Of a stretch of DNA of 64,000 bases, positions 1-64,000 are shown one piece after another. The translations under genes were made by a program, and so were the position numbers. Source of the stretch: Heterotrichella gracilis (taxonomy: Eukaryota > Sar > Xanthophyceae > Tribonematales > Xanthonemataceae). Location of the stretch: assembly GCA_032358255.1 (NCBI GenBank), contig JAULBX010026718.1:62001-126000 (forward strand), given 5' to 3'. Position 1 is the first letter of the stretch, and every line of letters starts with the position of its first letter. The notes under the pieces were generated by a model. The model was not told the DNA's origin and did not search any database. It saw only the letters and a list, made by a program, of their open reading frames with translations.

Positions 1-1153
1 AAGACTTCTGCAGTAGACATGGGTGGGTGTGCAGAGTTCGAATGTGAGAAGTCTCGTTGAGCCAGCGTACCTTGAGGAAGTCTCCATGGGTGTGGGGTTT
101 TGAGGCCCCAGAAGGCAGCAGTTCAGTGTTCCTTTCCTCAGTCTTAGACCGGGTTGCTTGGACTGTGCTGACCTGTCACCGATACACTCAACTGTCACTT
201 GACCTGTCGGCGTGCTGATGCGTCACACGAGAGTAAAAACTTATCTGATTGACAGTTGACCGTGAGACACTTGCTATGGTGGGGCTCCCTTGACTGACAC
301 TCACAAGGCACTGTTGCAGGTGTCGCTATATGAAATGCCACTGCACAATGCATGCATAGAGTGGCCTACCGTCATCAAGGGATAGGTTGTTAGCAGCGCC
401 AGCATCCCCCCTATGCCACCGCTTATCCCCTCGATTGCTGCGTCGGACACAGGCATTGTGTCCAGACGTTTCGTTCGGGCGGTAACAAATAACTTTAAAC
501 GACCTGACTCCGACACCTCACACAAACTGTCCAAAAGGGCAGTGGCAACAAGGTGTGCGCTTTCTCACGTTCCTATGGACCCCATTTGCAAGCAAGGCAG
601 TTGTTTCACGTCCTTTTCAGTGCTGCAGTTGGTCGCATTGCGCCGTGTCGTTCAATGCCACCGGCCGAAAGGCGGGAGGTGGGTTCTTCCGCTGTTTCAA
701 ACCAGTTCAAAACACTGGCGCAAATAGCGCAGCAGTCAAGCTGCAAAGCCCTCTCGCTCCTTGTTGTAAAGCGTCGAACGGCATTTCAAACTGATCTGAC
801 CGGTCGCCAGTGTCCAAAACGTTATTACCCACAGTGGATACATGCATGCATTGAAGCAGTTTGGCCACTTGATTGGAAGCGCTATATGGTACCCTTGTTT
901 GTGTCCATCCGCGTAGCGTGTCCTGCATTCGACGAGTCTGTAGAGAGTGACAGCTTCTGTGTGCCAAGAGTATCAGAAACACGCACTCTTTGGTGCCAAC
1001 GTACCACAACCCCTGCATGCATAGTGCATCACTTCAGTGGCAGTAGCGTGCTCCGCGATCCCCTTTCCTTAGCAACCCAGCGGGCACTCTAATATCAATC
1101 CGCTTGGTTCCGCCACTTGATTTACAGCCCGCTGCTTTGGTGGACGGAGACCC
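1..1153. other. upstream region of the RFC gene, no gene recognised
   Basis: Open frames here are short, overlap on both strands and resemble no family I know. The stretch should hold the promoter and 5' leader of the clamp-loader gene that starts at 1154. I see no convincing TATA box, RNA gene or transposon. Confidence 0.5.
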
Positions 1154-4100
1154 ATGACAGCATCCACTCAGCCATGGGTGGAGAAGTAGTAAGTATTCAC
1201 CCCCCCCCCCCCCCCCCCGTGACTGCACACGCCCCTGTGCATAGAAAAGAGCTCCACTTGTGAGATTCCCGCTTGTGCCAGTGCTCATGTTCCTGTAGAG
1301 CTTACCCACTTGCCCACACACAGTGCATGTACTTACTGGTCCATCCCATACAACAAGATGGTAGCATATCAAAGGCAGGCTCTGACACTTGGCTGGTGTG
1401 AACTTACCTGCAGCCGACCAAAGAACGTTGGCGAGGTGGCCTGCCAAGAAGAGGTGGTCCAAACGCTGCAGCGGGCACTGGAGTCCAACAACGTATGTAC
1501 ATGCACATGCTTGTCCCTAAACAACTATGCACACAGAAGTTGTTCAGCCGACAATATAGTCGTTGTTCATTTTATATTACCTTTATCTGGGAGTGCACTT
1601 GCCCAGCATATGGCGTGGTCCATGTTGAACAGCCGATGCCATATGCATGCGTACCCCACTTGACCACCTCACAGGCACCAGCTGGCACCTGGCAGCGACT
1701 TGTGTTGGGCAGGAATGCATAAGTAGTTATTGATTTAGTTACATGCATTCCAGCATTCCAGCCAGATTAGCAGACAGGCAGGTATGCATGGCGTGCGGCT
1801 ACTGCCGGTGGATGCATTGCTACAGGAGCATGCATCTAACTGTAACTGTAACTGTAACTGTAACTGTAACCATCTCCCTCCCTGTGCAGCTCCCCCACCT
1901 CCTCTTCTACGGCCCGCCAGGGACCGGCAAGACATCCACAGCACTCGCAATAGCCAGGCAGCTATTTGGGTGAGTGGTCTGCACGTTTCACACCCAAGGC
2001 CAAAACACCACCTGCTGCACATGGTCATGCTGGGATGCTGTCACACAATGCAAGGCATTCCCATTTGGCAGCAAAGAGAAAAACAGATAACTAAGCCAGA
2101 ATACATACAGTTATATAGCAATGACAAGTACTTGATTGCCGTAATCACAATTGTGATACTTGACACAGTCCATCAGTCCATCAAAGTCCATTTTGTATAT
2201 AAGGGTAATTTCATCGTAAAGCGCAGGCCCGAGCCCGAGCTCGAGCTCGAGCTGAACGCATTTTTATTTTCATTGTTACACATTTTATCATTGTATGTTT
2301 GATTGTTTATTCCACCTCCGTGTTGCGCAGGCCGGAGCTGGTGAAGGTGCGGGTGCTCGAGCTGAACGCAAGTGATGAACGAGGCATCAACGTGGTGCGC
2401 CAGAAGATCAAATCCTTTGCCGCAACCTCGGTTGGGCATCCAGTGGCGGGCTACCCCTGCCCGCCCTACAAGCTGCTGATACTGGACGAGGCTGACTCAA
2501 TGACGCAGGTGCGCGCGCTGCGAGAATCACAGAAAGTGAAGTGACCCACCTGGGAAGAGTATAAGTTAATCTCCGGATGGCATTTCTGATGTGCTTCAGC
2601 TTGAATCTAGTCTGGTGTGGCCCGCACAAGATGTTGTGCGCGTCATGGGACCCTATACCCTAAATACAAACCCTAAACCCTAGCTTTGTTTATCTGCTTA
2701 CATACACACCTGTTCCCACAGACGTCACACCCACCCAATTGCACACTCGGTAATGCCCCCCACCCCCACCCCACCCCATATCCCTGACGCATCACCCTCC
2801 CACCCCCCACTCCCCGCAGGATGCCCAGAATGCCCTGCGCCGCACCATGGAGGCCTACTCAATGATCACAGGACCCTAAACCAATTATCCTAAACCCTAA
2901 ATGCTAAACCCCGCAGGACGCGCAGAACTCGCTGCGCCGCACCTTGGAGGCCTACTCAAACATCACGGCACCCTAAACCCTAAATCCTAAACCCCGCAGG
3001 ACGCCCAGAACGCGCTGCGCCGCACCATGGAGGCCTATTCCAAGATCACTCGCTTCATCTTCATATGCAACTACGTGTCGCGAATCATAGAGCCACTGGC
3101 CTCCCGATGCGCCAAGTTCAGGTTCAAGCCGCTGAGCGGGGGGGTCATGACCGACCGGGTGCAGCACATCTGCCAAGGTGGGTGGGTGGGGCAGCGCCTG
3201 GGACAACATTACTGTGCAAAACTATACAAATAACGATTCCTATCACGTGAAATAAAATCCTCATTTTTATCTGCGTGAGCATTCAGCAGCCTGAACTGGC
3301 AAGTTCTTGAAAATTCACAGCCGAAAACCTAACACCCCATGCTGAGCACCACCGGTGCTGCCCGGCAGTGGAGGGCGCCAGGCTCAGCGAGGATGCAATG
3401 GAAACCCTGAACCCTAAACCACGAGTCCTACACCCTACACCCCAAACCCTAAGTCCTAAACCTCACACTGCAGTGGAGGGCGTGAGCCTGAGCGAGGAGG
3501 CCATGGAGACCCTAGGCAAGGTTTCCGGCGGCGACCTGCGGCGCGCCATTACCACCCTCCAGAGCGCGGTGCGGCTCAAGGGGAGCGACGTGGACCCGCA
3601 GACCATACTGGACGTGGCCGGGGCGGTGCCCAAGCACGCCATCGACAAGGTGTATGCGGCGTGCGGCAGCGGCGAGTTTGCGAAGGTCCAGGCGGCCATC
3701 ACGGAAGTGATTGCAGATGGCTACCCGGTGCGAGGCGCATGCATGCACTATTACTACATCATTATGATATCATTACGTCATGATGTCATGTGATGTGTTG
3801 TACTTGCATTAAAATTACATTGGCACAAGGGTGCATGGCGGGAGGCAGGGTGCGTGTATGCATGGAGGGGTGGCTATGCTAGAAGTGCTTGTGTATGGAT
3901 ATCTGCCGTGTGTGTGCATGCATACCCCGGCGCTGCAGCATGCGCTGGGGTACGTATGCACCATACAGCAGACAGCCATCCGCAACCACTTCTAACATAG
4001 CCAATCCCCCATGCATACATGCATGCGTAGGACTATTCGCTGTATGACGCAGCCATTTTGCATCCATGTCCCCCCATTTCTCTTGGGCATCTACATGTGG

Positions 4101-4578
4101 GTAATCATGGAGGATTGCCACCCTCTGCATGGCGCATGGGCATGGCACGGTCCCTGGCGGTCCATGCTCCTCCAAGTGGATCCCTGCATGAGCACTGTAC
4201 ATGCGCACATGCGAGCATGCATGCTCTGAAGCACAGCTCACCTGTTGGTGCATCAGTATCAACATCAAAACGCGCCTCAAACATTCCCCATTTCCTCACC
4301 GACCACCATCAACCCCATGCAATCCCCATGCAAGCGCAGCAAATCCCCATGCAATCCCCAAACGCAATCCCCACGCAATCCCCACGCAGGCGCAGCAGAT
4401 CCTGTTGGAGCTACAGGCCACGGTGCTCGGGGATGACAACCTCAAGGAGCTGCAAAAGGCCAAAATATGCAGCCAGCTGGCAGAAGCCGACAAGAACCTG
4501 ATCGATGGCTCTGATGAGTACCTGCAGCTGCTGAATGTGGCCAGCTGGGCGCAGCGGGTGGTGTGCGGCACCGCATGA
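1154..4578 (+). CDS. RFC4: replication factor C small subunit (RFC4/RFC2-type clamp loader)
   Basis: AAA+ subunit of the nuclear clamp loader that opens PCNA and places it on primed DNA. Seven exons: 1154-1188, 1414-1492, 1890-1969, 2331-2508, 3000-3177, 3474-3727 and 4390-4578, giving 330 residues, the usual length for this subunit. The start is the ATG giving [17 protein letters not shown], which leads straight into the conserved RFC N-terminus. Visible motifs are Walker A ([10 protein letters not shown]), RFC box NASDERG, Walker [10 protein letters not shown], sensor/arginine-finger region [16 protein letters not shown], and the collar domain ending [11 protein letters not shown]. Exons 4, 5, 6 and 7 each have degenerate extra copies of one border nearby (2221-2260, 2816-2976, 3365-3410, 4643-4703), so automatic gene finders may choose wrong acceptors. 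Family assignment is firm. The choice of RFC4 over RFC2 naming rests on plant convention and is less certain. Confidence 0.93.
1200..1218. repeat. 19-base poly-C tract in RFC intron 1
   Basis: An uninterrupted run of C lies about 11 bases inside the first intron, just after the donor. On the opposite strand it is a G-run. Its exact length could be a sequencing or assembly estimate. Confidence 0.9.
1837..1870. repeat. TGTAAC hexamer repeat before RFC exon 3
   Basis: About five and a half perfect copies of the hexamer TGTAAC lie in RFC intron 2. The array ends about 20 bases before the acceptor at 1888-1889. Its position and its TAAC units would allow it to offer branch-point-like sites, which is inference. 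Confidence 0.9.
2221..3410 (+). repeat. exon-edge echoes inside RFC introns 3-5
   Basis: Degenerate copies of RFC exon starts lie upstream of the real ones. 2221-2260 copies the exon 4 start (real from 2325). 2816-2870 and 2913-2967 copy the exon 5 start (real from 2996). 3365-3410 copies the exon 6 start (real from 3470). Each copy includes its acceptor CAG and 35-55 bases of exon. The exon 5 and 6 copies are separated by CCCTAAACC-like runs. In the exon 5 copies the reading frame stays open from exon 4 until a TAA inside CCCTAA. Confidence 0.85.
3855..4018. repeat. long fold-back hairpin in RFC intron 6
   Basis: The left arm 3855-3928 and right arm 3945-4018 are near-perfect reverse complements; for example GGCTATGCTAGAAGTG pairs with CACTTCTAACATAGCC. 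The short loop is near 3937. The transcribed intron would fold into a stem of roughly 70 bp with scattered mismatches. It could be a small-RNA precursor or a fold-back MITE remnant; no target-site duplication was recognised. Confidence 0.75.
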
Positions 4579-6648
4579 ACGTGCACGAGGCCATGCAGCG
4601 CCACATCGATCAGCCAATCAGCGAATGCAGCACGCCACATAAGTACCTGCAGCTGCTGAATGTGGCCAGCTGGGCGCAGCGGGTGGTGTGCGGCACCGCA
4701 TGAGTGTACACGAGGCCATTGCAGCAGGTGGTGTGCGGCACCGCATGAATGTGCACGAAGACATGCAGCGCCATGTGAGTATCAGCTTTACAAGGCAAAG
4801 ACGTGCAGCGCCTCATGAGTAGGCCAAAGAAATTCAGCGTCATAGAGACAGCACAAGGCATGAGCGCCACATGAGTAAGCACAAGGCATGCAGCGCCACA
4901 TGAGACGGCCAAGGACATTCAGCGCCACATGAGTCAGCACAACGAATGCAGCGCCACACGAGTAAGCACAAGGACCTGCAGCGCCACATGACACGGCACA
5001 TGGACATGCAGCACACATGAGTCAGCACAAGCACAGTTGCAGAGAGGCGCATCCAGCCCATCACTGGCTGGTACATGCGTGGACATGCATACCAACAACA
5101 GACATGGGCTCTTGTCCTGGGTGTGCATGTAACCATGTGCTGCCTTGGTGGGGTCATGTTTTCGTGTGCATGTGACAGCGCGCTGCATGTGTTCATGTTG
5201 CACAAAGACATGTTCATGGCACGCAGACATAGCCATGGCCGGTTTGGTCTTTGTATGCATTAAACTCAGCAGGTGGCGCACTTGTCGCTTACCTTGTTCT
5301 AGAGTGCTGGTACTGGTGGCTGTTACTAATTGTATGTTGGTTGAGCGGAAATGAACATCACAGCAAAGGGTAGGGAGGGCATGGGATCCTCGTGGAGCAC
5401 TAGCCACACGCACATTCATGTGTATATATGATGCGGGATCACCCACATACGTGCATTGGATTTTGGTCTATGTGACGGGTGCGCCAGATTCTGAAGGAGA
5501 GGTGTGCACAAGTTGGAAAACCTCCACTGGCAAGTGGGTGTCACACAGTGCTGGGCGAGTCTGCTGCAGGTGCTGTGCAAAGGTGACTCAGCATAAAATT
5601 GAATGCCACCCTCAAACAGACAGGCTGTTGCCCGCTATTGTGGTGACTGAAACACCCACAACACACCCATCCCATCCACCTGGCACACAAAAAGTGTTTG
5701 CTTTTGGGGGCCTCCATGTCTATCGTGTAGCAGCCTGGACCTGGCAGTTTTGGGCACTCCCAAAAAAGGGTCCTCAGATTGCAGCCTGATCTGGGCTCGA
5801 CCCTAGATCACATGCACCGGACTTGAGTGCAGCCCGTGCGGCGCATGGGTCAGGGGCACGTCGTCGTACCGCCAGCAGGGGGCCAGTCGTACCGCCAAAA
5901 TGGGTGCAACCAGTTGGCTTGCACACTAGGACCCGTGGCCTTTGCCTCCAAGCGATTTCCCGGTTCTAACTGATCTCTACCTGCAACAGCTTGCAAGAAG
6001 GAAACCGCCCACGACGCAGTTGTGCCCACCAAAGGCTGGCCTCGGGTTTCTGCGGCACAACAGCCCCGGGCCGGTAATGCAGTCAGCATTTCAAAGTTTG
6101 ATGGGCAGGTGCTGCGGTTGCACCTATCGGACACCACCCAGAGGGCAGTTCTGCGGTACGCGCATATGCACCACAACAGCTCTCGCCTCACAAGCAATTC
6201 CCACTACTGTGCCCACAATTAGATAGCTTGCTTTTAGCTCGTTGCTTCCCGAGCAGAGCGTTAAAGAGTGTTATTACTGCTCAGTTTGGCAATGTACAGG
6301 AGCGTGGTTCATTCAGCGTCGGTTCAATTTGCCCTCGCTCTTGCGGAGCCTGCAGGCTGCAGGCCTGGTGACTTGCTGCATGGACCTCCAAGACTTGATG
6401 CCAGTTTCTCCAAGGTATGTCTGTGTAAACGTGTACACTTCGACGCATTCCCCAGATGCCAGAGCTGCATTACTGTTCATGCAATGCAGACTGGGAAAGC
6501 TGGCTGCAGGCTGCATTCCCAACCCAGTGCACTTGCCCACTTGCAGTTGATGGCTGTGAGTTTGAGCAACCTCTCCAAGGAGGCACGAAGAGGAAGAAGT
6601 TCCTTTCTGGGCCACTCTTAGCTGAGAATCAAACATCCCAGTCGGTGC
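4579..6648. other. spacer between RFC and the B3-like gene
   Basis: The first 450 bases are a degenerate repeat array derived from the RFC tail. From about 5040 to 6648 I see only short frames with no recognisable protein. Upstream exons of the B3-like gene could lie in 5900-6640 but cannot be defined: frames there lack family features, and the frame used at 6649 has a stop at 6619-6621. Confidence 0.45.
4643..5035. repeat. RFC 3'-end duplicate grading into a degenerate minisatellite
   Basis: 4643-4703 repeats the last 60 bases of RFC coding sequence including the stop codon, almost unchanged. A third fragment follows at 4722-4780. The segment then passes into about ten irregular units built on GCAGCGCCACATGAGT followed by AGCACAAGG-like sequence, spaced about 30-60 bases. 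The CATGCAGCGCCACAT core is already present just after the RFC stop (4592-4607), so the array probably grew from that flank. Confidence 0.8.
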
Positions 6649-9600
6649 ATGGCTTTGGCTTGTGCCAAGCCCATGATGTCTCCAAGCAAATTCCAGCACC
6701 AACCAGAGGACAGAAAGGCGTTGCCTGCCTCACCATGTCGCCTGCCTCATCAGCTGAGCAAGGAGTCAGCCTCAGCCATCCTCAAGGCCTTCCTCCACAA
6801 CACACCACAGTACAGCCGCAGCGGGTGGCAGCGCTTCTACGACCCTGACGACACCTGCTGCTTCGCCTGGCGACTCACCAACACCTTCTTTGACAAAATA
6901 GGCCAGGCGGTGTCTGTACCCATGGCCATGCTGAGCAAGCTGGGTGTGGCTGCTAGGGATGGCGAGTTTTCCATGGTGCATGGCGTTACAAACAAGGCAT
7001 GGGTGCTGTCCCTGAGGGAGAGGCGCCAGACGGGTCAGAGCTGCACCAACTGGCTGATGTACATCAAAAACAAGAAGAGGTTCATCGAGGAGCATGGGAG
7101 CGGTGTTGGTGATGTGCTGCACATCCACCGCTGCAGCTGCTGCCACCAGCTGGTGTATGGAATCATCAAGGTAAGTTCCCATGAATACCTTGCAGGTTAT
7201 TGCTCGACAGCCCAGGCCTTGGATCATGTTACACTAGCTAGGCTCATTGAAACCGGCAATGTGCGTGGTGACATGCATTGGGCATGAGCTAGTAGCACAT
7301 GTACAAAGGCATTGACGCGCGTCCGGCTGGCGGCATGACATGTGATGTGTGAGGGCTCCTTTGGTCGCAATGGACAAACCCTAAACAAAACCCTAAACCC
7401 TAAACCCTTAATAGGCCCTCCCCATGCCTGAGCACAGCATCCAGCGGTAATGGCCCAAGTGACCTGCCGGAATGCTGGGTGACCCACACACAAACCGTGC
7501 AACCCTCACGCCGCCACGGTTCAGCGTAGTCACAATGTGGAGTTGTTGTGAATCACAGGACATGCTTCCATTAGCCAATCTTCCAATTCAGCCTTGAAGG
7601 TCTGGCATTGTGGCAAGTGTGCAATCTCAGAAATGACATTTCCCTGTGCATGTGCGCAGGTTCCTGATTCTGAAGCTGGTCAAGCATCAGACCCTCCAGA
7701 CGCCCCAAAGTCAGCTGCACATGGCATTGCCCCGGAGCGCAAGAGGTCATCCAGTGGCACAGTCAGTGTCCCCCGCCGCCCCCCCTCCTCCGGAACCCCC
7801 CTTGCCTCTCCCTCCCGCACTCCCCAGGGCAACACCCACTCCTCGAGGTCCCTGGCTAGCCCAGAGGGGCGGTCATCGTCATCGCTCAAGGGCCGCAAGG
7901 TAAATTTGAAAGGATTTCATATGTATTGTCTAGGCATGTTGACACAATTTGCAGAGCGCCAAGTCCATCTGGTTCTGTAGTCAAATGCACAATGCCAGAG
8001 GTGTTGCTGCAGACAGCCTCCCACCATGTTGTAATTTTGTACAGTGGTGTGCTGCCGTGTGTCACAGTGGGGGCGTTTTGTTTCTTTCTTTCTTTATTAC
8101 AGTGCAGTCTCCAGACTGGCAGCTGATGTGCCTGCCAGCACTAGTACCTGGACTTATGTTTCCATTGTTGCTCCTCAGCAATATGCAGCATGGCCCTGTG
8201 CTCTGGAGGAGCCCTATTCCATCCATTTAGTGCAATTTGCTCATTTGTAGCAATCAATGATCGAGTGAAGTTCATTGCGCAGGCCCCCCTCCACCACCCA
8301 GGTGCGCACGCCTCTGCGCAGCCCAGCACGCCAGCACCCATCAGCCCCCGCACACCCAGCAGCAAGCGCAAGCACCCACTGGCCTCCCACCCCCTGGGCA
8401 GGACATCTGATGCTGCCAGCAAGCGGCCAACGCCCCCAGCTGGTGAGCAATGCAGTGCTGATGACGATGGGGGCCAGGTGGTCATCAAGCGGGCGAGGCA
8501 TGGGGGCTCAGGCTTGGACCCTCAGCAGGGTTTGCTGTCCCGCACTAATGGCAGGGGTTCCCACCACATGCTCCTGCAGAATGGCCTGTGCAGAGGCGCT
8601 GGGGATGATTTGAGGGATACAGGGGGCAGCGTCAGTCCCCGCAGAGCTGCTCGCCCTCCCGGGGACCCTATAGGCGCCCCTGACCAGTCTGGACATTTCC
8701 TGCGGCGCAGGGCAGCACATGGGCGTGCCAGCCAGCAGCAGGACGGCAAGGGGAGTGATTCTTGCGAGGAAAGTGAAGGGGAGGAGATGGAGGTGGACGC
8801 CGAGCCCTGCTTTGATGGCCTGCTGCAGCTGGCCAATGCAGCAGAGCTCACATTCAGCTCAGACTCCGAGCCTGCCCCACATCCCGCAGGCTCGGCAAAA
8901 CCATCAGCCAGGTTGCAGGATGGGGATCGTCAGGCTGCCCACGGGGATTCCTTAATTTGCCCCAAGCCCGCCAGCAGAACAGGTGCAGCAGCCCGCCAGC
9001 TGGAAGATGCATGGCAGCCCTCCACTCCAGTGGAAAACATTACCCTACTGAGGGTCCAGCAGCCTGCTCAGGAGCCACATGCATGTTCCTCCCCGTTGAC
9101 CTCGGGTGGTGCTCCCCCCTTACAGACGGGCCCTGGGTTGGTCAGGCGGAGTACTGTGCTGCAGAGCGTGCCATTGGCGCCACGCAGCGGTGCTTACCTT
9201 GTGGGAGGTCCCGGAGGGCATGGAGTGGCATCCCCAATGGGACCCAGGCAATCCCTAGCAGCACCAGGCAGGGATGCAGCCCACATGGGAAGCCCCGGAG
9301 TGCATGGTCTGGTCACCCCACCGAGGCCCCAGGAGTCCCCATCAGCATCGCCCCTCAGGACCACCATTGGCGGCCATCTGCTGGCGGCAGCGCGCATTGA
9401 GGGCATGCCTTGCGTCGGCTCACCACAGGACAGGCCCCACACAAGGACACCGGGCGCAACCCTGGGTGACCAATCCCCACCTGCCAGGTCATTGCCAGCT
9501 GGCGCCTCCCCATTGGCCCCTCGCCTGTCACCCCCACAGCTCCCTTACAGGCCACCTCCGGCACTGGATGCACCCACTGGGGTTCCTTCCACGTCCGCGA

Positions 9601-12161
9601 CTGAGGTGATAGTCATTGATCACGAGGAAGCTGCAGACAATGGTGCTGGCGGTGCGCCGCGGCGTGTGCCAGATGTGGAGATAGTTGCAGAGCAAGCGGC
9701 GCCTTCTGGCACTGACCCCGCAGAGGGTGCTGCTCCTCCCCTTGGTGAGCAACCTCCCCTCGCCACTGCTGGGACACCCCAGCGGCAGGGCGCAGGGGGG
9801 GAGCGGGATGCGGGTGCGGTGGGGAAACAGCCTGACAAGCCCATTCAGGTGGGATACATTGCATGATTTCATATTTGAGCGGTCAAGCATGCGGCAGCAA
9901 GTATTGCATCCAATTTGGGCAACTGGGGGCACTTACCAACTCCGCGCACATATGTTTGCTCCAGAAGTTCACTGGACACTATCCACTACCCATGCATTTC
10001 TACCCATGCCAAGCAAAGTGTCTGCAGCTAAATTAGAGGATTGAATCTATGCCGCAATCCTCTGCAGTCCATTGCTTCCTACCCCCCCCTTTTCCATGCT
10101 GCAGGTGCTTGCCAGTGTCACCATCAACCCCAGGTCAGGCAGCCAGGTGCACCATGTCAGCCCCACCCAAGGCAGTGCTGACGTGGCACAAGCGCAGCCA
10201 ATGGGTGATGCCCACAGCAGCGGCCACATGGCCCCACATGGCTCCCTTGGCAAGGGGGGTATTGGGGGCGCAGGGCAGCTGCAGCGCTCCCTGCCGCCAC
10301 CTCTTCTGAAGTCCGGCGTTCTGCAGTCCAATGTGCTGCATGTCAGGTGCGGTGTAGTACCACACTCACATGCGCCTTGCTGTGGATCATGACAGCAACC
10401 CACTGCGGTGTTTTAATGTACCTGTATGGACATGACCATCCAGCCATGTGCACATGCACATGAAGCTGCCATGAAAAACATTTGAATGGGTATCTACCAC
10501 ATTTTAAAATGATGGGCGTGATCATTACTTTGGTTGCACCACAGATTCTTAACAATGCTGTTTGCAAGGCTTCCGCAGCCATCCACAACCCAAGGCCAAA
10601 TCTGTTCCTATAACACCACCAATAAAGCATCAAGAACGATTGATAAATCCTTTGCTTATATGCAGTTCCCTGCAAACCAAGGCAACCCCCACGGCGCCTC
10701 TCCTACAGCAGCGCAGCCCCACCGCTGCCTCACCACCGCCACGCACACCCTCCAATACGCCCAGGACGATGCCGTCAATCCCTGGCACCACACCGGGCTC
10801 GACCTCCGCAACCCCCCATCCATCTCCCAGCATGCATCAGGAGTCAGTCCCCGGGACCCGTGGGCCACTGGGGCCTGGACATACAAGCAGCCTGCCAGTG
10901 ACAGGGTATGCTGCTGTCAGGTGTGCAACACTGGTCATCACGTATCTTCCAACGCATTGAAATATACATACTATTATAAAAGCATGTGAATTACGGTACT
11001 ACCCAAAGCCATTGCGTATCAAATAATACCTCATCAGTCTTGAGCAGATCTCATCAGGCCAGATGAATTGAAATGGTAGTCTCCCACTGATTCCTCAGTG
11101 AGCAATATCCTGTGCAGACAAGCCAGTCGCCCTCACTATCACTCCATCGTTTCCTCTCACGCCTGCTTGCATGCCCCAGGTCCACCCCAGAGCAGCCACC
11201 CCTGGCTCCCGCCTCCTCACGCAGCGGCTCTTCTCCCGCAGCACTGGGCAGGGACCAAGCCAGCGCAGCTGGGCCCCAGCCCTGTGCGCTTTCAAGCCCA
11301 GTACAGCCCCTGCCCAGTGCGCGGCTTTCCAGCCCGCCACCCCCAGTCACCTCCCACCAGCAGCAGCCACCCACTCCTCACCCACAGCCCCAAGCCGCAA
11401 GCCCTGACAGCCCCAGCATCATGCATTCAAGGCCAGTGCCGCCTCCCGCCCCTGGGGTGCCACCTTTGCCCAGCCGCCCACCCCCCGCCACCCCTGCCTG
11501 GCTGGCTTCGACCACCAGCGGAATGGCGCTTGACTCGCCAAGGGTCCCAGGGATGGGCAGGAGCCCCGTGCCTTTGCCCGCTGGGCATGTGGTGTACAAT
11601 GGAGTTCCACTGGCCACCATTGGTGACGTGGCACCTGCTACAGGCAACGGCGATGGTGCGGGCAGAGGCGGCAAAGACCCTCCATTAGGGTCTCGGCTGC
11701 AGGCCAGCATCCAAGGGGAGGTGATTGATTCACTCCTGCGGGAGCTGTCTGTTAGAGAGGCTTCCATTCACAGCCTGGAGCAGCAGCTGGCCAAGTCCAG
11801 CAAGGACAGGACCCTAGCAGTAGGGTACACCAACGTGGCCCTGGAGGGTTTGCAGTCCATGGAGCAGGCAACCGAGGAGCGCAGCAGGGCGCTGCAGCAG
11901 GGGCTGGTGTGCATGGCCAGGTGCATGCGCCAGCTGTATGAGTGCGAGGCTGTGTGCAACAACCTGGTGGATCAGAGGGAGCTGGTGATGCACGAGATGG
12001 TGGGGGTGGTGCTGAAGCAACAGGAGCGGCATCAGCATCAGCAGCAACACCAGCAGCAGCTGCATCAGCAGCAGCATCAGCAGCATCAGCAGCAACAGCA
12101 GCAGCAGCAGCAGCAACAGCAGGCTGTGTGCAGGGCAAATGTGAATGGCGCTGGCAGCTGA
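6649..12161 (+). CDS. large B3-domain-like protein with disordered middle and Gln-rich C-terminus
   Basis: Six exons (6649-7170, 7660-7899, 8283-9848, 10105-10346, 10666-10905, 11180-12161) join in frame to 1263 residues. Residues about 77-172 resemble the plant B3 DNA-binding fold: a VSVPMAML strand, then W-V-L-S-L, then TNWLMYIKNKKRF, then GSGVGDVLHIHR, the usual place of the GD-x-L-x-F end motif. Residues about 175-1080 are Pro/Ser/Gly-rich and look disordered, with acidic and basic patches (SKRKHP, SCEESEGEEMEVD). The end has a heptad-rich helix region (about 1120-1220) and a His/Gln-rich tract at 12029-12122. This fits a nuclear transcriptional regulator; targets are unknown. The donor of exon 5 could instead be after 10920, which keeps the frame and adds five codons. 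The N-terminus is uncertain because no upstream exon was recognised. B3 assignment is by eye. Confidence 0.6.
12029..12122. repeat. CAG/CAT triplet tract encoding Gln/His
   Basis: An irregular run of CAG, CAT, CAA and CAC triplets lies in the last exon of the B3-like gene and encodes a Gln/His-rich tail ending in about twelve consecutive Gln. Such tracts vary in length between strains. Confidence 0.9.
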
Positions 12162-13745
12162 TAGCAAGCCCGGTGTATGAGGGGGCAGGGTGTACTGTGA
12201 GGGACGGTGTGTACTATATGGGTTGGGTGTACGGCGTTAGTGTTGATGCAAAACATGCAATGGTCTTTGCATCCCAGCAGCCTAGTTTGTTCTAGCAGTA
12301 GACATGCCACACGCATGCCACGTTTTAGTCAGCATGTCCCTACTGCCCTTGAACAGCACATTGACGTGCGCGTACCTATATTGTAGGTGCAGCCAATTGC
12401 TGATAGCCAACAGTCACTCGACTATGCTATGTCAGCCCAGTGAATACATTTGATCAAGATATTACAGAATATAATTCACACAAACTCTATCGGTGCTATG
12501 CATTCAAACGTCCATCTGTTGGAATTTGCAAATTTCATTGTATGAGTTATTTACATGCATTGTTTGCATTGCATGCTATATGTAACCCAGCTGGTTCTGT
12601 TGTGTGCATGTCATGGTGTTTCTAGGCTGCCAAAGTGTTGATGCGCTTGCTTAACACGCCGAGTAATTGTTGTAATTTATCACAGCAGCTTGGGTTGCTG
12701 TTATGGAAGTATGTTTCTGTAACATGGCTCCTACGAGACCCTAATTGGTGGTGTAGCTTTCAGCCATGTGAGAGTTGGTGCTTCCACTACATGGCCCCAT
12801 GATCAACCTGCACTACACCTGCAGCTTTGCCCAAAAACCAGAGATGTTGGCATTTTGTTCCTCCTTACCAAGCTGCAGTTGATTCTGCAATGCTCCAACC
12901 TGGAAGTCCCTATTGACCTCCAACCTCCTGCCGTTGTCTGCCAAGAATGGACGCACAAAAAATAAACAAGTAATTTCGGCTGAAAATTCGGGCGTTTATT
13001 TCCTCCCCGCATTCACTTTTATCAGTTATCAAGCTTTTCCTCTCGGGCACTTCGGCATAAAGGTTCGTTTTGCAGCGAGGATGACCAGAAAAGCAAAGGT
13101 TAGAGTCCTTCTACGACCTTTGTTTTGCCAATTCAGTGGACGAGGTGGTTCACTAGTGCTCTCGGTTGTTTCGGGACGTCGCTTTTGGCCAAGGGAAGCC
13201 TGGTCGAGTATTTTCTGCTTTGGACGACGTTCAGAAACCCCAAAGGAGCACGACAAGGTGCGAGTCGGGGCTACAAGGTTGTCCTTTCAGCCTGTCGCAA
13301 CTCCCGCGTCACTGGGTCACTGGGCCACTTTTTTCTGCGAGCTCATGCCATGGGGGACCAGGTCATGCCCTGAGCCTGCCTGCTTGCGCTGAGGGAAAGG
13401 GAGTCTTAACGGGTACCAGTTTCGCGTTTTCTGCGTCATTATTCAGTTATGGTAGGTTGCTTGGGTGCTAGCACAGCACGGCTTGAGATATTGGGTGTGC
13501 CCGTGAAGGGGTTTTGCTGCAAGTGTTGCCTGGGGAAGCTTCTGCCTTGGTGGGTACCTTCAAGGGTTTGCTGGTTTGAACAAGCACGCAGCAGGCTCAG
13601 GCAGTTGTGTGGACAAGAACGCAACGTCTTGGGTCCCACTTAAGTAGTTCCACTGTGTACCGTTTGCACCGGCTGCAGGTGTTTAGGCTGCACTCACCCC
13701 TCTTGCTTCAAAACTAACCAGGCACCTCCCTATGCCGCAGACAAG
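12162..13745. other. spacer between B3-like and PLAC8 genes
   Basis: This holds the 3' untranslated region of the B3-like gene and the promoter and leader of the PLAC8 gene. A 159-codon open frame at 12913-13392 has no recognisable features, and competing frames overlap it, so I do not call it. Confidence 0.45.
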
Positions 13746-14552
13746 ATGGGCAAAACCTACACAGATGTCGAGGGAGGGTACTCCACCCTCCAGATGAACA
13801 ACGGCGAGGCAGAGGGCGAGTGGGATGGCGCGTGCTACCAGTGCTGTGGCCAGTGCGACGAGGCAGGCTGGTCTGTCTTTTCCACCACCTGGATCTGCCC
13901 CTGCATCTCCTATGGGTTTAACGCCAAGCGCGCCTTTGGCACCTTCTGGAAGGGATTCTTCCTGGTGGCCTGGTTTGGGTCAGCTGGAGCCCTGTATGAC
14001 GCCTACATGAGGTGAGCACCCCCAAAACATAAACCCTAAACTCCACCGCTGCTGGCAGCTATTTGGGGCCAATGTTGGTCAGCACTCCTGAACCCTTACC
14101 CTGAAACCTTAAACAACGACCCGGGGTCACTGCAGGTCAGCAGGATAATTCTATTTCTTACCCGCTGAACGTGTGCTTGTGTTCAATGCAGGGGATGCCT
14201 GACCTGGGCCCAGATGCAGGGCGACACCCAGGAGGCGATCGGTGATGAGGTGATGCAGTGCTTCCAGTCCCCGGCATACATCTTCTTCGTGGTCCTTTTC
14301 ATGGTCACCTGGCTGGTGACTGCCATCTTCCTGGCCCGCAACCGCACCGAGATCCGCAACAAGCTGAGGATCAGGGGCAGCTACTTCAAGGACTTCTGCC
14401 AGTGGCTCTGGTGCTTCCAGTGCACCATGTGCCAGGAGGGCCGCACCCTGCGTGCAAAGAACGTTGTCAACGGAGCCATCAACGGTGCCCCAGAGGAGTA
14501 CACCCCCGTGGCTGCAGCGCTGCTCCCGCCCACCATGCCATCCATGCGCTAA
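13746..14552 (+). CDS. PLAC8-family Cys-rich membrane protein
   Basis: Two exons, 13746-14011 and 14192-14552, give 208 residues. The family (PLAC8/cornifelin/FW2.2/PCR) comprises small Cys-rich membrane proteins linked in plants to cell number, metal resistance and calcium handling. Seen here: GACYQCCGQCDEAGW followed by a CPCISYGFNAKRAF block, a hydrophobic segment FFLVAWFGSAGAL ending exon 1, a strong membrane segment FFVVLFMVTWLVTAIFLA in exon 2, and the closing C-x2-C-Q-E-x-R-T-L motif. The chain is longer than the typical 150-residue member because of a linker between the two halves. The ATG at 13746 gives MGKTYTDVEGG, possibly cytosolic. The substrate cannot be predicted. Confidence 0.85.
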
Positions 14553-15728
14553 GCCAGTCTGAAGAAAAGAAGCCAGGGCCTGCTTAGGTCCGTACCGGTC
14601 AGCAGCTACGAGCACTGTCAACACTGTTTGGAGCAAGAACTGTAATCCTGTTATGTAGTATACGTGTGGAACTGTGGAACTCTGCAAGATTGCTTACTGT
14701 GTTTTGAACAGCTTGTGTCCTGGATGCAAGAGAAGTAAAGTTTTGTTCATGCCCACCCCGATTGCCCATCTTTATAAGTATGGTGGCATGTGTATTTTCC
14801 ATTCTACTACTTTGTAGCGGCCCTGCTGGCTGCCCTCACTTTGTCCTGTACGGCGTATGTGGTGCTGTTTATCGCCTTGTTTGATAGACGCCAGTAAGCA
14901 GAGTGCTGCAACACCACAAACGGGGCAGGGGTTAAAATTGATGGATGTCATAGTAATGAGACATCATTTGCAACTGTAGGTATTGCTGCAGTGTCAAGCC
15001 AAACTGCCTGCTCCTTTTTGGCAACGTGAGGGCATGTGCAAATATTTTGCATTAAGTGCAGTTGTGTCAAGACTTGTGGCACAGTCGAAAGTCTGCTTGA
15101 CAAGGCCCTACTTTGGCCCATTGTAACGAAAAATGGACTTGAAGTTCACGCTTGGGCCCACGCTGGGAGAACAACTGGCTGGCTGGGTCGCAAGCCCCCA
15201 CCGCACCATCTGCGCACACCCGCTGCAATGTATGTGTGTACCCTGGGGCAAAGTTTGCACTTCTGGATGGTCCAGAGGGGTACTTGACCCAGACTCTGGG
15301 CCATAGGGCTAAGACAACGGGTTTGCTTTCCTGGTAACTCGGACAGGTCCTGATGCTTCAAGCACTGGGGCAAGGGTTTTGAACCCTGAGTCTAGGGTTT
15401 TGTTTCCAGGTCCAGGTGGCGCGCTGTCGTGAAAGCATGTGGCAGGGCATGGGGCCCCTCCTTTGTGGAAAAGTTTGCCCTATATGAAGGCTTCAGACAA
15501 TACATCGACCCACAAGTGTGGACAACTGTCTTTGGACCCTTGTCGAGCCGGCGCTTTTGTTCCAAGCTCACAGTGTCAACCCGCAACAAGTCCCAGCCCA
15601 TTGCCATCTTTCCCGCTTGCAGTGCAACTCGTTCTCTGCTGGTTTACAAGGATAAAAATAAGTAGCGCATGCGGTGTGGACGTTCTTGAACCTTGAACCC
15701 TGAGCTGCCCGTTGGCATACCAGCTACG
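14553..15728. other. spacer between PLAC8 and SUGP1-like genes
   Basis: Frames here are short and unconvincing. The segment 15360-15410 has degenerate telomere-like words (AACCCTGAGTCTAGGGTTTT). It should contain the PLAC8 3' end and the SUGP1-like promoter. Confidence 0.45.
14641..14645 (+). terminator. possible TGTAA polyadenylation signal of PLAC8 gene
   Basis: TGTAA is the usual chlorophyte poly(A) signal. One lies 89 bases after the PLAC8 stop codon. Such a short motif also occurs by chance. Confidence 0.35.
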
Positions 15729-17082
15729 ATGAGCATCTCGTTCAATTTGGGTGGCAAAAAGGACAAGGCAAATGGCAAACTGGCCTTCGGTCTCAAACCT
15801 GCCACAAAAGCAGCGGCCAAACCAGCTGCTGTCTTTGACAACGACAGTGACGACGAAGAAGACCAACGGAGCAAGCGGCAGAGGACCAGCTCTTCAGGTG
15901 GTGGTGGTGTGCATGGTTTGCCCTTCTCCTATACACCCCAACCCACACGGGTGGCTAACTCTTGCCATGAGCCTGCCGTTCAGTGGGAGCTGGTCCAGTG
16001 CCTCCTGAGAACCAGGACGTGAAGAAGGCTGCTGACAAGCTGGCAGAGTTCGTTGCCAAGAACGGGAGGAGCTTTGAGGAGGTCACAAAGTCCAGGAACC
16101 CAGGGGACACAGTGTTCAAGTGGGTTGATGCGTATGCATGGGTTGGGCTTTTGCAGTTCTCTGTGTGTTTTGATCCCCGTGGGAAGGTCCCAAGGTGGAC
16201 AGGTGCCCCACCCACAGCTTTTTGGCACGCCATTGATGCCTGGTACTTATGGTGCAGGTTTTTGTTCGACACTCGCTGCTCAGCCTACAGATATTATGAT
16301 GCCAAAGTGAGGGACTTTGAGACCAAGCTGAGAGGCGCAACTGGTGTGCAGCACTGTGCTTGCCATGCCGTTCGCTTGCTGCGCAGTATGGCATGGCCTT
16401 GTATCTTTATCAGTTGTTATAGTTAACAATGCTCACTACCCGGTATTGTCTTGCAGGCTCCACACCTGCTGCCCCCCCACCAACTACACAGTTGCTGCAC
16501 AAGCCTGAGCAGCGCCCAATGCTCCCGCCCAAGGCTGCCACACCGCAGGGCGACTCCCTGGCAGCGATGCAGGCCTTTGAGCGGCTGGCCAAGAAGCGCG
16601 AGGAGGAGGCCAAGGAGAAGGAGGAGGCCAAGGTGGCCCTGCTCAACGAAACCAGCTTTGACAGGCGCAGGACAGTGGCGGTGTACAAGACGGACGGGGA
16701 GCGGGGCCACCACATGCAGGACTTCATCCCACAGGAGGTGCTGGCGGAGTTTTTGGCGAAATCGGGGGACAGCACCGCCAAGGAGCAGGCAAAGATGCTG
16801 GAGGAGCAGTCCAGGATTGGGGCAGACAACATCGGGCACCAGCTGCTGCAGAAGATGGGGTGGAAGGAGGGGGAGGGTATTGGAGCAGGTGGCACGGGGA
16901 TCACAGCCCCTGTGGCTGCCACAGGCGCACCAGGAGGCAGCAACAACCTGGGTGTGGGTGCTGAGACTGTGCACGACGTGAAGGAGGGCGACGACGCCTT
17001 TGACGCATACAGGAAACGGATGATGCTTGGTTACAAGTACAGGCCAAACCCTCTTGGCAACCCAAGGAAGCAATACTACTAG
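15729..17082 (+). CDS. SURP and G-patch domain splicing factor (SUGP1/SF4-like)
   Basis: Four exons (15729-15897, 15984-16119, 16258-16343, 16457-17082) give 338 residues. SUGP1-type proteins sit in early spliceosomes and activate a DEAH helicase through the G-patch during branch-site selection. In order: an N-terminus MSISFNLGGKKDK, an acidic stretch DNDSDDEED then a basic SKRQR patch, a SURP/SWAP module (KLAEFVAKNGRSFE through FLFDTRCSAYRYYD, about residues 60-115), a charged helix KKREEEAKEKEEAK, and the G-patch IGHQLLQKMGWKEGEGIG near residue 265. The C-terminus MLGYKYRPNPLGNPRK is typical of the plant homologues. The start is the ATG before the conserved N-terminus; an in-frame ATG also lies at 15693, so the upstream start stays possible. 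Confidence 0.88.
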
Positions 17083-18026
17083 AACACCTGCAACAGTGTT
17101 CAGGTTTCAGTAGGAACCTGTTGGCTGAACCCTAAACCCTGGTATCTGGTGAGGATGGCAGGATGTGTTGGACGAATATAGCAACGCTGTATACACTTGG
17201 CTATGTTTGCTCAGCTGTTCAGGGCGGTATAAGACCAATTTTTAAAGCAAAAACAGGCAACGTTTGCAACTGGATACGGTATTGGGTTTTGCAGCAATTG
17301 TGCCAGCCTTGACGTGACACTCTTGACAGCAAGGGAACCAATATGTTCTCTTTTGTAACTTTACATTCATTATGACCGCTCAAAATAAAGGCCTCCCGCG
17401 AGGAGGAAATGGGTCCAACAAGAGCTGGTGATTTCCAATTTAATATTAATATACTGATATTCCATTTCATTTTTGTGGTTTGCACTGCAAGTTGCAGCCA
17501 GCTGACAACGCTTGCTGCAAGCGGTGTACATAAGCCCTTCTTTGTCAAGCACCGTCAGCTCGCCTGTCACCATCCAACAGTTTGGTAGGTTGACAGGAGT
17601 TCGCCTGTCAGGCGCATTTGTCAGCTTGCCACAGTGGCTTGCATAAGGGCCGACGTGAGTAAAATGTTACACCACGCCTGTCAGGCTTCGGTTATCACAA
17701 AACAAGCAGCCTTTAGCACTGCACATTGTACAAAAAGAATTTTTCCGCCTGGTTGGGTTCGATACATGGCAAGCCAGCTTCAGGGTACCTGAAGCACCCT
17801 CCTTGCAAGGCCAAAGAAACTACAATCAAGGGTTCAGGCAGGCATCAGGGCTCGCAGAAGGATATAAAAGTGGCACCAAAGTGCAGGGGCAAAAAATTGG
17901 GACTTGCTTAGGGAATATTGACAGTTATGACTGTTGGCATGTGTTATGCAAAATCCTGCAAAAAAAGAATTAATACATACATCCAGAGCAAATCGGACAG
18001 AATAAACTGGGTTTAACTGGCGACAG
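17083..18026. other. convergent 3' spacer between SUGP1-like and SPX genes
   Basis: Both flanking genes end here. It holds a CCCTAAACCCT motif near 17131 and several CGCCTGTCA words (17570-17690) that look like small dispersed repeats. No coding region is supported. Confidence 0.5.
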
Positions 18027-19931
18027 TCAAGCGCCCACCGCTGCGTCTGCCCCAGCCTCGCCATCTGCTACTGCTTGCCTGTCCCCATCATCAGGTGCAT
18101 CCGCAGCGCTCTCCGCATCCACCTTTTGCTTCTTGTCAACTGGCAGGACTGTAGATGGCGTGATTGCTGTGCTAGTCAGCTGCTCCCATATCGTCAGGGC
18201 GTTGTGTGTTCGCCTGCACAACAGAAGGGGTTAGTCCACAGCACGCCATCACCTCGGCCAGGGCAAACTAGACGATCACTGTGTGCGTGTGCCAAGTGTG
18301 TATGAGAGTGAGTGAGTGGATATCTCAACCGTCACCGCATGCCTGGTAGTGCAGTCGGGACTTACTTCAGGAGCTTTGCTTCTGTTGAGTCAGTCGCTGG
18401 GTTGGCAGCAGGGTTGCTGAGCTGGTTGTCGTCTGCCTCCTCAGGGGCCTCAGCAGGCACGTGGTCAGCTGCCAGCTCAGACTCCGGTGACAGCTGCTGC
18501 ACTTTGTCTTCAGCGGCTTTGAGCAGGCGGGAGATGCCGTCCGTGGAGTAGAACGGCTGCGAATGCGGGGAGTGGGGCGGCTTTAATGTGTGAGCAGCAT
18601 GCCTGTCCCATATGGTGGCGCTGTTGCCGCGGTATCGGGCCCAACCGCCTGTGCCCATTAAACCCTAAACCCTAAACTTTCCCAACACAATGCAGTTCTG
18701 GATGCGCCGGCCAAGGGTGTATCATTCTGAAAGGGCGAAAGGAATCCCATGCACGTGTCAGCCTGAACACTACACACACCTGTTGTAGGACGTTTGCCAG
18801 GTACGGCGCTCGCAATAGAGAGCCGGTTCTTTTGTCTGCAACAAACGGTATCGTCAGATGTGACGAGAACTATATCAGAAGCTGGTGCACTGCAGGATAG
18901 CCCTTACCATGCTTTTTGAGGATCTTCACCACCGCAGCGTAGTTCAGCAAGCTCCAATGCATGAGCAAGACCATCTCCCCTAGGCGAGCGAGAAAACACC
19001 GTCAGTACCACCACACGTTTTTGACACTTTGGGCAAGGCGAGACTGACAATAATTTATTACCATGGAAGTCAACAAAGGCCGTCTTCAACCTTGCAAGCT
19101 CCTCGTCGGTTGTGGCTGCAGCTATTTGATCCTCAAGCGCTCTGAGTTTGATGATACTGTCCTCCTCTTTCTCCATGAAAAAGTCGTTGAGTTTGGCCAT
19201 GTCCTGGTGTACACAGTGTCATCGGTAAGTTGCACAGCCACGACTGACCTGACTTACAACAATTAGGACAGGACCGCACTCACCTCGTTCAAGGTGTCGA
19301 TGAATGCCTTCTCTTCAGGCGTCAGCACATACTGCATGAAGTAATACATCTGTGAGATAAGTGAGCCCTCGTGGGTACTCGTGACCCATATGGGCATGCC
19401 TGGCAGGGTTTGGTTTTTCATGGTAAACGCCCAGTGGGCTGGCAAGTAATACGCTTTCCCCAAGACTAGCATTTGCTCACCTGTGTTGTGGAAGGGCCTG
19501 CCCCTTCTGTTTGAGCAGCATCCCCTTGCGGTTGCTGCTCTTGTCCCTCTCCTGTACGGGGTTGCCACACCAGTCACAAACAAATCCGGTGTAACAGTAG
19601 AGAGGTGCACACCCATGTGGGCCACCCAGTTCACCTGCTTCGCCAGGCTCGTCCTTTTTCATCGCCTTCAGTTGCTTCTTGAGCTCTTTGTATCGCAGGA
19701 ACAAGTTGTCCATCTCAGGCATGCCTGCAAGGTCCCCGAGGAGTCAGCAATCAAGGCGGGACTGGGGCTGAAACTTGGCTGGTGCTCAGCATGGGCAAAG
19801 TGCAAGCACAGTGCCCCTTTCAGCTTGGTCCCAAAGTGGGCGTGACGCGCTTTGCATCTGGCTGCTACAATTCGCTGCCACGTCCACCACTCACCCTGCG
19901 CAGTGGACTTCAGCACCTTGCCGAACTTCAT
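18027..19931 (-). CDS. SPX-domain protein (phosphate/inositol-pyrophosphate sensor)
   Basis: Nine exons on the minus strand: 19931-19895, 19724-19635, 19551-19481, 19349-19284, 19203-19062, 18979-18908, 18835-18780, 18556-18366 and 18213-18027; total 303 residues. SPX domains bind inositol pyrophosphates and regulate phosphate-starvation factors or transporters. Motifs in order: MKFGKVLKSTAQ, YKELKKQLK, a low-complexity Gln-rich linker, then EEKAFIDTLNE, MAKLNDFFMEKEED, and the third SPX block FHGEMVLLMHWSLLNY plus VVKILKKHDKRTG, which carries the lysine cluster that contacts the ligand. The tail after LLKAAEDKV is acidic and Ala-rich, with a KKQK patch. No EXS, RING or MFS domain follows, so it resembles stand-alone plant SPX1-4 regulators. 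It is divergent from RPB2 across 830 bases. Confidence 0.88.
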
Positions 19932-20761
19932 CCTGACACCTGCTGCCCCTTGGCCTATCCACTGCCAGCGCTGTGCCTGTCACCGTGCAAGGCGGTCGTC
20001 CAGCGATGGCCCGTGCTCCGTAACGGTGATAATGCTACTTGGTACCAGTGGGATGCTCGCAGATTGCACTACGGCCTTGGCCAGAAGCTTGCAGAAAAAT
20101 CTGACCGACTTGGCGCGGTCACAGCAAGCGAACTGCAGTTCTAGGCAACCACGTGGTCATGCATGCTCCAATGGCAGGACCTCGACACCGCTGCGCGAAG
20201 GGGGCGTATGCATGCGGTGTGCAAAGGCGAGCAGCTCTGTCGGAATGGCAAGTGCTCAGCAACCAGTGGCAAGTGGACTGTGCATGCGCCCGTTCCGCAG
20301 GAGCGACCTATTTAGGGGAATAAAGCTCGCACCAAGACCTTTTCGTTGCAGGTGCAGGTGAGATTTTTGGATTTTTGCTTCAGCCCAGCTACCCTTTTCA
20401 ATCCCAGGAAGCACATATCCCTGGGAGCTCAAGCTATGGGAGTGATGCGCTTGTAACATTTTGGGTTTTTGGCAAAAACACCCTTTCTCCTTATAGCCAA
20501 AGCCTCTTGCCTGTGGACACCAAAACCCAGCTGTTGCAGTGTGTCCGCCACTATTAGCACCTCTGCTTGCACGGCGTTGTCTTAACCTTTACCCGTTGTA
20601 CGCTGTGCCGCTAGGCTGTTGGCTCATCAGGTGGTTTTATAAGCTGCTGGGCTTGGTGCCACTAGCACAAGCGATGGCAACAGGACACCGTCCAGGTCCC
20701 AGAGGATAGCTGTGCAGCGTCCCTAAAGCCAACCAGTGGCGGGGTTTTCAGCGTAGCCAAG
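19932..20761. promoter_or_regulatory. shared divergent promoter region of SPX gene and RPB2
   Basis: The two start codons face away from each other across 830 bases. A TATA-like TTTATAAGC lies at about 20635-20643, some 120 bases before the RPB2 start. No other element is identifiable. Short frames here are not supported. Confidence 0.5.
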
Positions 20762-23700
20762 ATGTTCGGGGGGGATGCTGTCGAGGAGGAGCCCCATGAG
20801 GAGGATGCAGAAATCACACAGGAGGACGCCTGGGCTGTCATCTCCTCCTACTTCGAGGACAAGGGTCTGGTCAGGCAGCAGCTGGACTCCTTCAACGAGT
20901 TCATCAACAGCAGCATGCAGGAGATTGTGTACGAGCAGGGCGAGATGACGGTCAGACCGCAGTCGCAGCACAACCCAGGGCAGCAGGTTAGCACGGAGGA
21001 GAAGGAGGTGAAGGTCAAGTTCAAGCAAATTTACTTGAGTAAACCCACCATGACGGAAGCGGACGGCGAGGTGGACCTGCTGTACCCAAAGGAGACACGG
21101 TTGCGCAACTTAACGTGAGTGTGACAGCACTGCACTACGACTGCAGACTGTACCCCTGCCCACCCACCATGCAGGGGCCCATCAGAGTGGGTGTATGTGT
21201 GAAGACTTCCAAAAAGTGCCATATGGCTACAGGATGCACTAACAGTATCCGAGTCTTGCACTGCGTGTGTGCATGCATCATTGGCCTACATGCATGCATA
21301 TACAAAACTAAATTTACCACTTGCTGGGCAGGTATGCTGCCCCCCTGTACGTGGACATCGATATGCAAACCACGATTGAGAGGCCAGACGAGGAACTGAT
21401 AGACGAGAAACAAGTATTTGAGAAAACTTTCATCGGCCAGGTGAGCAAACAGCGCGCTCCCTTTCTCTGCTCCACACCGCAATACACAAGCAGGCGTGGG
21501 ATGGGCTTCAGGAGTCATGTGGGTTCCTTGCATCTGCCTCATTGGTACAATGTGTGGCGCAGGTCCCCATCATGCTGCGCTCAGACTACTGCAACCTATC
21601 AGGCCACACCGACAAGGAGCTGTCAGACCTGGGCGAGTGCCCATATGACCAGGTACGCTTGTTATACACACTGGTTGCCATATATCCGCTCTCGTAATGT
21701 CCACTCCCATCACAGCCCGGCAGGCATGCATGCTGGATGTTATGCAACTCTGCCAATGGGGGCAAAAACCTTGTCTGAGCTGTGCTTTGGCTGCAGGGAG
21801 GCTACTTTGTGATCAATGGGAGCGAGAAGGTGCTGATTGCACAGGAGCGCATGGCCAACAACCACGTGTATGTGTTCAAAAAGTCCCAGCCATCCAAGTA
21901 CTCGTACATCTCGGAAGTCAGGTGAGCTTCAAATGCACATTGCCCAGCAGTAAGCCAGCCATGGCTGGCTGTATTTTTAACTGCATATTGGCAACAGCAC
22001 AAAGTGGCACAATGTGCAAGCATGAATAACAGTTGGCTTTAATTTCTACCACCATTCATCTCAATTTCATTGTCCTTTAGTGGCACCATCTGCACGCCAT
22101 CTTGTTCTCAGCAATGAAACTTGGGGAATACCATCACCCGTTAGCTTCACAGCCAACCAACTATCACCCGGTTGTTCACAGGTCTGTCATGGAGAACAGC
22201 ACCCGGGCCACCAGCTCGTGCGCCATCAAGATGCTGTCGCGGGCAGGCATGAAGCAGGGCGGCGGGCAGTGCATACGCACCACCATCCCCTACGTGCGCA
22301 CAGACATACCCATCCTGGTCATCTTCAGGGCGCTGGGATATGTGGTGCGTGCAGAACAGCCCAGGTTTAGGGTTTAGGGTACACGTTGGCATGGCCATGC
22401 ATGACCAAACCCTTCATTACAGCCAACTGGCGATGGTTGATGGCATTGACTCTTCAATGTTTTCCCTGCTGCTCATTCAACTGTCTCTGATGCACGTGAA
22501 TGCAATGCATGGGTCCAATGCGAACATGCCCACAAATCTGATTATATGGGGATCAGTGGGAGAGCCATGAAGGGTCACGATTGCGCCATTTCCCCTTGCA
22601 GGCTGACAAGGACATCCTTGAGTACATTGTGTACGACCTGAAGGACACCGAGATGATGGAGGCGCTGCGCCCATCCATCGAGGAGGCCTTCCCCATTCAG
22701 ACGCAGGAGCTGGCGCTGGACTACATTGGCAGGAGAGGGTCAACGGTGCGTACAACAGCAGATGCAGAGGCCTTAACCCAAATCCTGCATCTCCCACTGC
22801 ACACGGGTCTCCATATCGCTGACACCGAGATGTCAACGAGTATTCTTGACTACCTGAGTCAACTTAGGCCGCCACGTCAGGCAGCCTACTCAAAGTAAGC
22901 GCACGTACACCACAACACCAGCCAATACCATGCCTTGACAACCCCTCTTGTGTGTGTTCCAGGTTGGCGCTGTGAAGGCAGACCGTGTGCAGTACGCCAA
23001 GGAGCTCCTGCAGAAGGAGCTGCTACCGCATGTGGGCATCAACGAGTTCTGCGAGACAAAGAAGGTGGGGGAGGGAGGGCAGCATGAAGTTCATTGCACC
23101 ATGCATCATCAAAAGATGCCGAGCAATGTCACTTCTTATTCCCCTTCCACACATGCAAAGCGTGGCCTGCTTGAATCCTCATTAGTAGATCATGGGCTGG
23201 TGCCATGCATGCAGAAGTGTTTCCTTTGGCTGGACAATCATACCACAATTTCCCATCATGCACGATCCCCACATGCAAACCCCGCAGGCCTTTTACTTTG
23301 GCTTCATGATCCACCGCCTGCTGCTAGTGTCTCTGGTAAATTGTACCTGTATCAATCAATGCCCATCACCGTTGCCTTCTCAGTATCACCCTGCCCCCTC
23401 CCCAATCCCCGCAGGCCTTTTACTTTGGCTACATGATCCACCGCCTGCTGCTGGTGTCCCTTGGACGGCGCCAGGAGGACGACCGGGACCACTACGGGAA
23501 CAAGCGCCTGGACCTGGGGGGCCCGCTGCTGGCTGGCCTGTTCCGCATGCTGTTCCGCAACCTCACCAAGGCGGTGCGGGGCTACGTACAGAAGTGCCTG
23601 GACAAGAGCAAGGAGATCAACCTGCTGACCAGTGTCAACAAGGTGTGCGCGGGGACGGGGTTGGGCATCGGACCTTCTGATGGGGGTTAGGGGTGGGATT

Positions 23701-26700
23701 GATGTGCTGACATGCCTGGACTGGAGGACTGATGAGCGTTAGTGAGATGGGGCGAGGTGGTGGGTGGGTGGGAAGGGGTTAGAGCGGGTAATGTGCACAA
23801 AGGGCAGGGATACCAATTTGGCTGAATAGGCGTAAAACAATGCTTGGATGGGGGATGAGCAGACCCCTCTTGTGTCTAGACAAGGGCAAGGAGGTCAAGC
23901 TTCTGAACATTTTTTACCCCTCGCAGGACATCATCACGCGCGGGCTGCGCTACTCGCTAGCCACCGGCAACTGGGGCCAGCAGGGCACGCAGGGGCTGCG
24001 CGCGGGGGTGTCCCAGGTGCTCAACCGCCTCACGTTCGCATCGACGCTGTCCCACTTGCGGCGAATCAACTCGCCCATCGGGCGCGAGGGCAAGCTGGCC
24101 AAGCCGCGCCAGCTGCACAACACGCAGTGGGGCATGATTTGTCCGGCAGGTGGGTGGGGGTTGGGGTGGAGGGAGGGATGGGGTTGGCGATGAGATGGGG
24201 CTGGCAATGAGATGGGGGACGGGGGTAGCGGTTGCCCCAATGATCATCTTACACGTCCATTTCATACCCTCTATTCACCAAAATCCCACTCCCCTTCCCA
24301 CACAAACCCCCTGGTATGATGCACCGCACATGCACGGCCCCTTTTCCAGCCCCTCCCCATACACACCCGCCCACCGCACTCTTCTCCGCGCCCACAGAAA
24401 CCCCCGAGGGCCAAGCCTGCGGTCTGGTGAAGAACCTGTCCCTCATGACCTACATCACGGTGGGAACCGCCTCAGGCCCCGTGCTGGAGTTTCTCGAAGA
24501 GTTCACCACGGAAACCCTAGAGGAGATCACCGCCAGCGTGGTGGTTTCCTCCACCAAGGTGTTTGTGAACGGGTCGTGGGTGGGCGTGCACCGAGACCCC
24601 AAGGACCTGGTGGACAACCTGAGGAACATGCGCAGACAGGTGCGGGGACGCTGTGTGTGTGGTGGGGGAGTGGGGGTGGGGGGTGCAGGGTGCAGGGGGG
24701 GGAGGGGGCTTGCTACTTTCCGGGTTGACCCTCACCGCATGTCATCCACTAGGTCACACACACATACGCTGAAAATCATCGCAGCGCACTTCCCATTCCT
24801 TACTGTGCCTCCTGCGCCCCACTCCTACCACCCTCGGGTGGACGCCAGCACGAAGATGGGTACATGTCATCCCCTAGATTGCCATCAGCACACACTTATG
24901 TGACATAAGTTATGTCCCCTAAAACCTGATAGCGCACTCCCCAATTTTAAAATTTAATCCCCACTCCCAGGTCGACATCAGCACGGAGGTTGGCGTGGTG
25001 CACGACATCGCCCTCCAGGAGCTGCGCCTGAGCACAGACTATGGCCGCACCTCCCGCCCGCTGTTCATCGTGGACGACCAGTCTCTGCTCATCAAGAAGA
25101 AGCACATTGTCATGCTGCAGCACCAGGACATGGATCTGCCGGAGGACCAGGTGGGGTGCAGTGGGGGTGGTGGTGGGTGTTGTGGGTGATGCTGTTGGCG
25201 CTAATGTAGAAAAGCATTTGCAAAAATAATAGATTTCACACAGAAAAGACACCTGTTAGTAGTCTTTCTAGAAGAAGGAAAGCTGTACAATAGGGACATG
25301 CTGCAGCACAGGGCATTAACTTACCGGAGGACTAAGTGGGTGTAGTGCGCTGCTGGTGGTGATGTGTTGGTGCTGGTGTTTGTTACATCCGCCTGCAGGG
25401 GGCCCATGTGACCACATCCCTTATTCTACTGGCATCTGAACCCTTCTATTGTCACACAGATTCTGAACTGGGAGAAGATGATCGAGCAGGGGTTCATCGA
25501 GTACGTGGACTGCGAGGAGGAGGAGACAACCATGATTGCAATGACGATAGCGGACCTGCAGGTAGGCAGGAGGCATCCCACTTAGGCCACGCAGGGGCGC
25601 TTCTTTCACAGACTAGTGCCAGATTGATGATTGTTGAACAGTTTCTGATCAATGAAGAATCAGTCTACGAATTTTTTGAATGTCCGCGTAGGACATGTGG
25701 TGCATCCGTACGCATTGAACCCTTGCCTGCCTGCAGGCTGCGAGGGAGGACCCTGCGCATGCCTACTCTGGCACCTACACGCACTGTGAGATCCACCCCT
25801 CCATGATCCTGGGGGTGTGCGCATCCATCATCCCCTTCCCCGACCACAACCAGTCGCCACGTAACACCTACCAGAGCGCCATGGGCAAGCAGGCAATGGG
25901 TGCGTGTGTGGGGGGGGTGTGGGGGGGAATCGTGGGAATATGGTGCAGAGTCTCAACAATGTAGTTTGAAGCAGTTCAGCAGGAGTTCAAGTGATGAGTT
26001 AGGTGTAGCACTTTGCCTGCCAGCAATGGAAGAATTGCAGCACCTTGCCTCAACTTCCTCAGGCCGTGCCCGCTCACCCCTTGCAACTGATGATTGACAT
26101 GCTGGTGGTTAGCCTGCCACCACTGAAATTATGTCAACTTCCCCCTTGTTTTTTGTGCACATGTTTATGCCTTGCCCCCTCTCCCCCCCGTGCAGGCATG
26201 TACGTGACCAACTACCAGATCCGCATGGACACCCAGGCCTATGTGCTGTACTACCCGCAGAAACCGCTGGTCACAACGCGAGCCATGGAGTACCTGCACT
26301 TCAGGTGGGTGGGTGGGGGGCCAATATCACACATATGCCACACTAGAAGCAAATGGTTTAGCAAATGCTGTGCCCTAAGCAAGCTGTTGCTGTGGTGTCC
26401 TGTACCCTGATCAAACCCTTGCCTATGAATCTACACACCCTACCAGGCAAGGGCCCTTGCCGGGGGTTCAGGGAGCTGCCACCTGGCATCAACGCCATTG
26501 TGGCCGTGGCCGGCGACTCCGGCTTGCCAACAGAACCCTGCGTATGTGTCAGATTGCACATGGTGACATGTGCTCGGTGCAAACCTTGCTCAAGATGTCC
26601 TGTGCCCTAACCAAACCCTTGCCTGGGGTTCAGGGAGCTGCCAGCCGGCATCAACGCCATTGTGGCCATTGCCTGCTACTCTGGCTACAACCAGGAGGAC

Positions 26701-29482
26701 TCTGTGATGATGAACCAGAGCTCCATAGACAGGGGCTTCCACAGGTCGATGTTTTTCAGGTCCTACAAGGTGGGTGGGACATGGGGATGGACCTGGACAC
26801 CAGCTTGCGATAGCCATCAAGCAATCAATTGTTTGGGGCAAATGATAAGTTTTGTTCAGTACGATTTTTTTGTTGGTGGTGGTTTACAATCACTGCGGCC
26901 CCTCAGGCCGGGGAGAAGCAGGGCATAAGGCTGCATGAAAGCTGCTAGGGGTTAGTATCTGGGGCTTTTGAGGCACGTCTTTATCTCAACCTTTTGATGA
27001 TGCGCAACCCTAAACCCTAAACCCTCATTTTGCCTCCTCAGGCTGAGGAGAAGAAGCAGGGCTCCATGCTGCACGAAACCATCGAGCGGCCCACGCGGGA
27101 CAGCACGCTGGGCATGCGCCACGGCACATACGACAAGCTGGACGATGACGGCATTGCGCCACCTGGCACGAGAGTCACAGGCGAGTGTCTAAATCCCTAA
27201 GCTGGACATTAAACCCTAGGCCCTACACCTGCCGTATCCAGCTTTGTTAGTGCGAGTGCAGGCGCATGGAATCATGCTGGTGTATGGTGTGTAAGATGGT
27301 GTTTTCTAATGCCTGAAAGCATGTAAACAGTGCAGATGCAACTCATACATCCTGTTATGGTGATGATACCACTGCAAAGGAATCAAGTAAAAATGAGCAG
27401 CTCAGGTGAACTAATGGTACCACCTTGTAGGGGAGGACATTGTCATCGGCAAGACCACTCCTCTGCCTGACGACCCCAACGGCGTGGTGGCCAGCCGCTA
27501 CAGCAAGCGCGACTGCAGCGTGGCCCTGCGGCAGAGTGAGAGCGGCATGGTGGACCAGGTCATGATCACAACAAACCAGGACGGGCAGCGGTTTGTCAAG
27601 ATGCGGGTGCGTGGCGGGGGCTGGGGTGGGGGTAGGGGTGGTGCTTCTGATGCAAGAGTGGCAGGGCCAATAACAGCAACCTGCACTGCACATTTAACTT
27701 CATATAGGTTGAGCATCTTGTCACCTCAGTTTACACTACCCCTGTTTAGGGTTCATATGCCCTCGGCGCCCACATGGTCTGCACCTGCCATATGCATCCT
27801 ATCCCATCAGCTTTGCACCACGATTTCTCCCCTTCCTCTGTCGCCACTTATTACCCCTTCCTCTGTCCCCCCAGGTTCGCTCCATCCGCATCCCCCAGGT
27901 GGGCGACAAGTTTGCCAGTCGCCACGGCCAGAAGGGCACCATCGGCATCACCTACACGCAGGAGGACATGCCCTTCTCGCAAGAAGGGATCGTGCCGGAC
28001 CTCATCATCAACCCGCATGCCATCCCCTCGCGCATGACCGTAGGTGAGCGCCGGTACTTGGTGCGGAGTGTTGCATGCGAGGGCAGGGTGGGCAAAAATT
28101 CTCACGATGGGTGTGTGGACGACATGGGTAGAGTGATGCAGCCGGCGGTTTTCCAATGGCAGGCTGGTTGGTTGGCCAAGTCTCATCCCATGCGACACCC
28201 TTGCAAACGGCAAGGCGCTAGTTTTGAACTTTTACCCTACCCGCATACCTCTCTTTGGGGCCCTGGACTGAATTCTCACACCCTACACCCTGCCCCGACC
28301 CGCGCAGGTCACTTGGTTGAGGCGCTGATGAGCAAGGTTGCTGCGCTGGTGGGCAAGGAGGGAGATGCCACCCCCTTCACGGATGTCACTGTGGAGAACA
28401 TCTCACAGGCGCTGCACAGGTGGGGGCGTGCGGCATTTGCAGTTGCAATCACAATAGACACTGGTGATTGCCGATTGCAATCAGAATGATTTCTTACATA
28501 CCTATTAATGAAATTGAACTGTGTTTGTAATTATGGGTTGAAAATAGCATATGATGAGTCGCAAATGTATTTACACTGGGCTTTTTTCCCGTTCATGGTG
28601 TGTGATGCAAAGCGACATGATTGTGTCAATGGTGTGCATGGGACAATGGATACCCCCCTCACTGTGCCCCACGCACCCACACATACCCCCCCTTGCGCAG
28701 ATGCGGGTATCAGAGCCGCGGCTGGGAGGTGATGTACAACGGCCACACGGGGCGCCAGCTGTCAGCACAGATCTTCCTCAACCCCACCTACTACCAGCGC
28801 CTGAAGCACATGGTGGACGACAAGATCCACTCGCGGGGGCGGGGGCCGGTGCAGATCCTTACGCGCCAGCCGGTGGAGGGGCGCGCCAGGGATGGCGGGC
28901 TGCGGTTTGGGGAGATGGAGCGGGACTGCATCATCAGCCACGGCTGTGCGGCGTTTCTCAAGGTGGGTGGGGTAGGGGGTAGGCCTTGGATGTAGGGTTT
29001 TAGGGTTTTGGTAGATGTTATGAGGGGTTAAAGAGGATTGCATTGTCATGGCTACGCCGCGTTCTTGAATGTGGTTGGGGTGCTGTGAGCGAGGTGGCTC
29101 AGCCACCACTCACCTTCCTGCACCAAGTGTAGTCGATCCATTTACCTCTTACGCCGGTGTAGGAATGCCTTTACAGCTGTCCCTGTGACGGCTGGGCGTT
29201 TAAACACCCAGCCATGCACCCTCCCATCAATCCACTCCGCATCCTCACTCGCTCACCCACCACCCCCTGCAGGAGCGCCTGTTTGACCAGTCTGACGCCT
29301 ACCGGGTGCACGCCTGCGAGCGCTGCGGCCTCATCGCGGTGGCCAACCTCAAGAAGAACCAGTTCTACTGCACGGCCTGCAAGAGCCACACCAACATCGT
29401 GCAGGTGTACATCCCCTACGCGTGCAAGCTGCTGTTCCAGGAGCTCATGGCAATGGCAATCGCGCCACGCATGCAGTTCTAG
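20762..29482 (+). CDS. RPB2: DNA-directed RNA polymerase II subunit RPB2
   Basis: Second-largest catalytic subunit of RNA polymerase II, nuclear. Twenty-one exons: 20762-21114, 21332-21440, 21563-21652, 21797-21921, 22182-22344, 22602-22745, 22963-23064, 23415-23642, 23927-24149, 24398-24639, 24971-25150, 25460-25561, 25737-25899, 26196-26304, 26634-26769, 27042-27180, 27431-27606, 27875-28043, 28308-28419, 28701-28962, 29273-29482. Total 1178 residues, close to the usual 1190. Key blocks are [17 protein letters not shown] (lobe), [15 protein letters not shown] (fork), [18 protein letters not shown] (active-site side), [13 protein letters not shown] (hybrid-binding lysines), and the C-terminal zinc site CERCG with CTAC. 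The sequence matches Pol II rather than Pol I/III paralogues. Intron 16 uses a GC donor. Several introns and the 3' flank hold echo copies of neighbouring exon ends. Confidence 0.97.
23282..27082 (+). repeat. exon-edge echoes inside RPB2 introns
   Basis: Copies of RPB2 exon borders lie in adjacent introns. 23282-23335 copies the exon 8 start (real 23409-23462). 23878-23910 copies the exon 8 end region (real 23600-23632). 25270-25350 copies the exon 11 end with donor (real 25094-25165). 26456-26520 copies the exon 15 start (real 26618-26690). 26904-26947 copies the exon 16 start (real 27036-27082). A weaker copy of the exon 11 start lies near 24836-24860. Similarity is roughly 70-90 per cent by eye and covers the splice sites. 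Confidence 0.85.
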
Positions 29483-29722
29483 GGGCTGCGCAGGATACCT
29501 GATTCCCTGGGGGCGGGGCGGGGGAGGGAGGGAGGGGTCCTTTGTTGCTGGAGCGGGGAAGGGGAAGGGGGGTGGAGGGTTTAGGGAGATGCCACTCTGC
29601 ACTATCTGCAGGCCATGTTGATGCCGTGGCAGATGTACCTACCCTACGCCTGCAATTTGCCGTTTTGGGAGATTATGGCTATGGCCATTGTGCCACGCAT
29701 GCAGCTCTACCTGCTGCGCAGG
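29021..29722 (+). repeat. echoes of RPB2 exon 20 and exon 21 ends
   Basis: 29021-29080, in intron 20, repeats the end of exon 20 (real 28910-28972). 29609-29722, beyond the stop codon, repeats the last 110 bases of the gene, including the codons for YIPYAC and MAIAPRMQ (real 29388-29494). In the second copy the stop codon is changed and the frame would continue. Confidence 0.85.
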
Positions 29723-31137
29723 CACGGGGGGCTGCGTGAGGGCGCCTGTGTGTTTTTGGGGGGAAGGACGGTGCGTGTGCATTGCTGATGTGCTGCACAT
29801 GGGGTGGATGGGATGTGGGTGAGGGGGAGGGGCGGGGTGGTGGTTTACGAGGTGCGTACTTGCATACGAGTGGGGAGGTGCTACTGCACTCCACCATGGA
29901 CCAGCAGAAGCGTGATAGGGTGATAACGTGACACCTGATAGCGTGCCTATGGCGTCGCATGTAGAACAGATTCTGAACACTGAATACAAGTTTTTATGCC
30001 AAGGCATCGCATGCTCAGCCTGGCTTTTTTCAGAAGGGGCTGGGCTGCTGTAGGCTCGTGGTTGAAGCTTAATGCTGTTGGAGAGGTTGGGCACCTGGCC
30101 AGGTTGCAGCCTGCCCTGCTTGTTAAAAAGCTCATTGTGAGTGCCAGCATGGATGTAGTGTGCTGTACATGTGGCCAGACGTGCCACGCCGTCCTGCAGG
30201 ATGCTGTGAAGGTTTCAACATGACATGAAATTGTGAATTAATGTTGAGATGTTACACCTAAACTACCATCACAGTGTGACACATCCATTGGCCCATTCAC
30301 TTTTGGCGCCATCCGGCCGTGCCTGAGCGCTCAGAGTCTGTATCACAGATCATCAGACATGATGTGGCACACATCATCAATAGGTAACACGCAGGCCCGC
30401 CCCGGGAACATTATATTCATTTTTTTCAATCCATACTTCAAGTGGGCGGCGGCTGCGCTGCACGTTGTCAAAGCCCTCTAAGTGGATGGCACATGTTTTA
30501 AAGTGAACAGCGAATGCATGCACCAAAATGTGGCCGCCAGGCTGGATTTACTCCTGGAGGACTACTAGAAGGGAGCTGCTCTAAGGGTCACCATGAAGTG
30601 GAACACATTTTCTTTATGCGCACACTCTCATGACCAACCAGCCCGCCGGATCTCGTCATGGGAGTGCAGGCATTGAACGGCCAACCCTCAGGCTGCACAA
30701 AGACTTATTCCGAATCACTGGCAATGTCAGTGAACCCTCCGCGCCACCAGCAGTTCAAAGTGGTTATGGAAGTGTGCGTAAACAGTGAATCAAATCAGTA
30801 CACATTGACAGACCCTGGCACCGGGCCCCATATCAATCAAGCTTTATTCTACACTGACGGGTGCCAGCCTGTGTGACTAACCAGCAATTAGCCTAGCCTA
30901 AGACCAGGTACCTGATGTCGATGTCCTGGAGCAGAGGACACAAGCGAAACAAGAAACAAAGCGCACACACATGACAAACGTGGATAATCCTCATCTTCAC
31001 ACAATTGGTAGTCCCATACAGCGGCTGCACACATCTGTGCCACAGGAGCTTTGTGAGCAGCTCTGTGTTGACAAAATAGTGGTCCATTGCGTCAGCTTCA
31101 GGAATTCCGCCTCCTGTGCAATGGTCAACAATGTTCA
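29483..31137. other. spacer between RPB2 and glycoprotein genes
   Basis: Apart from the RPB2 3' echo, this 1.6 kb holds no recognisable gene. Both flanking genes end here, so it contains two 3' untranslated regions. Confidence 0.5.
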
Positions 31138-34100
31138 TCACTCCGCATGTGCGAACCGCAGCCTGGGCTTGGTAGCGCTCCCCTGCGGCTCGGCAGCGCC
31201 CCCTCTGGCCTGTCCCAGTACAGATGCTGAGGCGCGCTCAGGCGGGGTGGGCTGGGGTGAGAAGTGCAGCGCGCGCTTGGCGGAGGGGTGGCGGGCGCCT
31301 GTGGTGCCGAGGCCTGCATGATGGGGGCAGCCATGCATTGATTAAAATAAATAAATGGCTAAACAGCTGAATAAGTAAATGGGTAGGCATGTCGTTAAAC
31401 AATATAAACGATTAAGTAAAATAAATGAATAAGTATACAAATAGCTGCACTTCGAAAAATGACCATGCGTTTGAACATCACCAAGACCACCAGGTGCTAG
31501 CCGCAGCGGTAACCCTGACTAAGGGTATGTCTGCCAAACCTTATCAAGTCAGCCAGCTACTTACATATGCATTGCAGCGGTAGGTGACATTGAGCCAGTG
31601 GCAGCGCTACTTCTGAAGTAAGTCCACATATGGCGAGGAGGGTACAGCGCCCGCTTGGCGGCGTAGTGTGCACATGGGCAAGGTAGTGCACATGTGCCGT
31701 GGCTTGCAATGCTAGCTAACGCCAGCCATCCACTCACCAGGTGTCTCCCAGTCCGCTGCAGCCACATGCCAGTCATCAGGTGAGTCAAAGTCCGTGTCGT
31801 CCTCTGACGAGGAGGGCCACGTCATGGTGGTGGGGGTACCCATGCTCAGTCCCATGGGAACAGGGCGGTACCTGCCAGAGGGTAAAATATGATATGTAAC
31901 TTACAGGGCAAAAAGTGCACTCCGTTTATTCTCTAGGGATCCAAAGATCAGGTGAGGATGGTCACAATTCTCCTGAGGATTGACACATTTGATCATGATG
32001 TTGAAACAATGGCACAGCCACCATGGGAGATTGGCCGCCTCAAAGTGTAACAAGCGAATCGCAGCGGTTTCTTAAAAAAAGCAGGACTGTTATATTCAAA
32101 GTAATTTACTTTAGACCAAACCCAATAATGGCAATGTCCTCAAACGGTATAATGACTGCAGGTTTTGAACAATAATCAAAACACCCAACATGCATTTGGA
32201 ACTGGAAAGAATAACGCATACCTGGGAAGAATGCTGTGGTCGCCTCCGCGCCCATGAAACACCTGCAGGATGAAAGAATAGTCTTGTACCATGGCTGTGG
32301 GGACTGCATGCAGAGAGCGCAGGAGGTGCACAGCAAGACTTGCTCATAATAACCACCATCATGATTACATGGTAGTTACTGATAACATGTTTGGGGAGTG
32401 GACGTATGCGGCAGTACTCAAGGATTCATGGTTGACCGGCAACGTGCACCACTGCTGCCAACAGTACAGGGCACTACAAGTAATACTGCCAGTATTACTT
32501 TTAGTGAATACCGGCATGTTACTAGTGGTGTCCTTGACTGTTGGCTGCCGTGGTCCACATTGCTGATCAGCCATGAATCCAGGAGTAGAATGCCACGTAC
32601 GTTCGCTCTCCATGTAACCATGATGGTTGTCGTAATGAGCAAGTTTTGTTGTCCAACATACAGTATGCTGAGCAACGCAGGCACAAAAGTTGACTGAAGT
32701 GACATGAAGTTGACAGGCATTTCACTTTGAAAGCGAATTCACGTGACCTTCAAGTTAACAGCCCAAAACTGTAGCCGCATGCTAATGAACATACAATAAA
32801 TATGGGTACAGGCTGTCCATTCCAGTGCTACCATACCTTTGTGTATGTCAGCCACACTATCACTGCCAAGCACACAACAGCCAGGATGAGGGACATGGGC
32901 ATGGCAGTGTACCCCACTGGCAGCTCATCCTCTTTCTCGTCAGCAAACGTGAAGGGCTGGTGACTGTCAGCATCCAGCATGGCACTCCAGCTCTGATCGG
33001 GGATGGGCTGGTCTGGCAGCAATAGTGTGTCTGACGAGGCTGCCATATCTGCTGGCAAAGCAACGTTGCTGTTCTGAACACCCTCATAGCCTGCGGACGC
33101 CCCATGCTTAGAATCTGCCTCGCCATCTGATGGCCCACGGTGGTCTTCACTATCATCCTGGTCAGGTGAAGACCTCTCTATGGTTCCTTCACCAGCTGCT
33201 ACAAGGTCCTTTTCTGCATGTGTGCGCTCAGTATCGTACAGTGAGTGTGGCTCACCATGCTCAGTCTGGAACCCGCCCTCTGGGTCAATACTTGCTGCTG
33301 CTTCTGTGCTGCCCTCTGCAGTGCCTCCTGCCCTTGAATCTCCCAACATGCCCCCAGCATTGGCTTCATCGTATAGGGACTGTGGCTCACCGTGTCCTGT
33401 CATTAAACCATCCTCTGGACCAAACCTCCTTGGCTCTCCCTCCTTATCAGACCTGACGCTGACTTGCTGGTTTTGGAGGTCCTCCGGTTCCTCTGACGCA
33501 TCCTGAACCTTGGCATTCACTGCAGCTGCTCCTTCCAGTGTGTTCTGCACAAGGGTGCTGGTTGCATTGGCTGTCTGGTTGGCTACAGCGCCTCCGATTG
33601 CAGTTGCTGCGTTCCAGGTGGCATTCCCAACTGCTGCAGCTGCTGAGATAGTCCCGTTGCGCGCCAAGCGGCCAGCGGCAGCAGTTGTATTGCCCACCCA
33701 ACCTGCTGCACCTGAGGGACACACAAAGTACAAATAAATAAATATATAATATTATGCATAATTTATCATATATACAATGCAGCATACACAGGATAATATC
33801 CTGAAAACACAAATCAGGAAGTATACTGTTAATAAATAGTACGCAGCCTATCCTTGAGCAGGCTCTTACTCGAAGGAAAAGGAATCATAAAACTTCAGAG
33901 GCAATGGCATCCTGTGTACTACTACTCCTACCATTACCTGAGGCCAGATGGCTGGTGGTGTTGAGAAGGGCTCCTCCGACTGCGGAAGCAGCGCCCAGCG
34001 TCGTGTTCATAACAGCACTGCCAACCGTGGAAGCAGCACTTGCAGTCTTGTTTGCCGCCCACTTGCCAGCCGCTTTAGCTGCACCTGCAGTCTTGTTCAA

Positions 34101-35204
34101 TGCAAAGCTGCCTGTAATTGCTGCTGCAGCTGAGGTTGTGTTCAAGGCCCACTTGCCGGCACCCACTGTCTTGTTCAAAGCCCATCTGCCAGCAGCGCCA
34201 GTCATGTTGGCTGCAGCAACTCCGCTGTCTCTGTGGCTGAATGTGGGATCACTGGCATTGGACACCTTTCCAGTCAAACCAGTGTGATTCCCTCCCTTTG
34301 CACCCTTCAGAGCTGCCAAGCTGAGCCGGGAGGCATCGGTGAGGTTTAGCGCCCGCTCAAACTCCCTTTCATACTCCAATTCTGTGCTATCAAGCTCCAC
34401 CATCTCATCGAAAATGCCGTTTTCTGTGTCCATATCCCAGGCGATGTCTTCATCCAAGGTGGTCAGCGACTCGTTCAATTCATCCTTGCCTTGGTCTGAC
34501 CAGATCAGATCATCGGTCAGTGGGTCTGGATCGTCCCACCGATCGCCCCTGTGGCGCAGCATCAGAGTGCTTGCTGGATCATCATGTCTGTCACCGGGCC
34601 CATGCTTGCTGCTGATTTTGCTGCTCTGGACCTCTGCCCCTGCATTCATCGGGAGGGGCAAGTTTGGTGATCGTAAGTAGCACGCAAAACTATTGCGGTG
34701 CCTCATAACTCACCCAAAACTTGGCACAACAACCTGCTGAAGCAATTCTGCTTTCATAATATTGCGAATGTTCTTAGAAAACTGTACAAAGCAGCGATCT
34801 TACCGTCTGAGGTCATGTATGGAAGGTCAATCACCCTGCCATGCCTCACATGGCCCCCACTGACCATCCCTTCTGAAGCTGACGTATTGGTAACGCCTGC
34901 AGCAACCCACAGAAGACAACTGTCTTAAAACGCTGTTATATATTCTCCGACAGGTGTTGCATGCAATCGCAAACCAAACAATGGATCCATGGGTGCAGAA
35001 GCCATGTTGCGTACCAGGTTTGGAGGCATTTTGCGGCGCTGGACTGTGGTGTTGGGTAGGCGCAACAGTGCCTGGAATTGATGACCCCCCACGCATGTGG
35101 GCACTTTCAATGCCCATGGCTGGCGCAAGCACCAGGCTGAGCGCCAGCAGGAGTGCCCAGCGCCAGTGCCGCACAGCAATGCGATGCATGAGGCCTGGAC
35201 CCAT
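31138..35204 (-). CDS. unrecognised type I membrane glycoprotein with N-glycosylation sequon array
   Basis: Seven minus-strand exons: 35204-35015, 34896-34804, 34639-33938, 33711-32837, 32262-32222, 31871-31738 and 31313-31138; total 736 residues with all phases consistent. I do not recognise a family. The N-terminus has a signal peptide (hydrophobic WALLLALSLVLAPAMG, residues about 16-31). Residues about 95-240 are acidic. About 240-395 is an Ala/Gly-rich repeat region in which WALNKT, WALNTT, FALNKT, WAANKT and similar blocks recur every 10-20 residues, giving a dozen or more N-x-T/S sequons. A second acidic part holds two copies of HGEPxSLYD. A single membrane helix (SLILAVVCLAVIVWLTYTK, about 602-620) is followed by a 116-residue tail with a Ser/Asp-rich patch. 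It is probably a heavily glycosylated surface or secretory-pathway protein. The start may instead be Met6 at 35189. Intron 4 carries a long hairpin. Confidence 0.72.
32322..32655. repeat. 330-bp imperfect inverted repeat in the glycoprotein gene
   Basis: The left arm 32322-32480 and right arm 32500-32655 are imperfect reverse complements. The ends match as ACTTGCTCAT and ATGAGCAAGT. Inside, GATTCATGG pairs with CCATGAATC, and GCCAACAGT with ACTGTTGGC. The element lies wholly within intron 4 (32263-32836). It looks like a fold-back MITE or a long hairpin RNA source. Confidence 0.8.
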
Positions 35205-37236
35205 GGAGTTGGGGGGAGCGCGCTGGCTGTGGCTGTGGCTGTGGCTGTGGTTGTGGAGTTGGCTGTGGCTGTGGCTGTGTCTGTGGCGGGCTGGGATGGC
35301 GACTCTTCAATGCATGGCTGGGGTCCCAGGCCTGTATGGGTTGAAAGGGGCCAAGATAGTCAGTGCAGGCACTGCCACTGGCAGGTAAGTTCCTGCATAA
35401 TCTACATTCAGAGCAATTTGCTTGGTTCTGAGGCTCAGTTGACTAGTAGCAGGGCCTGGAGTAGCATGCATAGCTCGGCTGGAAACCCTTTCTTGTGGTT
35501 GCAATGACAGCTGAGGACAGTTTCTACCTGGGCTGTGTGAACACATGGAACCACACGACATAGCTCAGTGTGACACTGTACGCAGTATAGGGTACACTTC
35601 TCAGTTCAACAGCAGTGCTTAGGCAATCATGGAGTGAGCAGTACAAAGTATGCATGTGGGTGAGTACTACACATACTCAGCCTGACCTTGGGCCGCTCCT
35701 TTCCATCTGCTGGTACCTGGTATGGCCCTTCGTCAGCAGCACAGACAGCCCGACTGAGTCAGTGGGTCCTCAGCGACCCTCACAAAACTATCTGAAAGCG
35801 TTTAAGGATGTGTACTACTGGTGGAAGTTCTTGGCAGAGCTGAATACCGCTGTGCACACTACCGGTAGTTTACACCATGCCATTGGTCCACTGTTGACTT
35901 CCGGGAGGACTACCGTACTTAAAGCGGTGCAGTTTAGCTTGCAAGGCCAAGCCCGGGACAGTATACACAGCTGAACGCACGGGTAGTTCAACTTTTACCG
36001 TGACTCGACTGCTGCAGCACTGTGACAAGGACAACCGTACTGTAACCGTAACTGTGCCAGTCTCTTGAAGCTTGCACCACTCGACAAACGCCCAAACGAA
36101 CATGGGTCTTCAGCGGCCAGGTTTAAACACGCATGCATTGCGAGTGCTGATAGCTATTCGCACGCATGCATGGAGCAATGTGCCCGGACCGATGCTGATT
36201 GGGCCAAGGATTTGCCGTCCCCGTTACCAGTGCATTTTACATCAACCCTGCCAGCAACTGCCGAGTTGGTTGAACAGCATCCGAACTTTGTCTGTTGAAG
36301 GAAAACGCTACACAGCCGTTCAGCAAGTCTAGGCGCTGGGCCATCATTTCGCAAACAGGTCTTGCATAAAGTGCTTAGCAGCTGCTGCTGTTGAACAGGC
36401 GTATGGTGATGGTCATGAAACGCCGTTTGTCAAATGTAGGGTTCAATGTAGGGTTTAACCTGTGGTGTTGAACAGGATTTCCATTACAATGCCATTGTGA
36501 CAGTGACAGTCTTGGCAGGCAGGCACACATCATGTTGCACTGCAGTGGTAACCACATGCTGTCAGCCCGGCCTTGCAGCATGACTACCAACTCCAAGAAA
36601 GAAAGAAAACGCCCACAGGTGACAGCCAGGCACAACACACACAATGACAGCGCTGAGCAACAACAGCCAAAGACATGGCATGCAACGCACGTGTCTTGTA
36701 CGCCTAAGGCGGTACCTCCCTCTATCCTACACATGCGTCTCGCTGGAAGGATCTAGAGGCCAAACAGCCAGCTAGAAATGAAATGCAAACTGCCCAATTC
36801 CCTCACAGAAGGAAGGTGATCCACACATAGAGCCCAACAGTACCCTACCCTACCCTTGCCAATAAGTTGATTGGTCACCCCAAACCCCCTTTAGTCAGTC
36901 ATCAATGCATGTGGGTGTTGTCTGGTCATGAAAAACCGCGCTGGAACACCAGCACTGAAAAAACGCTACATGAGGTGCTTTAGGTAAAAAAGCGACAGGG
37001 CATTGAGCTCGACTCGTTTCTAGTTTTACCCACCCCCCCCACAATGCGACACAGATCTGCACACTAGCAGAAGCATGGGTGCATAGCAAATGCACATGGT
37101 AGCACTCAACAGCTCTACGTCCTCTTCCCCATGCAGCCTCCTCTCCCCTCCTCCTGACCCCCCCACCCTCGCTACCACAGCCTCCCCCCGATCCCCTCCC
37201 CCCCCAACGACCCCCAGAAAATCCCTAACCGCCACC
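35205..37236. other. spacer between glycoprotein gene and CHLD
   Basis: Two kilobases with only short frames. It contains the glycoprotein promoter and the CHLD 3' end. TGTAGGGTTCAATGTAGGGTTTAAC at 36434-36460 is a small telomere-like duplication. No gene is supported. Confidence 0.45.
35223..35287. repeat. CTGTGG hexamer repeat upstream of glycoprotein gene
   Basis: About ten slightly imperfect copies of CTGTGG start some 20 bases upstream of the presumed start codon of the minus-strand glycoprotein gene. They would fall in its leader or core promoter. Confidence 0.9.
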
Positions 37237-40200
37237 CTACATCGCCTTGGCCTCAGCCATGGCCGACGAGGCCGCCATGGCAATCGCTGCGTCGCTGGCA
37301 TTTGGCAGGTAGTAGTACTTCCCCAGGGACGATTTTGCGATTTCCTCTGCAAAGCCCGTTGACACAAACTTGTTCTCTGTGTCGATGACCAGCAGCTGCA
37401 GCCCGGATGCGCCCAGCTTCTTGGCCATGTCGAGCACCTCGGTGCGCAGCTGTTCCTGCACGTGGGAGTGGGCAACAACCGTTTATAATATGTTTTAGAA
37501 TAAATAGACTGAAGTTTTGTGGATACCAGTTATGTGGATATGCATTTAAATGTTCTTAATTCAAAGATGGAGTTGTTGTAATGATCTGGTAGAACATGAT
37601 TATATGATAATAAATTTAATATATTATATTGTTTGTTTTCTAGTAAATACCAAAACGCAATTAGTGTACAGCGACGTCACCGGCTTGGGGCACCTTCTCA
37701 GACAGCTGCAGCTGCACTGGGCAGGTACCCAGGGCGCCAGCCACAAACCCTCGACCCTACAAACCCTAACACCCGACTCTACACACCCACCTGAGAGGGC
37801 TTTGGCGCGTCGGGCCCGATGGCATCGGGGTCCCCATTTGACTTGGCCAGGCTCACGTTCGCCCTCCCGTCGGTGATGAGCACCACCATCACGCGCCCGC
37901 AGTCGCCCTGCGTCTGCGCTTGCAGCCCGGTGCGCACAGCGGTGGACAGGCCTGCGGCAAATAGGGGGGTAGGGTTTAGGGTACATCCTCAACCCGTAGG
38001 AAACCCTCAACCCACATCCTTTAAATGTACGTCACTCCCTTGCCATATCCCGTTCCTCCTTCTCCCATCTACCCACATGCCAAACATACACCCTCCAGAC
38101 CACAGGGCGACTCACATGCTACTCCACCCACCATGCAATGCGTGTTACTCCACCCACCACACTCCAACCCCCGCCCCACGCACCGTGTGCCAGCGGCGAC
38201 CCCCCTCCACATGGCAGCGAGTCCAGCCTGCGCCTGGCCATGGAAATGGACTTTGATGGCGGCAGCAGCACCTCCGCCTTGTCCCCGTAGAAAGGAATGA
38301 GGCACACCTGGTCACGAGAGGTGTAGGACTCGGCGAGCAGACGCATGGCGGCGCCCTGGGGAGCGGGGGATGAGGATGTCAGTAAAAAGTGGTGGAAGTA
38401 GCTCGATCTACCCGTGGAGCGGGAAAGGAGTATAACAGTTGTACTGAGTATTTGTAAGTAAGTAAGTATTTGCTTTCCAGCTTTGAAGCCAGGTTAGCAT
38501 GTCTGGGTATGCCTCACCCCAGTCCTAGAGCCAAGGCGTAACTGACACTGTTTCCAGTGTGGCAGATGGTGGCCAACCAGTCGTGCCGCTTACGAGTATT
38601 TGTGGATACCAATAAATGATACAATGCGTTCACCCCAACACCCCGCATATCACGTATGGGCGCTCAAATGGATGCCGTTTCCATGCCTCTCCCGTTCAGA
38701 GGTTTTCAAACACCTACATCCTAAGGACGGTCCAGCGCATCAATCACAACCCAATGCCCCCGAACAGCTTCACCCCTACCTTCGCTGACGACATCCTATT
38801 GAGCGCCATGGATCCCGATGCATCCACCACAAAGATGACCAGCGCGCCAGCCTTACGCGCCAGGCGCTTGGACCGCATGTCAATCTTCTCAACATACACG
38901 CGCCGCACCTGCAACCAGCGGAGGACATTGTAGGGTTTGGGCTCCACATTTCACGGTTCAAGGCCTGACGCTTGGAGGACATGTCACTCTTCTCAGGTAC
39001 CTTGACAATTGTCAAGTGGCAAGTGTCACTCTGCTCAAGGTACACACGCCAATCATGCGGCCAGTATGAGTTGATGTCTACAAGGACAACGCAACTACGT
39101 GCGATGCAATTGGCATAGGGCACCAGCTTGGCAGGGACCCCAGACGACCAATTGCGATGCGGTTGGCACTGTAATCCATTTCCGGGACCCCAGAGCATTG
39201 ACCACCCAGTGCAGTGCGGGTGGGACCCGCGCCTTCTTGCCCCCTGATAGGGTTTAGGGTTTAAATTCCAGGGTTCAGGGTTTTACCTTCTTGCCCTCTT
39301 CGATGGCCCGCGCCCGCCTTGCCTTCTGGTAGGGTGCAGCCGCCCGCAGTGTGGCGTCAACTGCCAGGCGAGTTACCCGACCACCTACAGGAGAAAGGAG
39401 GGGTTTAGGGTTTAGGATTTAGCGCTTATAGGTGAATGACCACCTGCGGGAGGAGTGAGGAGTGGGGAACAATGGCATGAGCGGGGTACAGTAATATTTG
39501 GGTACGCAACCATCGTGACTTGGGCTTGGGGAGGGCAACTTGCAAAGCTCCCCGCCTACATGTCTCGGCGCTCGCGAGCTATACAACACCACCTTCCTCC
39601 ATACCCAGCGTGCTCAAGACAAACCCGCTACCAACCATGGTTTCTAACCCCTTCAATAAATCGCCATGTTTAGGGTTTTGGCCCTACCCTTGGGCAGTAT
39701 GGGCTTGATGTATCACCCCCGGTCCTCAGATATTATCAGCCACTTGCCCAACAACGACTTACCGGACAATACAACTCCACGTGTATGAGTGCACGTGTGA
39801 ATGTTCAACACTAGCAAGCGTACCCTCCTGACTATCCGACCGTAACCCTACAAACCCTTCGTTGAAATTATATTCTATACCGTATCTCCCCCTGTGCACC
39901 CACCCTTTGGCAGCATGGGCTTGATGTATCGCCCCCTGTCTTCCGAGATGATGAGCGTCTTGGACTTGCCCGACCGGCCCTGCGCGCGCTGCTGCTGGGA
40001 GGCAAACATGAGGATGGAGGGGTCCAAAATCACCCCCTCCGTGTCAAACACAAATTCCTCCGGAATCTTCTCGGATTGCTCCTCCTATGAAGCATAAAAG
40101 AGCTGTCAATGGTGTTGGGGAAGACAGGAAGTCTTTGTGCATATAACGCAAATAACAAATTCTTTGTTTGAATTCAGGTGCCTTGTGATCCCGGGTGGCT

Positions 40201-43200
40201 CCTTGTAGGTGACTGTCAAAATGCTTTCTCTCTTGAAGGTCTTACAAATATTTGAATCTTGTATTCACGTCAAATTGCAGAATCCTACCTGCTTGTCCTC
40301 TTCATCCTCCTCCTCTTCCTCCTTTTCCTCCTCTTCCTCCTCCTGGTCCTGCTCCTGGTTCTGTGGTGGGGGTGGGGGTGGGGGCGGAGGGGGCTGGTTC
40401 TGCAGTGGGGAAGGGATGGGGGTCAGTATGGGCATTTACCTCAACAAAGGACAACTTCCTTGGAAAACATGCAAAGGTATCCACTACTTCATAGGCCGCA
40501 TACAGTACAGGCCTTGAAAATGGAACACCGATGACAAATATGCATCAAAACAGCGTGCAGCTTACGTCATCTGGTGGCGGTGCAACGGTGATCGCTGCCC
40601 TTGGCACAAAAACTAGCTGAACAGCCCGCTTTCAAAAATTTGAATAATAAGTTTTTCTTCCAGAAAATGCGAATATTCCATGTGCAAATTCCCAAATTCA
40701 TTTAACCACCAAAAGATCATGGAGCTCACCTCATCTGGTGGTGGCGCGTCTGTGATGGTGGCCCGTGGCAGGATGACCAGCTGCACCGCCCGCTGCAGGT
40801 CACCCGGCTCAACCTCGTCGCGGCCCTCAAGGGCGGCATTGGCCTTGGCCACCCGCACAGCAAACAGCTCCGCCCGATGGCCCTAGAAAGAGGGGGAGAG
40901 GGGAGGTTACTGGGAGAACACATACAAATGGTATGCAGGCTGATTGGAACGAGGCAAGTGGCTCCTTGGCTGGTGCGGCATGCATAATCATCCAGCGGCG
41001 GGTCGTTGCCGCTGACTTGGCGCCACACAGTGCCTCGACCTCGAGGCTGATGTGCAGCTCATATGCAGTGATGTGAGGGTTGATCCAAAGATTTCTGCCA
41101 CCTGCCATCGTTTTCCCTCTCCACTCCCTTGCACGCCTCATCCACCAAGGGTCAAGTCCCCTGCCCCCTGCTCGCTTGCCCTTTCCCTCCCCCGCACCCA
41201 TCATCTCCCCCCCCCCCCTGTGCACCTCATCCACCATCTTTACTACGCATTATGTTAAGCGTCCATCCACTTCCCTCTCACAATTTCCCTCCCCTCTCAC
41301 CTGTACTCCCCCCCTGCGCGCCTCATCCACCAGGTACCGAACCTGCTTGGGCCCAATCTTGGTCTCCTTCAAGTACTCGCGCGCAAACACAACCTGCAGG
41401 AGGGGTAGCCACCCTACGTTAGGGTTCAGCTACAGACGCGCATCTGTTGGGATTGGCTTACAGTAGAGTTTGACCAGGGTTCACATATTGACAGGCAATC
41501 ACAGCCCTGCAGCGGGCTTGAAGGTCACACATTAGGGTGCAGGTATTGCATGCGTGAGCACACACCACCTGCGCCCACAAGGACTGCAAAGCCTGGTGCG
41601 TGGCTCCCTTAGAGATGCTCTTGCGCAATGCATGCGCACCACGCAACTACCTGGAGAGGGCCGGCAGTTGCTGTGCATGCCCAACACCGTGCCTAGAACC
41701 CCAGGCTAGGGTCCAACACCCCATACCCACATGGTACCCACCTGGGTCCTGGTAGCCTTTGACCTCTCCTCCACCTCATCCAGCATCTGGTCGGCCTCTT
41801 CCCCCACACCACCCCTACAACCCTACGCTAGGGTCTCCAACACATAACCCCGCCACCCACCTGCGTCCTGGTTGCCTCCGTCATCTCCTCCACCTCATCC
41901 AGCATCTGGTTGGCCTCATCCTGGAAGCGCATGGCTGAGCTGACCGCCTTGACTCGGTCATCAAAGTTGAACGGCACGTCAGCGGACATGGTGATGGCGA
42001 TGCGGTCAAGCAGGTGCTCGCGCAGGGCGCCCTCCTCGGGGTTGTAGGTGGCGATCAGCAGGGGCTTGCAGCTGCAGGAGGGTATTGGTTAGGGTTTGCC
42101 GTGGTGGGCAGGTGCGTGCCAGTATTCCATTGCAGGGAAATGTGTTCCCCCAGAAATTTTTCTAAGGGTGTGGGGTGATGAAGAGGTGTGTGCCGTCCTA
42201 AGGTTGCGGGTGACGATCAGCAAACGCTTTCGGCTCTGAGGGAGGGTGTTTGTTAAAACAATTCTGAGGGTTTTGGGGTGATAAGCAGTGCTCCCTCCTC
42301 AGGGTTGTAGCTGGCCATCAGCAGGAGTTTGCAGCTGCACGGGGGATCATCAAGTTAGGTAGATATACTAGTAAATTTCCTCCCCAACTTAACCAACTCG
42401 GGGCCCAGAATTGCTGCCGCCATCGCCTGTGCTCCAGGCTGAAACCCAGGTTGTTCAAGACCCTATAAACTCTAGTATTTGGGCATGCGCACTTCCGATG
42501 GAAATACCCTCCCGCTCCACCACTTGACACCATCAGAAAGGATGGACAGCAGCAGATTGCAGGGGAAAAAACCCTTACGCGTGGTAATGCGTGAATTTCA
42601 GAAACTTACGGGTGAGAGATGGAAATACCCTCCCGCTCCACCACGTTCACCCCGTCAGACAGGATTGACAGCAGCAGGTTGCAGATGCCATCATCCAGCA
42701 GGTTGATTTCATCCACGTACAGCACCCCCCTGTGGGCCTCAGCCAGGAGGCCGGGCTGGAACACAGTCTTTCCCTCCTACAAGGGGGAGAAAAAGGAGGG
42801 GATGTTAGCGAGAGGTGAATGGGCGGTGGAGGTGGAGGTGGTTGGGAGGAGTGTGACAACATCCATTCCTGTTCCCCCCTAAACGGAGTGCACATGCATC
42901 CCCTCATGGCCGCCACACTCAGGACACGGGGTATCCCTGTCCTTCACAAGCTGCCGCCAGGTGCCAGCTCCATTTTAAACCCTAACTTAGGGCATTTTGC
43001 ACACCTTCATAGAGGCCTCGATATCCACAGTTCCCACCAGCCTGTCCTCAGTCACCCCCAGTGGGATCTGCACAAAGGGCGCTGGCTTGATCTTGGTAGG
43101 CACCTCCTGGCTACCCAGCTTCTCAGCAAGGCCATCCTGCAACGGCACCGCCACTTTAGGGTTTAGGGTTTTGGGTAGCCATGCTGCGCTCTAGGGTTTA

Positions 43201-44371
43201 GGGGTTTAGGCAAGGCCGTCCTGCGAAAGCCCCGTCGAATAGTACCCTGTCAGTACTGACGCATTGGTGAGCGTTGGAGGGCACGTGAAGTGACTACTGA
43301 GGTTGAGTGGGCGTCGCAATTGAATGTTCAAAGTCTGGGACTGTGGGTGCAGTTTGTGGGTGCCGCATGACTGTGCGCATTATTGGGGCAAGCTTCAAAT
43401 CCACAACAACTTGGAGAGCGCTGTCAAGCATGAAGGCTTTGAAGGCAATCGCTGTGCGCACCTCCCACTCCCGGATGTTCTCTGGGTCAGCGTTGCAGAT
43501 GCTGCCCTCCACAACCTCGATGGGTGGCAGCAGCGAGTGCAGCCCCCGCGCCATGACCGACTTGGCAGTACCCCTGCGCCCGGCGATGGCGATGCCGCCC
43601 AGCGCGGGATCAACAGCCCCCAGCAGCAGGGCCTGCTTGATGAAGTCCTGGCCCACCACCGCGGCGAGGGGGAAAGACCTGGCAAGCTTGCCCCATCCCC
43701 TGTCTTTGACGGCGGGTTCGGAACCCTTGGGGTACTCCTCGAAGGTCTCTGCTTGTGCCGCTGCAGAAGGGGTTAAAGGGTGGGTGGGAGGGGGGTGGGG
43801 GGTGAACAGGGAGGGGTTGAGTGGGTGAACAGGAGGGCGAAAGGGGGTGGGTGGGGGATGGGAGGGTGAGCGGTGGGTGGGATGGATCTGAGAGGGTGGG
43901 TGAGTTGTGCTGTGTGGAAGCCTCTTCAAGTTGAGAAAGAGGGATGGAGGAAGGCCTAGGTACGTGCTTGGAGCTGATACCTGGTGACCAGGCAAAGAGG
44001 TGCCAATACCCACTACCAATTGTATCCCATTGGTGATACTGCATCCCTGATACAATGCAACAGGTACCACCAGTCAGGTACCACCAAAGTGAAGGTCCCC
44101 CATGGCACACTCAGTATAAAAGTCATTCTGAAACAAGCCACAAGGATAGTTGCAGTATGCCTCGCCCAAGGACCGTACCTCTCTCCTCTGCAGTCATCTC
44201 GAACGCCACTGCCCTGCATGGCTTCACCGCTTGACGGGCAGCCTTACGCACCACCCCAGTCTTACGGTTGACGAAGCTGGGCCCTCCCAAAAAGCTGGAC
44301 TTGGTTCCCGCGAGTGGTTTGACGCACTTGCCTGCAGAGCCTAACGACTCGCAGGCGGTGGGAGCCAACAT
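37237..44371 (-). CDS. CHLD: magnesium chelatase subunit D, plastid precursor
   Basis: CHLD, with CHLI and CHLH, inserts Mg into protoporphyrin IX, the first committed chlorophyll step, in plastids. Fourteen minus-strand exons: 44371-44179, 43760-43462, 43136-43005, 42776-42610, 42071-41861, 41393-41301, 40882-40730, 40399-40289, 40084-39904, 39384-39287, 38908-38780, 38355-38184, 37951-37791, 37455-37237; total 772 residues, normal for the family. The N-terminus ([12 protein letters not shown]...) is a Ser/Ala/Lys-rich transit peptide. The AAA+ part has [19 protein letters not shown] and [11 protein letters not shown]. Residues about 417-453 form the poly-Pro and acidic hinge. The VWA domain carries the MIDAS motif DASGS (about 575) and ends with [18 protein letters not shown] and [11 protein letters not shown]. 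An in-frame upstream ATG lies at 44395. Many introns contain echo copies of exon ends. It is divergent from the mTERF gene. Confidence 0.95.
38964..43222 (-). repeat. exon-edge echoes inside CHLD introns
   Basis: Copies and their sources: 43203-43222 (exon 3 start, 43125-43145); 42496-42563 (exon 4 end, 42616-42681); 42296-42342 and a weaker 42195-42235 (exon 5 start, 42036-42080); 41738-41803 (exon 5 end, 41858-41922); 40561-40626 (exon 7 end, 40727-40798); 39689-39748 (exon 9 end, 39903-39965); 38964-39000 and 39024-39055 (exon 11 start, 38862-38910). All lie in the adjacent intron in the same orientation, and many have CCCTAAA or TTTAGGG words beside them. Confidence 0.83.
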
Positions 44372-45125
44372 GGTTGGGTACTGTGTGCCAAGCACTGGTT
44401 TCGTGTAAATTATCTAATTGGGGAAGCAACGAACGAGATGGGAAGGACGAATAATCAGGAAGAACCTCTGCGGAGGTCAGGACTGTGGGTTTGGGCTGAC
44501 CGGAAGTCTAATGGCGATATATTTAGCTGCAACAAGTGCTGGGTTTGCACTACGGCTGAGGGCTCACTGACCCACTACTGCATGCCCCACCTACAGACCT
44601 GTGCCACAACCAATAACCCTTAATAACTGCAGCCGAGCAGGTTACAAGTGAGGGAGCATCGCCCGCAACGCTCGCTAGTAAGCAGTCAGGTGCGTCGCCT
44701 TATCGTGATAGCGTCCAGCGTGGAAATGCAGGTGCACTTTCCAGAGAATGCGCTAAGGCTGAGCTGGCAGGCTATGATTGGCTGGCGGAGGGGACTTAAA
44801 AAAACCCAAAATAAGGGTTGTGACATAAATGGAAATATATATGTTTGCGTGCATATGTCACCTCGCAACCTGTTCTGACTGTCGTTCTCGCCCGCTTTAG
44901 GAGCATTCGTCTCTCTTTGCAGACTTTGCAGAGTGGTGGTGCTCCCCTTTCTCCCCTGGTACCATTACTCCCAGGGTTGACGGCATATGCATGCACCGTG
45001 TGACCTTCACTCTAGCCCTTCCTGTGCACCCTGAAATGTGACGCTCACTACGTTTTCCCAGTGGTTTTGTTTCACTAACCGGTCAGCCTAGCCACAGCCG
45101 TTCTGCATGGCCACCCTATGACACC
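44372..45125. promoter_or_regulatory. shared divergent promoter region of CHLD and mTERF gene
   Basis: The start codons are 754 bases apart and transcribed away from each other. A TATA-like GATATATTTAG lies at about 44515-44525. No known light-response element is clearly visible. Short frames are not supported. Confidence 0.45.
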
Positions 45126-48100
45126 ATGCATGCATATAGGAGGCTCGCCAGGCTCCTGCTGACCCATGCAGCCAAGGGAAGAGGAGGCAGTCAACCACAG
45201 ATATCTGTGCAGCCAAGTTTCAGCCTCCACGATGTAAGCACGCGCAAACAGCCGTCTACCACGGTCTTTGCTGTATGCATGCATTCACAACAAGAGAGCA
45301 TGGCTGTGCCTGTCTACCAAGGCAGTGAAGTGTGTATTAGAATCTGTAAATATTTGCTCACTCCGTACGCACCGCCCGGTGTGGTATGCTACCATATCAC
45401 TTGTGCACCCCATTTCCCACCTCCACCACCCACTATCACCACCAGTACCGTCACCACCGCTGCATTACCGTTGGTCACCCCTTCTCCCTCCCACATTGCT
45501 GCCTGTCTGACCTCTCCCAACGTCCACCACCTAGATGTCACATTGTTCCATTCCCAGCCTGTGTGCCCATGTAGCAAGCCCTAATAACATTGGCGAGCAC
45601 CCCATCCACCATGATACAAACAGAGAGTGAGGCTCACACACGAACTACACTGCATCGCGCCTACCACCTGCGTGACCTCTACACCAACCTTGACCTTCCT
45701 GCCCTACCCTAGGGTCTCCATGCACGCACGTGGACCAGCACCACCCCTGGCGCCCCCCACCACCCACCACCCCACCCACACCATGGCCCCATCTTGGACC
45801 ACTTCCAGCCCCTGTGCACCGCAATCCAGGAGCGGCAGGGGGCAGCCCGCAGCACCGAAGAGTCGGTCAGGTGCCTTCTGCAGGCGCTCCAAGACGCAGG
45901 CTTCACCCACGCCCACGTAGCCAAGATGATCAGGCAGTGGTCGCAGGTGGGTGCTCGAGTACCCAGATCTGTGTGGACTTCTGACTTCCGTCTCCTGTCA
46001 CTCTTTCCTGAGCATTTGATCACCTGAACCATCCGCTGTATTTTGGACAACATCCGGGGTGCCAACGCCTGCACCTGAGACCCCACAAAACACCCACCGT
46101 CAGTTCATCCGAAAATCGCAAACCTTGTTTCGTTTTCCCACCTCCTCCATCTGCACTCTTTCTTGCCAGGTTGGCACCATCGATGCGGAGAGGGTGGCGC
46201 CCAATGTGGAGGTGCTAGCGCGGTACATCCCCGACAGGGAAACCCTAAGGAGGGTTTGTGCGTCGGCGCCCTCGCTGCTGCACCGCCGGCCCGAGTCCCT
46301 GGTGCTCATGCTGCAGCGGATCGAGGGTTTAGGGTTTACCGCCGCCCAGGTAGGGTTTAGGGAATAGGGTTTTGCCTTCCTTGCATTCTGGTTGAAAGAA
46401 CCGGTGCTTCCCCTGCTGTTTGCTCTGGCTCTCGCAGGGTTCTGTTGTCTTTACTGGGCATGCTACTTAGGCCTTGTTCTTTCTTTAAACGTGTGGGTAG
46501 GATACAAATTAATGGCATGTAAAAGCCAATTTTGCAACCCCAATCCACCCAGGGAGTGGTGGGTAGATGCGGCGCCAACCTGGGCTCCCCACCTACTTTT
46601 ACCCTTCCTCCTGCGCTCTATCATCAAGCTGCAGCCAACCATTACAATCACAATGTAGAACACAATTCCATTACTAATACAACCCCTTTTTCTCCCAGGT
46701 GGGCGACCTTGTGCGGCGCCAGCCGGCCCTCCCCACCTACGACGTGGTGCCCGCCTTCAATCTCCTGGCAACCTACATGCACCCCGCGCGCCTACGCACC
46801 ATGATCATGCTGCAGCCCAACATGGTGGTTGGGTACAACACGCTGCTGGCCAAGCTGCACTGGATGGAGCATGGCTTGGGGATGAACCAGGATGAGATCG
46901 CGAGGGTGTTGAAGCACCGGCCGGGGTTCCACGGGCGGGGGCTGGAGGCCTGCCAGCAGGTGCGCGCTAATCAAATAAATAATATAAGTAGTTTTGTCAT
47001 CTCAAGTATGAGGGCGTTGGTTGAGGAGGTGGGCGCCTGCGCTTCTGCTTTGCTTTTTGCTTGGGTCTTGACCTTGTTGTTGCTGTGTGGGCTGCTGGCT
47101 TCTGTCTCTCTTCCCGACCTGGCCGCTGTTGGTTTGCCTTATGGTTAATGCAGTTTGTTAAATCATAGCACTATGATGGTACTTTGAGCACGTGCAGTAA
47201 GAAGTCAATTTCTGAGTTGTACCCGCAGTTATCCCTTATTTTCAAGGGTGGTTTTCAGCGACTCCAATCCCCCCCTGCACTTTTCGCTTTCCACCTCCTT
47301 CATCTGCTCAGTTTGTTCTCAGGTGGTTGCCTGGATGACCTCTAAGGGGGTGCCGTCTACCGAGCTGGCAAAGTGCATCATGCACAACCCCTCGCTGTGC
47401 GCAACCAGCATCCAGAAGATGGAAAAAAACTACGAATTTTTCACGCAGTCCCTGGGGTTCAGCAGCGGGGAAGCGGCCAGGGTGATAATTAATGCGGGGC
47501 AGGTGAGGGTGGCCAAATTCTCAGGGATGGTGCTTCGGGTTTTTGCGAACCTGCTTTTTTTTGCATATGGGTGGTGCAGTGCTCTGCACGCCTCCGCTGC
47601 AGGCTGCTCATGTCCCAGGGAGTTGCCTAAGGCCCGTAATTTCTTCATTGGTACAGTCATATACGGTATATAATTATAAACGACGACCCAACGCCCCATG
47701 CCCCGGGTCCTTAATTTCTTCACTGGTACAGTCATATACGGTACATAAAATAAACGACGACTCCACGCCCCATGTCCCGGTCATCATCATCATGACTGTC
47801 TCCAAATATCTGTAATTCCTATTATCATATATTATCAAAATTGTTATTATTTCTGGGCAGGTGTTTTCGAGCCGGCCAGAGTACCTCCAGGCCCGCATGC
47901 AGTTCCTGAAGGAGGTTGGAGCACCCAAGGAGCACATCGTGGTGCATGCAGTCGCCCACCTCAAAACAGGCCTAGGCACGCGGCTAATCCCCAGGTACCA
48001 GTTTGCGCTGTCGCGGGGACAGCTGGGAATGTTCCGGGATTTGGACACGGGCGAGCTGGTGAGCTACCGGCTGTTTGGGGGCCCTGACGAGGCGTTTTGC

Positions 48101-48211
48101 CAGGCGCTGGGGGTGGATGTGGGGGTGTATGAGGAGTTTGTGCGGGGGCTGGGGGCGGGGGAGGGCTTGGGGCGGAGTGCAAGGGGGAAATCGTTATGGC
48201 GGTGGGGTTAG
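45126..48211 (+). CDS. mTERF-family organellar nucleic-acid-binding protein
   Basis: mTERF proteins act on transcription, RNA processing or translation in plastids or mitochondria. Six exons (45126-45233, 45713-45946, 46170-46349, 46699-46959, 47323-47502, 47861-48211) give 437 residues. Exon 1 encodes MHAYRRLARLLLTHAAKGRG, a basic amphipathic targeting peptide; it joins exon 2 in phase 0, but that junction is my least certain one. The remainder is a row of about 30-residue helical mTERF repeats with the usual proline turns, such as ETLRRVCASAPSLLHRRPES, GLGFTAAQVGDLVRRQPAL, GMNQDEIARVLKHRPGF and LGFSSGEAARVIINAG. The C-terminus LIPRYQFALSRGQ is also family-like. The organelle cannot be decided. 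The codons for EGLGF at 46323-46337 are a GAGGGTTTAGGGTTT telomere-like word. Confidence 0.85.
47637..47785. repeat. 75-bp tandem duplication in mTERF intron 5
   Basis: Two units of about 75 bases starting at 47637 and 47712 share TAATTTCTTCA, TGGTACAGTCATATACGGTA and AACGACGAC, and end in CGCCCCATG. They differ at a handful of positions. Confidence 0.9.
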
Positions 48212-51200
48212 TTTGAGGGATGGGAATGTGATCATGGTGACGGTGGTTGTCTGTTGGTACAGTTGGTCTTGCTGCATTTTATCAACATCATTCGAGGTGT
48301 CAATGCCAAGTGCGTGTGTTGTGCCCAGCTTCACAGGTATCACGCCTGGTCCAGTCCTGAACAAAATCCTTAGTTTTGATCTCATACAAATTACGCAACA
48401 ATCCTGTTTATAAATGTACTTTCTTGGCGCAGAATTGATTTAGTAATTAGTTTTCTTTTGTATACTACTAGGCTTCAACAGCTGATATCGGAGTGATATT
48501 ATATTCAATTCATTTTTACGTCGAACTGTACACGTAAGGATCAAACGTGGAGTTGGAGCAAGTACAATGCTAATAATATGACTATTGTTATCTTATTACC
48601 CTTAGCTGAACGTCCGACGGAGACTACAACTCTGCCCCTTGTCGTAGCATCTTGGGCGTCATAACTGTTGCAGGGACTCGGATTTATATTGCAAGATATG
48701 GTTCCAATGCAACAAAGGTGGTGAAGCATCTGTGATGCAACTGCAAAAGCAGTGTGTAACTGACCTTGGCGCGGGGCGGTTGGTGCAGCAACGTTGTCGC
48801 CTGTTGCAAGCACACCATGTTGTCAGTTACAGAGTGAATCGCGGAGCGCTGTGGAACTACTAAACCTGCACACTCAAGAAGCATATGCATATGACAATAT
48901 TGAGTCACGCAACCAAAAGCTGCCGGTATACGACATTCAGTCAGCTCCACAGTGGAAGCCCACTTTCCAGAAGCTGTGGACACCTAGGACTATGACAAAT
49001 TCCCTGCCACAGGCTGTGCAAGCAAGCCTACTTTCAAACGCTGTGCACTTCTATTCACCTGGGACAAAGAAGTATTTGCCTGGAACAACCCTGTCGTCCC
49101 CATGCAGAATCAAGGTGCTGTCGGTTCTGGACCTGAGCCCAGCCCCCAGCCACACCCCGCCAGTCGTGCTTCTTGCAACATTGCCACGGGCCGTTTTGGG
49201 AGGCTCGTCATTCCCCGCAAGAAACTTGCTCAGCACTGTGTCGGTGCCCAATGCATACACTACGATTCTTCCGCCCTCCATGACCTCAGGGGTTGCGCAA
49301 CCGATAAACAATGTAGAGCAAAGTACAGGTTTTCCTTTGTCAAACTATTAAGAGTTATTCTGGACCTAACTGTTCACTTAGTTTTCCCTGGTTACAGGGT
49401 AGTGGGTATAACTCTCTGGGTTATATCCTCGGAAAATCGCTGCTAGAAATCGCTGACTTGCAACAAAACACCGTACACGGCCAGTTAAAATGCTGCTGGG
49501 TGGAGGTTTGAAAAGCTGCTGCAGGGGCTTGGTAGAGTTTTGGCCGACCTTAGGGAAAACCAATCTTTGAAAGTCCCACTTCAACTTCAGCTGGATGCTC
49601 AGCACGGCGTGTGTAAACGATCATATCGGACAACGGTTGTTTCCGTACCCCTTCATCAATCCGAAACCACGTCGACGGCACAGGGCTCTGCTGTTTCTGA
49701 AGTCAGAAGTAACGTTGGGCACTCTGAATTACCCACGTTGTATTCACTTGTGCGTGACATGCATGCATGCATGTGTGTCGCTGCAGCAGTGGCAACGCAC
49801 TTGGGCAGAGGTTGTACGCAGTGGTTTACAGCTGGGCTTTCTTCCTGCAGGTGGACTGATGTCAACGGATTTGCTCTCCCAAGTGCAGCCACTGTGCGCA
49901 GGCACAAGAGTTGAACAAGTTCAGGCTGAGGGGCGATGGCATCACCGAGGAAGCGCATGGTCGCAGTTGCAGTACTGTTTTTCTTGCAGCATGGGTCCAA
50001 GAGTACAAACATCGAGGCAAGGTGGAACCAGCTGCACCCAAGAACACCAGAGGACGTACATGGTGGTTTTCTGCCCCACCATTAGGAAACCAGCTGCACC
50101 AGCCCCGCAGACAATGAGCTGGCTGCCTGGCAGTTGTAACACTTCCCTAATGGCCCACCAGCTGTGGGTGGCAAGGGTTGGGCAGCCAAGAAGTGTGTCT
50201 AACAGCAAGCAAGCAAGAAAGAAACAAAAAGCCCCCACACACGGCGGCACACCATAACCAGCAATGTTGACAGGCCAGGCAGCAACAGTGGCCGATACCC
50301 AGAGGGCCAAGAACTACGAACTGGCGCAGGCAGCTCTGGCCATTCTCCTTCAGCCCGCTGCTGCGCAGCAACAGGGCCTGCAGGTGGATCCCTAGAGTAC
50401 AGTAGCATTGGCAATGAGAATTTGCCACGGCTGTGCAACCTGCTCAGCCAGTTGGGTTTGGTGGAGGTGGCAGCTGCACTGCGCGAAGATCTGTCAAATA
50501 ACCCAGGCAACTTCAGAAAGTGTGTGATGTACAACGTGGGGGGGGGGTGCGGGCAGACTCCAAAACACGTACAAGTCCTCGTTTCCACTGGTGGGCACAA
50601 ACTCACAGCAGCAAGCCATGTTCATCACCAACGATAAAGTGACCAGAATGGCGCTGGAGTGGAGAAGGTCTGAAGCCTCTGACCACTTGCTGACGGACAG
50701 GGTGGCCATGGCTGCCCTGCAGCCGGCGAATGACGCTGCTGGATGAAAGAAAGAAAGGGGACGCACAAAGCCGGAGTTAAGTTAGGCGGGCAAATATGTG
50801 AGCAAGAATGCAATGTTATTTTCATATATCTTTGCGTGCAGCTCTGAATATGATATATTGACTTTAAATTTCAAACTGTTTTCGTAATTGGATGCAATGC
50901 TGGGTGATAGGCTAAAGCCCGATGGGCGCAAATTAATCTACACGAATATGTAATTTATAGGAAATTGCAACTTGTAAGAATGTTTATTTTGCGTCAAATG
51001 GCCCAATACTGCAATACTGCGGCACATGCTGCCCTGACCAGAGCACCTGCGTAGACTGGCCATTCATGAAAATCTGATTCACTGAATGATTGAAAATACA
51101 GGAAGGCGTCATGCTGGCACATACTACCAACGTAATGGGAGGTTGCAACTCAAGGCTCTGTGGAACAATGAACCTCTTACTTATAATATGAACTGATGGT

Positions 51201-51317
51201 GCAGTCACACGGCTTATCACAATATGCAAAGCACATTGGTGCTTGCAATACGCCAACCTCCACCCCGGTCCCCATCGCCAACACCATTTTGCTTGCACCC
51301 CACCAGCACCCCCAATA
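48212..51317. other. 3.1-kb region with no confident gene
   Basis: The flanking genes converge on this region. Two weakly coding-like fragments stand out. One is a minus frame at 49051-49311 (86 codons, MEGGRIVVYALGTDTVLS...). The other is a plus stretch at 50281-50530 whose conceptual product (NYELAQAALAIL..., then LVEVAAALREDLSNN) looks helical. Neither matches a family I recognise, nor can it be spliced into a gene with confidence. They may be degraded genes. Confidence 0.35.
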
Positions 51318-54300
51318 TTATCCCTTGCTAGCCCGCACAGCCGCCACAACCTCCCCCGCCCCCACAGCCCCCACCGCCGCCCCGCCCCCCGCGCACCCCC
51401 CGCCACCCGGCCCAGCAGCCGCACTATACAGCATGGCCAGCAGCATCACATGGAGCAACAGGGTGTACCCCGCCAGGGCCAGGCGGGCCATTCTGCTGGT
51501 TGCCAGCACCCTCGACCCCCCCAGTATGGCCCGATCGTGTAGCGGCACCTTGGACGCCTGCTTGTCTGCCTCCTGCTGCTGGAACTCAAGGTAGGGGTTG
51601 ACGCGCGCGGCGTAGGCCTGCAGGGGAGAGAAAAAGCAGGTTGGGATGGGAATGGAACAGTCGGGAGGCATGATCAAGGATTTGTAGGGGAGGGCCTGCC
51701 TTTCCTCTACATTGCCGGTCTGCTGTGTTGCTGGAACGCATGTACATTTACTTCCATCTTGGAAATGCCAAATACTGTACCCAACGCCCCATTTCACGCC
51801 ATGGTATGATCCAGCACAGGGGCGACAGAATATGGTATTTGATTGAATGGCAACTGTCCCCGCTAAGGTCCTCTTGTTTGCAGTGTCCCTCTCTTGCCGC
51901 ATAAACAAATTGCACCCTGTCCCTTGTTGTCACATCCAGGGCTCCCACCCTGGATGACACCCCGCCTTACCTTGAAATACTTGCCCGCAGTGCCAGTCAG
52001 CTGGCCTGCTTCCAGGTCCTCACCTAATCGCATCACACCTTTTCCCCCTGATCATATCCAGCATTCCCCCTTGATCACATCCTACCTCACCCTACACCTT
52101 GAACCCTAGACCCTACACCTGCACTACACCGCGCCTCACCTTTGAGTACTTGCCCGCAGTGCCTGTCAGCTGGCCCGCCTCCAGGTCGTCCCCCCCTCCC
52201 CCCCCCATGCCGCAGATGGTGCGGTTGCGGGTGCCCGCACGCGACCGCACCTTGCCGCCAATGGACACCATGACGGGACCACACCGCATCCTGCACGGGA
52301 GGGGGTGTAATCAAGTTGCATGGGGGGATTGAGCTGAGGCCCCCATCTGAGGGAGGAAGGGGCAATATTGATTTTGCGATTTTAGCCTCATAAGAAGTGA
52401 CGAAATGCTGTAGGGTTTAGGGTTTTCCTATTGGACACATGACAAGCCGCTCACACCGCATCCTGCATGGGGATGTACGGACATCATCACCCACCCCGCC
52501 CATCCACGGTGTGCAAGTGTGTGTCACAAGGGAGCACCGTGTCTTGATATGGTTGGAGTGCAAGGAAACCCTAAACCCTAAATCGTAATGTTTTTCATGG
52601 GGAAGTGCAAAAATGTTGCAAGGGAATGCCATCAAACGGTTTGATGACAAAGCAGGCATGTGCCCCGTGCAAACCACCGCCACAACCACCACCATCATCA
52701 CACCACCAGCACCACCCACCACCACCACCACCACCCACCTGTCATACTCCGCCCCCTCTTCCGCAAGAGGCACGCCATCCCCGTTCACCCGCACTATCGT
52801 GCCCGCACCCCCGACGCCGCCCCCCTTGCCGCCGCCCACCCCACCCCCGGCTTCCTCGGGTGCCCGCCGGTACTGCTGCAGGTATTTTAGCTTCCCTACC
52901 AACTCCACATTATCATTTTTCAAAGCGGCTGTTTCCTGAATCGAGGCCTGGAGTTTCTGGTGGGTTGTGGCGAGGTCTTCCGATAGCTGGTCGGCCCTGC
53001 GAGGAGCGCAAGAGCTCAGAAATAGGGTTTTGGTTGGGGTTTCAGAGGATTTGACCAGAGATTTGGCAGTGCAGGTGCTTTGGGTTCCCCACCAGCTCAA
53101 CACTGCCCAAAAATATCCTTTTACAAACAAAACCCATTTTTCCAGCTATAAAATTGAATATTACTGTATCAAGTGCTGCTGCTTTTGACATAGAGGCAAA
53201 CCCAGCCGTGCGACCTACAGGCTGGCCATCTGCATGTGCACTGACAGCAACAACCCAATAAACCCTGGGTAAGGGTTCACAGAGACTTGTCCCACTAAAC
53301 CCTGGGTAAGGGTTTGCCGCACCGTTGCTTCAGCCTGTCCCGCTGCCCCATGACCACCTCGAGCATGTCGCCACCACCTGCCCCTGCACCACCCGCCGCT
53401 TGTGGAGCCCCATGAGAGGGGGTGGAGGCCAGTGCTGCACACACATACACACACTCGTGTCAGCAGGAAACCCTAGGCCAAAACCCTTGCAAACCACTGT
53501 GGTGCCTGGCACGCAATGGATTAAGTGGGACACAGCAACTTGATGCCACCCCCCGCAGAAAACCTTCAGATGCACCCAGGCCTCGGCAAGCAGTCACCTA
53601 GTGATACATACCCACTTGACACCCTAATCTCCCCTGCCTGCCCCACGATGAATACTCGTGAGCCGCAACACCATCCTATCACAATGTTACAAGTTCACCC
53701 AGATGCATCATCCCCCACACCCACCTCCCGACCCCGTCCGCCCTGTCGCCGCTGCAATGTCCCCTTCCAGCCGATCTATCAACCTCCCCTGGGCATCACA
53801 CTTCGCCTCCAGACCAGCCAGGCGATGCTGCGCATCAGCCAACGCACGCGTGCGGTCCACTGCGGCAGCCTTGAGCTCCGTAACCTGCAGGGGTAGGGTC
53901 AAGGGTTTAGGGGTTTGGCAGTGGCGGATGGCGCCCTAGAGCGGGTGTTTTTGTCCATCATTACATCATATGGATTTAGGCAGGAGCCCAGATTCCTACA
54001 CCACCAAGTGCAGCAGCTGCAGCCTGGAGGTCAGTATAGACGTCACCTGCAAAAGTAGGGCTTTGCCCACGGTCGGTGAAACACTAGGATAGGGTTTGCT
54101 CCAGGTAGATAAAATCCCAAGCAAATGGAAGTGCCCCATGTCCAGCCCCCCCACACCAACCCCCCCCACATCCGACCCAAGCACACTACCCCACCCACCC
54201 CCACCCACAACATCTCCCTCACCTCATTGGACAGTGCCCTGTTGCGGTTCTGGAGCAGCGTGAGCACAGAGGTGCCTGGACCAGAGGTGCTGAGCTTTGC

Positions 54301-57300
54301 CAGGTCAACATCCTCAATCTTGCCATCCACAAGCGCACTCAGGACCTGCAGAGGGAAGGGCAGGGTGGTGGGGGGGAGTAATGGCGTTGGGAAAGGGGAG
54401 ACAAAGAGCCCTTCATTAGGGGGGTTGCACCTCCACCTTGTCAACCCTGCACACGTGGTTGTATGTTGCAGCCTGGGTAACGCTTCAAAAGGGTTGCACG
54501 GCACCTCCTAAGTCCTCCACAAGGTTGCATTGCTGCTCCAAAACCCTCTTCACCTGCAGGCTCTAGGGTTTGCCCCGTCGCCCTCCCACCCCCTACCCAC
54601 CCCCTCACCTGCAGGCTCTCCGTGAGGCGCTGCATGTCCGCCACCTGCGGCCGCGTGCCCAGCTCATCCTGTGCCTGCGCCACCTCCTCACGTAGGGCCG
54701 CCACCTGGCGCTCTAGCTGCGCGTTGCGCTCCGTCAGATCGTGCGTGCGCACGTCAACCTGCAATGGGGGACACAGCACATGCCTACATTTTCATGGATG
54801 TATCCACTCCGTATGAGTCCCAAGTCAACGCCACTGGTGGCAGGAAGGTGGGGGCCCAGCTCAAAAATCACGTCTCAGGCCGCCTGGTGAGCCGCGCACT
54901 CATTGCACTCGACCTCCTGTTTGGGCCATAGCTTCCCATGGCTTGCCCCAAAAACCTGGTACTCTCAACCCATCCCCTTACCCTTCCCGGCGCGCATTCT
55001 ACTATCCACCTCCTTAATTCTGGGAAGGTTTTGCCCTAAAGAGCCGCCCTTGCCTCCTTCTTCGCCACTGTCAGCTGCGCCCTCAACCCTAAGGGTATCC
55101 CCACCTCCTTGTTTACCCTAAAGGTTCACTCACCTCCTGCTTTGCCATCTCCAGCTGTTCCCTCAGCGCCGCCACGTTGGCCCCATCGGCAGCCGCCACC
55201 GCAAATGATCCCGCCACCTCCCCGCCAGTCATCTCAGCCAGGCGAGCCAGTGTCAGGGACTGGTCGTGCTCAAGCTCCCTGCAGGGTTTAGAGTTTTGGT
55301 GTTTTAGGTGTAGTGTTCTTAAAACTTAAATTCTGGGGTGTCATGGACAGGTCTTGCTCAAACTCCCTGCAGGGTTTAGGGTTGAAGGTTTAGAGTTTTA
55401 GGATCAAACGTTTGGGGTTTTAGGGTTTAGCTATCAGGGATTGGTCGTGCTCAAGCTCCTGGCAGGGTCAGGGTTTAGAGTTTCAGGGTTTTAGGGTTTA
55501 GGTCATGCCTAACAAGGGGGACAGGCATAGATTTGGGTTGCATGTGGGGATGGGGGACGAGGGGGGCTCGCCAGAATTCCCTTCACGTCCAAAATGTGCT
55601 CTGTGTGTGACCCACATGGGACCTCAACGGCCTCACTCATTGTCAAAACCCTACCATTGGAATTCAGAAACCCTACCCCCACCCCACCGCACGCGCCCCG
55701 CCAGCCGCTCCGCCTCCTGCCGGGTTTCCGGTATAGAATTTCAGGGTTTCAGGGCTACAAGCCAAAACCCTAACCCCAACCCTACCTCACACGCCCCGCC
55801 AGCCCCGCCGCCTGCTGCAGGGTTTACAGTTTAGGGGTTTAGGGTCATAGGGACCGGAAGTCAGAACCCTAACCCAACCCTAAACCCTACCGCACGCGCC
55901 CCGCCAGCCGCTCCGCCTCCTGCAGCGCCAGCGCCAGGTCAGCACCCTGCGCCTCCGCCCCCTCCTCCCCCTTGGACTGAACCTCAAACAGGCGGCTGTG
56001 CACAGCATCCAGCTCAGCCTGGGTGGCCGCCAGCTGCGCGCGCGCTGCCGCCAGGGCCGAGGTCAGGGCTTGGTGCTCCTGGGCGGAGGCCTGGGCGGCG
56101 GGGAGGGCGGCGGAGAGGCGGGACACCTCCTCGCCCTGCGGGGTGGTGGTGGGGTCGGGGTCACATGGGATCACAAGCGCCTTGTTTTTGCCCAGCAGCT
56201 GCTCACTCCACTCAGCCCCCTCGCCCCCATCATGGCCTCAGCACCCTCAAACCCTTCCCACACACAAAGCCTGCCTCCAATTTTCAGCCAGCACCCCCCC
56301 TCCACCACCTGCTCCTCAACCTTAGCGCCCAGCAGCAGCTCGTTTTGCTCCAGCATGCATTCATCTTTCACCTCCGCACCCACCACCGCCCCAGCAGCCT
56401 TCCTCAAACCCTTAAGCAGGACAAACCCCTGCTTCAAATCCCAGCAAATACCCCCCTCACACCCACCTGCTCCTTGACCTTTGCGCGCAGCAGCTCGTTT
56501 TCATCCAGCAGCTCCTCCACCCGGCCAGCCAGCTCCCCTCTGGCAGCGGCACCGCTCACAGCCTCATGCAGGGACTCCTGGAGCTGTCGCCGCTCAGACT
56601 GGGCAGCTGCGGGCGGGTGGGAGGGGTGGTGGAGGATGGAGGGGGCCAGCGCAACATATTATCCCCAAAAGAACGTTCCAGACTATTGGACTTTCCACAG
56701 AATAACCAAAACACATATTGTAAAAGAGGTACATCATTAGAAATCCCACTTATGACATGGGCCCTTACATGGGCCCCTTTCTGCTGTACGGCTGACCAGA
56801 GAATCCTCCTCCGAATCCCAGACCAGCTCTGTGCCGACGCTTGGGCTTCCCAAGCCAAACCCCCTCAAGACCCTTGGCTAGGGTCCCCACCTGCCAGGCT
56901 TTTCGACAGGTCCGCCACCTTGTCCAGGTGCAGTCCAGGGTCAAGCAATTGCAAACCCTTATTTAGGGTCCTATTGTTCAACCACCACTCTACACCTACA
57001 CCCCAATGAATCTCCTCGAGGATCCTGCATAGCTGGGTTTTGAAACCCTTGGCTGGGGTCCGTACCTGCCAGGCTTTTCGACAGGCCCGCCACCTTCTCC
57101 AGGTGCAGCCCAGGGTCAGGCGCGTGCAGCAGCGCCACGCAGATCTGGTACAGCCCGTTGGCGTCATCCTCGGGGAGTTGAGAAGGGGAGCGGTGGGAGA
57201 GGGAGTCAGCCACTCGGGTGAGAAGCTCCTTCTCGGCCTGGGTAATGGGAGGTTACTTCTCAGGGCTTAAGGTATGCGGTGCCGTGCTCTTTTTCTTTTG

Positions 57301-58036
57301 TGTGAGTGGCGGTTGAACTGCTGTGTAATGAGCCTAAGTAGAAGGCATGGTGGGGGGTACAGAGGCCACAGCACAGGCGTTGCAGTATCTGTGCTGTATA
57401 TGGATTGCCCCAGCTTGTTGTATTTGGCGTGAGACGTGGGGTGGCTGTGCAATGGGTGGGTTGCACCTGTTTCTGACACTTGTGACTACTACTTGTGTAG
57501 GATTAGGAGGAGCTTTTGGGATTACAGCTTCAATGCACACATGGTGGGTTGCGTGGCTGGTGCGACCTCACCTGTAGGTCAAATTTCACCCAGAAGTCAG
57601 CTGCCTCCTGGACACCAGCCACAACTGCACAACGAAACGTGTCAGCATGTAGGCAGGGTTTAGGGCGGTGCAGGACACCCGTCAGGTGAGGGCGAGGTGA
57701 GTCCTTCTGAGAATGAGCAGGGTTTGGTTGGGATGCGCGGTGATCCACGTATATGCGGGGTACGAGGGACAAAAATGGTGCGCACGGGACTGTCCTGGCG
57801 GCAAGGGTTCGTGGGGAGTATCAATATGCGTCTGAATTCACGGCCTCGCATATGCATGCATATGGGCTGAGCCTACCTGACGAGGGGATGGTGTGCTTGT
57901 AGCTGCCCGCGGTTGGCTGCGACTGGTATTCCTCGACACTGATGACACTGGTCAACTGCTGACCTAGCTTCTCGAAGTTGTGAAAGGCGTTTTCGTCGCT
58001 GAATAGCCCACCCAACCCCGATTTAAGCTGATCCAT
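51318..58036 (-). CDS. CASP: Golgi membrane coiled-coil protein CASP
   Basis: CASP is a tail-anchored golgin that tethers within the Golgi stack. Thirteen minus-strand exons: 58036-57877, 57624-57572, 57237-57066, 56606-56467, 56135-55891, 55278-55134, 54758-54609, 54345-54223, 53884-53725, 53383-53323, 52996-52739, 52290-52140, 51617-51318; total 705 residues, near the usual 680. Family marks: EAADFWVKFDLQ near the N-terminus; long heptad coiled coils (ARGELAGRVEELLDENELL, RNAQLERQVAALREEV); MLEVVMGQRDRLKQR, matching the conserved ICNQRDRFR block; NDNVELVGKLKYLQQY; then the CASP C-terminal domain NPYLEFQQQEADKQ, RVLATSRMARLALAGYTLLL and a membrane segment at about 651-673. A Gly-rich insert precedes the C-terminal domain. 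After the membrane helix there is an unusual Gly/Ala-rich tail of about 30 residues. Exons 3-7 and 12 have echo copies. Confidence 0.9.
51967..56944 (-). repeat. exon-edge echoes inside CASP introns
   Basis: Copies and sources: 51967-52024 (exon 12 end, 52136-52194); 52434-52471 (exon 12 start, 52258-52297); 54550-54569 (exon 7 end, 54603-54622); 55350-55385 and 55437-55475 (exon 6 start, 55256-55290); 55691-55724 and 55790-55822 (exon 5 end, 55888-55922); 56311-56353 and 56187-56210 (exon 4 end, 56463-56505); 56887-56944 (exon 3 end, 57062-57122). GGGTTTAGGG-like runs separate several copies. Confidence 0.82.
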
Positions 58037-58740
58037 ACCTCCGCGTCAAAAGCTAGTGCCAAACAGACGTCATGACTTTCGTGCAGGAACTGCAGCCGTG
58101 CTGGGTTTCGACCTTGCACGGCTAGGGACTGGGCGCTCTATCGCTCGGCAGTAGAAACCTGGCTTGCTGACGCCTTGATACAGTTCTGCTCACCAAATGC
58201 CTAGCCAGCTGTAGGTTCACTGGCAGCAACTATCCTAATGGACCCACGTCCCCAAAGGTGCTCTGCCGCACAGCGTTGAAAAAGCCACTTAAACCTTGTA
58301 TCCAAGTGGCACTTTAGTGTATATAAGGCTTCAGTAAAAGCACACCACTCTCTTATCTTGCCTGCCGAGCACCGGTCCAATAGGCTCCGTTTTCCTCGGA
58401 TATAGCCATCTATTGCCTAAAGCTACAATAGGACAAGTTGGGCAAGTCTTGACAAGGTCGCTAGGTTTGTAGTCATAGTCTTTATACCTATATAAAATCG
58501 AGTCGCGGTATTATTGAAGCTTGCATCACTGTCGCTTTCGGGTGAAGGAGCACACATTGTCAACACCATCCCCTTTCCCAATCCACACAAACCTCATCCA
58601 ACCAAGAGGCACCCGGCCCGTAGACGTCCTTCGGAGCACGCCCTTTGTCGTGGGCGAAAAGCTGGGCCTTGGCGAGAGGCGATAGTGCGTGCTGCATCTA
58701 CCAACTAGCTACGGTTCACCGACACCAACTCTTGGCCAAG
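58037..58740. promoter_or_regulatory. shared divergent promoter region of CASP and CHI-fold gene
   Basis: The two start codons lie 704 bases apart, facing outward. The best core-promoter candidate for the plus gene is TATATAAAAT at 58489-58498. A second TATA-like word, GTATATAAGG, lies at about 58318-58327. Confidence 0.5.
58489..58498 (+). promoter_or_regulatory. TATA box candidate for CHI-fold gene
   Basis: TATATAAAAT fits the eukaryotic TATA consensus. It lies 243 bases before the start codon at 58741, leaving room for a leader of about 210 bases. Confidence 0.45.
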
Positions 58741-61161
58741 ATGTTGCTTCAAAACGTCTCCAGCTTGACCGCCCAGCGCCTAGGATGCGTTGCAAACCCG
58801 TCTGCGCGCGTGAGGGCGTGCGCATTTAAGGTAAGGAATCGTCCAACCTTGTTGGAATGTGCGGCATCCGGCATGATGGCCCATCTCATCGCACAGCGCC
58901 CACCAGCACCGCCCACCGCCACGGTCCACGCGATGGACCACGTCTGGTACAATACCAATCACGTATTGTGACACTCGTTCTGCCTGTTTCCTCACATATC
59001 CCTCTACCTCGTCCAACCCGAGGCAGTACTCCACATCGCACACAAAACACCTCGAGGCAGCTGCTTCCAACACCTGGCAAGCACCTATTCTACCATCACC
59101 AATGGGGAAGAACACGTCCCTGCCTGTGCAGCCTGCTTTGCCAGCTCAGCTGCGGTCAGCGGGTCGCACCACCGCCAGGCCAAGGCAGATCCATCAGGCA
59201 TGCAGGGCAGACATCCTGACCATCAAGGAGCCTACCACTGGCGCGGAGTTCCCCGCAGTCCGTGAGTTCTGGTGCGTATAGCCCTCCACAATCTTGCCCT
59301 TGAGGCTCAACCCCTGTATCACCATGCCCTCTGATGCACCCAACCCAGAGCCCCAGACATGTCATTGACATACTTGGGTTTGCGCATCCCCACATCCCCA
59401 ACCGCTTGTCAGTACGTAGCGCGTTGCACATCCCTGGCCTCCTCCCTGCGCTTGGATGTGCATCCTCTACTGGGTATGGGTAGCTACTGTGTAGCAGCTA
59501 TTGATAGCCAGGCGGGACGGAAAACACTATCCCTGAACCTGACACCCTAACCCAGGGTTTGCTATGCAGGGTGGGTGAGCCGTACCGCAGCATGGGCGCA
59601 GGCTGCAGGGTGAAGAAGATTGCCATTTTGTCTGTCAAGGTAACGTCGCCACAACCGTCTGTGCTGCACGCGTGTTGTCACACACACCCTCTGTACCAAA
59701 GCAAGTGCTCAACCTCGATGCCCCGGTTTAAAATTTCAGTTTGCAAACACTTTATCATGTTGATCACCATTGCGCCACCACACATGCACCCACCACATGT
59801 GCATCATGCAGCAACTTCGGTGCGAGATTGACCAACTGGCATCTATTCTCATCATCACCTCTGCCATGCATGATAAATGCAAGTGTGTGACCCAATCACA
59901 GCCTTCAAAATTCCTTCTTACCCATGATTACCCCCCGCACCCCGCAGGTCTACGCCATCAGCGTGTATGTTGAGGCCGAGAAGGCAGCTCGGGAGCTGGG
60001 TGTGCGCGAGCGAGGGGGCTTCTTTGCAGACAACAACGACGAGGACTACACGCTAGCGCTGGTGGATGGCGCCTTCAACAAGGTCATCCAGGTGAGGCAA
60101 ACCCTAGACCTTAAACCCTACCAACGAGGACTGTATCATACCCTGGCGCTGGTCGATGGCGCGCTCAACAATGCATTCGGTAAGCCAATCTGGGTCCATG
60201 TGGAAAATTGCTGATGATGAGGAGTTTTAGGGCACATACTGCATGTGTGCTCCAGCTGTCAGTTGCGAGTAGCGCTGCTGCACGTGCCTCGGCCCACTGA
60301 ACTGACCGACCAAGGCTGGGGCCGATATTCCAATCAAATCACTTGCAGATAACACAAGACAATGCAAATACTTTATCCGCATTTCATTCCTTGTGCGTGC
60401 AGATTCAGCTGGTGCGCCAGGTGGACGGCAAGACCTTTGTGGAAGCCCTGGACAAGGTGCTGGAGCCGCGGCTGAGGCTCATGCAGGCCACCGCAGCCAT
60501 GGACCAGTTCAAGGGCTTCTTCCTGGACAAAACCCTAGACAAGGGTTGCGAGGTCACGCTGCTGCTGCGCACGGACGGCATGGTGGAGGTCACGCTGCGG
60601 AATGACACGGGCACCGACTACTCCAAGGTGGGAGGAAAACAGGAGTTATCTAGAATCGTTGCGATTAGGGTTAGGGTTTAGGGTTAGTGGCGCAGTGGAG
60701 GTGACCCTAAGGAGTGTTGAGGGCACGGACTACTCCAAGGTGGATGATTGACAGAGTACAGGTTTTCTTTCTTTTCTTTCATTCCTCAATGTTATTGGGT
60801 GCCGATTTTGGGCTGCGGGGTCACCTTGCTGTTGTTTCTATGGTTAAGGGTTGATGCCTTGTAAAAACGGATCATTGATGGCGTGCTGATGTGGCTGCGT
60901 TTGCATCGCGACTACTTAAATGACATGATCTGCACACCATGGTTGTGCGCCACCCTGCACCCTGAACCCTAAACCCTTTCACTGCCACAGGTGACCCCCG
61001 ACCTGTCCATCGACAGCGTGGCCCTCAACCGCGCACTCATGGAGATATACCTGGGGGCAAGCGCGATCCTGCCAGACGCGCGCGCGGTGTGGGCCAACGG
61101 GGCCCGCGCCCTGCTTGACTCTGAGAATGTGAGGCGCTCCTCGCGCAAGAGCGGAGGGTAA
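58741..61161 (+). CDS. chalcone-isomerase-fold (FAP-type) protein, plastid-targeted
   Basis: Six exons (58741-58830, 59189-59271, 59570-59639, 59948-60091, 60403-60627, 60991-61161) give 260 residues. The fold is that of chalcone isomerase and plastid fatty-acid-binding proteins (FAP1-3). In algae without flavonoid synthesis it is expected to bind fatty acids rather than isomerise chalcones. Seen: a short transit-like exon 1 (MLLQNVSSLTAQRL...), EPTTGAEFPAVREFW, GAGCRVKKIAILSVKVYAIS (the typical KK-x-x-VY strand pair), TALE-like helices around LRLMQATAAMDQFKGFF, LLLRTDGMVEVTL, and a final ALNRALMEIYLGASAI. All junction phases agree. The region around exons 2-3 is the least certain. Echo copies follow exons 4, 5 and 6. 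Confidence 0.82.
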
Positions 61162-61424
61162 AGGGAAACCCTAGCTAAGGGTATGCTTGGTGCTCGACTC
61201 TGAGAACGTGAGGCGCTCTTCGCGCAAGAGTGGAGGGTAGATGGAAAACCCCAGCCAAGGGCGTGTGCCTGATGCACACATACGCCTGGCGATCGCCAGG
61301 CTTGGTTTTTGTTGGGAGGGTCAGGCCGCAGTGGGCAGAGCGCTGCAGCAGGAATGTGGGTGGGCCATTGGGGCGTGAGTGCTGTTGGAATTAGGGGACA
61401 TGAGGCGCTTCTGGCGCAAGTGTG
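60135..61424 (+). repeat. exon-edge echoes in the CHI-fold gene
   Basis: 60135-60178 repeats the exon 4 end (60050-60092). 60685-60745 repeats the exon 5 end with donor (60573-60632). 61185-61240 and, more weakly, 61388-61424 repeat the last coding bases GAATGTGAGGCGCTCCTCGC with stop (61110-61161). In the 61185 copy the stop has changed from TAA to TAG. Confidence 0.82.
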
Positions 61425-62452
61425 TTGGGGGAGGGGATGGCCTTGGGATGGCCAGTGTGGGTTCTGTGCGCCACTGCGGTGTGTGGGGTCAACAGTTGCC
61501 ACAACATAAGCACGTTGCTGTTGGTGTTGAGGACTCACCCTCCGAGGGCTATTAGAATAAATGCAAGCATACTATGTGTAGACAATGGTCAATTTTTGTA
61601 CTTTGTAGTGTCTGGTGGTGTGAAGTTGTAAAGACAGGCGGTTTGTTTGGCTGTAGTGCTGAAAATGATGCCAGTTATGACAGAATGATGATGAAAAACC
61701 AGGTTAATTGTCATTTTCGATCACCTTGTTTTATTGGTATTATTCATCCCTTGGCAACGTGACATGCGTAGATGTTTCCACGAATTGAAGGCTGAAGGTT
61801 GACGCATTGGGCATTCTTTATGCTTGACAACCTTGCCTGTCCTTCGGCGTGTCCATCCCTTCCCTTTTCAGCCAGGCAAATTGCCGTACACATAGCCCCG
61901 TGCACGGCTTGACCCTGGTGGGTTGCACTGAAAACTGCCCAAAGCTTACCCACTCGCTGCAAACCCAGGCAATATTCAACTGGAAGACGGTACCCACCCA
62001 TATTAGGGCGCATTGCTGGCTGGTACTGTTGGGAGGGACCCTGCTAGGCAGGGGCAAAGAACACTTCTAGCTTGGAGCAACGTATACGCTACTGGTAAGT
62101 CAGCACTTCGGCGACGCAGCAGGCTCCCAGGGCCTTGCAGAAGCAGCGTAAAGCGGAGGTTGTAGGGCTTTGTTCGTCAACAAGCCTAGGGCTTGTAGGC
62201 ACCTTTGGCACTTGCTCTAGTCCTGAGTGTGTGGGGGGCATGGCGGCAGCACCTGGAACCTCCAGCCTAGTCCTGACCTTGTTGCCCAGGGGAGCAGGGA
62301 GTACCACATTTGCTGCAACAAGCTCGCATGTGTGCCATACCACCGCCCGTTCAGTTTTCCTGGGACACATATAGGCTAGTAGCTGACTCAGTCAGCTACA
62401 CCAGTCTGATATAAACCAGGACTGGCCTAACCCGGACCCACGTGACCTGCAG
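61162..62452. other. spacer between CHI-fold and rhodanese-like genes
   Basis: Apart from the tail echoes above, no gene is supported. Two opposed frames at 62089-62374 cover the same bases and neither resembles a known family. The final few hundred bases should be promoter for the next gene. Confidence 0.45.
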
Positions 62453-63207
62453 ATGCACTCCGTGCGAGCGTTGCGCCTGGTAGCGAGCTCTGCAGCGCTC
62501 TCTGCAGTGCAGCGCTGCAGGCACCAACCCAGGCGGGCGCTACCCTTCAACCACCACCTGCCACAACGCATGCAGGGCACAGGTATGGGGGGCACCCACC
62601 CACACAATGCACTCACATGCAGCGACTTGCACGAGTTGCAGGAACATAGCTTGCGCCACTCGAATCTTTCTGGCCAGGCCTTGTGGCGTTTTTTGTGTTT
62701 CCACGCAATGCATGCATATGCAGCTGAGGTACTGCATGCATATTTTTGGTTGTTGCCGCACACGCACATGGGCTGCTTGCAGCTGACCTGAGTGGCTCAT
62801 ATGTCTATGTGCACTGGGTTATTTACCGCGTACACACTGCATTGCCTATTGCGTTCAAAGGTTGAAGGGCTTGACACGCACCCTAACCCTAGCCCACACC
62901 CTAAAACCCTAACACCACCGTTCCCTCTCCCCTCCCCACAGGACCTTGCCAACCACTCACCACCCGCCACCTGCACTACCCCGCAGCACTACCACCATCC
63001 ACATCCGACGCCACAGCCACACCAGCACCCACAGCCGCCACCGCAGCGCCAGCCGAAACGGCCTCCACCCATGGCGACATAGCCCATGCCAATGAGGAAG
63101 TCTCAAGCTCCGGGTCGGATTCGGACGCTGAACCCCAGGGAGGGGCGATTGGGGATTTCAGTGTGATTAATTTCTACCACCTATCTGATATTGCCGATCC
63201 TTTCCAG
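62453..63207 (+). CDS. 5' part of a probable plastid rhodanese-like (TrhO/STR8-type) protein
   Basis: Two exons, 62453-62582 and 62942-63207, are joined in phase and encode 132 residues before an intron that begins with a GC donor (CAG|GCAAGT). The first 45 residues (MHSVRALRLVASSAALSAVQ...) look like an organelle transit peptide. An Ala/Thr/Pro-rich low-complexity segment and an acidic SSGSDSDAE patch follow. The last residues, FSVINFYHLSDIADPFQ, resemble the first strand of the UPF0176/TrhO rhodanese family (plant STR8 has a VVNFY-x-F-x-x-I-x-DP pattern). The remaining exons are not recognised in the last 800 bases, so they probably lie beyond the window. Identification rests on one short motif and could be wrong. 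Confidence 0.45.
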
Positions 63208-64000
63208 GCAAGTGCAGTGCAGTGCTGTGCAATCTGCTACCGTTGGCATCGGTCTTATTGTCAATAAGAAATGAGCTGCAGTGGGGGAAACGCACTTTGA
63301 TGCAGTTGGGGACTAGCGCGGTGTGATTACAGGGATTCAGGGATTACAAAATTGTTGCAGTTCAGTGCAGTGTGCTACCGTTACCATCGGCCTGACAACA
63401 AGAAATGAGCCGCAGTGGTGGACTAACGCGGTGTGGGGATCAGGGATTCGAATGAATTAGGGATCAGAAAACCGCGGCCTGTTGTGGCCGCTGCGCGTCT
63501 ATCTAGGTGCGGCTAACCAGCATCACCATCACTGCTGGCATCGGCATTGCCATCAACCACCACCTCCGGCATCACAACATCTGCTGGTCTGTTGTTTCCG
63601 CTGCGCCATCGCCACGTGTGGAGTGTGGTGATGGCGCAGCAGGGGCAGGGCACTCGCAACTGTTCTGATGCCCGTGGGTGGTGGCGATGGCCATGCTGAT
63701 GCCAGCAGTAGTGGTCATGCTGGTTGTATGCCGATATACTCCATGTATGTGGCAGTGTCATATCTCGGCATTGAACCGATGCCGTACTGCAGTTGGATGG
63801 GAACATCGGCTGAGCACCGCAGTGAGACTGCTATGGCCTGTATAAATCACTCAACACTGCACTGGGTTGTGGCTACTCATGACTGGTTGCGCCCGCTCGC
63901 GCCACTCGGCACATAACTGAAGTTCTGGCTGATCATGTAAATTTTCAATATTGCACTGGACTGGTTGTTTCCAACGAAGCACTGAACACCCCTCCCTTTA
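63208..64000. other. intron or 3' flank of the rhodanese-like gene
   Basis: No exon is identifiable. About 100 bases at 63213-63310 are repeated in altered form at 63350-63445 (shared words GTGCTACCGTT or CTGCTACCGTT, AAGAAATGAGC, ACGCGGTGT or GCGCGGTGT). A fold-back element follows. Confidence 0.5.
63505..63735. repeat. 230-bp fold-back element near the window end
   Basis: AACCAGCATCACCATCACTG at 63508-63538 pairs with the reverse complement of 63690-63727 (CAGTAGTGGTCATGCTGGTT). Inner parts also pair, notably GCTGCGCCATC with GATGGCGCAGC. The arms are about 95 bases with mismatches. It resembles the other two hairpins in form but not in sequence. Confidence 0.7.

Follow-up and report, generated by a model that had tools for sequence, protein, structure and literature searches.

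Local duplications of exon borders, often with telomere-like filler at the joins, in genes of Heterotrichella gracilis

Why should the borders of exons recur as diverged copies in the neighbouring introns? The question is raised by a 64,000-nucleotide stretch of the Heterotrichella gracilis genome (contig JAULBX010026718.1, positions 62,001 to 126,000; hereafter the window), for which an initial annotation made from the sequence alone described such "exon-edge echoes". It touches on two old problems, telomere motifs in plant genes and the growth of introns, for which there are models but few footprints.

Exons in the window were taken from our own exon-chain finder and then corrected by reading. 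With a copy defined as at least 12 exon bases matched at E ≤ 0.01, 27 of the 174 borders in 11 genes proved to be copied in direct orientation, no more than about 450 bases away, as compared to a single border with an inverted copy. The echoes belong to RFC (5/12 borders), RPB2 (6/42), CHLD (6/28), CASP (6/26), the CHI-fold gene (3/12) and an mTERF-like gene (1/10); at the same threshold none was detected in the BTB-like gene (0/12), PLAC8 (0/4), SUGP1/G-patch (0/8), the SPX region (0/12) or the glycoprotein-like gene (0/8). The initial annotation had claimed at least 20 echoed borders in the RFC, RPB2, CHLD, CASP and CHI-fold genes, oriented as the exon, with none seen in PLAC8, SUGP1, SPX and the glycoprotein gene, and the border count bears this out. 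Two of the 27 echoes are weak (E 0.004; RFC 4100-4138 and RPB2 24828-24860) and are left off Table 1. A self-search of the window returned 30 local direct repeats and no inverted ones (E ≤ 1e-3, within 1.5 kb), and the identity of the echoes spans about 70% to 100%. Copying of the stop-codon region, previously noted for two gene ends, was confirmed as such, the number of ends being three (RFC, RPB2 and CHI-fold). Pfam matches back the identities of RPB2, the RFC lid, G-patch, the CASP C-terminus and PLAC8, and give weak support to CHLD/ChlI (below the cut-off in one search, E 0.00076 in another); CHI-fold, mTERF-like, BTB-like, glycoprotein and SPX are putative labels that come from the initial annotation or from our own reading.

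Table 1. Exon-edge echoes and associated telomere-like filler in the window (window coordinates; identity is that of the copy).
Feature	Position	Strand	Identity
Echo of RFC exon 2330-2507 5' edge	2221..2260	+	0.76
RFC exon 2999-3177 5' edge, first upstream echo (50 exon + 7 intron bases)	2812..2868	+	0.89, array
Telomere-like filler, CCCTAAA type, separating RFC exon 2999-3177 echoes one and two	2870..2908	+	
RFC exon 2999-3177 5' edge, second upstream echo including part of filler	2889..2965	+	0.91
Telomere-like filler linking second echo to true RFC exon 2999-3177	2969..2994	+	
Echo of RFC exon 3473-3729 5' edge, then telomere-like filler 3409-3469	3365..3408	+	0.84
Echo of RFC last-exon end including stop codon	4654..4725	+	0.94
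Echo of RPB2 exon 23415-23642 5' edge, with splice site	23276..23334	+	0.93
Echo out of RPB2 exon 23415-23642 3' end	23872..23909	+	0.82
Echo of RPB2 exon 26634-26769 5' edge	26454..26519	+	0.89
Echo of RPB2 exon 27042-27180 5' edge; spacer telomere-like run 27008-27021	26890..26951	+	0.69
Echo of RPB2 gene end (stop-codon region; stop lost in copy); spacer TTTAGGG at 29580	29668..29722	+	0.82
Echo near CHLD exon 38780-38908 5' edge	38963..38995	-	0.82
Echo of CHLD exon 39904-40084 3' edge	39683..39736	-	0.83
Echo of CHLD exon 40730-40882 3' edge	40543..40606	-	0.75
Echo of CHLD exon 41861-42071 3' edge	41712..41791	-	0.81
CHLD exon 41861-42071 5' edge, second echo	42192..42255	-	0.72
CHLD exon 41861-42071 5' edge, echo	42285..42345	-	0.85
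Echo of CHLD exon 42610-42776 3' edge	42497..42537	-	0.90
Echo near mTERF-like exon 46699-46959 5' edge	46568..46596	+	0.86
Echo of CASP exon 52140-52290 3' edge; spacer telomere-like run 52102-52115	51949..52018	-	0.84
Echo of CASP exon 52140-52290 5' edge; adjoining TTTAGGG at 52416	52432..52471	-	0.80
CASP exon 55134-55278 5' edge, echo with telomere-like filler	55338..55402	-	0.80
CASP exon 55134-55278 5' edge, second echo with telomere-like filler	55434..55495	-	0.82
CASP exon 55896-56135 3' edge, echo	55669..55720	-	0.91
CASP exon 55896-56135 3' edge, second echo, telomere-like filler on both sides	55766..55820	-	0.84
Echo of CASP exon 56467-56606 3' edge	56285..56355	-	0.79
Echo of CASP exon 57066-57237 3' edge; spacer TTTAGGG at 56962	56870..56940	-	0.92
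Telomere-like filler between CHI-fold exon 59948-60091 and its echo	60101..60123	+	
Echo of CHI-fold exon 59948-60091 3' edge	60140..60188	+	0.78
Telomere-like filler between CHI-fold exon 60403-60627 and its echo	60664..60686	+	
Echo of CHI-fold exon 60403-60627 3' edge	60695..60743	+	0.80
Echo of CHI-fold gene end including a stop codon	61192..61261	+	0.87
CHI-fold gene end, second and older echo	61401..61437	+	0.76

The echoes are found genome-wide. Twenty regions of 10 kb were sampled from the same genome, one of which consisted of N only and was dropped, leaving 19 regions and 190 kb. When the sequence of each confident exon was aligned with 600 noncoding bases on either side, 29 of 153 exons had an echo, none had an inverted one and none matched shuffled sequence; the window gave 14/62 under the same test. 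Of the 59 sample matches (one exon may give several), 35 come within 3 bases of an exon edge, and the edge-side count, which leaves out the other 24, places 34 of the 35 on the side of their own edge, 5' edges being echoed upstream and 3' edges downstream. Beyond the edge, the alignment extends into the intron at a score of at least 5 in 27 of the 35, at a lower score, perhaps by chance, in seven, and not at all in one. Local pairs within 400 bases are direct in 76 cases and inverted in one. Both edge types are thus echoed, locally and mostly across the splice site, in agreement with what had been described from the window. The echoes are units that span a border and have been duplicated locally in tandem. 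They were not clustered among the sample regions (permutation p 0.52). Clustering of the intron-side breakpoints at the splice site, hinted at by a few young copies, was considered and discarded, the run-on varying from 0 to 119 bases.

A bias towards borders is partly to be expected, because selection removes duplications that lie wholly within exons, while those within introns lose their similarity sooner. Uniform duplications were therefore simulated with exon purging and half-rate decay built in, and compared to pairs counted with a length-corrected low-complexity filter (64 clusters, minus 19 outside gene space and three exon-exon). Exon-intron and intron-intron pairs were observed at 34:8 in window and sample, as compared to 791:1171 in the simulation (p 9.8e-8), and two simulations gave ratios of about 0.6-0.7. 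Of the observed pairs, 18:1 fall in the window, a stretch chosen for its echoes, and the random sample taken by itself has 16:7 (p 0.005); among pairs at least 85% identical the split is 10:5 (p 0.028). Duplications involving exons thus exceed the filtered uniform model, strongly with the window included and moderately in the random sample. The earlier proposal that the process targets borders holds as regards an excess beyond selection and decay; aiming at borders as such does not follow, because an excess of exon duplications that is visible only where one end lies in an intron would look alike.

Telomere-like sequence at the joins had been named as a feature of the window, and proved to be one of the genome. 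From 157 direct pairs, 54 were kept after filtering for low complexity (long units penalised) and telomere content, and 49 after removal of overlapping joins and those shorter than 6 or longer than 400 bases. With filler defined as at least 11 of 12 bases telomere-like, 20 of the 49 joins contain it, as compared to 5.8 ± 2.2 in random introns (maximum of 2000 draws: 14); in the random sample alone it is found in 11/30 joins against 3.3 ± 1.6. Joins free of filler number 28/55. Seen from the other side, direct repeats bracket 42/84 intronic telomere-like runs against 79/672 position-matched sites, and 14/53 non-intronic runs against 21/582, comparisons whose p-values are too sharp in that adjacent runs are non-independent and the controls were picked so that no run lay closer than 60 or 200 bases. 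Thinned to one per 500 bases, 22/49 intronic runs are bracketed; inverted repeats bracket 2/84 runs in introns and 0/53 elsewhere; the random sample alone gives 29/54 against 25/167 in introns and 13/48 against 12/397 elsewhere. At the level of whole introns the tie is weak, a run being present in 19/39 introns with an echo and 35/125 others (p 0.02).

The filler is of the same type as the telomere repeat, CCCTAAA, at several contig starts. A telomere 17-mer has 1206 + 1231 sites, as compared to one for the reversed pattern, and introns are strongly enriched in telomere-like sequence, with AAACCCTA at 1676 per Mb in the sample. This is the most frequent of the seven permutations (207, against 111-151 for the remaining six). 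Runs of at least 14 bases end after GGGTTT in 22/48 cases (p 2e-8; window and random sample), or in 31/86 when loci picked by the telomere 17-mer are added. One locus (L046, 7735-7912) carries a 38-base unit three times, the first identical to the third and the middle one differing by one base, with two different fillers between them, so that filler arrived with each event. These fillers are degenerate, not clean, although the flanking copies at this one locus are near-identical. Queries with L046 and with another locus, L040, intended for dating by paralogues, returned only themselves and short matches.

On balance we lean towards tandem duplication by error-prone joining of staggered breaks, often with telomere-like filler, as the origin of the echoes. 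Breaks, fill-in and end joining are what we infer from the arrangement of the copies, as is an origin in a single step. The process would start from staggered DNA breaks, or from paired nicks, one in each strand. Fill-in of the two ends before they are joined would double the stretch between the nicks, roughly 40-150 bases, and a large proportion of these events would also add telomere-type sequence (TTTAGGG/CCCTAAA) as filler. Where the unit crosses an exon border, one copy would go on functioning as the edge of the exon and the other would fall harmlessly into the intron; with its partner under selection, the intronic copy would be slow to diverge from it. The predominance of direct over inverted local pairs argues against snap-back or copying of an inverted template. 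The parts of this model have recorded counterparts: in the sections consulted, fill-in by CST/Pol alpha-primase is described to yield small tandem duplications at breaks with 3' overhangs (PMC8355091), and telomeric repeats to be inserted at breaks, sometimes duplicating the target (PMC2246262, PMC7215372). More speculatively, and doubtful in our view, the alga might handle breaks in genes partly as chromosome ends, adding repeats, filling and doubling the overhang and joining the ends, with a preference for exons; this could then rank among the main sources of intron sequence and be a physical trace of the spread of telo boxes in green-lineage genes.

Least certain is whether telomerase or telomere-capping factors supply the filler. 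Extension of 3' ends predicts an orientation bias, so the balance found speaks against telomerase: among 62 bracketed runs, G-type runs lie nearer the left copy in 13 and the right in 18, and C-type runs in 15 and 13; cases exclusively flush with one copy are balanced (3:4 and 3:3); and where runs on opposite strands form a pair, in the random regions or the window, the order is G-then-C in 12 and C-then-G in 12. In-register overlap of at least 3 bases occurs on the primer side in two and on the distal side in two of 54 cases, but the ends of the runs, with their preference for GGGTTT, are not random. The degenerate fillers of L046 likewise count against telomerase, which should yield clean repeats. 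An impression of priming at GGG, gained from the RFC, L046 and L049 loci, was not upheld by these balanced counts. Exons of TERT and of the Ku family are present in the genome; a search for Stn1 matched nowhere and is hence uninformative on Stn1.

The strong tie between tracts and duplications, without strand polarity, would also be expected if telomere-like tracts, in the form of telo boxes or older insertions, preceded the duplications and were prone to break, their neighbours being duplicated by slippage or unequal exchange; in addition, some units carry a tract within every copy (L040, 4343-4570). Unequal exchange between tracts was rejected, since it needs tracts at the outer ends, and equal stretches just beyond the copies are telomere-like in only 8 and 5 of 49 against the 5.8 expected; the two different fillers amid near-identical copies at L046 also speak against tracts that came first. 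We regard this order of events as unlikely. Small duplications might instead arise at random without any aim, those in exons being purged and those in introns fading so that border-crossers stay visible. This logic must hold in part, and it is in line with echo identities that fit a simulation of uniform ages (below 0.85 in 24/34 observed and 530/791 simulated), with the lack of any association of echoes with exon length, flank GC or GC3, and with an excess that is much weaker outside the window; the simulated ratios nevertheless lie below those observed in the full set, the sample and the most similar pairs, and telomere-like filler is left unexplained, which makes purely random duplication an improbable account, if only slightly less credible than tracts preceding duplications.

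A role for the copies and motifs themselves, for example in splicing, with G-rich runs near donors and C-rich runs near acceptors kept by selection, would agree with the layout of introns of at least 200 bases (n = 150), where G-type and C-type bases number 348 and 221 in the first 100 bases and 57 and 393 in the last 100. The same layout would be expected from avoidance of AG near acceptors, the copies are diverged and truncated, and 90/164 introns have neither echo nor motif; we consider such a function very improbable. Still less weight is given to mobile elements or introners whose target-site duplications are the copies, or to birth of introns by tandem duplication. Filler flanked by duplications has the look of an insertion, and direct repeats near splice sites are widely reported according to the consulted part of PMC11782384; at the loci that were read, however, the short fillers are either telomere-like or unique and are unlike one another, and the copies span existing splice sites. 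For a 2050-base part of RPB2 that includes two echoes, the assembly holds, besides the sequence itself, a single match of 65 bases, so that for this one stretch neither a dispersed family nor an allele was found. The initial annotation took the varying divergence of the copies to mean that the process seems to be continuing, a proposal to which the stretch, having no allele, lends no support. An assembly artefact is the most remote of the readings: one near-identical pair adjoins an N gap (L040, 5804-6104), but most copies are 70-95% identical and truncated, with unique filler between them, and occur on many contigs.

Small tandem duplications at staggered breaks have reportedly been described by Schiml in 2016 and by Vaughn and Bennetzen. 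The echoes differ from such duplications in the telomere-like filler at many joins and in the long-lived relics at exon edges. Intron gain by tandem duplication and introners also involve local duplication near splice sites, as in the alga, where in contrast the copies cross existing splice sites inside existing introns. As far as the consulted part of PMC8355091 goes, the duplications at staggered breaks are likewise direct, adjacent, tens of bases long and made by end joining. A further likeness is to mammalian interstitial telomeric sequences inserted at breaks, which in the passages of PMC2246262 and PMC7215372 consulted consist of own-type repeats at internal sites, in both orientations and in some cases next to a directly duplicated target. 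According to these passages, simple duplication accounts for 3/66 horse sites and a combined class for another 2/66, whereas here direct repeats enclose half of the runs in introns, and human interstitial telomeric sequences lie in introns as often as random placement predicts (31%), unlike in the alga with its strong intron enrichment. Plant telo boxes share AAACCCTA as the commonest permutation; in Arabidopsis and rice, however, its intron density (151 and 72 per Mb, far from that of the alga) is at or below average and 5' UTRs are favoured, and the relevant passages of PMC3022908, which propose spread by free 3' ends, telomerase and error-prone repair in transcribed DNA, describe no tie to flanking duplication such as that seen here. 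Among titles and abstract openings of the open-access literature we recognised no report of exon-edge copies with telomere-like filler; their frequency, their place in introns and their association with duplication look to be novel.

About one fifth of the sampled exons bear such a scar, roughly datable by its divergence and in many cases containing telomere-like filler, and insertion, duplication and intron change could become readable from scars of this kind. Truncated exon copies with ends that resemble splice sites may also mislead annotators in gene prediction; our exon-chain finder scored several echoes as weak exons.

The local copying of exon borders in Heterotrichella gracilis is a real, genome-wide and unusual mutational pattern that was well seen in the initial annotation. 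It is a variant on break-inserted telomeric sequence, telo boxes and small tandem duplication, and the variant itself is new. The assembly comprises 68.5 Mb in 903 contigs, with the window at C420:62001-126000, and probably includes bacterial contigs, since intronless full-length frames of a bacterial-type DNA polymerase I are found on C442 and C111. Exons were called with our own exon-chain gene finder, which started from exons identified by eye and was then trained again on the window and a 190 kb sample from elsewhere in the genome (20 regions, L031-L050, of which 19 were used as L039 was all N). Confident exons numbered 215, with 153 from the sample and 62 from the window.

The degenerate border copies originally described in five genes (RFC, RPB2, CHLD, CASP and CHI-fold) were confirmed with border-spanning probes, and the genes with and without copies agreed with the annotation. 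Direct copies were found at 27 of 174 window borders (two of them weak, E 0.004) and an inverted copy at 1 of 174, while a self-search of the window returned 30 local direct repeats versus 0 inverted ones. One copied border, in an mTERF-like gene, lay beyond the annotated gene list; by gene group, a post hoc division, copied borders numbered 27/130 versus 0/44 (p 0.0002). In the sample, 29 of 153 exons were copied within the flanking 600 bases, whereas shuffled flanks, the control proposed at the outset, held no copies; inverted copies were absent too. Among the 59 copy hits, 35 extend to an exon edge or to no more than 3 bases from it, and 34 of these place copies of 5' edges upstream and of 3' edges downstream. 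The alignment runs on into the intron with a score of at least 5 in 27 of the 35, for a maximum of 119 bases. Side rule and run-on are the expected remnant of a border-crossing tandem duplication, in which one copy stays continuous with the exon and the other is stranded. At many loci the order is unit, filler, unit.

Border-crossing duplications would be the expected survivors because exon-internal ones break genes and intron-internal ones diverge twice as fast. Uniform tandem duplications simulated with both filters (exon purging and faster intron divergence), uniform age and identical detection gave exon-intron and intron-intron pairs at 791:1171 (333:545 in a first version), versus 34:8 observed in window and sample (p 9.8e-8), a count from which 19 clusters outside gene space and 3 exon-exon clusters were set apart. 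The window, picked because echoes had been seen there, contributed 18:1; the random sample alone gave 16:7 (p 0.005), and pairs at least 85% identical gave 10:5 versus a simulated 261:450 (p 0.028). Under the simulation model the excess holds, moderately so outside the window, and it leans on older pairs and a guessed age spread. What is upheld of the border targeting claimed initially is an exon-intron excess over the filtered simulation; the duplication-prone part may be exons rather than borders.

Genome-wide, the 17-mer CCCTAAACCCTAAACCC has 2437 sites, versus 1 for the reversed pattern, and several contig starts carry long arrays of telomere-type repeat, so the CCCTAAACCCTAAACCC-type repeat is a genuine telomere repeat. 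Telomere-like runs make up, in window and sample combined, 2.6% of intron (2.26% in sample introns alone), 0.08% of exon, 0.84% of near-exon and 0.26% of exon-distant DNA. AAACCCTA occurs 1845 times per Mb of intron versus 90 for a scrambled control (sample alone, 1676 versus 103), a density above the 150.7 (Arabidopsis) and 72 (rice) per Mb listed in Table 1 of PMC3022908, where strands may be counted differently. On the sense strand, runs are G-rich toward donors and C-rich toward acceptors: in 150 introns of at least 200 bases, the first 100 bases held 348 G-type and 221 C-type run bases, and the last 100 held 57 and 393, respectively (window and sample).

Telomere-like sequence at the joins between copies, also claimed initially, was borne out, with runs in 20 of 49 non-overlapping joins versus 5.8 ± 2.2 random intron stretches (sample alone, 11/30 versus 3.3 ± 1.6), and at 8 and 5 of 49 just outside the copies. 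Direct repeats bracketed 42 of 84 intronic runs, versus 79/672 sites matched for position (odds ratio 7.5, p 4e-15) and 35/218 random intron sites, and 14/53 non-intronic runs versus 21/582 control sites; thinning to one run per 500 bases gave 22/49. The sample alone gave 29/54 versus 25/167 in introns and 13/48 versus 12/397 elsewhere. At loci picked by the 17-mer (30 initially, 7 excluded as repeats or too short), 6 of 23 were bracketed directly and 1 inversely. The whole-intron tie was weaker (runs in 19/39 echo-bearing introns versus 35/125 others, p 0.02), and 28 of 55 joins had no telomere-like filler. Motif and duplication share one history, because runs concentrate in joins and are bracketed by direct repeats.

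Snap-back or inverted templating is disfavoured because the copies are strictly direct, and unequal exchange between tracts is argued against by the enrichment of filler at joins and not at outer flanks. PMC8355091 describes, in mammalian cells, small tandem duplications arising from staggered-end fill-in and end joining by way of a complex with a further role at telomeres, CST/Pol alpha-primase. Telomeric repeats are known insertions at breaks (PMC2246262, PMC7215372). For plants, PMC3022908 proposes that telo boxes spread through telomerase. Combining these into one route, we infer that staggered break ends would be filled in and end-joined, giving a local tandem duplication, and that a telomeric-type repeat inserted at the break would form the filler. 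Of the break-linked duplication put forward initially, the duplication is supported by direct copies, the side rule and filler at joins, while the break and repair steps are inferred. Direct telomerase action is counted against by degenerate fillers and by runs that show no strand polarity; in-register priming of fillers at joins gave no clear sign either. Window and sample contain 48 runs of at least 14 bases, of which 22 stop after GGGTTT (p 2e-8) and 25 start with the favoured TAGGG or AGGG (p 0.011); AAACCCTA is therefore the favoured permutation, as PMC3022908 reports for 5' UTRs of Arabidopsis and rice. Such non-random ends and starts speak for templated synthesis of the filler, and the GGGTTT ends possibly hint at a telomerase RNA template. 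The genome holds TERT and Ku-family exons.

Individual features in the window, the sample regions (L) and the genome-wide contig set
Feature	Location	Observation
RPB2 echo	window 23288-23335	acceptor, donor-like end and 48-base open stretch retained; possible cryptic exon
Tandem array, ~29-base unit	window 4796-5035	downstream of copied RFC stop region; by eye, shares words with sequence directly past the RFC stop
Small palindromes (by eye)	window 53259-53277, 56871-56884, 61168-61182	two telomere-like halves, CCCTA..TAGGG order
38-base unit, three copies	L046:7735-7912	copies 1 and 3 identical, middle differs at one base; separated by two differing telomere-like fillers
82-base dispersed repeat	L046:7438-7519	at least 39 further copies, 88-95% identity (40 scored of 646 first-look candidates); perhaps SINE- or MITE-like
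Inverted local repeat	L036:3604-3839	sole one past filters, 84% identity
Excluded region L039	C6:50001-60000	N at all 10,000 bases; gap or withheld sequence
DNA polymerase I frames	C442:116638-117765, C111:216815-217945
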